Assembly (NCBI GenBank): GCA_039566865.1
Contig: CM076947.1
Coordinates: 23,747,501-23,811,500 of the forward strand
Direction: 5' to 3'
Origin: Aurelia coerulea
Taxonomy: Eukaryota; Cnidaria; Scyphozoa; Semaeostomeae; Ulmaridae
DNA length: 64,000 nt
The notes under the pieces were generated by a model. That model saw only the letters and a list, made by a program, of their open reading frames with translations, did no database searches and was not told the origin of the DNA. The position numbers and the translations under genes are program-made. Below are positions 1 to 64,000 of this stretch, piece by piece; the first letter of the stretch is position 1, and the number at the start of each line of letters is the position of its first letter.

Positions 1-2746
1 CCGGTAGAATTTGTTTTTCTTCCTCCGGTAGAATTTGTTTTTCTTCCTCCGGTAGAATTTGTTTTCTTCCTCAGGTAGAATTTGTTTTCTTCCTCAGGTA
101 GAATTTGTTTTCTTCCTCAGGTAGAATTTTTTTTCTTCCTCAGGTAGAATTTGTTTTTCTTCCCCAGGTAGAATTTGTTTTTCTTCCCCAGGTAGAATTT
201 GTTTTTCTTCCTCCGGTAGAATTTGTTTTTCTTCCTCCGGTAGAATTTGTTTTTCTTCCTCCGGTAGAATTTGTTTTTCTTCCTCCGGTAGAATTTGTTT
301 TTCTTCCTCAGGTAGAATTTGTTTTCTTCCTCAGGTAGAATTTATTTTCTTCCTCAGGTAGAATTTGTTTTCTTCCTCAGGTAGAATTTATTTTCTTCCT
401 CAGGTAGAATTTGTTTTTCTTCCCCAGGTAGAATTTGTTTTTCTTCCCCAGGTAGAATTTGTTTTTCTTCCTCCGGTAGAATTGGTTTTCTTCCTCCGGT
501 AGAATTGGTTTTCTTCCTCCGGTAGAATTTATTTTTCTTCCTCAGGTAGAATTTGTTTTTCTTCCTCAGGTAGAATTTGTTTTTCTTCCTCAGGTAGAAT
601 TTGTTTTTCTTCCTCAGGTAGAATTTATTTTTCTTCCCCAGGTAGAATTTGTTTTCTTCCTCAGGTAGAATTTATTTTTCTTCCCCAGGTAGAATTTGTT
701 TTCTTCCTGAGGTAGAATTTATTTTTCTTCCTCCGGTAGAATTTGTTTTTCTTCCCCAGGTAGAATTTGTTTTTCTTCCTCCAGGGTAGAATTTGTTTTT
801 CTTCCTCAGGTAGAATTTGTTTTTCTTCCTCCGGTAGAATTTGTTTTTCTTCCCCAGGTAGAATTTGTTTTTCTTCCTCAGGTAGAATTTGTTTTTCTTC
901 CTCAGGTAGAATTTGCTTTTCTTCTTCCGGTAGAATTTGTTTTTCTTCCTCCGGTAGAATTTGTTTTTTCTTCCTCCGGTAGAATTTGTTTTTCTTCCTC
1001 CGGTAGAATTTGTTTTCTTCCTCCGGTAGAATTTGTTTTTCTTCCTCCGGTAGAATTTGTTTTTCTTCCTCCGGTAGAATTTGTTTTTCTTCCTCAGGTA
1101 GAATTTGTTTTTCTTCCTCAGGTAGAATTTGTTTTTTTCTTCCTCAGGTAGAATTTGTTTTTCTTCCTCAGGTAGAATTTGTTTTTCTTCCCCAGGTAGA
1201 ATTTGTTTTTCTTCCTCAGGTAGAATTTGTTTTTCTTCCTCCGGTAGAATTTGTTTTTCTTCCTCCGGTAGAATTTGTTTTTCTTCCTCCGGTAGAATTT
1301 GTTTTTCTTCCTCCGGTAGAATTTGTTTTCTTCCTCAGGTAGAATTTGTTTTCTTCCTCAGGTAGAATTTGTTTTTCTTCCTCAGGTAGAATTTGTTTTT
1401 CTTCCTCAGGTAGAATTTGTTTTTCTTCCTCAGGTAGAATTTGTTTTTCTTCCTCCGGTAGAATTTGTTTTTCTTCCTCCGGTAGAATTTGTTTTCTTCC
1501 TCCGGTAGAATTTGTTTTCTTCCTCCGGTAGAATTTGTTTTTCTTCCTCCGGTAGAATTTGTTTTTCTTCCTCCGGTAGAATTTGTTTTTCTTCCTCCGG
1601 TAGAATTTGTTTTTCTTCCTCCGGTAGAATTTGTTTTCTTCCTCAGGTAGAATTTGTTTTTCTTCCTCAGGTAGAATTTATTTTTCTTCCTCAGGTAGAA
1701 TTTGTTTTTCTTCCTCAGGTAGAATTTGTTTTTCTTCCTCAGGTAGAATTTGTTTTTCTTCCTCAGGTAGAATTTATTTTTCTTCCCCAGGTAGAATTTG
1801 TTTTCTTCCTCAGGTAGAATTTATTTTTCTTCCCCAGGTAGAATTTGTTTTTCTTCCCCAGGTAGAATTTGTTTTCTTCCTCAGGTAGAATTTGTTTTCT
1901 TCCTCAGGTAGAATTTGTTTTCTTCCTGAGGTAGAATTTATTTTTCTTCCTCCGGTAGAATTTGTTTTTCTTCCCCAGGTAGAATTTGTTTTTCTTCCTC
2001 AGGTAGAATTTGTTTTTCTTCCTCAGGTAGAATTTGTTTTTCTTCCTCAGGTAGAATTTGTTTTTCTTCCTCAGGTAGAATTTGTTTTTCTTCCTCAGGT
2101 AGAATTTGTTTTTCTTCCCCAGGTAGAATTTGTTTTTCTTCCTCAGGTAGAATTTGAATTTGTTTTTCTTCCTCAGGTAGAATTCCTCCGGTAGAATTTG
2201 TTTTTCTTCCTCCGGTAGAATTTGTTTTTCTTCCTCCGGTAGAATTTGTTTTTCTTCCTCCGGTAGAATTTGTTTTTCTTCCTCCGGTAGAATTTGTTTT
2301 CTTCCTCAGGTAGAATTTGTTTTCTTCCTCAGGTAGAATTTATTTTCTTCCTCAGGTAGAATTTGTTTTTCTTCCCCAGGTAGAATTTGTTTTTCTTCCC
2401 CAGGTAGAATTTGTTTTTCTTCCTCCAGGTAGAATTTGTTTTTCTTCCTCCGGTAGAATTTGTTTTTCTTCCTCCGGTAGAATTTGTTTTTCTTCCTCCG
2501 GTAGAATTTGTTTTCTTCCTCAGGTAGAATTTGTTTTCTTCCTCAGGTAGAATTTATTTTCTTCCTCAGGTAGAATTTGTTTTTCTTCCCCAGGTAGAAT
2601 TTGTTTTTCTTCCCCAGGTAGAATTTGTTTTTCTTCCTCCGGTAGAATTTGTTTTCTTCCTCCGGTAGAATTTGTTTTCTTCCTCCGGTAGAATTTGTTT
2701 TTTCTTCCTCAGGTAGAATTTAGTTTTCTTCCTCCGGTAGAAGTCC
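1..2746. repeat. Minisatellite array, 23/24-bp unit, about 115 copies
   Basis: Head-to-tail units of the form CTTCCTCAGGTAGAATTTG plus a short T run fill the left end and start before the window. Variants differ at CTCAGG/CTCCGG/CCCCAGG, at TTTGTT/TTTATT, and in T-run length (4-6), which shifts the period between 23 and 24. When 24-bp units run together the array stays open in all frames and yields artificial repeat peptides (LPQVEFVF and SSSGRICF types); these are not genes. Gene A exons resume at 3872 and the homologue of the preceding gene B exon is not found in 2747-3871, so the array most likely lies in a gene A intron (inference). The last unit decays near 2746. Confidence 0.97.
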
Positions 2747-2759
2747 GTCTTACCGTTCC

Positions 2760-2806
2760 CTTTTCGGTAGTTCCTGGATCCGCCATTCCCTGGATCCGCC
2801 ATTCCA
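2760..2806. repeat. Short tandem duplication beside the minisatellite
   Basis: A unit of about 17 bp containing CTGGATCCGCCATTCC occurs twice in a row directly after the array. No other feature is seen between the array and the K-type repeat that follows. Confidence 0.7.
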
Positions 2807-2984
2807 ACATTCTGGAAGAGGGCTTTCTTGACGAGAAGTTAGTTGAAGAGAAGAAGGGATAGACTTGGGACAAGTCTACTCAGGGCCCGGTTGTTAAAAA
2901 CTGGCATTAGGCTAACGCTGGATTAGGACTATGAAAATGACTACAGAATTATGCTTTTTAATTTAAGATTGGGCTTTTCAATAA

Positions 2985-3841
2985 GGCCCAGATCTATAAT
3001 TCCACCATTGGGCTTTTCAGAAATCTTGAATATTTTTCGAAATTACAGATTATTTTTTTATATTAACTCGTTTGAGGACGTGACGTCATCAAATCTCTAA
3101 TTCGTAAACCAAAAGAGTGAAAGAATCGTGTTTGATACCATATTGTAGACATTCATAAACCATAGTTTTCTTGAAATTACGTTTGTCGAAAGGTTGAGAA
3201 AGAACGATGGTTAAAGTTTTTTGGAAGTTGTTGTTGAATTCTTAAAACAAAAGAAAACACTCTAATTCTGAAAATATTGAAGATTTCAGAGAAGTCCGTC
3301 AGTAGAAGTATAGTGAATTTGCTAAAGTTTCTCTGAAGCCACTCAGTTCCATGGGTGGAAACAATAGCAGACCACAGCACTAACGGTCCCAGAAAATTTC
3401 TCAGGGCTCCAGAAAGAATGAAACGTGAGAAGGAGAGGAGAATTGATGATTCAAATTTTGAGTGAAAATTCAAAATTTTCTCTTTGCATTTCAAGTCTTT
3501 GGAACTTGGATTGATATTTGGTTAATTTAGGCTGTCTCCAGTCTAAGAAAACACTGTTTATAACTCAGTAAGTATAGTCAAAAATCAACAGAATTCGCTG
3601 AATAACATTTACGATTATTAAGATTGAGGTTCACTGATTAATCTTCAGAATCTACCCCACGTATATCTATCATGACCCATCAAAGGTGGATTCTTGTTTG
3701 AAGCACCTGGCTGTCACAGAAAGTTTTCTCAACGACTTTTGGTCCAAGAAATTAAAATATTTTTTCCACCCCTGCTCAGTTCAAAGAAATAGGCCATAGA
3801 ATTTTACGCCAACTTTTTAAAGACTTAAAACCTATGTTGTG
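2985..3841. mobile_element. Degenerate K-family foldback element (K1)
   Basis: Matches the interior of the K family (see 4871-5392): the segments TCTATAATTCCACC, TGACGTCATCAAAT at 3081 and ATACCATATTGTAGACATTC are recognisable. The right terminus, reading ACTTTTTAAAGACTTAAAACCTATG in split form, is at about 3800-3836. The left terminus is lost and about 260 bp separates the internal part from the right end, so a deletion or insertion has occurred. It fills the intron just before the first visible gene A exon. Confidence 0.7.
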
Positions 3842-3871
3842 ATGCGGTATTAAATGCATTTTTCATTGTAG

Positions 3872-3943
3872 GTGTTGTCTTCAGACAGGAACGTCACAGT
3901 GGTTTCCCTTTCGATCGACCGCCTCTACAAGCAGTCGATGAAA
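3872..3943 (+). CDS. Gene A exon 1 (first visible), 72 nt
   Basis: Acceptor TTCATTGTAG, donor GTAAGT, phase 1 to phase 1. Read in the gene B phase it gives GVVFRQERHSGFPFDRPPLQ and then AVDE, matching gene B GVVIKKDHNRQVTFDRPLMK. The shared FDRP is the strongest point. A longer open frame that starts at the same place in another phase does not align and is a shadow. Confidence 0.85.
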
Positions 3944-6900
3944 GTAAGTAATGTTTCTGCTACAAGTCTGTTATCTACTGGGTGTCACAAAAAGCACATC
4001 CTGTTTAAAAAATCACGAACATTTAATGACAAAGACAATCTTGAAATTTTTCTTATTTTGACAATTAGTTGAAGGACTAAATTGTTTTCCCAGGTAGGAC
4101 AGCAAATTACACTTTTTTGGGGCTGCTTGGTTGATGAAGCATAATGCAAAATGATTGATAATTACCACAAGTAGAAGGCATTGCAATTCTCCAATATTTA
4201 GGTCTTAAATGAAACAGTTACTATCATCTCCTCAATGAAATAGACAAAATCCGCGATATAGATCTTTAGCTTTGTTCTTCTTCTTTCGTTATAAACTCGC
4301 AACTTATCTTATAGGGCAAACTCTTGCCTTGTGCACGCGAAAGGTGGTTTTAAAGATAAGTTATGTGCTTCTATCGAAAGAAGAAGGGTGAATCTAAATT
4401 TCTGCCTAGCGAGTTTTGTTTATTTAATTCAAGAACCGAGAAGTAATTGTTTCATCTAAGCCCAAAATATGCAAGAATTACAATGCCTTCTGCTCTGCTC
4501 CTGAATCAAATAAACAAAATCCGGCTGGCAGAACTTTAGAGTTACCCTTCTTCTTTCGTTATAAGCACATAGTGTCTTTTTAAAACCACCTTTCGCCTGC
4601 GCAAGGCAAGAGTTTGTCCTACTTGTTTCGGGGCAACTTGTGCGGCTTTGTTGTTTTGAATTACTGGTTGAGAGAATTTCGTTTGTTGGCAATCGCTAAT
4701 CGCTTTGAATTGAGGTGTCAATCAAAAGCAACTGATGCTATTGTATTGCAAAATCTGCCCTTGTTGTCAGCAGTAGCTATTTTCTTGAATTCCGGTGTCA
4801 ATCATCAATCAAAAGCAACAGATGCCAGTGTGTTACAAAATCTGTTCTTCTTGCTGGCAAGCTGGTTTAAGCATAGGTCCCAAATCTTTAAATCGCCATA
4901 AAGTGGTGGGTGTAAAATTCTTTGACCTATTTCTTTCAGTTGAATGGCTCGAAAGAAACTTTAGCTACTTACCTATAATTCTACCGTTGGACTTTTCAGA
5001 AATTTGGAATATTTTTCGAGATAACCGCGTATTTTGTAGTCTAACTCATTTGAGGATTTGACGTCATCAAATTCCTAAATTGTAAACCAGAAGAGTGATA
5101 GACTTTTGCTTGATACCATATTGTAGACATTCGTAAACTATGGTTTTCTTGGAAATAATTTCATGTTGCGTCAAACTGTTTAGAAATTACGATGGCTTTA
5201 AGTTTTTTTGAAAATTTTTCTTGAATTCTTCAGAAGGAGAAAAACAATCTAAATCAGAAAATATTGAAGATTTTATTAAAGTCCAACGGTAGAATCATAG
5301 CGAAATAGCTAAAGTTTCTTTGAAGTCATTCAGTTCAAAGAAATAGGTCCTTGAATTTTACACAACCATTTTAAAGATTTGGAACGTATGCTGCTGGTTT
5401 ATGGCTTATTTTATAGATATCATCCTTTTTTGCAGGTTATACAGAAGGAGGAGTTGGGTTCGTAGCTGAAGACCTAGATTTGCGTGAATGCAGAAGCTCT
5501 GACTGGAAAATGTGCAGCTTTTTACGACTTCATTTCAGAAGGCTGAGTCTTAAGTACATGGGAAGATTGCTTCTGAAGCAAATGAAAATGAAAGCAAGAT
5601 TGCAAGAAACGCTCAACCTGGGAACTGATTTAGTTTTTGGCAGTATTATCAAATCTAAAATGAGTGCGAAAAAAGGAGGTGGTCGACTGGTGTTCGAAAG
5701 TGATGTTTGCTTTGCAAGATCCAGTGAATGCTTTCCAGGTTTGCACTGTCATTAAATAAAGCATAGGTTCCAAATCTTTAATTCTGCGTAAAAAGGTGGG
5801 TGTAAAATTCAATGAACTATTTCTTCTAGTTGAATGGCTTGAAAGAAACTTTAGATACTTATCTATAATTCTACCGTTGGACTTTTCATAATTTTTGAAT
5901 ATTTTTGGAAATTACAGCTTATCTTGCATTTCAACTCATTTGAGGATGTGACGTCATCAAATTTCAAAATCATAAACCAGATGAGTGACAAACTTTTTTT
6001 TGATACCATATTGTAGGCATCCATAAACTATGGTTTTCTTCGACATTATTTCATGTTACGTGAAACAGTTTAGCCATTACGATGGTTTTCAGTTTTTCTG
6101 AAAATTTTTCTTGAATTCTTGAAAAAGAAGAAAAACACTCTAATTCTGAAAATATTGAAGATTTCAGAAAATTCCAACGGTAAAATTATAGAGAAATAGC
6201 TAAAGTTTCTTTGAAGTCATTCAGTTCAAAGAAATAGGTCCTTCAATTTTACACCAGCCTTTTTAAACATTTGGAGCCTATGCTATTAAATAATTTTAAA
6301 TTCAAGTGTGTTTGCTCTACCGGGTCAAAAAAAGTTCAAAAGTTTCAAAAGTCGCAGTGCCTAGAGTACTCGATGGATTTGAATGGATCGAAGTTTGATT
6401 GATAGTCGTTTTCTTTGCACTAAATAACTCGTCTGCTCTTTTATATTGCGAAGAAAGCTATTCAAAGAGGGACACGCCCTTCTAAACTCTTTTCTTCATA
6501 ATCCTCACCTCTAGAATTTCCTCGTAAATGCTTTTATATACACCTCGTTGATACTTTAGATTCATTCGAAATCACTCTCTGATAAGGACACGAGTCTGAA
6601 AGGCCTCCGTGTGTTAGAATATATCTTAGTATTTTTGTCGTCCAACCTCTCTCTACATCAAGTTTCTACCGGGTGAGCCAGAAAAAAGTTCCCACTTTTG
6701 AAAGTTCATAGCATCAAGAGTACTAAATTGATTGGAATGAATCAATGTTTGCTTGACAGCCAAAAGACCGAAGTATTTTTGTGATTTTTCTCACGTTCTT
6801 TCGAGCATTGGAAAAATTGATAAATTCAAGCTTACAAAAACTTGATGGTTGCAAAATGACTGAAAAAGGAATATAATGCTTGATCAAATCATAAAGGACT

Positions 6901-9900
6901 CCTCGCTCAGAACAACAGAGAAAATGCAATTTCTCGTGGGTGAGAGATATCGTCTGCACATCTATTGCCATGGGATTGAAAATCTTTAGTATCTGTTTGA
7001 GAATCTATTTCTTGTAACTCTTGAGAGAGGTGAAACGCATGTGCGTATTGTTCTGTGTGAGGAGAGTCCTAACGATTTTATCAAGTGTTTTAGGCCTTTT
7101 TCTGTAATCTTGCAGCCATGAAATTTTTGTAAAGTTGAATTTACCTATATTTGCAGTGCTCGTAAGAAGACGAGAAGAATCACAAATATACTTCGATCTT
7201 TTGGCTTTCAACTAGAATTTCAATCATTCAAATCCACGAAGTACTTGTGGTGCTACGAATTTTAGAAAGTGGGAACTTTTTTCTGGCTCACCCTGTAGTT
7301 ATACCGGGTGAGTCAAAAAAAACGTGGGGTGTTTGGCGGACTGTGACGTTGCTTGTAGCCACCCGATCGTCGTGAAATAAATTTGTCCATGCAGCAAAAG
7401 GTCTAACTTAGATTATAAGGCTAACCTCATTAAAATCGGTCACTTGGTGCATTAGTTAAAACGTATTTTCTTTGTAAGGCCTTGTATGGGAGTCTTGCAA
7501 ACTGATGGAATCTTTAGCCAGCAAGGCCATTCAGCATTTTAGCCTTGCCAAAGTTACAGATACACGTGGTATTATCAGAGGTGAATGAAATAGTTAGGAA
7601 ATAGTGTTTTCTCTCCTGATAATACCACATGTATCTGTAACTTTGGTAAGGCTAAAATGCTGAAGGGCCTTGGCTAAAGATTCCATCAGTTTGCAAGACT
7701 CCCATACAACCCCTTACAAAGAAAATACGTTTTAACTAATGCACCAAGTGACCGATTTTAATGAGGTTAGGCTTATAATCTAAGTTAGACCTTTTGCTGC
7801 ATGGACACATTTATTTCACGACGATCGGGTGGCTGCAAGCAACGTCACAGTCCGCCAAACACCCCACGTTTTTTTTGACTCACCCGGTATATTTTACCAA
7901 GTTTTTGGTGCATCAAAGTTGCAAAAATGTTCTGCCTGATCGCAAGTAATGTTGATGATGATCGTCATAATTATTTTCACTTGAATGGAACGTTTGAATT
8001 ATTCTCAATGAAACTATATGATATTTCAGGCGAATTGCTACTTCTCCAGTGGAACTGGGTAAAGTTTTTCCCAAGATGGAATTGGTTTGCGTTGGGCAAA
8101 AAATCGTGCGTATGCTAGCAGTTGAATGAAAATGTATTTTCTCCATCAAATCAATTTCTCTTTTGTCCCAACCCTTGGTTAAATAATGAACGGTCCCTGA
8201 GTTCGAATGTCATTTCATTGAATATTCTATTTTTCCGTTTTGTCAGGGAAGATATATGATGATGGAACGAACCGAGTGATGTTGGAATTTGGAGGCAGTG
8301 AAAACGACGAATCAAGTGAAATATTAGGGCTGAACTATGTCACATTGAGACCTGTAAAAGGCAAATATGCAATACCCTCTGATCAGAAAATAGAGGTTGT
8401 CGGTAAGTGCTGGCATTTTCTTTAAAGTCTGGCGTTTTGTATGATTGATGATAAAAGGAAAGATTATACTGTCATGAATGGTGTATCGTACTCTTCCACC
8501 ATTTTCGTCTTTTCTTTGCAAAATTACATGTTCAAATAAGTGACTTGTGCTTATTGATCACAGTGGGCACCATTTGGGGGTCATAAGGAAATAGGACTTC
8601 GAAACATGATCACTTGCTGAAATGAAAACTAGACATCCTAAATAGTATATAAATCCAAATATAAATCCAAATATATCGAGAGTTGAAGAAATGAAAGACC
8701 TTGGAGTGGTAATGGATAGCAAGCTAAAGTTCGATAAACATATTGCAGAAATATCTAAAAAAGCCACTGGAGTGCTCGCATCAATCAAGAGAACACTGAC
8801 TTACATAGACAGAAACGTGTTCATTGGTCTTTACAAGAGTCTCGTCAGACCTTTGCTAGAAACATCTGTCTCCGTATGGAACCCGTATATGGTTAAACAC
8901 ATAAAACAACTAGAGGCCGTTCAAAGAAGAGCAACAAAGCTTGTTCGCGGCATCAACCAATTATCATATAATGAAAGATTACAAGCTTTAAAATTACCGA
9001 CTCTTCGGTATAGGAGAAAGCGCGGTGACATGATAACAACTTACAAAATATTTCATGGCCTCGTTGACACTGACCCCTCAAAGTTCTTCAAGATCAACGA
9101 CAATAAGACAAGGGGTCATAAATACAAAATAGTGTTGAGCAAATGCAGATTAGATGTGAGAAAGAACTTTTATTCTCAGCGAATAATAAAAGAGTGGAAC
9201 TGCTTGCCAGCTAACATCGTCGAAGCAAAGGATGTAATAACGTTCGAAAAACTGGGATTCAAAATTCGAATTCAAACTAAACTAGATTAGTAGTCATAGA
9301 CAGTCAGGGTTTTATAGGCCTTGGCCTTCCAGCCCCTTAAACAACATTTATTATTATTATTATTATAATAGTCAGAAAGGGATTAGAATAGACTTTTCTA
9401 GCGTAAAATTAAAATGAAGATTCGATTTTCCTTTGAAATCCTTTTTAAAGGGTTTTAACCTGTATTATGTATTCGGCAAGCGGAGATGACAAATTTTACG
9501 TTGCAGGAAGGAAATAGCTTCCCAACCCTTCCATATCTCATGATTATTGCCACCTAAGGTAGAATTTGATAGCTGGAAACAAGTTCGATTCACAAATGTA
9601 TTCGTTGTTTACATCATGATGTCAGTTCTATGAAAAATGTTTAGCAGCTAAGATTTCTGAATGCCACAGGTGGGACAATGAACCAAAGGTACCGTCTGCT
9701 CAACATATTGTAATTTCAGAAAGGTATATAATTCATAGTTTGCGTTATTCAAGATACTATCTAAAATTTTACACGAAAAAGCAGGAAATATTGTCCCCAG
9801 AATGTATCCTTTTCAATCCCTCTTTCCATTCTGTAGGTAAACTATAAAATTCTACAATTCTGGCAGTATTTTTCCCTTCATATTCGACCTTGAAACTCAT

Positions 9901-12900
9901 AGAAAGTCCGTGTTTTTGACCGACAAAGTTCATAAAGCTCCTCTATGATCAAAAGACAGTTGAGCAATGGAAATAACCAGGTTTTGCGAGATACACAAAA
10001 GTTTTCCAACTTCTCCAGGTTTCCAAGTAAGATAATTTCGGAATGGAGCAGATGGTGCCAGCCTAGTTTCAGGTTCAAGTTCATTCCATTCGGACAGACA
10101 ATGAGGATAAAAAGTAGATTTGAACTTTGCAGTTATTGCCCTCACTTGTTCGATGACGTCAGGTTTGCGAAGAGAGCATTGAAACTGCTGAAGTGATGGA
10201 ATTGGATCCCTTGTACAGTTCGGGGTTAGGTTGTTTACAATTTTAAAGAACAAAATAAGGCGTCTACCCCACCTACGAAGACTGAAAGATTCCCATCCAA
10301 GCTCAGCGTACAACTTTCCTCTGGATGTTCCCCTCCATGTACTGGACACGGCTAAAGCTGCAGAATGTTGGACGGATTCTAGCTTTTCCATTAGATTAGA
10401 CAAGGTGAAATCTCCGCTGAACTCGCATAGCACATAGGTTCCAAATCTTTATTTCGGTGTAAAAAGGTGGGTGTAAAATTCATTGACCTATTTCTTCTGA
10501 TTGAATGGCTTGAAAGAAACTTAAGATACTTATCTATAATTCTACCGTTGGACTTTTCAGAAATTTGGAATATTTATGGAAATTACAGCATATTTTATAT
10601 TTCAATTCATTTGAGGATGTGACGTCATCAAAATTTCTAAATCATAAACCAGATGAGTGACAGACTTTTGCTTGATACCATATTGTAGGCATTCATAAAC
10701 GATGCTTTTCTTCGAAGTTTCTTCATGTTGCAGCAAACAGTTTAGAAATTACGATGGTTGTAAGTTATTTCTGAAAATTTTTCTTGTATTCTTGAAAAAG
10801 AAGAAAACACTCTAATTCTGAAAACTTTGAAGATTTCAGAAAATTCCAACGGTAGAATAATAGAGAATTAGCTAAAGTTTCTTTGAAGTCATTTAGTTCA
10901 AAGAAATAAATCACTCAATTTTACACCAGCCTTTTTAAAGATTTGGAACCTATGCTAACTCGCATAGCTTTGATGGATCGAAATTCGAATTGAAATAAGA
11001 TGAACCAAAACAAGCAAACAAACAAACAAAAATAATGAATATGATTTACTTCTTTGAAGAGCTACGTTCAAGAATGCATGTTGGAACAGATGATGACAAA
11101 GCAATTGAATTCTCCGGTGGCACAGGAAGACAATACATTAAACTCAATGGCAATCGACAAGTAAAATTTGTTGGTGAAAAAAGCCACATGGAGTTCAAAA
11201 AGATATTGAAAGCATTTGGTCGTAGCACACAACACAAACAATTGAAAAAAGCTAATTTCACTGGGCAGGTCGTGGTTGCATACAATTCAGCTGATGAAGG
11301 TACTCTCCATTTTGATATTCCTATTGACTTATGTATAGAATACAGATAATCATACCGGGTGTCTCAGAAAAAAGTACCCCGTTTTGATTGCAAATAGGAA
11401 CAAAACGATTAGATATAGTTATTCTCCGAGGTCGCAGCTAAATGTATCAATCTTCAACTTAGATGCACATACCTTGCATTTAAAAATCGTACACCAAACA
11501 CCGGAGATACAAGTGTGCAAAGTCAAAATTTACAGTGCACCCAAAACCAGAGGTTTTGAAAAAGGGCCTAATCATGATTTGTGTCATGGACAGTTTCTAA
11601 AGCACCTGTAAACTTTAATTTTCAGTTTTTTGCTTTTGAAAAGAATAAAAGACGCACGGGCATGACCCTGAAAAAACAAATATATTAAAAATGTGGTAAA
11701 AATGATAAAGTCGTGCCACATCTCCAAAATAAGCGTGCATGTGCTCCTTTCCTTGTATTTGATACAAAACACTTGGGATGGAATGCAACGCAAAGACCGA
11801 TTCCGCTAAAGAAAAGTCATTTCAAGAACAATTATAATAATGATATAATAATCTTTCATATTTATACAGGTTAATTTGTTCAGTAAATAAGATTACTGTT
11901 ATCAATCAAAGACCTGTATTGAAATACAATTGAAGCAATTCAAGGTATAATTACTTTCAAAAGTAAAACCTAAAGCCTGAAGTTGAAAATTATTGTGCAA
12001 AATAGCTATGTGATGTCAAATCATGGCTAGGCCCTTTCTCAAAACCCCTTTTCAGGTAAAACCACAACCAACATCTTAAAATGAAATTTAGCTTTTTGGC
12101 AATCAAATAAAAAAATGTTGTTGAAAATCGGTTCATTGGTTATGAACATGTAAACAATCAAACAATAATACATCTTATTATATGGCGTTCGAAGATACGG
12201 CTTCTCGGACCGGCAACGGAGCAATCTGATTGGTTCTTGATCGGTCCGCAAAAACCGTATTTTCGAAGGCGTATTTTCGAAGCCGTATTGGAACGGGCGT
12301 TGCCTTAAAAGTCAACAACAAGTGAAGAAGCTTCTCGTGTAGGCTTATGCTGCAAGAATTGTCAGCCAAAGTTTAGCTTATTCCTCGAAAAATTCTTTAC
12401 TGTAAACTTTGAAGACGAACTTGCAATCATACACAAGAAAAATGTCAATGTAGCTAACGTCGAAACGTCCAACTACAGTGATGCGCAGGATCAAAGACAC
12501 AACAAAAATTACAATACAATACAATGAACAATGTTCTCAAAAGGTTCTGCCATATAATAAAGCCTTTATTAAACGATTACTTGATCCATGCTGGAAAATA
12601 TTTGGACCTTAGTTCCTTGTACGGACCTCACTGCGTTCGGTCCGTACGTCAAACTGCGGTCCAAATATTTTCCAGCATGGACCTCGTAATCGTTTAATAA
12701 CCGCATAATTTTGGGACACCCGGTATGTGGGGTGGAAGTTCTGATTTTGACTACTTTTACCCTCAGAGTGGGGCACTGTGATGATAGCATAAGTTTGAAA
12801 GGCGTCAGTGTGCCAATAACCTATTGGACTTTTTTCGTTTCTTGCACTTGTCATTTCATTGTCATTTTATCGTACCAACTTTATCAAATATATAATCTTT

Positions 12901-15900
12901 ATCTTAGTATGGAAAGTTCCTGAATTCAATGTGAAAGTAGAGAAAGGATTTCATTTCTATGGCAAGCTAAACATGACTACTGGGCAAACATATGATGCAA
13001 CCGTGAACGTATTGGATGGTATGGTGCTGAACACACGCCTCTCGATGCCACCGCTTCGTTATGGCAATGTAGTCAAAGATTCAGATGGAAGGAAGGACTT
13101 CAGCAGTGTCAACCTTTTCTTGTCCAAGAACGCGGAGGAATCAGACATTGGCCCAACACTCGTTTATACTGCTGAAGGCCAATTTTTTGAAGGGTGAGTT
13201 TGAGAATTTTTAGAAATACTGCTGCTAATGATTAAATCTTCAATGGGTATTTGCAATTTTTATAATTCACGAGCATCATCTAGCTTTGCATTTTTAACTT
13301 TAGGGAACAAACAGCTAAAGAAATATGAATTGTGCTTTGAACAGAGTAGTATAATATTTCATTGGTTTAAAAGCAGTCGTTCGTCACCGGTTAGAAATTC
13401 ACATGGCATGAACAAGGGTAGATTTTGTAATACAGTAAGTACCCGCAAATAAGAACCCCCCCTTGTATAAGAAACAGGGCCCCTTTAATAAGAAACAATT
13501 TCAGGTCTGAAATTTAAATGTTTCTCATTTTCAGGTTTGTCATAGTTTGTTCCTAAATGCCAAAAAATATGACCATAAACGACTGTAATATAATGTAGCA
13601 TTCTCAAAACAGACTGAACATTCTCAAGATTCACACAGCAAGAGGTAACAAGGTAAACATGTAGTATGTAAAGCAGTAATGTTCAATACACATGCATACG
13701 TGATACTGTCATATACCTTCACTTGACTTGATTCCCTTTCTTTAAGAAACTTTGACCCTGATCATGAAAAGGTCTCTTTAAATATGAAAGTTTATGAGGC
13801 CTCGATGTAAAAAGTGGTTTCTTATTTGCGGGTACCCGCTGTACAATAGATTTACCCTTCTTCTTTCGATATAAGCACATAATTTCTCTCAAGCGTACAC
13901 AAGGCAAGAGTTTGCCCTACCACCGGTTTCGGGGCAACTTTTGCTGCTTTGTTTGTTTTGAATTATTGGCTGAGAGAATTTCCTTTGTCTTCAGTCGCTA
14001 ATCGCTTTGAACTGAGGTGTCAATCAAAAGCAACTGATACTGATCACTGCAAAATATTAAGACAAAATGGCTGACCGTTGGTTTCAGTCATCAGGCAAAT
14101 TTGGCCTCCTGAAGGTCATAGCTCCATCATTTTGCACTAGATTTTCATGGGGATGGTAGCAAACTTTAATTGAATATCTGGAGAGCAACATTATGCACAA
14201 TTTTGGGGAAAATATTTTGCCATTTTGATGCCATCTTCAGGCAAATGGGGCACAATTTTTTAGGACACCTGTATTGCTTTCAAATTCACAGTGAAAAGTA
14301 AGGAGATAATTGCCCAAAATGTATCTGAAAAGCTGTCCTATGACCCATAAGTCTCGTAACAAAAGAGAGCCTCTTTCTCCAAGCCAGATCTCGAACCCAA
14401 CAGTTTTTGGCGTTTGGGGGGAGAAAGTATTTGTCATTCTCTCTATTTATCAGAATAAATGAAGCAAGATGTAGCTGAGATCAAGCAAAAAAGCAATGAA
14501 AAAAGATGTGAAAGCCTTGCAACGAAATATTGTTGCTGTTATATTGTTATGTTGTTTTGTTGTTATTAAAAAATGTTGTAATTATATGTACTTTACAGTT
14601 ATTGCGAAACCATTGGTCTTGAGGGAACTTTTACTACTGAGGTAACGAGAAGACGCGAAAGAAGATTTGATTACAAATTCAAAGTAAAAGGTAAACTGTA
14701 TGGTGAAATAGATGATGCTGAGGTGGTATTAATTACAGCTGGTGTTGACAACCCTCAAGATTTTGCTTTCACGGTAAGTCGCTATTTGAAGTTCTATATA
14801 AATAGTAGAAGCTCTATTGTCTGCGTTGTGCTCGGATTTAATCACCTGAACCCAGCAGCAATTCATCTGAACCCAGCAGAGACCAACCTTACGCGATGGA
14901 AAATCCTAAGAGGTCCCCTGTCAGGTATGATTTGCATGAAGCATTTGGAATGGCTTCGTTTGGAAATATCAAGAACAATGTATCAAAAGAAGCGGGTGAT
15001 AAGCAGTTAGCGCTTTACGCAACAATGCTCTACTTTACAGCTGAATATTGATTGGCTTTGAATAACAATAAGAAACAGCATTGAGTTTTCTGATTGGCTC
15101 GTTTCAAATGCAACAACTGCCCATAAAATGCTCTTTGCAGTTTCGAACAATTAGAAGATATCAACATCACTGATTAGTGTTGTTGCAACAGGCCTATAGT
15201 TATAACAACATACAAAAAACATGTATTGCATCGTTTGTAAAAAAAACTGTAGCTGTTCAAGTTGGACTTTGCTTCATGGCAAAAGACCATACAAGTCAAA
15301 GTGTTGGGGTTGATGAAGACGTGTCAGTCATCCAGTTACAAACGGGAAAGCAGAGCTTCCTTTTTCACCTGCCTTGCTACGGGCTACAGAACTTCCTTGC
15401 AGAAAGCACCTGCTTTCTCACAATGCCTTGGCCTTGCTACAGAACTTCCTCTGGAAGGAAATGACGATATCGTGGCTGATGGACATTGGCCTCATTGCAG
15501 ATGGAAGACATTGCCTCATCTGTAAGAACGACATGTCCTTGTCCCCATGTAAAGACAGGAAAGATGGCTTTCGCTGGGAGTTCCGCCGCACTATTGCAGG
15601 AAAAAGCACGGGAGTGAAATAAGCCATCCGCAAAGGAAGCTGGTTCCAGGGAGCCAATCTGACGAAAGCTGAAGCTCTAAAATGCACTTCTTGGTGGTGC
15701 CTTGGCCTGAACCGAGTACAAATCAAAGCTCAACTGGCAATAAGCTCATCAACATTAGTTGACTGGGACATGTTCTGTGGGGAATTGTGTGGTGTTATTC
15801 TGTCTCACGAAAATGAGGTCTTCGGTGCTCCAGGTAAAATCGGGTAAAACCGTGCAAATAGACGAAAGTAAGATTGGGAAACGGAACTTAGATACGTTAC

Positions 15901-18900
15901 GTTACTATGTTCTTAGAGTGTATTAATTGAGTTAGGTATTGTCTGCACGCAGGCTAATTAATTGTCAGCACGTTTGCAATTTCGTACAGTTGGGGTACGA
16001 AAATCTTTAATTTTGTACAGATATTTTTTTTATTCAGGTGTAAATTTTTATCAAATTTGCTTATATGTATTACATTAGGAACTTTACTTTCGACAGGGCC
16101 AAATTGTAAAACAATATTTATTGAATTTTGTACCCTGTATAAATATGTTTAAAATATGAAATAATAAATATGAAATATAAGCACCCTAACATCAATTTCA
16201 CAACTGAAATGAAGTCGGAAAACACTCTACTCTTCTTGGATATTCTCGTTACCTGTGAAGGAAATAATTTTACTACTATCTTGTACTGGAAAAAGACATT
16301 CACTGGCCATTATTTCTTGCATTGCAGTACCATTTTGGAGGCGTCTCAGCTACGATTCTTATAACCAAGGGGGCTCCCTTCTTGTTAGTATAACTACTTA
16401 GAGAGCCCCTCCTTTAAGTCATTCCTATATATACACGTTTTTTGTCTCTGTGTAGTTTTTTTTTTTTGTAAGTTGATATAAAATATTTTCAATTCTGTTA
16501 AGTGTAGTTTCGTTTCAGTTATAAGTTCGTATGTCTGGGAATGTAAAGAATGAACTGAACTGAACTGAACTGAACCATCTGCAATTGAGCATCTTCAGCG
16601 TTGGGAAAATAGCTCGAAAATAGAGCTTGGTTTACGTTCTCAATCGTTACGACAACGGCTCTGCTTGGATCTGTAGATTTAGACGTAAAACACTGGTTTC
16701 TCGTGCTGTTTTTAATTTTGCTAGCTTTAATTGTAGTATGAATTGGATTTGACACAACAAGCAAAAGCTAACGTGAATGATAACCTGAGAGAAGCATTAG
16801 CTGACGTGAAGGCACAAGCAACAAAAGGAAAGGAATCTGCTGTTAAGAAATTAGAAGAAACAACCTTGCTTTTGAGCCAATACACCACTCAACATGAGGG
16901 ACACACTGCTGAAATGCAGCAAGTGCAAGAGCAGATTCAAACAATCAATTCTGACGTTGACATGGCTGTTCTAGATATCTCTACTGACTGCATAGACAAA
17001 TGCAAAACTGGTTTGTATTGCCTAATTTATATCGTTATTGCATAGAACATTTGCTGAGAATATATTCAGACGTTGTTTCTATTCATTGTAGAGCTTGTTG
17101 GCAGTTAGCAGGGCAGGAGTAACAAGGACAGATAATGTTACAATAAGATCCGCTACTTTTTATTGACACCTAAGATACGAAGCGATTTGTGATTGCAGAT
17201 AAAGGAAATTCCACGCCCGGTGGTCACGTCATGAACAACAACAAAGCAAGCCATAAAAGTTGCCCTGAAACCCAGGTAGCTAGCTCGCTCGTTGTGCATT
17301 CCAGAAATGGTTTTTAAGAGCAAACATGAGCATATATCGAAAGAAGGATATATATACACATCTGCCTCAGGCATTTAATTTGTTTGATAACCAGACAAGG
17401 CTCAGCAATATTGTGTTAAATTTGAGAATATGCTATGTAATACATCTTGTAGAACTTTTGTTTTGCCTTATTTATCGTATTATTTGTTTGTCATGCACTC
17501 ATCTTTTCACAAACTGCTAAACTGACTTGTACTACTGTTCTGAAAGACTCTTGCAAGTAACTGTAATTAGATACTAAATAAATATAGGTAGTTATTTTCG
17601 GTTGAATGAAATGAATTAGAAACTAACTTCATTTTAATTTGCAGTGTCAATGCCTGGTATTGAATGGAAAGAAGACTGCCTTGGACAAGCTCAAGGTCAG
17701 CGTAATATGAAATGCATGACGTGGAGTGAAGACAAAGAAAAGGTCATAAATGTCATGTGTCTGTTGAAATGTGAAGCGAAAAAAGTTAGTGCAGCTGGTA
17801 TGGCTTCGGAACAAATGCAAGAAATTAGGGTCAGTACTTTTTATTACCTCAAAAACGAGGAAATACAAGAATCCTGCCAATCCCATTGGCTAATCGCACA
17901 TTTCCCGCGGGTTTCCCGTAGCCTTGTATTTTACGATACAAGGAAGCGTTTTTATCACCACAGCAACTGATTTAGGCCTTTGAGATTTACAATAAACCCA
18001 AGCCTCGTAACAGTTACGAAACGCGTTTGCCTAAATGATATAAGTCAAAATTAGAAGCTATCAGGTAATAAAACTCATACTAACCGGTTTTGTAGTTGCA
18101 CAGGAAAATATAAAGCCCTCGGTCTTATTGCACAGACATCGCAAGCTCGGTATGTACTTCTAAGACCTCGGGCTTTATATTTTCCTGTACAACACAAAAC
18201 CGGGTAGTATGCGCATATAATTAACTCGGTTCAAAGTTTTCTCTTTGACCCCCCGCTAATTGATTTCATTCAAAGTGTCAGGAAAATGTTTCTTCAACTG
18301 AGGCAAAATCAAATAAAAGCTGCTGAAAGAGTACCCAATCATTTAAGACCATCCTTTGCACTGGAGAGTAAAGATTACATCCCCACCGCACCATTTTTAT
18401 ATCATTGCCATGATTTAGTTTTTGAATTTCTTTGCAAACATGTTCTGTCCGTTCGTTCGTTTTTGTTCTCAAAGCTGCTCAGACTAGATAAGCTTTGCTG
18501 TTTCTGAGTCGTATAAGTTTTACAGTACATTGTATTATGTATCATGTATTTCTTATGAATAAAGTTTGAATTGAATTGAAAAAATATCGAAAGCTAAATG
18601 AATATCTCTTTCCATTTAGTTGCTGTTGAACAGGTATAGAGAAACCAAAATCATGTCAGAGAACGTTGGCAAACTCATAGAGCTCTTGAAGCAAGCAAAC
18701 GACATTGCTACAGAGACGAAAGAACTTGTTGAAAATAAAGCAGGCATAGAGACTGAGTTATCAGATCTCTTGAGTCAACCAGAAGGCAGTAGTCTAGTAG
18801 AGATACACTCCTTACGGATAAGGGAAGACTTAACATCCCTTTCACCTCCCTGTTTGCCATTCCAGCTCTCATTTGAACTGAATGTGCAAAATGAACGAAC

Positions 18901-21900
18901 CGGTGACAGCAAACAAGAAATCTGCTTCAATGGAGAATTTTACAAAAATGTTGGCGTACAAATTTTAAGAACGTCATACCCTACTGTCAATGAGCTTTAC
19001 AAGGCTTTGGAAGAAGCTGAGCTTCGGTATGCAAAAATCAATGCCATCAAGAAAAGCCTACAACGAGTCTCGCATGATATTGAGAAGGAATCATCAAAGC
19101 GAGACAAGATCATAAAACCGAAACGAGATCTTCTTGAGGCTCAGTTGTTGAGATTTGCAGAACGAAGAATTCCAAGGTTCACGGCGAAAGGCGACAAGAC
19201 AACACTTGCATTCCATTATTACTCGCCTTGGGCTACTGCGAAGAGGTCAAATCCATTTGCTGGAGAGCTTGCAGCTGAGAATATTCAGCAGAAGTATAAT
19301 CAATCTGCTGTAGAAGGTATGCTTTCGAGTTTTTGTATGTATGTTTTTTGTATACCTCATGAGTCAAAATATGTATACACTACAGTAAAAACCCGCATAT
19401 AAGAACCACCCACTTATAAGAACCTAAGGCCTAAAATGTTCTAATTTCATCCCATTACAGAAGAACCTATTCATCCTGAAATTCAAGGAAGGTTCTTATC
19501 TTTAAAAAAGTTAAATGTAAACTACTGGTTGGTAATATGTGATAAAATGTTTTAAGAGATTTAGCCAGATACAAAGCATTTGTAAAAAAATTCCTTGTGT
19601 GTATATCATCCTTTAGAAAATTGTGTCATGATAATGTGTAGGTGAAAACCTTGTTTTCTTATATTTGGCCTAAATTCCCAAAGATCTGTAATTAATTCTT
19701 TAATAAGAACCTATTTAAGAACTTTGCATCCTGTTTTCAAGAATAGTATCGTATGCATAAGAACCTAAACAGGGTGATTTCAAAATGTAAGGTTCAAATC
19801 CGCTCTTACACGGTCAGATTCATCGAATTCGATTTGTCGAATTCGACAAAATCTGACCGTGTAAAGGCAAAAATCGGATGACTGATGCCATGGTCAGACT
19901 GTCGAATTCGATTTTTCAAGAATCGGACCTGTTCTGTTCCTTTCGATTTATCGAATGGCAAATGAATGAAATTTTTTCCTCACCTACGCTCTACGTCATG
20001 GTTCCGCATTGTGATGCTTTGAAGATTACGTAATTCTTTTTGATTTCGTCAAAATCTTCGGTAGTCATTCTCAAGTAATTGTTATAGTCCTGTTCGGGTG
20101 TTTACTGTATTTGAAAATCGTTTCAACGAAAACTACTGCGTGAGTCACTAAAACGATAAAAACAATCAAAACAATAAAATAAACAATTAACAACGATTAA
20201 CAATAAATCAATAAAAACAATGCCCGTTTGAAAGGCCACAGCGCCCTGGATATCATATCAAGAATATGATGTCGGAAAACATATCATTTATTTACCTGAC
20301 TGTCATCGGCCGCTCCGTTTTGAAATTATAAAGCACTTTCTCGAGAAAGCCTCTTCTAGAGACCTTCAAAATGTGCCCAAAATCACGAGCAAATTTCCCT
20401 AACATTTCTGCCTTGCTAGCACATGCAGCACATGCTAAAAGATGCAAAAGTCATTGCTGTAAGACAGGAAATTTGGCCGTGATTTCAAAGTTAACATACA
20501 GGGTGTCCCAAAAAAATTGTGCCCCGTTTGTCTGAAGATTGCGACAAAACGGCAAAAGATTCTCGCCAAACTTTTGCGTGATGGTGCTCTTCAGATCTTC
20601 AATTAAAGTTTGCCACCATCCCCATGAAAATCCGTTGAAAAATGATGGAGCTATGACCTTCAGGAGACCAAATTTGCCCGATCACTGAAACACGAGGTCG
20701 GCCATTTGTCTTTCTATTTTGCAGCGATAAATAGCTTCATGGATTGAAAATGAAACAGCAGCCTCCAATGTCATAACTCTCGTGAAAACTCCGAAAATCC
20801 TCGGAGAGTTCCACTATTTCTGACCTCACAGAAATTATTTCTTACCTCACGTGAAGATACTTATCACTGCAAAATAGTAAGACAAAATGGCCGACCGCTG
20901 GTTTCAGTCATCAGGCAAAGTTGGTCTTCTAAAGGTCATAGCTCCATCATTTTTCAACGGATTTTTACGTGGACGGTGGCAAACTTTAATTGAACATCTG
21001 AAAAGCACCATCATGCAAAAGTTTGGCAAGAATCTTTTGCCGTTTTGTCGCAATCTTCGGTCAAACGGGGCACAATTTTTTTGGGACACCCTGTAGACCA
21101 AACAAACTATGTAAGAACTAAGCTTCTCAAACCTTTATATTTATATTCTATTATAGGTCAACCTGCTTGCCATCAAGCGAGAAAAGTGATTGCAGAGTAC
21201 AAGGATATTGCAGATGGTCTCAGCGCTATATCAGATCATTATACTCATGGCAAGGAGATTTATGGTAAAAGCAGTCAGTCGATTCAGAAAGAACTTGAGT
21301 CCTCCCACACAGAGATCCTTAAGTTAAGTAAGTGATTCAACATCCTTAAGCTAAGTAAGTGAGGCAACAACGTATTGCTGTATACCACTCTTGGTATGAT
21401 GGGCAGGGATTGGCTAATTGTGGTACAATGACTTTGTTTTAAGCCAATCAACCGCCTGCAAACTTACTGTGAGCTGCACATCACCTACGCATAATTCTTT
21501 TTGAGAAACTCCTTACAAGAAACTCAACTCAGGATGGCTCAGTGGTAGCACGCTTGACTTCCAATCGCAAGGTTGGTGGCTCGATTCCCCGCCCTGTCAT
21601 ACCTGCTACGTAGAGTGAAGAGAGTCGCCAGGTCTCTCTATTTCTATGCTAAAAGAATCATGAGGTGCAGTCACAGCGAGAGGAAGGGCCAGGACGCTGT
21701 TCTGATAAGCTTAGCTTCTCAACGTCCTAAAACTACCGTCGAATGACAGGTAGAAATATAGGAAAAAACTCTCATATCGCCAAAAAAATAAACAACTCCA
21801 GAACAAGGAAAACATAGCTTAAAATACTATTTGTTTTAACAAAGATAATCTTCAGGACAGTTTTAATTTATTTCGACTCGTTTTCTGTATCATATTTTTT

Positions 21901-23853
21901 CACTAATTTATTTTAAGTGGGCTGAAAGGATTTTTAGCTATTTAAAGCTCCTTCAGGCCCACTATGCACATCCGGGCATGGGACCCCTAGTTTAACGTCC
22001 CTTCCGAAGGACGGCGAGGTGAGTTCCGACGTCAGGCCTCCGAGAGGTCACCTATCCGGCGTTTGACCTCACTCCATCGAGTTTAGCTTCAGTCACCTGA
22101 CAGAAACTGTTTCAGCTAACTCACCCCACTCACCCCACAAGATACTCTGAAGATATTTGAAAACGATTTCTGACTATTGGAAAGGCTTCAAATAACTTAC
22201 CCTGGGTACCAGCAGGGTACAAATACCTCTGTTTTGAAATAGCTTGAAATTCTTGAAATTCTCGTAAGACAATCTCATATTTTATTTCATAGTGAACAAG
22301 ACCTCTTTATCAGCTTGGGAACATAATGATATGATGTATTGGTACGAATTCACCAGAAAAGGTACAGTTCAATCTTACTCTTTATTACCTGACTGACGTT
22401 TCATAAACGAGGCAATACAGGAATCCCGCCAATCCCATTGGTTAATTGCACAGTTCCCACGGTTTTCCCGTAGCCTTGTATAATACGATACAAGGGCGCA
22501 TCGAAAGAAAATTTAGCTCCTTAGCTATAATTCTTCCCTTGGACCTTTCAGAAATCTTGAATACTTTTTGATCGGTTGTTGCCAATTTCTACCGAAAGTA
22601 AAAGATTCGATTTTTCTGGATAGTCAGTCGAAACCTTCCGGCACTTCATATTTTCGGCATAAAGTCGGCAAAATATTTTATCAGCCAAGTGCCGGTATTT
22701 AAGCAGCTTTATTGGCTGTTTTTCCACAACTTGTGGCGATTTAAGAAACTTCACTGTGCTGAAAGTTAAACGGTCAACTTAGACCCCCCAGTTAAAGTAA
22801 AGTCGATTCTATTGCATATCCAATATCCATTTGATTAGATTAGATTATTGTTATATTCATTGTAAGAGTCATTCATAGTAGGGACTAGATGACCATGTAT
22901 CTTTTCCCACTATGATTGGCTCAGATTGTTGCATTGTAGTTTTTGTTAGTAATTGATATAAAAAAATCTCCATTTTCTCTTGCAGGCATGGCTGATTATC
23001 TGACCATCTTCTCGGACCGTCTCTCTGAGCAGAGCAAAAGAGGACTTGCTTACTTGAGAAGTGAATTAACTTCATATTATGGAAATGACGATTTTGTTGA
23101 TATGCTGCGTGAAACTGGTCACAATGCTTACTCGCGAACGAATATTCCATCAACTACGAAACATGCACATTTGAAATCCCTCAAAAAAATTGGAAAGGTG
23201 AGTTTGCAATTACTTGTTATTGTAGAGGAAAGAGGAGTTAAAGGGAGTGTGCAATAGTATATAGGCTTCTCTAAAAATAGAACAAAGAAAACACTCAGTC
23301 ACAGGATTATTTCTTTGGGTATCAATTGTTGACAGCACATCGATTTAAATAGACTATTTTTAGATTTGTTTGCTCTTTGCAAATGCAAGCTTGTAACCTT
23401 GCACAAACCTTTTAAGTGTACTCAATTTCTTTAGCATTCATAGAAATGGTTAGGCCTTAACAGACTCAGCATACCCTCCTTTATGTACCGGGTGTCCCAA
23501 AATGATGTATTATCTTTTGATTGCTTATATGTCCATAACCGATGAACCGATTTTCAAAAACTGGTAAAACCACAACCAACATCTTAAAATACAATTTAGC
23601 CTTTAGGCAATCAAGTAAAAGAAAGTGTTTGCAAATCGTTTCAGTGGTTATGGACATGTAAGCAATCAAACTCGATAAAACTCGCTCAGTTTAACCTTTG
23701 AGGTAATAAATAAACACAAAAAATATCGATTTTTAGGAGCTACATAATCTGCTATTCGAAGAATCCAGAACCTTGGACGATGCATCTTTTTCTGTTGGAA
23801 GTCTCAATGGCCGGATCGAAAGACTTTACCATGCTATCGCTGCATGTTACTAA
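3872..23853 (+). CDS. Gene A: 3' part (13 exons) of an uncharacterised large protein gene, paralogue of gene B
   Basis: Exons: 3872-3943, 5436-5738, 8247-8402, 11060-11299, 12908-13193, 14599-14773, 16737-17010, 17645-17829, 18620-19316, 21157-21327, 22293-22361, 22986-23197, 23737-23853. All have GT/AG borders and join in frame without a stop, about 985 codons ending in a TAA. The 5' exons are left of the window. Each exon aligns with one of gene B in the same order, phase and nearly the same length, which is the main evidence that it is a functional gene. The first part looks beta-rich. From exon 7 onward it is helical and coiled-coil with conserved cysteines. NxT/NxS sequons (NFT, NMT, NQS, NKT) fit secretion, as for gene B. 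I do not recognise the family. A lipid-transfer or matrix role can be imagined but nothing in the sequence shows it. Confidence 0.88.
4250..4860. mobile_element. L-family inverted-repeat element(s), degenerate
   Basis: Contains the L-family signature: CTTCTTCTTTCGTTATAA, then a stretch with GGCAATCGCTAATCGC, GAGGTGTCAATCAAAAGC and GCAAAATCTGCCCTTG. A second copy of the CTTCTTTCGTTATAA and AGGCAAGAGTTT motifs lies at about 4270-4430, partly inverted, so this is a foldback or two insertions. Intronic, gene A intron 1. Confidence 0.6.
4871..5392. mobile_element. K-family foldback element K2, 9-bp target duplication
   Basis: Begins AGCATAGGTCCCAAATC and ends with the inverted counterpart reading ATTTGGAACGTATGCT. 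Flanked by GCTGGTTTA on both sides, a perfect 9-bp direct repeat. The interior carries TTGACGTCATC (octamer at 5059) and the imperfect inverted arms TATAATTCTACCGTTGG and CCAACGGTAGAATCATAG. It has no coding capacity. The 9-bp duplication is the hallmark of Mutator-like elements (family knowledge), so I infer a non-autonomous MULE/foldback. Confidence 0.85.
5436..5738 (+). CDS. Gene A exon 2, 303 nt
   Basis: Acceptor TTTTTTGCAG, weak donor GTTTGC, phase 1/1. Encodes SYTEGGVGFVAEDLDLREC followed by WKMCSFLRLHF, aligned to gene B SFREGGIGFIASQLDVRSC and WEMCTFLKLHF. Two cysteines are shared and gene A has extra ones (DVCF, SECF). The exon is exactly as long as its gene B homologue. It is bracketed by K2 and K3, the latter starting 21 nt after the donor. 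Confidence 0.9.
5760..6284. mobile_element. K-family foldback element K3, 9-bp target duplication
   Basis: AGCATAGGTTCCAAATC at the left and TTGGAGCCTATGCT at the right, flanked by the direct repeat ATTAAATAA. It has the same orientation as K2, so exon 2 of gene A is flanked by two direct copies. Carries TGACGTCATC at 5949. Confidence 0.88.
6667..7297. mobile_element. A-family MITE (A1), TACCGGGTGAGCC termini
   Basis: Left end TACCGGGTGAGCCAGAAAA and right end TTTTCTGGCTCACCCTGTA are inverted repeats about 30 bp long that continue as imperfect arms. The flanking dinucleotide is compatible with a TA target. The ORFs inside belong to inverted arms and are not genes. Other copies are at 34403, 38174 and 46653. 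Confidence 0.85.
7302..7889. mobile_element. B-family foldback element with long near-perfect arms
   Basis: Left TACCGGGTGAGTC followed by an A run and ACGTGGGGTGTTTGGCGG; the right end is the exact mirror. The arms stay almost perfect for about 270 bp each (for example GGTCTAACTTAGATTATAAG and its complement), meeting at about 7590-7610. It lies 4 bp from A1. A transcript would form a hairpin of more than 250 bp. Confidence 0.92.
8247..8402 (+). CDS. Gene A exon 3, 156 nt
   Basis: Acceptor TTTTGTCAG, donor GTAAGT, phase 1/1. GKIYDDGTNRVMLEFGG to SDQKIEVVG aligns with gene B GKIFDDGSNKIILDFER to SNEPVNRVG. It is two codons longer than the homologue. Confidence 0.9.
8640..9370 (+). mobile_element. 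5'-truncated non-LTR retrotransposon, C-terminal end of the RT ORF
   Basis: An open frame from about 8664 to 9290 reads like the end of a CR1/L2-type LINE polyprotein: KDLGVVMDSKLKFDKHI, LYKSLVRPLLE, VWNPY, LEAVQRRATKLV, LPTLRYRRKRGDMI and WNCLPANIVEAK are the usual landmarks of this region. The catalytic RT motifs lie upstream of the truncation. It ends in a (TTA/ATT) simple repeat at 9348-9368, a typical 3' tail. Intact to the stop, so it is a young insertion, in gene A intron 3. Confidence 0.92.
9885..10437 (-). mobile_element. LINE C-terminal fragment, minus strand, interrupted by K4
   Basis: On the minus strand: LMEKLESVQHSAALAVS, WRGTSRGKLYAELGWES, RRWGRRLILFFKI and LSEWNELEP. This is the conserved tail of another LINE group, distinct from the one at 8640. 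The K4 element is inserted at its upstream side (10430), and the 9-bp AACTCGCAT duplication marks the break. Confidence 0.85.
10430..10955. mobile_element. K-family foldback element K4, nested in a LINE
   Basis: AGCACATAGGTTCCAAATC to GATTTGGAACCTATGCT, flanked by AACTCGCAT on both sides (9 bp). Carries TGACGTCATC at 10620. The left terminus has a 2-bp CA insertion relative to other copies. Confidence 0.88.
11060..11299 (+). CDS. Gene A exon 4, 240 nt
   Basis: Acceptor TTCTTTGAAG, donor GTACTC, phase 1/1. ELRSRMHVGTDDDKAIEFSG with a later NFTGQVVVAYNSADEG aligns with gene B EFSSRLHVG, ELSGGTSRQY and FDGQVVVVFNSVDEG. Same length as the homologue. Contains one NFT sequon. Confidence 0.9.
11353..11610. 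mobile_element. F-type MITE left end only
   Basis: Starts TACCGGGTGTCTCAGAAAA. No matching inverted end with the same interior is found. The next CACCCGGTA end (12725) belongs to a different interior. The right border is not defined. From 11610 to about 12030 I see only low-complexity AT-rich DNA. Confidence 0.5.
12036..12180. mobile_element. C-family MITE fragment (C3)
   Basis: Matches the interior of C1 (23486): AAAACCACAACCAACATCTT, TTGGCAATCAAAT and CGGTTCATTGGTTATG. Both termini are missing. Confidence 0.6.
12565..12725. mobile_element. Foldback MITE remnant with CACCCGGTA end
   Basis: Inverted arms ATTAAACGATTAC..CCATGCTGGAAAATATTTGG and their complement surround a GTACGGACC palindrome. 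It ends in TTTTGGGACACCCGGTA at 12725. Gene A exon 5 starts 183 bp later. Confidence 0.65.
12908..13193 (+). CDS. Gene A exon 5, 286 nt
   Basis: Acceptor TTTATCTTAG, donor GTGAGT, phase 1 to 2. FNVKVEKGFHFYGKLNMTTG and LRYGNVV aligns with gene B YNILAKKGLHFHGKLTLKTG and LRYGEVA; both end F/L-EG. Alternating hydrophobic residues suggest paired beta strands. One codon longer than gene B. Confidence 0.92.
13432..13844. mobile_element. M-family MITE (M1)
   Basis: ACAGTAAGTACCCGCAAATA at the left, TTATTTGCGGGTACCCGCTG at the right, in gene A intron 5. Belongs to the family with complete copies at 45439, 51145 and 42219. Confidence 0.8.
13852..14048 (+). mobile_element. L-family fragment
   Basis: TTCTTCTTTCGATATAAGC, CAGTCGCTAATCGCTTTGAA and GAGGTGTCAATCAAAAGC, as in the L copy at 35925. 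Directly abuts M1 on the left and a G-family half copy on the right, so three elements are stacked. Confidence 0.65.
14045..14273. mobile_element. G-family MITE, right half only
   Basis: Matches the right arm of the complete G copy at 20497: AAATGGCTGACCGTTGG, TTCAGTCATCAGGCAAATTT and GGGGCACAATTTTTTAGG, ending CACCTGTA. The left arm is replaced by the L fragment. Confidence 0.75.
14599..14773 (+). CDS. Gene A exon 6, 175 nt
   Basis: Acceptor TACTTTACAG, donor GTAAGT, phase 2 to 0. GYCETIGLEGTFTTEV, YKFKVKGKLYGEIDD and NPQDFAFT aligns with gene B GFCDTIGVRGKFSVTT, YLFKVKGNMYKEVDD and KPADFIFQ. Same length. Confidence 0.92.
15240..15900 (+). pseudogene. Merlin/ISXO2-like DNA transposase remnant
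   Basis: Consecutive reading frames recover the N-terminal half of an ISXO2-type (Merlin superfamily) transposase: a CLICKND motif near the zinc-binding region, KDGFRWEFRR, IRKGSWFQGANLT, VDWDMFCGELC and FGAPGK. Then, after a frameshift at about 15842, GKTVQIDESKIGKRN follows, which contains the first catalytic Asp of the DDE domain (family knowledge). A stop at 15620 and the frameshift make it non-functional. The C-terminal part is absent. Located in gene A intron 6. Confidence 0.85.
16165..16335 (+). pseudogene. Penelope-like retroelement RT fragment
   Basis: PNINFTTEMKSENTLLFLDI, LVTCEGNNFTTILYWKKTF and TGHY match the well-known Penelope RT stretch (hPNIkFT..E.e....LpFLD..V...g.....vYrKpT.T..Y). 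Only about 55 residues survive. A pentanucleotide (GAACT)n run at 16553-16576 may belong to a neighbouring repeat. Confidence 0.8.
16553..16577. repeat. (GAACT)n microsatellite
   Basis: Five GAACT units in a row. Nothing else is recognised in 16580-16736. Confidence 0.9.
16737..17010 (+). CDS. Gene A exon 7, 274 nt, coiled coil
   Basis: Acceptor TTTAATTGTAG, donor GTTTGT, phase 0 to 1. LTQQAKANVNDNLREAL and LEETTLLLSQYTTQHEG show heptad-like spacing. It ends DISTDCIDKCKT, matched by gene B DISTDCLDKCKT. Same length as the homologue. The CxxxC at the end is invariant. Confidence 0.92.
17085..17380 (-). mobile_element. L-family fragment
   Basis: Reverse-oriented L motifs: ACACCTAAGATACGAAGCG, GATTTGTGATTGCAGATAAA, TAGCTAGCTCGCTCGTTGTG and ATCGAAAGAAGGATATAT. 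Gene A intron 7. Confidence 0.65.
17645..17829 (+). CDS. Gene A exon 8, 185 nt, four-cysteine exon
   Basis: Acceptor TTAATTTGCAG, donor GTCAGT, phase 1 to 0. VSMPGIEWKEDC, MKCMTWSEDKEKVINVMC, LLKCEAKKVS and QEIR aligns nearly residue for residue with gene B, including all four cysteines and MKCMTWSEDKEKV. Same length. It is one of the best conserved exons of the pair. Confidence 0.95.
18076..18211. mobile_element. Small foldback element (about 135 bp)
   Basis: CATACTAACCGGTTTTG..CAGGAAAATATAAAGCCC and its complement TTTATATTTTCCTG..CAAAACCGGGTAGTATG form a hairpin with a short loop containing ACAGACATCGC. Gene A intron 8. Confidence 0.85.
18620..19316 (+). CDS. Gene A exon 9, 697 nt, largest exon
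   Basis: Acceptor TCCATTTAG, donor GTATGC, phase 0 to 1. Reads through 232 codons. Landmarks shared with gene B: ENVGKLI, DLLSQPEG, PPCLPFQL, ICFNGEF, NVGV.IL, EAELRY, HDIEKESSKR, PKRDL, FAERRIP.FT, KGDKT and YSPWATAKRSNPF. It has exactly the length of the gene B exon (697 nt) and more than half the residues are identical by eye. Two cysteines are shared. The helical first 60 residues continue the coiled coil from exon 7. Confidence 0.97.
19382..19805. mobile_element. M-family MITE (M2), right end truncated
   Basis: TACAGTAAAAACCCGCATAT at the left. The interior (ACCTAAGGCCTAAAATGTTC, ACTACTGGTTGGTAATATG) is almost identical to M6 in gene B. The right terminus decays at GGTTCAAATCCGC. Confidence 0.82.
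19805..19935. repeat. Nested palindromes rich in TCGAATTCGA
   Basis: GTCAGATTCATCGAATTCG and CGAATTCGACAAAATCTGAC form an inverted repeat, followed by a second GTCGAATTCGATTTTTC. A small foldback element of unknown class. 19936-20214 holds nothing I recognise. Confidence 0.65.
20215..20490. mobile_element. H-family fragment (H3)
   Basis: Shares GTTTGAAAGGCCAC.GC.CCCTG.ATATC, CTCGAGAAAGCC and CATTTCTGCCTTGC with H copies at 49965 and 61978, in rearranged order and orientation. Adjoins the G element. Confidence 0.55.
20497..21095. mobile_element. G-family MITE, complete
   Basis: TACAGGGTGTCCC and TTGGGACACCCTGTA ends; arms of about 270 bp (GTGCCCCGTTTGTCTGAAG and its complement, TTTGCCACC.TCC.C.TGAAAATCCG etc.) meet at about 20790. 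61 bp upstream of gene A exon 10. Confidence 0.9.
21157..21327 (+). CDS. Gene A exon 10, 171 nt
   Basis: Acceptor TTCTATTATAG, donor GTAAGT, phase 1/1. ACHQARKVIAEYKDIADGL and SIQKELESSHTEI aligns with gene B ACQQSRRVIAEYKDIADGL and SIQKDLVNSYGEI. Same length; helical. Confidence 0.95.
21531..21800 (+). mobile_element. tRNA-derived SINE
   Basis: The tRNA-like head has an A box TGGCTCAGTGG (21535-21545) and a B box GCTCGATTCCC (21579-21589), separated by a normal distance. A non-tRNA body follows (GAGGTGCAGTCACAGCGAG), then a tail with GCTTCTCAACGTCCTAAAAC and GGTAGAAATATA. The same tail recurs at 60868-60932. Gene A intron 10. Confidence 0.85.
21903..22140 (-). mobile_element. SINE with 5S-rRNA-like head and TTCGGAAGGGACG tail, minus strand
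   Basis: On the minus strand: GAAGCTAAACTC..GGTGACCTCTCGG (5S-like internal promoter region, degenerate), then the conserved tail CCTTCGGAAGGGACGTTAAA and CTAGGGGTCCC, ending CCCACTTAAAATAAATTA. The same family is complete at 57969 and truncated at 41703. Confidence 0.85.
22293..22361 (+). CDS. Gene A exon 11, 69 nt
   Basis: Acceptor TTTATTTCATAG, donor GTACAG, phase 1/1. (M)NKTSLSAWEHNDMMYWYEF and TRKG; gene B has NKTSLSSYEQRDMLYWYEY and TRKG. NKT is a conserved sequon. Confidence 0.93.
22400..22985. other. Intron 11 of gene A, no resolved element
   Basis: An 80-bp stretch (GAGGCAATACAGGAATCCCG, CCTTGTATAATACGATACAAG) recurs at 17860-17945 in gene A intron 8, so it is an unnamed dispersed repeat. 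A K-like GAAATCTTGAATACTTTT remnant follows at 22550. No coding signal. Confidence 0.5.
22986..23197 (+). CDS. Gene A exon 12, 212 nt
   Basis: Acceptor TTCTCTTGCAG, donor GTGAGT, phase 1 to 0. GMADYLTIFSDRLSEQSKRG and FVDMLRETGHNAYSRTNIP matches gene B GMGDYLETFSNRLSEHNKRG and FVDSLHEIGHNSFTRSNIP. Same length. Confidence 0.95.
23486..23672. mobile_element. C-family MITE (C1), left half
   Basis: TACCGGGTGTCCCAAAATG at the left; the interior mirrors on itself (ATGTCCATAACCGATGAACC and GGTTATGGACATGTAAGC), but the right CACCCGGTA is missing. 65 bp before the last gene A exon. Confidence 0.75.
23737..23853 (+). CDS. Gene A exon 13, terminal coding exon
   Basis: Acceptor CGATTTTTAG, phase 0. ELHNLLFEESRTLDDASFS to RLYHAIAACY and a TAA stop. 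Gene B ends KLYQSAIACY; the C-terminal Cys-Tyr is shared. 117 nt including stop, same as gene B. Confidence 0.93.
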   Translation, partial: ELHNLLFEESRTLDDASFSVGSLNGRIERLYHAIAACY

Positions 23854-23910
23854 CGAAAAGATAATTGGAATTAACCTGACAGTTAACTAACTTTGCTCAA
23901 AGTAACTTTA

Positions 23911-23989
23911 AATAAACTGCATAATCTTAAATGTTATTTGATGTAATCTAATATCTTTCTATGTTACAAGGAATCAAATTGACAATAAA
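23911..23989 (+). terminator. Polyadenylation signals of gene A
   Basis: AATAAA at 23911-23916 and again at 23984-23989, 58 and 131 nt after the stop. Either could serve; cleavage sites are not determinable. Confidence 0.6.
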
Positions 23990-25119
23990 ATGCGGTAATT
24001 TTGCAACTGAATGCAGAAACTAAGTTTGTCAAATCTGTCTTAAATCAGATATAGGGAATTTTAAAGTTTACTATTGGTTAAGTCTGTGCTAGCTTTAGAT
24101 AGAATGTTAAACATGACAGTTGATAAAACATTTAAATAGCAGCACAAAAACTGTGCAATTCCTATTGTGTGGAATTGTTTTTTTTTTTGTCTAAACTCGC
24201 GCTATTCAAAATATTTAGATGAAGGCAGCGTAGACTAACTACTTCAATCCCAATTTCTGCTTCGTTGATTGAATTGGATGACGGCACTACGCTTCAAGTA
24301 GTTATAGCGTCCACCAGTCTATCAATAGCGATAAATACGAACGTGTAATCAGTCTAGAGGCAACGTTACTGTAGCAGACTAAATTCTGTCTAAAGTTAGA
24401 TGTCACATGAGATTTGCGATGACGCAAAATTACTCCTGCCAAACACTTTAATTTCTGTTGTTCGTGGAATTTTCACGGGACTTGTGATTTGAGTAAGAAT
24501 AGCATAGGTGCTGGATCTTGAACAATAGCATGTTTTGGCTGAGAGAACAATAACAAGAACGATAGAAAACTCACATTTTGGTCGTTTGGCGTGGTTTTAT
24601 CATTCTTCGCAAAAAATAACTTCAATAGGCGATTACGCTAAAGATGACGCTGAGGCAACCTCGTTCCCAGGCCCCAAACAGTCTTCTCGCTATCTCAACC
24701 GTCGACCGGTTTGGTTCGATAGTATCGACGCAGGAGTAATGGCCGTTGTATCAAGGTTGGGCGTTGAGGAACTTTTTACCAAGGTGCATTGCATTTGAAT
24801 TACGAATCTTTAACGATTCTCTAGGAATTCGATTATATCCCAGTTGGCTAGAGAACACAATATCTTCAAACAGAGCAGAGGTCGGTTTTTTTTCAAACAT
24901 TATATTTTCCTTGACGATTTCAAATTTATTTGTTTACCTCAAGCTTTCACAAAGTATGGTTTTGAAAAAGATGGTAGTTATTTCTCTGTGAAAGAGAAAT
25001 GTGATTTTTCATCCGAATCTGGTTTTTATAAGGCAGTCATGGCTTGAAGCTACCATGCAGCATCTCAGAAGACAGACAAATCCTTGTACTAAATTGTAAT
25101 AGAAAGCATGTGTCCATTA
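23990..25119. other. Intergenic DNA without recognised gene
   Basis: Open frames here (for example 24535-24798) show no known motif and no paralogue support. 24400-24460 shares about 45 bp (TTAGATGTCA, ACGCAAAATTACT) with 43940-43990 in gene B, an unnamed dispersed repeat. 24215-24310 contains AACTACTTCAA and TTCAAGTAGTT as inverted pieces. Confidence 0.5.
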
Positions 25120-25915
25120 CGTTTGTCTTCAGTAAGTTAGGTGCGATTTGCCTTGTGATTTTTTTTGCTTGGAACAAGCTGATGGAACAAGCTGGATTCA
25201 GAAATTAGACTTGCACCTTCCGTTGCTGCATTCAAGACAAAGCTGCTATCCAAAATTCGCCCCCTGCCAAAATCAGTCTTCAGGATACATGACCCAACAG
25301 GTCTATCTTATCTTACACAACTTCGGGTTGGTCTCAGTAAATTGAACTTTCACAAAATCAAGCATAATTTCAGAGATACCATAAACCCAATGTGCCCAAC
25401 CAATGATGGCATTGAGGACACGGAACACTTTTTGTTGCTCTGTTCTCCCTTTGAAGTATTACAAAGAGACCTTCTCGCTGGAGTTTCCTCTTTATTACGA
25501 CCACATGGATTAACCAATCTTTCAAATGATGTTCTACTAAAGATTTTATTGTATGGTGATAACGATCTTCCAGATGATCTTAATAAAAACATCATTCTTT
25601 TAACTCTACGTTTTATCCATAAAACTGGCCGATTTGATTAGCAAGTCCCTAAATCATGCAACCACCATCTCTCTTTTAGTAAGCGCTATTTTCTTTTTTT
25701 TTCTTTTTTTTCTCTTTCTTCTTTCTCTAGTTGTTACGTATAGTGCTATGATCGTATTTTCTATTTTATGTTGCCGTAAAGTAGTCGTTGCTTTTCGCTC
25801 CTAATGGTATTGTTTTAGTAGTAGGGTATAGTATTTTGTAAGTAGTGTAGTTAGTAATTTGTTTTGTAAGCTTTTAATGGAATGTAAAAAAATAAAATAA
25901 TTTTTTTTGCTCACC
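25120..25915 (+). mobile_element. LINE 3' end with C-terminal zinc-finger-like motif
   Basis: Conceptual reading, one frame from about 25195: WNKLDSEIR-like start, IHDPTG..YLTQLRVGLS, LNFHKIKHNF, then CPTNDGIEDTEHFLLLC. The C-x9-H-x4-C pattern is the usual end of many LINE polyproteins. The ORF closes at 25641, followed by a pyrimidine-rich 3' region and an A-rich end (AAAAAAATAAAATAA, 25888-25902). No RT core, so 5'-truncated. Confidence 0.85.
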
Positions 25916-26774
25916 CAGTATCAATACCATGTAGACTGATTATAAGTTCATAGTTATCGCTATTGAGGGACTGATGGTCGCTCAAATTATGACTCATGGA
26001 TTTTCACAGTGAAAATTAGGACGAAATTGTTTTCCTCGATTTCATGTCCGGATATGGAAACCGTGGCAACACTTTACGAAAAGCTGAGTGCTCCAGGCAA
26101 TGGAGGATGGGCCTAAGTTGTCGGCTGCAGCCTTAGATGATAAAACGCCTCAAAATTCAAGTTTTCGGTGCTGTTAGCCACGAATAAAAGCCATCAGTAT
26201 CCAGATGAATGTTTCCTCAAACAAAGAATTAACAAACCTTTCACTTTCAATCAGGATTTCTTAATTTTGAAGGCCACTTAGCTTCCATGAGCTTCACCAC
26301 AGAAATGTGAATTTCCAACTACCGAAGGTTGCCATGGCTACTTCTTAACCACGTATGTGAGCGCATAGATAAATTTGTGCCCTTTCCGTCTCAAATTTTA
26401 TGTGAGAGACCTTAGTCCCAGTTTGCGCGAAAAATGCTGTTGTTGCTGTCGCTGTTGTTGTTGCCATAACTGGGGAGATGTCGTGAGTCTATTAATACCA
26501 TGAAGTACTTTAAAATTGTTTGTTACAATCTACGGATCATTGCCGAAACATGTCAACGGGATGGTTACAAGATAATCTTGTTTTCAATGTATATCAATTT
26601 ATTAAGACAACCAGCTATTTGTCAGGTATTAAAAAAAGCTTGAAAGACTCTGTGAATTATACTGATTGTTTGTTGGGGAATAGTTCGGAAAACAGAGGTT
26701 TATCAGGCTTTAGAGTCTTTACATGGGAAAAGGTAAGTGATACAAAATAATATGATAATATGATAGTAGTCTTA
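25916..26774. other. Intergenic DNA, nothing recognised
   Basis: Contains a CTGTTGTTG-type run at 26436-26462 and one open frame (26520-26750) with no motif. No promoter or gene can be supported. Confidence 0.5.
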
Positions 26775-27211
26775 TACAGCAAATTCCCGTGTATAAGAAC
26801 CTATTTTTTTTGACAGCCAAGCTGAAATAGGTACTTATCTTAAAAGTACTATTTGCTAAGATTAATTTCAAGGTATAAAGGTTCTTATTTGAAGATTGCC
26901 TTGCGTAGGCCGTTTTAGAATTTTTACCAAAAAGGATTCTCAGCCCTGTTATTTGTTTTGGCAAAGTTATTATGGACCTAGTAACTAATTTTAAACTTAC
27001 AACCACCAAAGGAGGAGGTTCAAACTTTAACGGGTAGCTTGGCAACAATGAACTTAATAGCGAAAATCCAGAATCAACTTTGCTACCCCTGCAATGAGAG
27101 CATATTTGTCTTCAAACTGAAACAGGTTCTTAATTACAAGGTGCATAAGTTGAGGAAAACAGCCTCTGGGCTCTTATTTGCATTGGTCCTTATATGCGGT
27201 GATTTACTGTA
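26775..27211. mobile_element. M-family MITE (M3), divergent
   Basis: TACAGCAAATTCCCGTGTAT at the left and CCTTATATGCGGTGATTTAC at the right with TGTA. AAGAACC/GGTTCTTA motifs occur inside as in other M copies. About 840 bp upstream of the gene B start codon. Confidence 0.72.
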
Positions 27212-28054
27212 TGACAAGATAACAACGACCATATGACAACGACCAAAATTTGAGTTTTCTATTGTTCTTGCTATTGTTTTCTATGTCAGAACATGCCATA
27301 TGGCAAGATGATATGATAAGAAATAGTTTTAGTACTGATGAGAGTGCGACGAAACTAGTATTTGGTGATTTAACGTTTATCTTTTCAGCAGTTACTGATG
27401 AGTTATTAACTTATTTCTTCCCTTTCAGGTTTTAGGTTAATTCGGTTTTGTCTTACAGGATTTAACAGTTTTTCTCTTGTTACTGGCTTATTTTGGTTAT
27501 TGTTTCTTTTACAGGAGTTAATTGTCTTCTTTCTACTGATTTCGGTGTTTTTGTTGCGTTTATGGGTTTAAGGCTATTTTTGAATAGTTTTATTTCTATA
27601 AAGATAAATTGGTAAGTCGAGCTATGTAAAGGCCAGTTTCCAATCAGTGGAATTTTCCGAGCGGGCGGAATCTTACACAATCAAAAGTCATTCAACCCTA
27701 GATTTCTACTCAATTACAAAGCGGCATTTCCCTTGTTATCTAAAACATTTCCTCCTGCTCGGAAAATTTACTATCTGGAAAATGGCCGTAACGGAGGCCG
27801 TTAACAGAGAAATTTGGCATATATCCTTGTATCACAGTTCATACTTGGAGGCGCACGCCAGAGGATTGAAGGTCTTTCTTGATCACATGTAACCCAAGGA
27901 GAAATCAACTGAAAGTATGTCTTAGCAAAATCTGTCCTTGTTCGCCGAAGCTGAATGTAGGAAATTAGAGTGGTGCTCGAATAAACACCATCTGACAATT
28001 AATTGGAAAAAGACTTTGATAGTGTGATCTTCTTTTTTGCAGGGCAAATGAAAA
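27212..28054. other. Region upstream of gene B
   Basis: 27400-27590 is related to 48630-48800 in gene B intron 12 (TTATTAACTTATTTCTTCC, CAGGATTTAACAGTTTTTCT), a dispersed repeat. 27640-27890 is moderately GC-richer and has an open frame without motif. No convincing TATA box. The 5' UTR and promoter should lie here, but I cannot place them. Confidence 0.4.
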
Positions 28055-28151
28055 ATGTTGCTGTGTTTTCTTATCGTCGTCGCCTTTTGCTTCACTGACC
28101 TCGCAGTTAGCAATGGAGCCACCCACAAGGAAAGACAAAAACGTTCCTCAG
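28055..28151 (+). CDS. Gene B exon 1: signal peptide and RQKR site
   Basis: ATG at 28055 opens a 20-residue hydrophobic leader (MLLCFLIVVAFCF..), followed by polar NGATHKERQKRSS. An upstream ATG at 28048 is out of frame and stops after 16 codons, so 28055 is preferred. Donor GTAAAT, phase 1. Confidence 0.85.
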
Positions 28152-31100
28152 GTAAATAGAGAATATTTGTTTATTTTAAACAAGATCACGACAATACGAC
28201 TACCTGTTTGTATGATATGCAGCAATTGATCCCAGTAGTTTTCTTTAGCGCCTTGTATTGAAAACATCCCATTGATGTGTTTTTTTAATTATATCCTCAC
28301 GTACATAAGTACACGAAGAAGGCGTATTTCCCATTGTTAAGGCCATGTTGGGGGGCTTTTTCAAGGTATGCCCTTTTATAGGAGCAGTAGGATAGGTTTA
28401 CTTTATATGCAAATAAAATAGGAGGGATGAATACACACGGCTTTAAAACAGTATATAGCCTACAACAGCCCCTTACACAAAATAACTTTCATTTCAAGGG
28501 GAAACCTGTTGTATTCCCAAAAGGAAGTTGATTTGCATCTGCAAACAAGGTACTCTGTTTTCCAATCCAAATGTTACTAGCAAATCTCGTGGGTTGCCGT
28601 TAGAGACGCTCACCCCCTGGGTGACTTGGAAGGGAGTTGAAGCCTTCAAGTCAGTCTTTCAATAGATTATCCCATTTTACGATGAATTGTGGGATTTGGC
28701 GTACAGGCCCTTTTCAGTTTCATAAATAGAATTTCAAAGTCAATGGCAATTAAATCATGAACCAGAATCGAGCATGGAAATCTCGATATCATGGTCTAGT
28801 TGATGAGTAATTTTATCAAAACAAAAGTTTAATAGATTAACAGTTTTGTTTTGAATGTCGGTAGAGCAAGGACAGATTTTGTAACACAATAGCATGAGTT
28901 GCTTTTGTTGACACCTGAATTCAAAGCGATTTGCGATTGCAGACAAAGGAAATTCCCTCAACCGGTAATTCAAAACAAACAAACAAAGCCGCAAAGTTTC
29001 TCTGAAATCCAGGTAGCTAGCTCACTTGTTGTGCATTCCAGAAGTTGTTTTCAAGAGCAAATATGAGCATAGATCAGAAGAAGAAGGATATATCTGCACA
29101 TCTACCTCGGGCATTTTATTTATTTGGTTCAAAAAGCCGATTGGGAGGCGATTCAATTCTCTTATTTTTTTGGGTGTTATTATAATACTTACTGCTCAGC
29201 TTCGGAGCAAAATAAATAAAATGCCCGAGGTAGATGTGCAGATTTATTCTTCTTCTTTCGATATAGGATCATGTTTGCTCTTGAAAAAAATTTCTGGAAT
29301 GCACAACGATCGCGCTAGCTACCTGGGTTTCAGAGAAACATATGCGGGTTTATTATGCGGCTACTGTAATGATATTCATTGAACCATAGTTAAGATCTGA
29401 ACATTCATCTGTCTTTCTTTCAGAATTCCCCTCCTTCCAAGAAATGGATAGCGGCAGCCTAGCATCTGTAAAAATCCAAAATACAGATTGTACATTCACA
29501 CGAAAAGGGGGCAATGGATGCGAGACTACATATTCTGCTTCTTCCGGACTATGTTCCATGAAAATGGTCATTACCCAGCTTTTTCCTGGCGTCAATTTGC
29601 TGGATATTACGCACAAGTTCATCAACCCAGAAAAATTTGATACTAAAAGGTTTAAAGTGAATAAATGCTCCGGGGACAAATTCGAGACAATCGCCTTCAA
29701 AGCAAAATCATTAGATTCTGTTGAGGTGGCACCGCAGCATATGACATTAGCAGCTGAGACTGATCTTACCGTCCGTTGGAAATATAAGGAAGCAGTGAAC
29801 ATAGAGAGCCTCCAAGTTGCTCTTAGAGGGATGACATCAGTTGGTGGGTTATATGTTTCTTTATGCTTACTATCATATAGCACCGTATTGTCTTCAAGGG
29901 GCATATGTCATGAGCCTGATTGGTTCATGCAATATAATTCTCTCTATTGTTTATTACAAAGTACAGGATCAAGGTTGGATTTTTTCCAGATGTACCAATC
30001 AGGTTCATGACATATGCCCTTTAAATTGGAACTTAAGGGAACTTAAGGGAATTTCGTTGTAGCAAATCTCAACTAACATCTAATGTGGGACGAATTTATT
30101 CAAAATGAGAGATCAAATAAACTAAGCATGAAATAAAATGGATGCAGAAATGAATTTGAAGTGTCCGAGTCGCAAGGAAATTGAATTGATTTTAGGCAAC
30201 TAATTTTCCTTCTATAGAAAACATAAATTCATTTGAAACTTCGACTTTTTACGAAGATTAAGATATTAACGACGTTTCGAGCATAACTCTTCATCAGATG
30301 AAAGTTGATGATACCTGATGAAGAGTTATGCTCGAAACGTCGTTAATACCTTAGTCTTCTTCTGTACGAAGTCGAATTTCTAAATGAATTTATGTTTTTT
30401 AATGATACAATGGACGTACAGCACGCACGACAACTTTGTTTTCTATTAATTTTCCTTCTGTAGGTAACAATCATGCAGTCCCGATGGAGGTATCCAAAAC
30501 GGATGGCACAGACTATGATGTAGAATTCTCACTAAGCACATTAGACGTAAATGTCTTCCTGGCTAAGTTTGGTATCCAGACAGAAGATCTAATTCCTTCT
30601 GATTTGAATTTTGAGAAGCGTGCACTTGGATTAACAGCATTAGTAATGCAGCAACCGAAAGTCAAAGGTGTCTTCTCTCCCGGTGGAGGTTTTGAGATCT
30701 ATGCAAAGGGAAAGATTGTTGCTCCGAAATTGGCTGCAGATGCTAAGAAAGTTTACTTGATCATCCAGGATTTTCAAAAAGCTACAGCAAACCCAGAAGA
30801 GGAAGGATTCGCGAAACCGATTGCTGGGATTTTGGCTCTGTACAGAGGTAATTATATATAACTCTATATGTTCCGTTTACTTCATTGCTTTATAAGATAG
30901 TTTTTCATTTATGATAAATCATCTGAAACGCAACGCAACCGCCATAATGGTATGCTAGTAACATTTTGCTCGTCGTTAGTCTTAACGAAATTCCCAAAAG
31001 GCTGGTCAAAAGTAATAGATATACTTTACTTGTCTTCGATAACTCTATAATGCAGAATTTTCAGTTACTACACGGACATGGAGGTACCTGAAAGAACGAA

Positions 31101-34100
31101 TTTATAGACTTTTTTTCATTAAGCTGCGCAAATCCAAGAGTTCCACCGAAGTTTTGAATTGCAGGGATCAAATGCATGTTGATGCATTTTTCTTTGAAGA
31201 GCAATGGACGAAACACTGCTCACCGCAGTATACTGCCAAAACAATTCTTAGATATGTCTGACCTAGGACACGTCCACACGATACCGGCACAACTTAAAAC
31301 GAAAGAACATTTGAAAGTTCCAAAATCTTTGCAGACTTTGACAGATTTTGACACCAAAGAAAATTATCTAGGCCTAAATAACTAATCGTCCTTGATCAAA
31401 AAGCGTCGAAAAATGTGCTGATTTTGGTCGATTTCGAATATTCAGACAATGTCGTTTTCAAATTTCACCAGATATAGTTCCATTTTCAAATTTGGCCAGC
31501 AAAAATGTGCCTTTGTGTGAACGGGAGATCTATCCTTAAAAAGTTTGTGCCGTATCTGAATTGTGCTAGTATCGTGTGAACGCATCTTTTTCTTTACTAG
31601 ATTCTTTGGAGACCATCTCAAATTGTTCCAGTTTAGCTTTCGCTCCAAAACATGTGTATTCTTTACTGTATTTTTGAACTCATCAGGACTAAGACTTTAT
31701 TTAATGCGTACACCATGATCTTTAAGATCGGAGGTTGCCTACTATTCTTTACTGTATTGGCTCTTCTTCTCGACTCAATTTTGGAATGAGCTTTCTCTAT
31801 TTCCATTTTCAAGGTCAAAGTGTGCCAGATACAATAATGTCACTAACAGGAGTCGCAGTGCCCGACCTTGCATTTTTCAACGGTGTAAACCAGGCAGCGA
31901 TAACACTTGCATCAAAACCAATTGTTAATATCAATTCAGAAGAGGTGGCGAAACAAGCAAAGAAGTATGTGCCAATTGAAGGACTTGATATGATGGGAAA
32001 AGGACTGACTGTTATGCATTTCACACCTAATTCTAATGATGATGTCAGAGACAAACAAAATCAGGTAAAATATACGCGGTCTCCTAAAAACGTGTGCTCC
32101 GTTTGTGTGGCTACTGTGAAGGAGCTTTATGGGCAAGAAGCTTCATTTTTGGGACAAATGTGAATTTTTGTAATCATAGAATTCAGCTCTCTAACATCAC
32201 AGAGCAACTTACCGTTCTGAAGGGTAAATTTCGCACTTGAGCTAAGCAAACTGTAATGTTTTGTTCCCTTGTGTTTATCATGATTTGATCTCTAGTCTTC
32301 AGGACCAAACATCCCTATGGCTATAGGAGACCGGAACTCTTTGTTTACCGAATCGACTGTTGCTCATTTATGCATCTACCTCTACAGGGAATGATTATTG
32401 ATTCCCTTACTTGACAGAAGTCTCAAGTAATTTCTTCCCTCGTCAATTTTCCTTGTCTTGTTTTTTGTTGCAGAAAGCAGACCGAATCTTATTTCACTGT
32501 GATGTTGGCAAAGATCAATTAACATGGACCTCGCCTCAAAACATCAGAACACAAATGTCAAAACTTGCCAACTTTGTATGGACTGAGCCGAAAGGTCTTA
32601 CAACTGTCCGTCTTAGGCCAGATACTCAAGGAGCTTTTGTCGATGTTGACTTCATCAGAAGTAGCAGGAGAGCTCAAGTGAGCTTTAACCTTACAGAGCG
32701 AGTGCTCGTTCTCTCAAATGGGCTTGTCAGTCTGATGAATACAACGATGACGTTATTCACTGATGCTCGAGGAGGTGGATATGCTGACTGGAAAATGAGT
32801 GGTAAAGGGAAGGAGACAATTATGGGTAAATATCTTTTTATTGCAAACTTGTTTCTGAAGCCTTTTCAAGAACTACAATCATTTAAATGGTCTTTTCCCC
32901 ATCATTAATCGACGTTCAAGTTGGCGTGGCTGGATAAATTTCAAGTATACTACCGGGTATCCCAAAAAATGTATACAGATTTCGTTGACTCCAGCGAATA
33001 GAAATTTTAAAGTGCTTTTTGATGAAATATAGTGCTTCTAGTTTTGTGGGGGCCGAATCATGAGTGTAAGGGAGGATATGAGGTGTCAATAGTACATATA
33101 AACACATACAATTTTATTTTCCCTTAGATGAGCTGGTTGATGTCACAGTTGAGCAACAAGCTCACAGAACGAATGTACTCGCAGTGGCTAACATATTCGA
33201 TATGACTACATTAAGGAATAGGACACAAGCAAGCCCTCTTCAAGAAAATCTGGAGCAAACATTTAAGTTTATCATGGATATGCCAATCGGAAACCTTCGT
33301 TATGAGGCATCATTTGAATGGCATAGGCTTCTGAAGTGAGTAGCAACAGAGATTGTTTTGATTATTAGGATAGAGGAATGACCAACGACGGGTAAAGTAC
33401 TCGGGGGGAGGGGCAATTGATCAGATTTTCGTTGGGAACATCCATGCTTCAAAGCACGTACCCAAACCATATACCAGTATTTCAAAAATGGGCCTGTTTG
33501 TTAGTTCTTTATACCAAAATCACAAAAATGGATACTGCTCTTTATGTCAAAAATCGCGAAGACAGTACCCTTCTCGTTGGAATTTCCCCAGTACTCAAAA
33601 TATACAAAGTGCCCCACCAGGGTAAAGTAAGGGACTTAAAGTACATTTGAATAGACTTGAAAAAATAAATTTGATTGAATGGAGATTTTGAAGTGAAACT
33701 TTTGTTGCAAGTACAGGCAATGAGCATCGACCAACATCCGTTCAGGTAAAAACAGAGATCTCTTGCAATGCAATCGAATAATAAGTTTTTATTTTATCCC
33801 AGGTCGAACATGCGGACGTTGTTTTGAATCACCCAGTGGTTTTTCCACGACTTTGCTAATATGAGAGATAGAAAGGAAATTTCTGCTACCAATTTGATGC
33901 TTTCTTCAGCAGTTTTATGGAGAATCTTTGGTGTCTACATCCGGAGAGCTTCTAGTGCACTCTGATTGTCGATTTGAGTGAAATTAACGGGGGGGGGGGG
34001 GGTACTTGACTTAATTTTATACCGGGGTGTGCCTACGAAAACTTATTTTGCTACCTTGCTCCAGAATTTCTCGCTCCAAATGATACCCTATTCTAGAAAA

Positions 34101-37100
34101 AAATGGTGAAAAGTATACTCCAACGCATGAAAATTTGACCGAAAAGCGACCCAATCTAACAAAATATCCCATTTTGGCATGTTTTGACAACCTGCTCTAG
34201 AAAAAATGCCTTATTTTCATACCCCGTGCTAGAAAAAATGGGTGAAAACGATACCCTTAAGAACGGCACATCCCCGTCGGACAAATATACTAAGTACCCC
34301 CACCCCCACCCCCCCCCCCGGGGAAATTATACAACTTTTATTCATTATTTCAGATTTAAAGGCTATGCATTGCTGGAGGGGAAACCAAACCTTGAACTGG
34401 TATACCGGGTAAGCCAGAAAAAAGTTCCCACATTCTAAAATTCGTAACACCACAAATACTTCTTGGATTTGAATGATTCAAATTCTAGTTGAAAGCCAAA
34501 AGATCGAAGTATTTTTGTGATTTTCTCATCTTTTTACGAGCACTGCATATATAGGTAAATTCAACTTTACAAATATTTCATGGCTGCAAAATGACAGAAA
34601 AAAGGCCTAAAACACTTGATCAAATCGTTAGGACTCTCCTCACACAGAACCAATACGCACATGCGTTTCACCTCTCTCAAGAGTTACAAGAAATAGATTC
34701 TCAAACAGATACTAAAGATTTTCAATCCCATGGCAATAGATGTGCAGACGATATCTCTCACCTCACCCATGAGAAATTGCATTTTCTCTGTTGTTCCGAG
34801 CGAGGAGTCCTTTATGATTTGATCAAGCATTTTAGGCCTTTTTCAGTCATTTTGCAACCATCAAGTTTTTGTAAGCTTGAATTTACCAATTTTTCCAATG
34901 CTCGTAAGAACGCGAGAAAAATCACAAAAATACTTCGATCTTTGGCTGTCAGTCAAGCAAATATTGATTAATTCCAATCCATTTAGTACTCTTGATGCTA
35001 TGAATTTTCAAAAGTGGGAACTTTTTTCTGGCTCACCCGGTAGAGTACGCTTTTAGTTCTTTTTTGAAGCGCCTGAGTGTTTGGATTTCTCTAATATTAG
35101 CTGGGATATCGTTCCAAGCCTTTAAGGAAGAGTAGTAAAATCCTTTTTAGCATGTTCTGGTTTGACCCTGGGGATCTGGAGCTCCTTGCAGTTTCTCGTT
35201 TCAAAAATTGAGTATGCCGATCTATATTGGTACTATAGGCTTTCCTAGCCTATTAACCAGACCCAATTTCAAAGGAAATAGTGGTCTGTTCAATACCGCC
35301 ATAAAGCTTGTTCAAAGCCTCTATTTCAAGAGGGCTGTTTTCCAAGTTTTGTGGAAAATGTATGCGCATGATTTTCTCGCAGCTCAAAACATTATCATAA
35401 AAGCAAAGGGCGAACTAGTTTAGTGCAGCAAGGGAGACAGCTTAATCAATTGCATGATTAGACCCTTGGGTCAGAGATTGAATTTCTATGCAAGGCAGAA
35501 CAAAGAGTAATCAGGGCGCATTCAGATTGCAGTATTCTTTTTCAGAAAAATTTCAAAGAGCTTCCTGAGCAAATGGTTTCTTTACAAATGGTCAGCAAAT
35601 TATTCTGAGGAATTTTCAAACGAGGTTTGAACAAGCTTTATGGCGGTATTGAACAGACCACTATTTCCTTTGAAATTGGGTCTGGCTAACAGGCTAAGGC
35701 TTTCCGGGCACAACTTGTTCAAAATCTTATATGCGATCACAGAACGATCAAATCGAATGAGGTTTTTAACACTTAGCCAATTAGATGACCATTTATCCTT
35801 TAATCTATTTTGGCCTGTTTTTAGAGATTTCTTAATGAATTTTATTCCGTTTGACGAGTAGACTATGACTTGATTCTGCTTGATGCTGGTCTCTTTGACA
35901 AGACCTTGTTCCTTTGAACCAAAGAAAATAGAATGCCCGAAGTTGATGTGTAGATGTATCCTTCTTCTTTCGATATAAGCTCATGTATGCTCCTAAGAGC
36001 AATTTCTGGAATGCACAACGAGTGCGCTAGCTACTTGGGTTTCAGAAACCTTTTGCCGCTTTGTTTGTTATGAATTATTGGTTGAGGGAATGTCCTTTGT
36101 GTGCAGTCGCTAATCGCTTTGAACTGAGGTGTCAATCAAACTCAACTGTTGCTATTGTCTTACAAAATCTGCGCTTGTTATTGGGGTGTAGTTTGAAAAT
36201 GAGTATATTTATTGCACCGCATATTTGTCTGAAATTTAATATTTTTCCTTTACCTTCATCGTGGAAATAATAGGCTCTATCTTGTAATGCAATCTAGTCA
36301 TTGGAAACAACTTCTCACTTGGTGGTAATGTGCTTTTGTAAGCTAACGTCGGTGAAGGTATTTTCCATGTTTTTCAAGATTACCTTGATCCTGAATTTCG
36401 AAATGAATTTTGACAGTTTTGTTTATATCTACAGGTGTCGTGATAAAGAAAGATCACAACCGTCAAGTAACCTTTGATCGACCACTCATGAAGCAAACTG
36501 ACAAATGTGAGTATCATACATTGAATATTTAAAGGCAAGGATCAAATCGTCACTTTCCTAGATCCTAAATGGGCCGGTCTGTGACATCCTATATTCTTTA
36601 ACGATGTTATCCGATAACATTACACGATACGAAGCTTTGCTATTTCAAATCTATCCAAGCATGGTGGTTTTTGTGTAAAGTGACTTTAGAATTGCCACAA
36701 AGTCAATGTTTTGAAAAAATCAGCTTGCTTTCTTATGAGATCTAATTGCCAGGCAAAAACAAGCGTTTTCTAGGTTACAGAGAATTTGTCATCAAACACT
36801 GCTTACTTTATTTATAATCAAAACCTTTGGTTCATTTTATAGACGAGTCTAATGTTTACTTAAATGAATAGATCTGGCTGTTGCACTTTGAATTTAGAGT
36901 TATTTGTTTTTCTTGCCTTTTTCTCCCCCCCCCCCCATGTCAGTTATTTTCGCCTTTCTTCCTTGCCTCCCTGTGAACTCCTGCTCAAATGGCTGCTTGT
37001 AGGAACTGAATCGTGAAATAAAATTTTTATTATATGGTGGAATTTTACAGCTGCGAAATATCTAGTGCAGCGTATTTTTTTTAACGTATGCTCTTTCCAC

Positions 37101-40100
37101 GATTTAAGAAATTATTCATCCTTGAATTTTTCATATTAATCTGGAAAGGAAACCTGATACATTTTGAAACAAATCAGGCGCTGCTAGTCACAAAATTGTA
37201 ACATAATTCACTTTGATATGTAGTGAATTTAGCATAGACTATTATCAAATATTACTTACCGGTTGTCCCCAAAACAAGTACTCCCGTTTCTCCCGTTTGA
37301 AAATTCACCAAAATTTGATTACATGGCCAATCTTCAATTTTCTTATTTTGTTCAAGTAGATCAAGAACCAAATTATTTTCAAAGACATCGCTGATCTTGT
37401 AATTAGTTTTGAAAATAGCAAATTTAGCTCTTGTTAGGGCTACCTGGTTTTGAATCATACTGCAAAAAAGCACTGATGATTGCTAGATCGATTTCTTTGT
37501 GCATGTAAAACTTTTAATTTGGTCATAAATGACAGAAATAAATGCACACTATCATTGGAGACTTCAATGAGGATAAAAATCTGAAAGATTTGACTCTTAG
37601 GCAAGATTGAGTAATTTGCTTGAAAACTCTAGCTCAAAATAAGGTTTTCCAACGTGTAAATTTTCTACCTTGGTACACCAAAAGCAGACATTTTATTATT
37701 TTTGACTATTTTTGGGTCCTTGACAAAGCAATTCAAAAAGAAAATTTTATGATAATTTTTTAAACAGGAGTACTTTTTTTGGGACACCCGGTAGCATCTT
37801 TTTTTCTTATTCACTCTCTGAAATCTACTTGCAAATTCCTTGCAGCTTTCAGAGAAGGTGGCATTGGTTTCATAGCGTCTCAACTAGATGTGCGTTCTTG
37901 CAAAGAAAATGAATGGGAAATGTGCACTTTTTTAAAGCTGCACTTCAATCGTTTCATGGACATCGAATACAAAGGACGAATGCTTGCCAAAAGAGTTAAT
38001 ATGGATGCAGTCGGAGATTTGTTACTCAATCTTGGAAAGAAGTTCACTTTGCAAATAAAGGAGTCTAATTTCCATGCTCTAGGAAAAGGAGATCATCTCT
38101 TCTTTAAAGGCCGTGTTGAGAATAATGTTTTTAGTGAATGGTACACTGGTAAGTATGAAATGTTTTGAAAATATACCGGGTGAGCCAGAAAAAAGTTCCC
38201 ACTTTTGAAATTCATAGCATCAAGAGTACGTAATGGATTGAAATAAATCAATATTTGCGTGACAGCCAAAAGATTGAAGTATTTTTATGATTTATTTCGC
38301 CTTCTTACGAGCACTGGAACAATTGGCAAATTCAAGTTTACAAAAACTTGAAGGTTGCAAAATGACTGAAAAAGGCCTAAAATGCTTGATCAAATCATAA
38401 AGGACTCATCGCTCAGAACAACAGAGAAAATGCAATTTCTCATGGATGGGAGATATCGTCTGCACATCTATTGCCATGACATTGAAAATCTTTAGCATCT
38501 GTTTGAAAATCTATGTCTTATACCTCTTGAGAGAGGTGCAACGTCTGTGCGCATTGTTCTGTGTGAGGAGAGTCCTAACGATTTTATCAAATGTTTTAGG
38601 CCCATTTTAGTAATTTTGCAACCATGAAATTTTTGTAAAAGCTGCATTTACCTTCATTTGAGTGCTCGTAAGAAAACGAGAAAAATCGCAAAAATACTTC
38701 CATCTTTTGGCTTTTAACTAGAATTTGAATCAGTCAAATCCATGAAGTACTTGTGGTGCTACGAAGTGGGAACTTTTTTCTGGCTCATCCGGAAGATAAA
38801 AAGATTTTGGTAGAGAATAGTCCTTTTAGCTATTCTAAAAATGAGTTTAGATCGATCGATATTTTTATAAATTTTTATACGAAAGGTTCAATTGAGTGGC
38901 TTTACAGCTTCAGTCACTGTTATGTGCAATGAAATATTCTAGAAAAGCATCAAAATTTATAAATTATCGTTCGATCCAGGCTCTTTTTTAGAATGGCTAA
39001 AAGGTCTATTCCACAAAATATGGCAGTGGGGTACTTTCTATCAATAGGAGTGAGAGCATTATTTTTCACAGGAGTTACAATCAGTCCACTCCGATAACAT
39101 TCTAGTATACCGGGTGCGCCAAAATAAACTATGCACGTTTGCCAGGCCACAATAAATCGTACACTCAAAAGGTTTTGAAGATTTATGACTTAATCGTTAG
39201 CAGAAAGCCTGAATTAGATACTGGGATTTTGTGCAAATTTTTTCATTTTCAGTTTTAAGAGCTAGAAGCGAATTTCCTAAAATCTTATTTTTCGAAAACA
39301 CTGAAAACGATAAAAAAACATCGATCAAGTTTTCTGAAGAATCGACATGAATGGACCAAGAGAGAACTTGTTCGTGGTGATTTGCGATTTAGAAATCGAC
39401 CAATTGTAATCTGCTGTACGAGAGTTCGCGCTAAACTCCCAAGTCCCCCGAAAACGTTTTCTCGTTGTTCATTCATGTTGAATCTTTTAAAACTTGATCG
39501 ACGTTTTTTCATCGTTTTTAATGTTTTCGAAAACAAATATTTTAAGAAACTCGCTTCTGGCTCTAAAAACCGAAAAATTGGCAAAAAGTCCTAGAATCTA
39601 ATTCAGGCTTTCTGATAAAGTTTAAGTCATGAATCTTCAAAATCAGTCCAGTGTACGATCTATCGTCGACTGCCAAATGTGCATAGTTTATTTTGGCGCA
39701 CCCGGTATTGTAGCTCCGCTCTCCTTTAAGGTTGACCTCCACTCCCGCCTCCACTGCAGTGGTTTTGGTCGGCGACCTGGGCGCTTGCCTAGTGCGCATA
39801 ATCTCTAGCAACAGAGAATGCGCACTGAGCGAATGCGCTGGTCGCCGACCGAAACTACTGCAAGTGTAGGACGGCCTTGAAGGGGCCTGTGCGACAGGCA
39901 CATTGTGATCCAGCAAATGTAATAAATGCCAAAAGACGAAAGTTCTCAAAATTAATCATGCTGTAGCTCATTTAAAGAGCAATGAGTGGCAATCAAAATA
40001 AAAGAAGAATTATTAAAGTCATAGACATATGAGAGGTGAGAAACAGATTTTCAAAGTTTCAAGAAATCACAAGTTTACAAATTTGATATCGAACAGACAA

Positions 40101-43100
40101 TGAACACTCGATTAAGGCTAACTTCAAATTCAATTTCTCTGCTTCGATTCTTGACATTTTTTTATCGTATACATCTCAGCATCATTTTGTGTTCAAGTCA
40201 TTGAAAACGAGTGGAAAATTTTCGCGAATTACTTCATGGTATTATATTTGAGGATAAAACCGATATTTAGATAAAAACAGTTTAAATCTAAAAGACATGG
40301 TCAAATGGTGCCTTAGCAAAAAATATTACAATTAACTAAAACATATCTTGAGTGCGTGTGCCAAAGAATACAGCCATAACAAAGATTAAGTCATCCGAGG
40401 AGAGACGACAAACAGAAAAACACTGAATTTTTAAATCATATAACTGTTCTTTTGCACGTATTCTGACTGGAAAATCTGCACTGTTTCGATTATAACACGA
40501 AATTCTTTTTTGCAGGCAAAATATTTGATGATGGTTCCAATAAAATCATACTGGATTTTGAACGCGAAGATGGATATGCCTCAAACAATAACATGCCATT
40601 TGCAAAAATGCAACCTGTTAAAGCTGACTTTGTGATTCCATCGAACGAACCAGTCAACCGAGTCGGTATGATGTCTTGCATCATTTCATTTCTTTATATC
40701 AATCTAAAATTTTACAATAACAGAACATGATTACAGGACGATACCACAGGGAGAATGAGAATAAATTGCAACCCCGTGGCTTTAACAAATAACATAAAAC
40801 ATTTACATGAAAGTGATTAACTAAACTGCAGCATAAACTAAAGCTACGAAAAGAAATAAAATCATACAAAGGTGGGGGGAGGAGACGAAAATTTCGCTGA
40901 AATGATTTAAGAAAATCTCTTTGATGATTCAATGAACTCTAGTGTTGCTTTAATGATTGTTTTATTTGACTCAAAAGGTAACCTCAGTTCATTTCATATC
41001 TTTCATAGGATAGTAATGAAAGCGAAATTGTCTTTCCAAATTTTGAACTGGTATAACTGTTTATGTGTCTCTTATTATTTTCTGCCTCTGACCATATATA
41101 AGTTTCTTTTTTTTACTGGAAATGCGGAAGATGAAATCATCCGCAAATGGGCATAAATGTTTTCGTATAGAGGTGCAAAACTGTGGAATAGCCTCCCAGC
41201 TGAGACCAAGCAGGCAACCTCCATTAAGGTTTTAAACAAAGTATGAAATAGACTGGGTGTTTTTCTAGCGGTCTGGTGGCTACCGCGCCCGTTGCTTCTG
41301 TGCTTGATTTCTGCTGGGTCGACGATGGAGATCTTAGGGTCTCCGTTGTCGGTTTAGTATGGGTCGGGCATGGGGGCGGGAGCTGGTTGCTGGATTGTAG
41401 GAGAAATTTCCCAGTCTATTGGTTTTATGCATTTTTCTTTTAGTTTTCATAGTAAGGTTTTATGGTTTTGTTGTATAAATCATTTATTGTAAGTAATTCT
41501 TAGATATTTTTAACATGTATATTTTGTAAGTTTTTATGCGGAGGGCCCCTTGAAAATCAGCCACTAGGCTGAAGGGTCTCCCTACTTAATAAATTGAAAT
41601 ATGAAATATGAAACATGGTACAGTTCTTTGGTAACTTAGCACAATTTTCGTTCGTAAGGATTGCCCTGAATTCGTAAGGATACATACTATCGTCTTTGTT
41701 CAGTAATTTATTTTAAGTGGGCTGGAACGATTTCTAGCTATATAAAGCTAATTCAGGCCCACTATGCATGCCGCATTCAGGCATGGGACCCCTAGTTTAA
41801 CGTCCCTTCCGAAGGACGGACACGAATTCGGAGAATGTCGATTTCATTCTTACATCAAAGTCAAATACATGAGATTTCCGTTCTGATTGAGCTCACCTTA
41901 GGACACCTGCGATATCATTTAACAGATGTGCATTTAACAGATGATATCATTTAAATCACGCATTTCCAAGACAGCCATTCGCGTTGGGAATCAACTAAAC
42001 TTATGTTTTATTCTTCCGTTACGTTGTACTTTTTTCAAACTTTTGCTAGCAGCGTCTTTGGCTATCTCTTCCTCATCACATAAGTAATGCCCACTCTATC
42101 AATGAGTTTAAGAAATAAAGTAAAAGTTAGAATGGGGCTGACTGCTCATGCAGATCATGTAGGACTTTCATACCACAATTTAGATTTTCGTGATACCTTG
42201 TTTTGATACAGTTTGCATACAGTAGTGTCCCGCATATAAGAAACAACCTTGTCGATTTCAGGTCTGACATGTTTCTTATAAAATGAGGTAAGATTCAAAT
42301 CAGCGTAAAGATTTTTATTAGAAAAATCATGCACTATCTATCAACTACTCAGACACAAGCATATGATAGCATAGTTTTCAAATCTTTAAAAAGGCTGGTG
42401 TAAAATTGAGTGACCTATGTCTTTGAACTGAATGACTTCAAAGAAACTTTAGCTAATTCTCTATAATTCTACCGTTGGAATTTTCTGAAATCTTCAATAT
42501 TTTCAGAATTAGAGTGTTTTTCTTCTTTTTCAAGAATTCGAGAAAAATTTTCAAAAAACTTAAAACCATCGTAATGTCTAAACTGTTTGACGTAACATGA
42601 AATAATTTAGAAGAAAGCCATAGTTTATGAATGCCTACAATATGGTATCAAGCAAAAGTCTGTCACTCTTCTGGTTTATGATTTAGAAATTTGATGACGT
42701 CACATCCTCAATTAAGTTGAAATGTAAGATACACCGTAATTTGCAAAAATATTCAAAATTTTTGAAAAGTCCAACGGTAGAATTATAGATAAGTATCTAA
42801 AGTTTCTTTCAAGCCATTCAATTAGAAGAAATAGGTCATTGAATCTTACACCCACCTTTTTTCGCCGATTTAAAGATTTGGAACCTATGCTGCATATGAT
42901 TGTGATCAAAAACATATAATTTTGATGGGCATTTGTAAATTTTTGCTTCCATGAAATGATATAATTCTTCCAGAAAGGTATTTTTGCTTAGTTTTGTTAA
43001 ATAAGAAACAATATTTTCTTCAGACCTGTACTAGTGTTTTATAAAGTGGGGTATCATTTTGAAAATCAGGGTCTGTGTTTCTTAAATTTATGTTTCTTAT

Positions 43101-46100
43101 ATGCGGGACACTGCTGTACCATATTTCGGACATTCGGATTTTTAACAGCTCGGATTTTTATATTACTACGTTTTTAATTCTGTTTCGAAATTTTATACCT
43201 TGCATTTTAATTCTTATTTGTTTAATTATGCACATATATTTATTGGATTTGTATTTGTAATTTTTACTGTACATAGCTATTAACGCCAACTTTAACCCTA
43301 ATCCTAGCTTTTTTGATCTTAGCCGGGGGGGGGGGTGCTTTCCACCCCCCCCTCTATTAGCATAGACTAATGGGAACTCATCAAAACTTGGCAAGGGCGC
43401 AGTACTAGCCATTCTTAGCCGATTTGTATTTTTTGGGCGTGGCCACCTCATTAGGTGACGTCACTATGACGTCATAATGCCGGAAAATGTCAAAATATAT
43501 GGCTTTCCGGCTTATTTGTTCTAAAAACGGAATAAAGGTAATCTGAATGACTTTTTCCATTCTTATTTGGCGTATTATTCATTTCCAATTCAAATATGAT
43601 GCATATGAGTGTTTTTAGACTGTTATTTTGGAAGAACATAAGATCCTTTTGGATGATTACAAAGTCTGTCCTGAGCTAAACAAGCATAAGAATATCTGAA
43701 TGTTGATTTCTTCATAACCCCAAATGATCGTTGATGCTGTTTTAGCTACAGTCAGAGAGATGAGTCTTGCTGCTAAAGTCACCTTCATCAACAGAAAATC
43801 AAGCGCCTTGTATAAGGACAAGAATCGCCTGAAAACCAATATTTTGATCTTTATGTCAAACGAGGATGATACGCAAAAAATCAAAAGTCATTACCCCTAG
43901 TTTGCTTAGTCTCTGCATGAAACTATTGGTGCATCTGTATCAAATTAGATGTCATGTCAGATTTACGATAACGCAAAATTACTTATGTTTATGCAGAACC
44001 CTCCAGAACGTTTCTATTCGTTGGCATCTAGTTTGAGACAAGCATTGACGAAAATAACCTATGTGCAGAATCATATGCATGAAGATGTTTTGGTTTAGTG
44101 TGATCGCGTCCCTTCCCCCAGTCAATGGCGCCATTGTTTGCTGGGATTCTGCACCTTTCCTCTCAACTTCACCTGCGATGATTGCATCCGTTGCTGTGTA
44201 GGAGGGGGGTCCTTCTACCTTTGGTGATGCTGCGAATGCTAGCCTCTGTGCAGGCTGTCGGTTACATCATCCCCTAAAGTTGACATATTTGCATAATGAA
44301 TACTATCAATAAGTGGCTAATGATGCGTTCGTTCTAGAAAACGATTGTTTTAACATAATTAAGCTGCTAATGAAGTCAAGAACGTGCCAATTCTGCGTAA
44401 ATTTGTTGTTGTGCCAGGGTAAACATCAAGGTGATTTATCCATCTTATGGTGTCAAATCTGTCTAACATGAAATAAGCCGACGTCAAATGTTACTATCGG
44501 ATCGCGGGAAACTTTGGTATGCGCTTACTGCGCGCTTTCTTTATTTCAGTGCCAATTAGCAGAGATAAAACGTTAATTAATTGTTTTAACGAGCGTGACG
44601 GACTTAATCTTTCTGACTGACCTGGAGCCCCCTCTTAGATTACAAAGTTGGACTTTGTAATCAAAAATGACAAAAATTGATGACGTCATAACTAAAAACT
44701 TTAAATAAATCGATTATTACTATTATTATTATTCTTCTTCATCAGAATTCAGTTCAAGATTGCATGTTGGTACAGCCTCAGCACAGCTTTTAGAATTGTC
44801 CGGTGGTACCTCAAGGCAATACCTTTACTTGAATGAAGGTGACCGAAAGAGATACGTTGGAGTGAAGGAGAACCTCAAATTTCGGAACTTGGCGGCAGCA
44901 TTTGGGGAAACTGTTCAATATAGTCTGTTACGTAGTGCCCAGTTTGATGGTCAAGTCGTTGTTGTTTTCAATTCAGTGGATGAAGGTTTGACCTAATTTT
45001 TGTGTCTAAGGGACTGTTCATTATTTATAAAGGGGTTGGTACCGAAGAGGAATTGTTTTGGGTTAGAGAAATTTTCTAACATAAAAAGGTTGGGTAAATA
45101 TTTTTTCATATAATTTCAAGGTTATGAAAACAAAATTTTCCCACCAATTAATGCCAAATGTTTAAAGTCCAAAATTATCAATATCATCATCAACATCATC
45201 AACACTATCCATTTCACTTTCAGTGTCTACTTTTTTCATCTTTGTCATCAATATTTACAGTATTGAATTGATAATTTACATGGTTTGACGTTGAAACCAT
45301 GTTTATAGGTAGGGGTTGAGCAAAAATGTTTCAATCTGAAAATTGTTGGGTAGATGTTTTTGCTGTCACTTTTAGAGTTGGGTAAGAAGATTTTTTGGAC
45401 AAGAAAACATTTCTCTTCAGTACCAACCCCTCTGTAAATACAGTAGAATCCCGCATAAAAGAACCTGTTTTTATAAGAACCTAACCCCTAAGAGGCTGAA
45501 ACTGGGAAAGGTTCTTATATAATAGCTTTAATCTAAATTATTAAAATGACAAGAATTTTTAGAATTCTTCACATCCTGATCAGACTTCTTCATTGGTACA
45601 AAAGATTTGTTCTCAAAGAATTCTTGAGCTGGAAAACAGTGTTAATGTGTGCAAGGCCTGCTCGTATATAAGAACCTTTTTAACAACCATACAGGCTGGA
45701 ATTTAGAATAGCAGCCATTTAATTAAGAACCAATTCAGGCTGCCCAGAAAAAACCTAGGTTCTTTTATGCGGGTTTCTACTGTAATGAATGGTCCCTAAA
45801 GTAGCATAGGGCTCAAATCTTTCAAATATTTTTAAAAAAGTGGGTGTAAAATTACATGGTATTTTTCTTTCAATTGAATGGCTCCAATGGAACTTATGGT
45901 ACTTTGCTGTAACTCTGCCGTGGATATTTTTTTGTTATCTTGATTCTTTTCAAAATGGTGGTAATTTGATTATTTTTGAAAAATTCATGGGACAGTTTGA
46001 AAAAATTTAAATCATCGTAAATCCTAAACCAATAAAGGAAAAACGATATACCCTTCAAGAAAATCATTGTTTATGAAGGTCTACGATATGGTGGGAAATA

Positions 46101-49100
46101 GAAATCTGTAGCTTTTCTGGTTAAGGATTTAGGAATATTACGACGCCATAGCTTCAAATTTAATAAATGCCGCCATTTTGAAACTAATAAAGATATCAAT
46201 AAACTGCCATCGCAGATTTGCAGTAAGATATGCTGAGCTCTTTCCAAGCTATTCTTTTCGGAAACTATCCAAGCTATTAAAGGAAAACTGTAATAGAATT
46301 TTACACCGACCTTTTTAAAGATTTGAGCCCCATGTTGTCTAAAGTCTGTCTCCAAATTGGATATTGGGTCAAGGTTCAGAACAAGCCACGGTTCTATGGC
46401 CGTGAGCCACAACAGGAAGGTTTTACTGGTCAATACCATATTTGAGGAAAGTTTAGTAATTTTACAAGGAAACTAGGAAAACGTTTGGGCTATTTTGCAA
46501 CAGCAACTTATTCACAAATTTTAGAGTTACAAAATCAAAGGTTCCAAATCTGTAAAAAGAGTGGTTTAAAATTTATTGACCTTGTTTTTTTACTGAATGA
46601 CTTCAAAGAAACTTTAGCTATTTTGCTATAATGTATGATATTAATCGGAAAGTAACGGGCGAACCAGAAAAAACTTCCGACTTTTGAATATTCATAGCAT
46701 CAAGTGCACTGGGTGGATTGGAATGAATCAATATTTGCTTAACAGCGAAAAGATCGAAGTATTTTTGTGATTTTTCTTCCCTCCTTACGAGCACTTGAAG
46801 AATTGGTAGTTCCAAGTTTACAAAAACTTTGTGGTTGCAAAATGGTTTCACCTCTCTCCAGAGTTATAAGACATAGATTCTCAAACAATTTTAATCAAGT
46901 ATTTTAGGCCTTTTTCAGTCATTTTGCAAGTTTTTGTAAACTTGAATATACCAATTTTTCCAGTTCTCGTAAGGAGGCACGAAAAATCACAAAAATACTT
47001 CGATCTTTTGACTGTCAAGCAAATATTGATTCATTCCGATCCATCCAGTACTCTTGATGCTATGTTTTTTCAAAAGTGGGAACTTTTTTCTGGTTCACCC
47101 GTTACTTTCCGATTAATATCATACAGCAAACAGTGAAAACAAGCAAAACTATTCGAAGGATTTCCTTGACTAAAATCAGTCGTTGCGTTGCCTAGATGAT
47201 CTTTCCCGGTACTGGATTTTCTTGCTTTTTAGCTATCTGAGAGTTGAGTGTTGTTATAAAGACTTACTTACAGAAGTTTCTCTCATTTTCAGCTTGGAAC
47301 TTGACCGACTACAATATTCTGGCAAAGAAAGGACTTCATTTCCATGGTAAACTTACACTGAAAACTGGAGACAAATACGACGCAGTTGTAAAATTAACTG
47401 ACTCAATGAAACTTGAAACACGACTACAGTTGCCAGTTTTGCGTTATGGTGAGGTAGCGCATACTGCGAATGGTAAAAGCTTCAAGCATATTAATTTGTA
47501 CCTTCGTAAGGAAGCTGAAGATGATGATGTTGGACCTATGCTCGTTCTTGGTGCCCAAGATCAACATCTCGAAGGGTACGTGCTTTACCTAATAAGGACA
47601 GATTTTGTAAGACAATAGCATGAGCAGCTTTTGATTGACACCTCAATTCAAAGCGATTAGCGATCGCAGACAAAGGAAATTCTCTCAACCAATAATTCAA
47701 GACAAACAAAGCCGCAATAGTTTCTCTGAAACCCAAGTAGCTTGTTCGCTCGTTGTGCATTCCAGATATTGTTTTTAAAAGCAAACATGAGCATAGATCG
47801 AAAGAAGAAGGATATATCTACACATCTACCTCGGGCATTTTATTTCTCTCGTTTAGAAGAAGGATATATCTACACATCTACCTCGGGCATTTTATTTCTC
47901 TCGTTTAGAAGCCGAGCAGTAAGTATTTTCATTACACCAAAAAAATAAGAGATTTGAATCGCCTCCCAACCGGCTTCTGAACGAAACAAATTAAATGCCC
48001 GAGTTAGATATGTAGATATATCCTTCTTCTTTCAATCTATGCTCATGTTTGCTCTTAAAACAAATTCTGGAATGCACAACGAGTGAGCTAGCTACCTGGA
48101 TTTCAGAGAAACTTTTGCGGCTTTATTTGTTTCGAATTACTTGTTGAGGAAATTTCCTTTGTCTGCCATCGCTAATCGCTTTGAATTCAGGTGTCAACAA
48201 AAACAACTCATGCTATTGTGCTGCAAAATCTGTCTTGTTGATTTACCGTAAAAGCTCTATTAAGCCCCCAGGAGGCTTATGTAATTTCAAAGACTACAGA
48301 GAGGGGTTATTGCCTATGGTGTAAGACAATCATCGGCGGTGAATTACGATTTAGTGAAAACCTGGCTTTAAGACAGGCTTATTAGGGAGGAAGACTTATT
48401 CACAAAACAAAATGACAAGGCTAATAAACGATAGCTATTCAGGTCTTTACCTCACATTTTGACAAATGTCTTACAACCAAAATAAACCTATAAACTAGGG
48501 GGGAAAACAGTTATATCCTGCAAGAGAAACAACGAATTTATCTTAAACCCCGAAAGGAAAGAAAATAAGTTAATAACTGCAATAAAGAGCAACTATTAAC
48601 TATTGCAATTTAGGGCTTTATTGCAGCTATTAACTTATTTTCTTTCCTTTCAGGGTTTGGGGTTTAATACGTAGTTTCTCTTGCAGAATTTAACAGTTTT
48701 CTCTCTAGTTACAGGTTAACTTAGTTGTTACTCTTTTACAAGAGTTAACAGTTCGTTCCACAGATTACCGTGTCTAATGTCGAGTTTGTGGGTTTATTGC
48801 AATGAGTTCGTTATTTAAAGACAAATGACGGAGATATAAGGTGACTTAAATCAGGGGCCTGGGCAATCTAAATATAACCTATTGAATTCCATTGTATTTG
48901 ATGATATCGAGAGATTAGCAAATCAATTACACAAATGAAAGCACTAAGCCATCTTTTGTTCTATTTTTAAACTAGGCGCTATATATCCGTCATTTGTCTT
49001 TAAGGCTATTTTTAAATTCTGTACTGCAAATCATTTATTTAAATATTTTTCACAGGTTTTGTGATACAATTGGAGTGAGAGGAAAATTTTCAGTAACAAC

Positions 49101-52100
49101 AGTGAGCAGGACAAATAATGATTTTGATTACTTGTTTAAAGTCAAAGGAAACATGTACAAGGAAGTTGATGATGTGGAAGTTACTATGACTACTAAAGGA
49201 GTGGACAAACCTGCTGATTTCATTTTCCAGGTAATGAAAAGTTTGAAGATTGTTTTGAAAAGAACTTATTCTACAAAAGAGTTTGAATTGAAAGAAATTT
49301 TCACACATTTCGTAAAACCTTCGAATGTGACCAGCAGAGATGGAAGCTATAAGCATAGGTTCCAAATCTTTAACTCGGCGTAAAAAGGTGGGTGTAAAAT
49401 TCAATGACCTATTTCTTCGGACTGAATGACTTGAAAGAAACTATAGATACTTATCTATAATTCTACTGTTGGACTTTGCAGAAATTTTGAATATTTTTCA
49501 AAATTACAGCTTATTTTAAATTTCAGCTCATTTGAGGATGTGACGTCATCAAATGTCTAAATCATAAACCAGATGAGTGACAGGCTTTTGCTTGATACCA
49601 TATTGTAGGCATTCATAAACTATGGTTTTCTTCCAAATTACTTCATGTTGCGGCAAACGGTTTAGAAATTGCGATGGTTTTAAGTTTTTTTGAAAATTTT
49701 TGTTGAATTCTTGAAAAAGAAGAAAAACATTCTAACTCTGAAAATATTAAAGATTTCAGAAAAATCCAACGGTAGAATTATAGAGAAATAGCAAAAGTTC
49801 CTTTGAAGTCATTCAGTTCAAAGAAATAGGTCACTCAATTTTACACCAGCCTTTTTAAAGATTTGGAACCTATGCTGAAGCTATAACGCCACTTTAATTT
49901 AACACTTCGTATGAGAATGTATAAAAGTATCGCTCGACTCTCTTCTCAGAATGGTGCACCAAAAGAGATAAAAAAATTCCGGTTTGAAAGGCCACTGCTC
50001 CCTGAATATCAAAGCAATGATATTGAAAACTTTTTTGTTTTATTGCCAATATCTTCAATTATGCTCAGTAATTTACCCGGCTTTAATCGGCCATTTCTTC
50101 CCGTGGATATGGGAGATTTTCTGTGGAAAGCCTTTCCAAAAACCTACAAAAACGAATGAAAAAAATGAGCAAATATTCCTGGATTTTTCTTCCTAAAAAT
50201 GACGATACTCGCATTTATTCATGTATTTTGTCCTCTTGGGAGAATTGAATCCCCCTGAATAGCTTATTTAGGTTATTGATACCAGGGGGAAGAATTGTTC
50301 ATCCTCCCAAGAGAATAGCACATGCTACCGCGTGCAGAAGTCATTGCTGTAAGGCCCGTATAAGGCAGAAATGTTAGGGAGATTTGTTCATGTTTTTGGG
50401 CACGTTTTGAAGGTTTCTTGAAGGGGCTTTCTCGAGAAAATCCCTCATGATTTCAGAACGGAGTGGCCAATTTCAGCCAGGTAAATTCTAAAATGGATGA
50501 CTCACCCGGTTTTTTATTGACTCACCTTATTCTTTTTATTGACTCATTCCTTCATCAACCAGGCATGTTGTGAGGAAGGTAATGGCATATTTGCAGGAAA
50601 GAGATACACAGGAAGAATCAGCAATGCATCTGCCATTTATTCATAACACAATATCCAGTATGCTTCTTCGGAGGAAAATGTCCATGCTCCTGCAGAGGAG
50701 GTACAGATAAAGAAGAAAGGAAAAAGATGCTCGATTCTCTATTTCTCTTCTTTCTCTCGTGCGCTACCTCCCTCGCAAAAGCATGATGAATCGTAATTGT
50801 TTAGACATTTCGAAGAGATCTTTGTCATTAACTATTCTTCCCTGCAGTACAAAATCGACCTGCTTACACAAGCGACACAGAATGTTAACAGTCAATTCAG
50901 AAAGGCAGTATCAGGAGTACAGGTTGCATCAGCAGCAGGGAAAAAGAAGGCAGACAGGGTGGTGCAAGAAACAGCAACGCTGCTTACTCAAACAGAGGCT
51001 GAACAGAAAGGGTATACTACTAATATGAACAATCTTCTGGAGCAGATACGAGGCATCAATTCTAACATCGATAATTCTGTGGTGGACATTTCTACTGATT
51101 GCCTTGACAAATGCAAAACAGGTGTGATAAGTTTTAATTTATCATACGGTAAAACCCGCATATAAGAACCACCCAACAAGATAAGAACCTAAGGCCTAAA
51201 ATGTTCTAATTTCACCCCATTACAGAAGAACCTAATCATCCTGAAATTCAAGGAAGGTTCTTATCTAAAAAAAAGTTACATGTAAACTACTGGTTGGTAA
51301 TATGTGATAAGATTTTTCAAAGAAATTTAGCCAAATACTTAAGTAGATACAAAGCATAAAAAATTCCTTGTATGAATGTAATTGACACAGACAAGGCTAG
51401 GTAAATAAGGTTATTCTTTATAAAATTGTGTCATGATAGTGAGTACGTGAAAGCCTTGTTTTCTTATATTTGGCCTAAATTCCCGAAGATCTGTCATTAA
51501 TTCTTTTGATAAGAACCTATTTAAGAACCTTGCATCCTGTTTTAAAGAATAGTATCATATGCATAAGAACCTAAACAGGGTGATTTCAAAATGTAAGGTT
51601 CTTATATGCGGGTTTTGTGTGTGCATTTTCTCAACTTCATATGGGCTTTTTGATCCCAGATTTGGATTAGACACGCAATTCTTTTAGGCTGGATACAAGA
51701 TTTCGCAAAGATAGTGATATTGATTTTACGATGATTCAAATTTTGATATTTTTAAAGGAATTTGATATAGTGATATAGGGAAAGTGACAGACGGTGAAAA
51801 TTTGTTAACCTGAACGCCAGTGAACAGTTGTTTCCAGACAAGGTTTTGATATCAAATCTGAATCTGGGCCACAAAAGTCATATGAGGAATTTCCCTTAAA
51901 GGCAGCTGCTAGCTGCTAGTAGAAAGCTTATGCTCGATCAGCCTTTTGTAACTTGGCCTTTGATTTAATTTTATTGATGGCTTAAACTGTTTTGTTTGTC
52001 CACTTTGAATTGTTTATCTTGATATAGGCACGATTTGATACAGTCATTTTGGATTTTATGGTATGTCGTTCTAAGTTTCAAGTTTTCGTGGGTCGTCTGT

Positions 52101-55100
52101 GTGGTTGTAGGGAAGGTCATATGTAGTTTTACCTCCTTACAACGTTACTGGTTACAACGTTACTGGTTACAACGTTACTGGTTACAACGTAAGAAACCTA
52201 TATCATGTTGTAATTTTAACTTCCTTAACATTCCTGGAAATTATGTTGATCAAATCTTTAAAAAGGTCGGTGTAAAAGTCTATTACAGTTTTCTTTGAAT
52301 TAAATGGCTTGGAGGGAACTTAGGGGTTTTAGCTGTAAATCTGCCATGGAAATTTATTGATATCTTGATTACTTTCAAAATCATGGCATTTATCAAATTT
52401 GAGGCTATGACGTCGTCAAATTTCTAAATCCTGAACCAGAAAAGCTACATATTTCTGCTTGCCACCATATTGTAGACCTTCATAGACTATGGTTTCTTGA
52501 AGGCTATATCATGTTTTCTATATTGGTTTAGGATTTAAGATGATTTGAATTTTTTCGAAAAAAATCAAGATATCAAGAAATTTCCAAGGCAAATTTACAG
52601 CGAAGTACCATAAATTTCTTTCAAGCCATTAAATTCAAAGAAAAATGTCCTGCAACTTTACACCCACCTTATAAAAGATTTGAAAGATTTGAGCCCTATA
52701 CTGATCAGGAGAAAGTATAGGAAAAGAACGACTAGGAATATAAACTTTTCTTGTTTTTTTGTCATTCTGATTTGCTATTTTTGAACAAAAGTGCTGAAGA
52801 TCATCTGATTTCTTTCTGTTCATGATTAACGCCTTGCTATGAACTGTATTTTGCAAGGCTTTTCAAGAGTTTCTTTCCTTTTACGCTGTTTTCAAATGTC
52901 TGTATTTTGTTAACATACCCAATGTAATGTAAATCTACTGACAATATTTTGTGTATCAACTCCTATGCTGGAATGTCTACAAAGAATATCTCACATTATC
53001 CCTTTCAGTGTCAATGCCAGGCGTAGAGTGGAAGCAAGATTGCGTAACTGCAGCACAAGGAGAAAAGAACATGAAATGTATGACATGGAGTGAAGACAAA
53101 GAGAAAGTCGTTAATGTCATGTGTGTATTGAAATGCGAAGCAAAGAAAATAAGTGCCTCTGGTGTGGCATCTGAAGACGTGAAGCAAATCAGGGTAGGAT
53201 ATGCCAAATTTGTATTAGTTTTCTCCTAAAGGACAGATCCGTCAACTAAAGAAGCCTTTTACATCCGATAGGGTGGGGGTATGCTCAATAAATGGAAAAT
53301 CTTTAGTAACCCTGGAATTTTATATAGGTGGGGGGAGGTTGATAAAGAGGGGGCTTATTTAGAATTTTGACTCAGAAGGGAGGGGCTTATTAGAGAGGGG
53401 GTTTACTAGAGCTTTTACGGTAGTGTTTGCTCTTTTTGTTTCAAATATTTTGTAGAAATAACGAATCATAATCTCTTACGCAATAAAGAACCATGAAGCT
53501 TTTGCTCTTCCATCTAGGTCCTCGTAAACAGATACAGAGAAATGAAGCTCATGGCTGAGAACGTTGGAAAATTAATCCAACTTATAAGAGAAGCTAGTGA
53601 GATCGCCCAAAGTGCCAAGAGGCTTGTCAACAACAATGCAAATATTGATGAAGATATGACTGATCTGTTGAGTCAGCCTGAAGGTGGAAATATGGTTGAA
53701 ATAAGCAAGTTTCTGGTCGATGAAAAGCTAGTAACACTACATCCGCCCTGCCTGCCATTCCAACTCAACTTCATTCTCAGCACGAAATCCAGGAAATCTA
53801 GGAACGTCAAGCATGACATTTGTTTCAACGGAGAATTCTGGATGAATGTTGGCGTACGGATATTGAAATCATCCTATCCATCGGTTGATAATCTTTTCAA
53901 GGCTCTCGACGAGGCTGAGCTGCGGTATGTGCAAATCAATGCCACTAAGAAGAGTCTCAGACGTGTGCAACATGACATCGAAAAGGAATCATCAAAACGA
54001 GGTCAAGTCCCAGAGCCAAAGCGAGATTTAGTTGAAAATCAGCTGATGCAGTTTGCAGAGAGGAGAATCCCTAAATTCACATCAAAGGGAGACAAGACAA
54101 TCATGGCATTCGCTCATTACTCCCCCTGGGCAACTGCCAAAAGATCTAATCCATTCTCTACAAGTCAGCTGCCTCGATCTGGTCAGAAGAAGTACAACTT
54201 TACGGCTACTAAAGGTTAGCCATGCTTCCTTTCCGCCATTTGCTCTGTCCATTTGGGAAAAACTTATGTATCCAAAACCTGCTGATACCATGCTTTGTAG
54301 ACGGTTGTCACTTAGAGGAATTGAGTCCATATAAATAGCTGAGCGTTAACGCTATGCTGACAAACTGCTGACGGCCCTTTGTTATCGCACAATTGTGCTA
54401 AAGTCATTAGTAGTGGAGACCAGAGACGTATTAATCCTTGCATTATTCTTAATCCTTGCATTATTAAGAAGTCTTTGGTCTCCACTACTAATGCCTTTAG
54501 CACAATTGTGCGATAACAAAGGGCCGTCAGCAGTTTGTCAGCATAGCGTTAACGCTCAGCTATTTGTATGGACTCGATTCCTTTAACGCACAAAAATTTG
54601 AAGAAGGTCGATAGTTTTGCAATATTTTGCTATACAACTAACAAGCCCAGATAAAACTAGTTTTTATTAAGTTTGTTATGAACTTCGAGTCAAAAACGAC
54701 CTCTGCTTGTTGTGGAGACTTGTAAGTCTGATACTTGTCATTTGCTTCATAGTTTGAGAAAGTTTTTACAGGATTGCATTGAGTTATAGAGCTTCAGATT
54801 TATGAGTTGAATCAGGGGATAAAACTGAAATTTTCATGTTATTTTTTAAAAATCTTTACCAAAGATAATTTGAAGTTCCATTGAGAATGACGAGAGATCA
54901 GTAACAGAATTCATAACAAAGACTAACATGTGTGCACAGTTTGGTCCTTGAAGCCTTTATTCCTCTTAGAATGTACCATTGTACCAATTTATGAACAATA
55001 AACATGACATTTGAGGGGCTCTGTTAGATTGATGCCTCCTTTAGAATCTTGTGTCACCATACAACATACGAATTCATTGATGGTGTGGCTGGGGGTGTGG

Positions 55101-55240
55101 CCAAGCGGTCAATGCGCAGTGTTACGAACCTTGTGAGGTTTGCCTTTGTGGATTGGAGCCGCGTCACTACAAACAACAGTTAACGGAAAATTCAGCTGTT
55201 TATGCTTAAATCAGCTGTATTATCGACGAATAAATGTTAT

Positions 55241-55271
<31 letters not shown>

Positions 55272-58200
55272 ATTGGTTGATCGATCGATTGATTGATTGA
55301 TTGATTGATTGATTGCTTGTTTGCTTGCTTGCTTACTTGATTGGTTGATTGATCGATTGGTTGATTGGTTGGTTGATTTCAAATATTTGAATTGAAAGAT
55401 CTGTAAATCATCTCTGACTTATGTGATTTAGAATGTTCAATCCTTTTTGACACGTCTTCACACCTTGAAACGTTTCCTTTTTCATAGATGCAACTGCATG
55501 TCAGCAAAGCAGAAGAGTCATTGCCGAATACAAGGATATAGCTGATGGTCTTGATAGAATTTCCGAGCATTATCACAATGGCAAGAACTTACTGGGAAGG
55601 AGCAAAATTTCTATCCAGAAGGATCTCGTAAATTCTTATGGCGAAATCATGAAAATGAGTATGTTTCTATCAAATTTACTTGTCCTTTACGCTTCAATGT
55701 TGGTTTTTCGTTTATTTTCCTGGGAAATCTATTTGTCACGATAAGGGTTCTTTTCCTTGAAATAAAATACTAGTTACATTGCATTTAGTTAACGGAGATA
55801 AATAGCTGACTCAAGAGCTCAATATGCAAGTCTAGGATTGGCCTATTGTATTTGATGATTTCGACACCTTCGCGCATATTGTTTAGCTAAAGGAACAGTA
55901 GCTTTAGATTTCACGAAAGTAACACTGGCAAAAAATGCCAGAGGTACTTGGGACCAAAAATATGGAGTAGCCTCTCTTCTGATTTAAAATCCACATGCAA
56001 TACCAACTCGTTCAAACACAAGATCAAAGACATTTTTTTCCAAAATATACAGAGAGAAGAAAACGACATTCTTCTCTCATATTCATGATTTCGGCCTTAA
56101 TAAATTACGCTTTATCTAAAAGCACACTTACATCTATTAATTATTATTTTTTTGCAACCACCTCTAAGGGGACCAATAATGCCATCCCTACCACTATAAA
56201 TTGGGGGTGATTTTAACTTGTATTTATTAACGCTGTATTATGTAAATTGTATCGTATTTATTTCATCATATTTTGAACTTTCTAACTTTTTACTTTTGTG
56301 GCAAATTTAAACATACATGCATACATAGCATGTATGAGCGCGTTCTTAATCCTATTTTTAGATTATGTCCACGTTGCTTTGTTCATTCACTTTACGTTGC
56401 TGATAAGATAACAAACATTACGTAGAACTAGCGAGATCCGTATAAAACCATCAATGATTCCAAACACTTTTCAAGATGCCGCTGCAAGTAGCTACAATGC
56501 TCTTCCTGGTGATATCAAACAGGAGACAAATTATAACAAGTTTTGTAGTGATGTTAAGACATTCTTGATGAAGAAAGCAAAGGACTCATTAAATCTTTTT
56601 AACTTATTGAATTTGACTTTGTAATATGCTTATCAATTGTTTTTCAGGTAATTGCTTTAACTTTGTAAAATAGTCTTGTCTTTAATTTTTAGAGCTGAAG
56701 AGCCACACTTGTAGTGGATATGCTCACTTATGCCATATAATAATAATAACGTTGCACCAGATGAGAAATGAACTTGCTCCTTTTGCAATATCAGTTAAAT
56801 CGATTTTAGTTTCAATGCAGCACTACCATTTAAATTGGTTTCTTCTTATCATGAAATCACTAACGCCGATTTTTTATTACAGTGAACAAGACGTCGCTCT
56901 CTTCATATGAGCAACGTGATATGCTCTACTGGTATGAATATACGAGGAAAGGTAGGTAAATCAGAGTTTTCATTTTTACTTTTTTGATCATAGTTGACTC
57001 ATCAATCCACAAGAACCGCTTCTCGTGGGCGAGGGCCTTGGCAAATGTCTACAAATCAAACTGAAAAGAAAAATAATTGCACGATTTTAGTGATAGTTTC
57101 TGGTTATAGTTTAAGATACAAAATATACCGGGTGACCCAGAAAAAAGTGACCCAACGCAATCTGTTACAGAAAATTAAGTAACTGGACGATTGAAATGCT
57201 TCAAACGTTCTTCTGTCGCTAAAAGACTAGCCTTTGCTATGAGTATTTTTCGCAACTTTTTACGTCACGGTAAATTTCCAAAATTAAGGATTTCGAGGAA
57301 AAGGGTATGCCTGAAATCCTCAAAAGTCTTCAAAAACAGGGGATCGATTTACAGCCATTTCAGATCGTCAAAGCAATGCAGAGCGCGTTTCATTTCAACA
57401 TGGGAATAGTTAACCCAGTTGGAAATCTTCAGAGCAAGTTTATAGTCCCTAGGTACTTGAAAATGTTCTCAAGCAGAGTAAAACATGCCCCTCGTTGTTT
57501 TGAAGATCTGAAATGGCTTCAAATCGATCCCCTGTTTTTGACGACTTTTTGAGAATTTCAAGCCTGCCTTTTCCTTCAAAATCCTTAATTCGGGAACTTT
57601 CCCGTGATCTAAAAAATGCTAAAAATACTCATAATGTAAGCTGGTCTTTTAGCGACAGAACAACGTTAAAAATATTTCAATCCGCAGCTTACGTTTTTTT
57701 CTATAACAGATATCGTTGGGTCACTTTTTTCTGGGTCACCCGGTATGTGATAGTTTCTGGATGTCAGAAACTATCACGAACGAGTCGAAGCTGCAGAGAA
57801 CAGCATTCGAAGGCCACAAAGGATGCTGGTCAGTAAAGGGTCTTTAAATGTCATCAATTCTTCTCCTGAAAGTGGCAAGGGAGAGGCTGCTGTAAAACAA
57901 ACATCATCTTCAAGCTATTTCCACTAGGTCCACGAAAGGATATCGCCTTTGCCCGTTGAAAGGCGGTGGGGGGAGTGGCCGAGCAGTTTATGCAGTTTTC
58001 GTTAGGTGACTGAAGTTAAGCTCGGTCGAGTGAGGTCAAACTCCGGATGGGTGACCTCTCAGAGGCCTGACCTCGCAACTCACTTCGCCGTCCTTCGGAA
58101 GGGACGTTAAACTAGGGGTCCTATGCCTGGATGCGGCAAGCAATTCCTCTCAGCCCACTTAAAATAAATTACTGAAGAAAATGTCGTCTTTTAATGTTAG

Positions 58201-59861
58201 GGGGTTTAACAAATTGTACATTTATATACATGCATACATTTGTATTTGTTCAGGCAGGCCAGAAATGGGCAGCTAAAAGCTGATGTGGGCTTGCCATCTA
58301 GCTAAACCTTGTTCAATTTATATATAATAGTTAAAATCCAATTTGTTTTAAGGATTTCGTAAGAAGTATCCTACTGATACTATATATGGTCTTTCTTCTT
58401 ATTTCTATTGAAAACTGTTCCCTTATTAATTGATATACTGTTTATAGTCTTTTCATTCTTTATATTATTCTTAAATATCCCCTTACTTGCTGATAACTTA
58501 ACTCCATCAGGGAGTGAGTTCCACAATGCTGGCCCTCTAAATGCCAGAGTGTCTCTGTGTATCTCTTTCTTGGGTCTTATAACTTCAAAATCATTTGCTG
58601 ATCCTTTATTTATACATGGTTTGAATAGATTCAGTATCCTGGGGTCGGTGTTTTTCTTGCATACCGGGTGTCCCAAAATGATGTATTATCGTTTGATTGC
58701 TTACGTCCGATTTTCAAGAACTTTATTTTATCCGATTGCCGAAAGGCTAAATTGTATCAAAAGATGCTGCTTGTTGTTTTACGACGATTTTTTCATGTTG
58801 AAAAGAAGATTGATAAACCTGCTCAAATTCAAGCCTTAGATGGCATGAAAAGAAATGGCCTACCTTTCCCTTCAATATTTAGATGTGATGCAAAAGGCTG
58901 AACTCATATTCATATTCTCTGAATTCAGTACTGAATTCGTATTCTCTGGACGACATATAAGTTCAGCCTTTTGTATCACATCTAAAATGTTGACTGGAAA
59001 ATTAGGCCGTTTCTTTTTCATGCTTTTTTTTCATGCTTTCTAAGGCTTGAATTTTAGCAGGTTTATCGATCTTCTTTTCGACATTAAAACATCGGCTTAA
59101 AACCACAACGAACATCCTCGAATACAATTTAGCCTTTCGGCAATCGAATAAAACAAAGTTTTCGACAATCGGTTCATTGGTTATGGACATATAAGCAATC
59201 AAACGATAATACATCATTTTGGGACATCATTTTGGGACATCATTTTGGGACACCCGGTACAAAAACCTCATTGCTTTTGAAATGACCCTGTGGATTATTA
59301 TGATGAAGATCATTCATATTTCAGGAATGGGTGACTACTTGGAGACGTTTTCAAACCGACTCTCAGAGCATAACAAACGAGGTCTTGCTTTCATGAGAAG
59401 TGAATTATCGTCATTTTATGGCGACCAGAATTTCGTTGATTCTTTGCATGAAATAGGACACAATTCCTTCACTCGTTCGAACATTCCAGAGCATAAGAAA
59501 GAAAAACATGCTGATATGTTGGGGCTTGTGTCAAAGGTTTGTGAAATTTTGAAAATTGTTTACCTTCAATCTCGTCCTCATCCAAAATTTTATTTTTTTC
59601 TGCTTTTGTTATGACTATTTTTCAATTTTTCGAGCCTCCCCCGATTGTTCCTATCCCCGATTATTACTACATCGAACCATTTCCAACCCCCCCCCGTTTA
59701 TTCGGTACTTGAGAGTAACAAATATATATAACTCTATATTACAGGAGCTTCGCCGTGTTCTTTATGCTAAAGATGCAACGATTGAAAGTGCGGGAGCTTC
59801 AGTGGAGAGAATTAATGCCGATGTCAATAAACTTTACCAGTCTGCCATTGCATGTTATTAA
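28055..59861 (+). CDS. Gene B: complete gene for an uncharacterised secreted protein of about 1,570 residues
   Basis: Exons: 28055-28151, 29424-29843, 30464-30847, 31814-32064, 32474-32825, 33128-33335, candidate 34354-34399, 36435-36506, 37846-38148, 40516-40665, 44746-44985, 47293-47575, 49056-49230, 50848-51121, 53009-53193, 53518-54214, 55488-55658, 56883-56951, 59325-59536, 59745-59861. It starts with MLLCFLIVVAFCFTDLAVSN, a signal peptide, then KERQKR, a furin-like site. Exons 2-6 are beta-strand rich with several NxT sequons (NLT, NTT, NRT), fitting an extracellular glycoprotein. Exon 14 onward is coiled-coil and helical with conserved Cys. All junctions keep frame except between 33335 and 36435, where one short exon is unresolved. 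I know no named domain that matches. Its neighbour gene A is a paralogue. A role is not inferable beyond secretion. Confidence 0.88.
28862..29350. mobile_element. L-family foldback element
   Basis: Left arm (minus-sense L): GGACAGATTTTGTAACAC, ATTCAAAGCGATTTGCGATT, TAGCTAGCTCACTTGTTGTG. Right arm (plus sense) from 29218: ATGCCCGAGGTAGATGTGCA, CTTCTTTCGATATAGG, GCTAGCTACCTGGG. Gene B intron 1. Confidence 0.72.
29424..29843 (+). CDS. Gene B exon 2, 420 nt
   Basis: Acceptor CTTTCTTTCAG, donor GTGGGT, phase 1/1. EFPSFQEMDSGSLASVKIQN leads into four cysteines (TDCTF, NGCETT, GLCSMK, NKCSG) and a beta-like tail ending LRGMTSVG. Start of the mature protein after the RQKR site. No gene A counterpart in the window. 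Confidence 0.88.
30201..30463. mobile_element. Hammerhead-like foldback insertion with duplicated splice acceptor
   Basis: Inverted arms (AAAACATAAATTCATTTG..TTCGACTT, 30217-30260, and the complement to 30401) enclose two opposed copies of CTGATGAAGAGTTATGCTC with GAAACGTCGTTAAT. CTGATGA plus GAAA is the hammerhead ribozyme core, known from Penelope-type elements. A 17-bp sequence, TAATTTTCCTTCTRTAG, occurs at 30201-30217 and again at 30447-30463, where it is the real acceptor of exon 3. This looks like a target-site duplication. Confidence 0.75.
30464..30847 (+). CDS. Gene B exon 3, 384 nt
   Basis: Acceptor TTTTCCTTCTGTAG, donor GTAATT, phase 1/1. NNHAVPMEVSKTDGTDYDVE, FSLSTLDVNVFLAKFG, KVKGVFSPGGGFEIYAKGK and ILALYR. 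Alternating beta pattern; no cysteine. Confidence 0.9.
30848..31813. other. Gene B intron 3
   Basis: 31265-31290 (CACACGATACCGGCACAACT) has a degenerate inverted match at 31540-31585 (TTTGTGCCGTATCTG, TATCGTGTGAACG), suggesting a decayed foldback element of about 330 bp. The open frame 31176-31385 lies inside it and is not a gene. Confidence 0.5.
31814..32064 (+). CDS. Gene B exon 4, 251 nt
   Basis: Acceptor CCATTTTCAAG, donor GTAAAA, phase 1 to 0. GQSVPDTIMSLTGVAVPDLA, NQAAITLASKPIVNINSEEV and ending RDKQNQ. Confidence 0.9.
32474..32825 (+). CDS. Gene B exon 5, 352 nt
   Basis: Acceptor TTTTTTGTTGCAG, donor GTAAAT, phase 0 to 1. KADRILFHCDVGKDQLTW, FVDVDFIRSSRRAQVSFNLT and LMNTTMTLFTDARGG. 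Two NxT sequons. Strong beta periodicity. Confidence 0.92.
32951..33110. mobile_element. J-type MITE, left end only
   Basis: TACCGGGTATCCCAAAAAATG at 32951 (first 19 bases diagnostic). No right end is seen before exon 6 at 33128, so it was truncated, or the right end drifted beyond recognition. Confidence 0.5.
33128..33335 (+). CDS. Gene B exon 6, 208 nt
   Basis: Acceptor TTTTCCCTTAG, donor GTGAGT, phase 1 to 2. DELVDVTVEQQAHRTNVLAV, TLRNRTQASPLQ and EASFEWHRLLK. Ends in phase 2, which exon 36435-36506 cannot accept. Confidence 0.9.
33989..34323. mobile_element. O element: poly-G / poly-C terminated foldback
   Basis: Starts with a run of 14 G followed by TACTTGAC and ends CTAAGTACCCCCACCCCCAC then a C run. 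GGGGGTACTT is mirrored by AAGTACCCCC. The interior repeats a GCTCTAGAAAAAATG..TACCC motif. A related degenerate GGGGGGAGGGG..TACTC pair is at 33400-33600. The G run could form a G-quadruplex. Confidence 0.7.
34354..34399 (+). CDS. Gene B candidate exon 7 (46 nt), squeezed between two MITEs
   Basis: Acceptor TTTATTCATTATTTCAG accepts the phase 2 of exon 6 and gives (K)FKGYALLEGKPNLEL, open and beta-like. The donor would be GTATAC at 34400, shared with the first bases before the A2 element (34403), or GTAAGC inside A2 at 34410. Both give phase 0, but the next exon needs phase 1. The O element ends 30 bp before it. Either a further small exon exists or A2 damaged the original donor. Confidence 0.5.
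34403..35042. mobile_element. A-family MITE (A2)
   Basis: TACCGGGTAAGCCAGAAAA to TTTTCTGGCTCACCCGGTA. The interior is in opposite orientation to A1 and A3. Its first bases overlap the donor of candidate exon 7. The open frame at 34591-34971 is arm sequence. Confidence 0.88.
35045..35870 (-). mobile_element. LINE C-terminal pieces, partly inverted
   Basis: Minus strand 35140-35045 reads KAWNDIPANIREIQTLRRF, and 35860-35640 reads WLSVKNLIRFDRSVIAYKIL and LNKLCPESL..ARPNFKGNS, both standard LINE ends. 35240-35317 repeats the second piece on the plus strand, so 35240-35317 and 35627-35700 are inverted copies (CTATTTCCTTTGAAATTGGG and its complement). Typical of twin-priming or a rearrangement. 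Confidence 0.75.
35925..36190 (+). mobile_element. L-family copy
   Basis: ATGCCCGAAGTTGATGTGTA, CTTCTTTCGATATAAGCTC, CAGTCGCTAATCGCTTTG, GAGGTGTCAATCAAACTC, ending ACAAAATCTGCGCTTG. This is the simplest single-arm copy of L in the window. Confidence 0.7.
36435..36506 (+). CDS. Gene B exon 8, 72 nt
   Basis: Acceptor TATATCTACAG, donor GTGAGT, phase 1/1. GVVIKKDHNRQVTFDRPLMK. The homologue is the first visible gene A exon, same length and phase. Confidence 0.88.
37257..37793. mobile_element. I-family MITE
   Basis: TACCGGTTGTCCCCAAAAC to TTTTGGGACACCCGGTA, with arms AAGTACTCCCG and GGAGTACTT. 52 bp upstream of exon 9. Confidence 0.8.
37846..38148 (+). CDS. Gene B exon 9, 303 nt
   Basis: Acceptor AAATTCCTTGCAG, donor GTAAGT, phase 1/1. 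SFREGGIGFIASQLDVRSC, WEMCTFLKLHFNRFMDIEY, ending VENNVFSEWYT. Same length as gene A exon 2. Confidence 0.93.
38174..38793. mobile_element. A-family MITE (A3)
   Basis: TACCGGGTGAGCCAGAAAA to TTTTCTGGCTCATCCGG. Same orientation as A1. Starts 26 nt after exon 9. A1 lies in the homologous gene A intron but 928 nt from its exon. Confidence 0.85.
39108..39706. mobile_element. E-family MITE (E1)
   Basis: TACCGGGTGCGCCAAAATA to TATTTTGGCGCACCCGGTA, with GCACGTTTG arms and an inner pair TTTTTTCATCGTTTT. The second copy is at 60221. Confidence 0.9.
39716..39895. repeat. GC-rich foldback
   Basis: GGTTTTGGTCGGCGACC and GGTCGCCGACCGAAAC form the stem; CTTAGTGCGCAT-type inner arms surround TCTCTAGCAACAGAGA. 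Much more GC-rich than its surroundings. Directly abuts E1. Confidence 0.75.
39900..40515. other. End of gene B intron 9, nothing recognised
   Basis: AT-rich, no inverted termini, no coding motif. Confidence 0.5.
40516..40665 (+). CDS. Gene B exon 10, 150 nt
   Basis: Acceptor TTCTTTTTTGCAG, donor GTATGA, phase 1/1. GKIFDDGSNKIILDFER to IPSNEPVNRVG. Confidence 0.9.
41150..41620 (+). mobile_element. LINE 3' end
   Basis: FSYRGAKLWNSLPAETKQAT is the classic penultimate LINE segment. The 3' region follows with GGCCCCTTGAAAATCAGCC and an A-rich (AATATGAA) tail ending at 41615. Gene B intron 10. Confidence 0.82.
41703..41820 (-). mobile_element. SINE tail fragment (5S-like family)
   Basis: On the minus strand CCTTCGGAAGGGACGTTAAA, GGGGTCCCATGCC, GGCATGCATAGTGGGCC and CCCACTTAAAATAAATTA, as at 21903 and 57969. 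The head is missing. Confidence 0.85.
42219..43119. mobile_element. M-family MITE (M4) interrupted by K5
   Basis: TACAGTAGTGTCCCGCATAT at the left, ATATGCGGGACACTGCTGTA at the right. About 520 bp of K5 sits inside, so the original M4 was about 370 bp. The order of events is clear: M4 first, then K5. Confidence 0.88.
42369..42891. mobile_element. K-family foldback element K5, nested in M4
   Basis: AGCATAGTTTTCAAATC to GATTTGGAACCTATGCT with GCATATGAT duplicated on both sides (9 bp). Inverted relative to K2-K4. TGACGTCA at 42695. Confidence 0.9.
43322..43353. repeat. Poly-G/poly-C hairpin
   Basis: A run of 11 G, TGCTTTCCA, then a run of 8 C. Potential hairpin or G-quadruplex inside gene B intron 10. 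43360-44700 is otherwise unrecognised apart from a short repeat shared with 24400-24460. Confidence 0.75.
44746..44985 (+). CDS. Gene B exon 11, 240 nt
   Basis: Acceptor TTCTTCATCAG, weak donor GTTTGA, phase 1/1. EFSSRLHVG, ELSGGTSRQYLYLNEG, FDGQVVVVFNSVDEG. Confidence 0.92.
44998..45436. repeat. Foldback repeat flanking TGGGTA motifs
   Basis: GAGGAATTGTTTTGGG, TTGGTACCGAAGAGG at the left and CCTCTTCAGTACCAACCCC-like sequence at 45413-45432 at the right (GGGGTTGGTACYGAAGAG in mirror). An inverted repeat of about 430 bp next to M5. Confidence 0.6.
45439..45784. mobile_element. M-family MITE (M5), complete and short
   Basis: TACAGTAGAATCCCGCATAA to TTTTATGCGGGTTTCTACTG TA. 346 bp, the shortest intact M copy. 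Confidence 0.88.
45803..46336. mobile_element. K-like subfamily element (K7)
   Basis: AGCATAGGGCTCAAATC to GATTTGAGCCCCATGTT. The flanks CCCTAAAGT and GTCTAAAGT agree at 7 of 9 bases. The interior differs from K2-K6 and the TGACGTCA site is mutated. 52230-52706 belongs to the same subfamily. Confidence 0.7.
46653..47104. mobile_element. A-family MITE (A4) within a longer palindrome
   Basis: TAACGGGCGAACCAGAAAA to TTTTCTGGTTCACCCGTTA. The flanks continue the inverted repeat outward: GATATTAATCGGAAAG at the left, CTTTCCGATTAATATC at the right. So either the terminal inverted repeat was extended or the element entered a palindrome. Confidence 0.8.
47293..47575 (+). CDS. Gene B exon 12, 283 nt
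   Basis: Acceptor TCTCATTTTCAG, donor GTACGT, phase 1 to 2. AWNLTDYNILAKKGLHFHGK, LQLPVLRYGEVAH and LGAQDQHLEG. One NLT sequon. Confidence 0.92.
47588..48243. mobile_element. L-family foldback, most complete copy
   Basis: GACAGATTTTGTAAGACAAT, GCGATTAGCGATCGCAGAC, ATCGAAAGAAGAAGG at the left. A 56-bp unit with CATCTACCTCGGGCATTTTA is duplicated at 47818 and 47874. The mirrored right arm runs to ATTGTGCTGCAAAATCTGTC. Confidence 0.8.
48244..48400. mobile_element. N element end
   Basis: TTACCGTAAAAGCTCTATTA followed by AGCCCCC, then GGCTTATTAGGGAGG. The mirror end (AGAGCTTTTACGGTA) is found only at 53415-53430. Incomplete. Confidence 0.5.
48515..48690. repeat. Foldback with AAAGAAAATAAGTTAA arms
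   Basis: CCTGCAAGAGAAACAACG, CCGAAAGGAAAGAAAATAAG, GCAATAAAGAGC at the left, and their complements to 48690. 48690-48800 continues with sequence related to 27430-27580. A further inverted pair (TTAAAGACAAATGACGG and CCGTCATTTGTCTTTAA) surrounds 48814-49005. Confidence 0.7.
49056..49230 (+). CDS. Gene B exon 13, 175 nt
   Basis: Acceptor TATTTTTCACAG, donor GTAATG, phase 2 to 0. GFCDTIGVRGKFSVTTVSR, YLFKVKGNMYKEVDDVEV, KPADFIFQ. Confidence 0.93.
49352..49876. mobile_element. K-family foldback element K6, 9-bp target duplication
   Basis: AGCATAGGTTCCAAATC to GATTTGGAACCTATGCT flanked by GAAGCTATA on both sides. TGACGTCATC at 49541. Same orientation as K2-K4. Confidence 0.92.
49965..50530. mobile_element. 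H-family MITE (H2)
   Basis: GGTTTGAAAGGCCACTGCTC, CCTGAATATCAAAGCAATG, CCCGTGGATATGGGAGA, ending ACTCACCCGGTTTTTTATTG. An uninterrupted reference for the LINE-split copy at 61978. Confidence 0.78.
50848..51121 (+). CDS. Gene B exon 14, 274 nt, coiled coil
   Basis: Acceptor ATTCTTCCCTGCAG, donor GTGTGA, phase 0 to 1. YKIDLLTQATQNVNSQFRK, TATLLTQTEAEQKGYTTNM, ending DISTDCLDKCKT. Same length as gene A exon 7. Confidence 0.93.
51145..51618. mobile_element. M-family MITE (M6)
   Basis: TACGGTAAAACCCGCATATA to TTATATGCGGGTTTTGTG. Starts 24 nt after exon 14. The interior is close to M2 (gene A intron 9), a different intron, so both moved recently. Confidence 0.88.
52137..52192. repeat. 15-bp tandem repeat, 3.6 copies
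   Basis: TTACAACGTTACTGG repeated head to tail without mismatches. 51620-52136 holds nothing recognised. Confidence 0.93.
52230..52706. mobile_element. K-like subfamily element (K8)
   Basis: ATCAAATCTTTAAAAAGG to GATTTGAGCCCTATACTG. Related to K7; no clear target duplication; TGACGTCGTC replaces the octamer at 52408. Confidence 0.65.
53009..53193 (+). CDS. Gene B exon 15, 185 nt, four-cysteine exon
   Basis: Acceptor TATCCCTTTCAG, donor GTAGGA, phase 1 to 0. VSMPGVEWKQDC, MKCMTWSEDKEKVVNVMC, VLKCEAKKIS. Confidence 0.95.
53270..53432. mobile_element. N element, opposite end
   Basis: G-rich (TAGGTGGGGGGAGG, GGAGGGGCTTATTAGAG) ending AGAGCTTTTACGGTA. Mirrors the start at 48244. Lies between exons 15 and 16. 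Confidence 0.5.
53518..54214 (+). CDS. Gene B exon 16, 697 nt
   Basis: Acceptor TCTTCCATCTAG, donor GTTAGC, phase 0 to 1. VLVNRYREMKLMAENVGKLI, DLLSQPEGG, PPCLPFQLNF, DICFNGEFW, HDIEKESSKRG, YSPWATAKRSNPF and a terminal YNFTATKG (NFT sequon). Confidence 0.97.
54315..54582. mobile_element. Foldback element with near-perfect arms of about 118 bp
   Basis: AGGAATTGAGTCCATA..AGCGTTAACGCT..GTTATCGCACAATTGTG..TAGTGGAGACCA at the left, with complement at the right. The loop has a tandem AATCCTTGCATTATT. Starts 101 nt after exon 16. Single copy in the window. Confidence 0.9.
54600..55085. other. Gene B intron 16, unresolved part
   Basis: AT-rich sequence without termini, repeats or coding motif. Confidence 0.5.
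55092..55378 (+). mobile_element. tRNA-like SINE with (GCTT)n(GATT)n tail
   Basis: The head GGGTGTGGCCAAGCGG resembles a Ser/Leu-type tRNA start with an A box TGGCCAAGCGG, and GATTGGAGCC is a weak B box. The tail is a mixed tetranucleotide tract (GCTT, GATT, GATC) from 55240 to 55375. Ends about 110 bp before exon 17. Confidence 0.75.
55488..55658 (+). CDS. Gene B exon 17, 171 nt
   Basis: Acceptor CCTTTTTCATAG, donor GTATGT, phase 1/1. DATACQQSRRVIAEYKDIAD, SIQKDLVNSYGEIMKM. Confidence 0.95.
55905..56330 (+). mobile_element. LINE 3' end
   Basis: RYLGPKIWSSLSSDLKST, CNTNSFKHKIKDIFF: a typical LINE C-terminus, followed by AT-rich 3' sequence. Confidence 0.82.
56425..56760 (+). mobile_element. 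LINE 3' end (second type)
   Basis: IPNTFQDAAASSYNALPGDI, KQETNYNKFCSDVKTFLMKK, in the position of the WNSLP.dIK segment; stop at 56622. Ends in a TAATAATAATAA tract at 56739-56750. Confidence 0.7.
56883..56951 (+). CDS. Gene B exon 18, 69 nt
   Basis: Acceptor TTTTTTATTACAG, donor GTAGGT, phase 1/1. NKTSLSSYEQRDMLYWYEYT. Confidence 0.93.
57126..57745. mobile_element. D-family MITE
   Basis: TACCGGGTGACCCAGAAAA to TTTTCTGGGTCACCCGGTA. Arms of about 300 bp containing GGGGATCGATTTACAGCC and its mirror. Confidence 0.9.
57969..58190 (+). mobile_element. SINE with 5S-rRNA-like promoter, complete copy
   Basis: CTGAAGTTAAGC (5S A-box-like) and CCGGATGGGTGACCTC (5S C-box-like) at 58008-58055, preceded by a tRNA-like GGGAGTGGCCGAGC. 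The conserved tail CCTTCGGAAGGGACGTTAAA follows and it ends AATAAATTACTGAAG. Gene B intron 18. Minus-strand relatives are at 21903 and 41703. Confidence 0.85.
58300..58660 (-). mobile_element. LINE 3' end, minus strand
   Basis: Minus strand: NDFEVIRPKKEIHRDTLAFR, GPALWNSLPDGVKLSASKGI. Typical RGPALWNSLP motif. Confidence 0.85.
58662..59259. mobile_element. C-family MITE (C2) with triplicated right terminus
   Basis: TACCGGGTGTCCCAAAATG at the left. At the right end CATCATTTTGGGA is repeated three times before CACCCGGTA. The arms include GCCGAAAGGCTAAATTGTAT and its mirror, and a second inner pair with GAATTCAGTACTGAATTC at the centre. Confidence 0.9.
59325..59536 (+). CDS. Gene B exon 19, 212 nt
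   Basis: Acceptor CATATTTCAG, donor GTTTGT, phase 1 to 0. GMGDYLETFSNRLSEHNKRG, FVDSLHEIGHNSFTRSNIP. Confidence 0.95.
59745..59861 (+). CDS. Gene B exon 20, terminal coding exon
   Basis: Acceptor CTATATTACAG, phase 0. ELRRVLYAKDATIESAGASV, VNKLYQSAIACY and a TAA. No canonical AATAAA nearby; ATTAAA at 60165 is the closest candidate. Confidence 0.93.
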   Translation, partial: ELRRVLYAKDATIESAGASVERINADVNKLYQSAIACY

Positions 59862-60220
59862 TCAAAGTTTGACATAAAATATTTAAAGCGTAAAGTAATT
59901 TATATTTAAAGTATTATATATTATATATTTAAAGCATAAAGATTACTGATGAAGGCTTACGCCAAACCGTTTAACGAATGTGTTTTTTCTGAGTTTATAA
60001 AGCGTAAAGTATGTATACAAAGCGTCAAGTAAAAACATCATGATACGCAACTACTGATTTTAAATTTTGACGAATTTGGACAAACCAACAAAATAATGTA
60101 AACGATTATCATAATAATTTGTTAACTATAGTCATCCTGTTTTGAATTATACTTTATCATATGTATTAAAAAGCATATTTCTGCGAGCTTAATTCATCAC
60201 AATTCAATAATAGCAATTTC
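59862..60220 (+). other. Downstream of gene B
   Basis: AT-rich with several AAAGCGTAAAGTA-like motifs at 59886, 59998 and 60019; probable 3' UTR. ATTAAA at 60165-60170 may be the poly(A) signal. Confidence 0.4.
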
Positions 60221-60827
60221 TACCGGGTGCGCCAAAATAAACTATGCACGTTTGGGAGGCCACAATAAATCGTACACAGGTCTGATTTTGAAGCTTTATG
60301 ACTTAATCATAAGGAGAAAGCCTGAATTAGATACTGGGATTTTTGCAAATTTTTTCATTTTCATTTTTTAGAGCTAGAAGCGTGTTTCCTAAAATTCTAC
60401 TTTTCGAAAGACACTGAAAACGATCAAAAAACATCGATCAAGTTTCCAAAGAATCGACCTGAATGGGCAAAGAGAGAACTTGTTCGTGGTGATTTGGGAT
60501 TTAGAAATCGACCAATTGTAATCGGCTGTACAAGAATTCGTACTAAATCCCCAAATCCCCCTGATAAACGTTTTCTTTTTGTTCATTCATATTGAATCTT
60601 TTAAAATTTGATCGACGTTTTTTGATCGTTTTCAATGTTTTCGAAGCGAACATTTTAAAAAACTCGCTTCCAGCTTTAAAAACTGATCACGGAAAAATTT
60701 GCAAAAAGTCCCAGAATTTAATTCAGGCTTTCTGCTAACGATTAAGTCATAAATCTTTAAAATCGGTTCAGTGTACGATTTATTGTGGCCTGCCAAACGT
60801 GCATAGTTTATTTTGGCGCTCCCGGTA
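60221..60827. mobile_element. E-family MITE (E2)
   Basis: TACCGGGTGCGCCAAAATA to TATTTTGGCGCTCCCGGTA. Same interior as E1. Confidence 0.9.
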
Positions 60828-60867
60828 GTAATCTATCCACATTTTCTATCATTTATGATGAGAGATC

Positions 60868-60932
60868 TCAGCTTCTTAGTGTTCTGAAACTACCTTCGGA
60901 TGCTAGGTAGAAATGTATACAACAACAACAAA
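60868..60932 (+). mobile_element. SINE tail fragment
   Basis: CAGCTTCTTAGTGTTCTGAA, CTACCTTCGGATG, GGTAGAAATGTATAC: the tail of the tRNA-derived SINE at 21531, ending in (CAA)n. Confidence 0.7.
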
Positions 60933-60934
60933 AT

Positions 60935-61570
60935 TTTATAATTACTACAAAGATTGAGAATATGAGAGTTATTGCAAATTCACTTTGGGTTAACAGCTCT
61001 CCAATATGAAAACGCTGCAACATTCAACAACGAGTTTCACAAAGCGGGAGCGATGTGAATGCACAAAAACGGATATTTTTGACTCCGTATTGATTGTCAG
61101 GTGGATGAATGTGAACGGCCTAAAACGGATGTATCTCCCTCCGTGTTCGTTCGAAACAGAGTAATTTGAACGGGGCCTCAGTACGAGAATGCAAAGACAA
61201 AAATGAACAACCAATTTACTTTGCGTCACTGGCTCACGTGATGATCACTCTACCTGCTGAAAGATCAAGCTTCAGAACTTGCACGAAACTTTGAAAAACT
61301 GCGAAAAATGACTTCTTGACTCTTCAAAATAATTTGCAACTATTATAACTGCAAAACAGTTTCAGGTAGCTGCTGATCAAGGAAGTCAACGAATCCCTAA
61401 TATTTATTTAAAATCCTTCATATTATTGATATTTATTGACGTGATTAGCAAATAAACAGGTGGGCCTGAAATAGATAAGTGGTTGGTGGCAACTTTGCTG
61501 TTCTTTTTGTAGGTGTGAAGTATTTCAATAGATTCACGTATAAAGATATCTTTAGCAAAATTGCAGTTAG
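60935..61570. other. Non-genic DNA
   Basis: No terminal repeats or coding motif recognised. Confidence 0.5.
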
Positions 61571-61790
61571 ATAGAATTCGAGTGGAGAGGGCAGCGGCAC
61601 TCAAGCATACTTGAAGGCTGGTGAGGTAGAATTCAAGTGGTAAGGGCAGCGGCACTCAAGCATACTTGAAGGCTGGTGAGATAGAATTCGAGTGGAGAGG
61701 GCAGCGGCACTCAAGCATACTTGAAGGCTGGTGAGATCGAATTCGAGTGGAGAGGGCAGCAGGACCCAAACATACTTGAAAGCTGGTTTG
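61571..61790. repeat. 55-bp tandem repeat, 4 copies
   Basis: Units start at 61571, 61626, 61681 and 61736 with TAGAATTCGAGTGGAGAGG and CTTGAAGGCTGGTGAG. Copies 1-3 differ at few positions; copy 4 is more diverged. Confidence 0.95.
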
Positions 61791-61977
61791 ACTTGGCTCA
61801 TGCATTACGTATTCATGCTAGCAGTATAGTGGTAAGTTAAATTAACGTTTTTGGATTTTTTAAAAATCTGCTCTGATTTATTCATGACTTATTCAATTTC
61901 ATGTATGTGTGCATCATTAGCCACAAGTTATTTAAAATATTGACAAGTTTTGCAATATAAAAATAGATGCAATTCAA

Positions 61978-63118
61978 TACCGGGTGAGTAGAAAAAAAAG
62001 AGTCCACATTTGGAAGGCCACTGCTCCCTGAATATCAACGATTTTGCATCTTCTTTTGATGAGTTGTTACAGAGAGGAAAGGAGTGCACTATTCATCAAA
62101 AGAACTTGCAAAAGTTAATGTTCGAGGTTTATAGCAGTTTAACACAACAAAACCCTTCTTTTTTGTGGGATATGTTCCATGAAAAGGACAATAATTACAA
62201 TCTAAGATCAAAGAATCTGTTGATGTTGCCTCAAACTAAAACAACTACTTATGGCAACGATAGTTTATCTTTTCGTGGTAGCATATTATGGAATTCCCTG
62301 CCTAATGATACAAAAAGTGCCGCCTCCGTCTGTTCTTTCAAGTCATGCATAAAAAATGGATTGGAGAGACTTGCCGTTGCAAAATTTGTAAATAGGGTAT
62401 TTTAGGGTATTTTCGTTTTTATCATGAACTGTAATTTGTTTTGTTTTTGTAAATAGTTGGTCTTTATTAGTTCTTGAAGTAGCGCTATTTTTAACAACCA
62501 ACTTTAAAGAATGTTATGATAATGATAATAAAAATCAAAGCAATGATATTCAAAACGTACTTGTTTTATTGCCAATATGTTCAATGTTGTTCAGTAATTT
62601 ACCCGGCTTCAATCCGCCATTCCTTCCCGTGGATATGGGAGATTTCATGCAGAAAATACCTTCCAAAACTGCGAAAGCGAGTGAAAACAATGAACAAGTT
62701 TCCTTTGTTTTCCTTCCTAAAAATGGTAATGCTCGCATGTATTCATATATTTTGTCTTCTTGGGAGAATGGAATCTCCCTGCATAGTTATTGGTTCCAGG
62801 GGGAAGACTTGTTCATCCTCCCAAGAAGATGGCACTTGCTAACGCGTGCGAAAGTAGTTGCTACAAGGCCCGTGTAAGGCAGAAATGTTGGGGAAATTTA
62901 TTCGTGATTTTAGGCACGTTTTGAAGGTTTCTTGAACAGGCTCTCGTGAGAATATCCCTCATAATTTCAGAACGGACTGGCCAATTTTAGTCAGGTAAAG
63001 TTTTAAATGGGTTTGAACATGTCTACCATTAAACTATATATTTTCCGATAGCATTGTCTTGATATCTAAGGAGCCGTGACCTTTCAAACCGGGATTCTTT
63101 TTATTGACTCTCCCGGTA
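61978..63118. mobile_element. H-family MITE (H1) split by a LINE
   Basis: TACCGGGTGAGTAG to GACTCTCCCGGTA. Compared with H2 the block after CCTGAATATCAA is displaced: 62031-62530 is foreign and the H sequence resumes at AGCAATGATATTCAAAACG. Confidence 0.88.
62031..62530 (+). mobile_element. LINE 3' end nested in H1
   Basis: FDELLQRGKECTIHQKNLQK, LMFEVYSSLTQQNPSFLWD, NYNLRSKNLLMLP, LSFRGSILWNSLPNDTKSA: the standard LINE C-terminus, stop at 62403. Ends GATAATGATAATAAAAATCAA, with an ATCAA duplication against the H1 target. Confidence 0.9.
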
Positions 63119-64000
63119 TATAAAGTTAGAAATGTAAACAAGAACACCCTTTACAGTGGCAGTGATAGCATTAAAATCTCAAGCTGATCTTATTGCCATA
63201 ATGGTCCCCTTAAATGTGCCTGTATGACGGAAAATATAGGAAAAAGTAAAATACAGGTCTGTAGGTATTTTTGGATAAAGAACGTAGTTGGTAAGACCAA
63301 ATTAGGATTGAGAGGGAGGAAAGTATTTCATTTTTATTGCCGTTGAACTTTGCTTGCTGAGCATTGTTCGATAGAAAGTTTAGTTCGTTTAGCATTAATG
63401 ATAACTCTTCTTGGCGCCCTTTTTGGCGAGAAAAGCGCCCCTAATGCTTACCCTAACGTATAATTTTTTAACTGCTTCGATTTAAATATGGGTAAAACAT
63501 ACAAATCAAGGCATTATTTGGTAGAAAATGAAAACTTTTCTCAGATAATCATCAAAAAATTTTCTCGTGCCTTTGGCGTGCTCTCTTTCTATTGTGTTTT
63601 TGGCTTCCTCTTTGCAAATTACCCCCTCCCCCTCCCTTCAACTTCTGGCTGGATCCGCCCCCATACCAACTGTCTACAAATGCAACCTTAACAGAAATTA
63701 AACAAACATACAAATTCTGGCTATTAACCAATTCACTTCACCATGGAATGACCACTTCGCGTATGAACAACACTGAGCAACATCAAAGGCGGCGCCTCAA
63801 AAGTTTAGTGATTTGCACGCTCCTCATCTATTTTTCATGTTCTTCCAACCCTTGAGATTTTTCTCCTACCGTCAATTTTCAGCCGTGATTATTTCCCGTA
63901 TGCGCTTCAACCAATGTATGTATGACCCTCCTTCATGAATATGAAAACTCTCGTCAAGTGCTTCCTTCTCATCTTATATGGACATTGTTCAATAATGTTC
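63119..64000. other. Right end of window, nothing recognised
   Basis: The open frames here (63488-63855 region) show no motif and no paralogue support. No third copy of the gene A/B family begins before the window ends. Confidence 0.5.

Follow-up and report, generated by a model that had tools for sequence, protein, structure and literature searches.

The window, i.e., the whole 64,000-nucleotide stretch of Aurelia coerulea DNA analysed here, carries on its forward strand two genes, here designated A and B, that are tandem paralogues (Table 1). A preliminary description had held that thirteen consecutive exons of the one match thirteen of the other in both order and phase, and this is borne out. 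All 13 exon pairs are present at the lengths then given, with phases equal at every junction between them. To locate the 12 internal exons in A and in B, intervals of those lengths lying between an AG and a GT were scanned for and, where several intervals of the same length passed, that interval which matches the paralogue was chosen. The thirteenth shared exon follows an AG acceptor and ends with an in-frame stop (position 23853 in A and 59861 in B).

Table 1. Genes, exons and palindromic elements of the window (positions are numbered from its first letter).
Feature	Position(s)	Strand	Details
Gene A, last 13 exons	3872-23853	+	984 codons plus stop; homologues match most of these exons
Gene B, exon 1	28055-28151	+	start codon, signal peptide (MLLCFLIVVAFCF...), RQKR-S site
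Gene B, exons 2-6	29424-29843, 30464-30847, 31814-32064, 32474-32825, 33128-33335	+	matched by tblastn with P0001 and P0002
Gene B, exon 7	34354-34399	+	K/FKGYALLEGKPNLEL, donor gtatac; matched by tblastn
Gene B, expected site of ~45 missing codons	34400-36434	+	segment present in P0001-P0005
Gene B, last 13 exons	36435-59861	+	981 codons plus stop
Shared exon 1	A 3872-3943; B 36435-36506	+	72/72 nt
Shared exon 2	A 5436-5738; B 37846-38148	+	303/303 nt
Shared exon 3	A 8247-8402; B 40516-40665	+	156/150 nt
Shared exon 4	A 11060-11299; B 44746-44985	+	240/240 nt
Shared exon 5	A 12908-13193; B 47293-47575	+	286/283 nt
Shared exon 6	A 14599-14773; B 49056-49230	+	175/175 nt
Shared exon 7	A 16737-17010; B 50848-51121	+	274/274 nt
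Shared exon 8	A 17645-17829; B 53009-53193	+	185/185 nt
Shared exon 9	A 18620-19316; B 53518-54214	+	697/697 nt
Shared exon 10	A 21157-21327; B 55488-55658	+	171/171 nt
Shared exon 11	A 22293-22361; B 56883-56951	+	69/69 nt
Shared exon 12	A 22986-23197; B 59325-59536	+	212/212 nt
Shared exon 13	A 23737-23853; B 59745-59861	+	117/117 nt
Palindromic MITE-like element	34403-35044		~642 bp; its first base is the fourth beyond gene B exon 7
Related palindromic copies	6665-7298; 38172-38796; 46653-47104		the last in two pieces

Alignment of the translated shared exons (MAFFT) gives 500 identities between A and B over 980 aligned residues, and none of those 980 pairs joins residues from differently numbered exons. 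Identity by exon ranges from 30% (exon 1) up to 74% (exons 8 and 11), and only four gap runs are present, i.e., two compensating single-residue gaps in exon 2, one of two residues in exon 3, and one of a single residue in exon 5. In BLASTP, the longest shared exon by itself reaches an E-value of 1.6e-103, which places the match far beyond chance. Most of the blocks are recovered in order, as well, when the left part of the window is compared with the right as stop-to-stop translations.

Gene A is incomplete at the 5' end, its beginning lying outside the window: No further upstream exons were found in the window, with relatives aligning by tblastn to nothing left of 3872. Gene B has seven exons upstream of the shared thirteen (28055-34399), with its start codon within the window. 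At positions 3-2742, probably within an intron of gene A, a 24-bp unit, GGTAGAATTTGTTTTTCTTCCTCA, is repeated in tandem, amounting to 57.6 copies of a 48-bp form or ~115 units. Many of these units resemble a splice acceptor followed immediately by donor-like sequence, with CCTC[A/C/T]GGTAG occurring 92 times and CCTCAGGTAG 50 times. Elsewhere, open frames at 8646-9290 and 25183-25641 resemble, by eye, pieces of reverse transcriptase genes of the LINE type. Downstream of gene B (61569-61787) a 55-bp unit is repeated four times in tandem, and a search of the whole window against Rfam returned no match at gathering scores.

The preliminary description had further proposed that the duplication is old and its products strongly constrained. 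Over 980 codons (Nei-Gojobori), pS is 0.72, for a dS of ~2.4 that is near saturation, with pN of 0.32 and dN of 0.41. With nonsynonymous change so limited while synonymous sites approach saturation, the tandem duplication is old, as judged from these codons, and the coding parts of both copies are under strong purifying selection. That insertions and deletions have been purged, also proposed, is nearly so between A and B, given just the four gap runs, but does not extend to their relatives: One (P0006, below) has an 11-column insertion in the region of shared exon 3 and four others (P0002-P0005) have ~11 additional residues in the region of shared exon 9, such that some places do tolerate indels. 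The equal lengths of A and B exons reflect mostly conserved intron positions and are not, by themselves, a sign of unusual structure.

The introns themselves are unequal in length, and 7 of the 12 intron pairs lack similarity. For introns 1, 3, 4 and 5, the two genes match best in opposite orientation. Intron 2 of both genes contains the same palindromic element but at different offsets, 929 versus 26, and therefore these likely represent separate insertions. The claim that no intron insertion is shared is borne out, with the intron 2 element as the one reservation. That element is ~640 bp with TACCGGGTGAGCC-like ends, and several of its copies are intronic.

A phmmer search of a 5.8-billion-protein collection yielded, among 7,692 candidates, six relatives of gene B with E-values from 0 to 1.1e-280. 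These are 36 to 47% identical to gene B and cover 60 to 100% of it, five of them 94 to 100%. P0001 (JGI; 1,618 residues) is 42% identical, P0002 through P0005 (EukProt) are 36 to 38% identical, and P0006 (EukProt Seg1167.1, ‘GoldUCD’; 953 residues), which we take to be from an Aurelia genome, is 47% identical over 60% of gene B. It starts late, and its gene model is probably incomplete. Gene B and all six share the same order of conserved blocks and the same cysteine columns, as seen in a 7-row alignment not including A, which aligns over its 13 exons only. A tree built from 8 rows places A, B and P0006 together at a support of 81/84, which is below the starred level, so that the duplication may lie either before or after the divergence of the P0006 line. 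Those relatives named gene8625, gene8626 and gene8627 are 75-91% identical to one another in their C-terminal region and, as their numbers are consecutive, a tandem array is suggested, such that tandem copies of the family may recur in another species.

A lineage-restricted orphan family had been named as what would favour novelty and, to the extent that six relatives exist, the family is not confined to the Aurelia coerulea genome, though matches so far are all to presumed jellyfish sequences. ‘Jellyfish-only’ nonetheless is a provisional description since the word-seeded searches used here lose true relatives. A search with profile A2 had four proteins among the matches listed, all of them known members, with P0002 and P0003 not among them. 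Of 7,997 candidates scored with an N-terminal profile, none reached an E-value of 1, full-length members being too long for that search. There could, that is, be missed members in corals, hydroids or other animals. The family appears to be unnamed, although public protein collections already contain its members, with one labelled a ‘hypothetical protein’. No paper on these proteins was found by identifier or among the titles and abstract starts listed. Lineage-restricted secreted orphan families as such are of a known kind.

Gene B differs from P0001-P0005 in one respect that bears on whether it is intact. These five relatives possess, between the equivalents of exon 7 and the 72-nt exon, a segment of ~45 residues (P0001 ~585-629, counted by eye) that was not found in B. 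P0006 begins after this segment, and gene A's counterpart lies outside the window. In the interval of gene B preceding 36435, the best score for the segment in three frames was 40, while 30 shuffles gave a mean of 34.1 and a maximum of 45. Candidate exons of 90 to 189 bases between AG and GT scored there, as values lacking a control, at best 15 where the phase fits and 21 irrespective of phase. The window is free of N. As exon 7 moreover closes in phase 0, whereas phase 1 is required by the next known exon, at 36435, there is no in-frame join from 34399 to 36435, and the 20-exon model of gene B given in the preliminary description therefore does not represent a finished gene.

Gene B consequently may be damaged or shortened after exon 7, or at the site of the segment it may be damaged, misassembled, spliced via another acceptor, or strongly diverged. 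One can imagine, in particular, that only one member of the tandem pair is functional, with B decaying or shortened following insertion of an element beside exon 7 and loss of the segment. That the segment was not found, its score falling below the shuffle maximum, is in keeping with such decay, as is the palindromic element's beginning at the fourth base past exon 7. The remainder of B, however, displays no stop or frame break across the 13 downstream and 6 of the upstream exons, and the segment could instead be strongly diverged, misassembled or bypassed through another acceptor, leaving a single functional copy a somewhat unlikely explanation.

The suggestion that A and B belong to no named family is supported within Pfam, NCBIfam and PDB, with nothing reaching either curated cut-offs or an E-value of 0.001. 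Against Pfam, pieces and whole chains (with gene A represented by pieces holding single exons, from part of its 13) had a best E-value of 0.018, inconsistent between members. All NCBIfam matches fell below curated cut-offs (best E-value of 0.012). Among PDB sequences, the best E-value was 1 for gene B and 0.32 for profile A3, to a streptococcal protein, with none for profile A1. Foldseek, using the low-confidence model of P0006 (mean pLDDT of 51.8), had 0 matches at E ≤ 0.001. Of the searches by HMM and by structure that the preliminary description had called for, the former yielded no confident match to a known domain, and the latter nothing usable. Nor were internal repeats seen among 55 pairs of A1 slices compared using hhalign (best probability 8%). 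Alpha-2-macroglobulin or another thioester protein was considered too, with no MG or thioester domain seen among Pfam matches. Vitellogenin_N was likewise absent from Pfam matches at E-values up to 10 for gene B and the 7 members of A1, a range over which HMMER filters drop most matches above ~0.1.

As to the protein itself, gene B and all five relatives possessing an N-terminus, P0001-P0005, display a signal peptide and then ‘KRS’ (P0006 starts late and the N-terminus of A is outside the window). Sixteen columns, among those with at least five residues and with A absent from the alignment, are cysteine in every row having a residue there. Outside of the signal peptide, the 19-residue hydropathy mean is at most 1.51 among the best three windows listed per protein, such that there is no clear membrane span other than the signal peptide. 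Family members, on this reading of their sequences, are likely secreted proteins of ~1,600 residues.

The AlphaFold2 model, that is, of P0006 predicted with six rows, has antiparallel strands at ~219-385 and then long helices at 387-454, 523-573, 654-694, 768-825 and 829-876. P0006 starts near P0001 residue 681, placing the first 680 residues outside of this model, and a model of gene B exon 3, from that earlier part, is unusable (pLDDT of 41.1). Hydrophobic periodicity in the alignment is strand-like at P0001 901-950 and 1001-1050 and, past 1050, helix-like in the majority of blocks, a change which coincides with the model's switch from strands to helices. This periodicity is modest, with at most 28% of windows per block passing the strand threshold, and in blocks 1151-1200, 1251-1300 and 1451-1500 helix windows are 10% or less, some blocks displaying neither pattern. 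With low confidence, then, the protein may contain a strand-rich stretch (P0001 ~890-1055) followed by a helical C-terminal third.

What such a protein might do can be addressed tentatively at best. As these proteins are large, secreted, disulfide-bonded, conserved and tandemly multiplied, and as no enzyme or toxin signature was found, the simplest reading is that A and B are paralogues of an undescribed secreted family supplying an extracellular structural or coat protein with disulfide bonds, a reading that we hold as possible but short of probable. The chain would enter the secretory pathway, a furin-like protease would cut off a short propeptide at KR-S, and the disulfide-bonded protein would be deposited extracellularly as a component of mesoglea, mucus or egg envelope, its helical part perhaps driving assembly while the remainder might bind other matrix molecules. 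A matrix role is a guess, with the failure of any matrix domain (collagen, thrombospondin, ZP or other) to appear among Pfam matches standing against it. Gene B, given its missing segment, could no longer be making the full protein.

The evidence does not set this structural or coat reading strongly apart from two others, namely that the protein carries a lipid or ligand or that it belongs to the capsule. A secreted carrier, like large lipid transfer proteins and for instance provisioning eggs or larvae, would hold lipid against sheets with one hydrophobic face, with helices regulating binding. Large size, secretion, and long antiparallel strands and then helices in the P0006 model agree with this, as does the strand-like hydrophobic periodicity of P0001. 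With the strand signal modest, however, the model poor, Vitellogenin_N unreported by Pfam at E-values up to 10 in gene B or its relatives, and no credible PDB match by profile, a carrier is unlikely. Another idea is of a venom or nematocyst protein, cut at KR-S in the manner of other cnidarian capsule proteins, which are processed at KR-type basic sites, and then released on discharge. A secretory start with a basic processing site could be so explained, and the family is possibly lineage-restricted as well as tandemly expanded. Nevertheless, at ~1,600 residues the protein differs in size from typical venom peptides, no toxin domain was matched at significance, and those structural matches which fall on the long helices, some to toxins, are generic, so this role seems very unlikely.

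What sets jellyfish bodies apart may stem from secreted proteins restricted to their lineage. A ~1,600-residue family with ~36 to 51% identity across separate lineages and 16 invariant cysteine columns is a tractable example, and one that would extend the domain libraries searched, which lack it. Returning to the structural or coat reading, its boldest form, which we consider decidedly improbable, is that these are jellyfish-only giant extracellular proteins of unseen fold, of medusozoan origin and repeatedly multiplied in tandem, that form a major part of the matrix or coat of the medusa. One study of the Aurelia life cycle (PMC4334923) describes many of the abundant transcripts as encoding unknown proteins in all stages except the polyp.

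The A and B family resembles large lipid transfer proteins such as vitellogenin and apolipoprotein B in being large and secreted and in having long strands and helices, but is without their Vitellogenin_N match. Large lipid transfer proteins, too, arrange their strand-rich and helical parts in a different order from the A and B family. From cnidarian matrix and capsule proteins the family differs in its lack of matches to collagen, thrombospondin, ZP or other matrix domains. A short propeptide ending in KR is found in those cnidarian proteins, and what the family has in common with them is the same beginning, i.e., a signal peptide and then a basic processing site.
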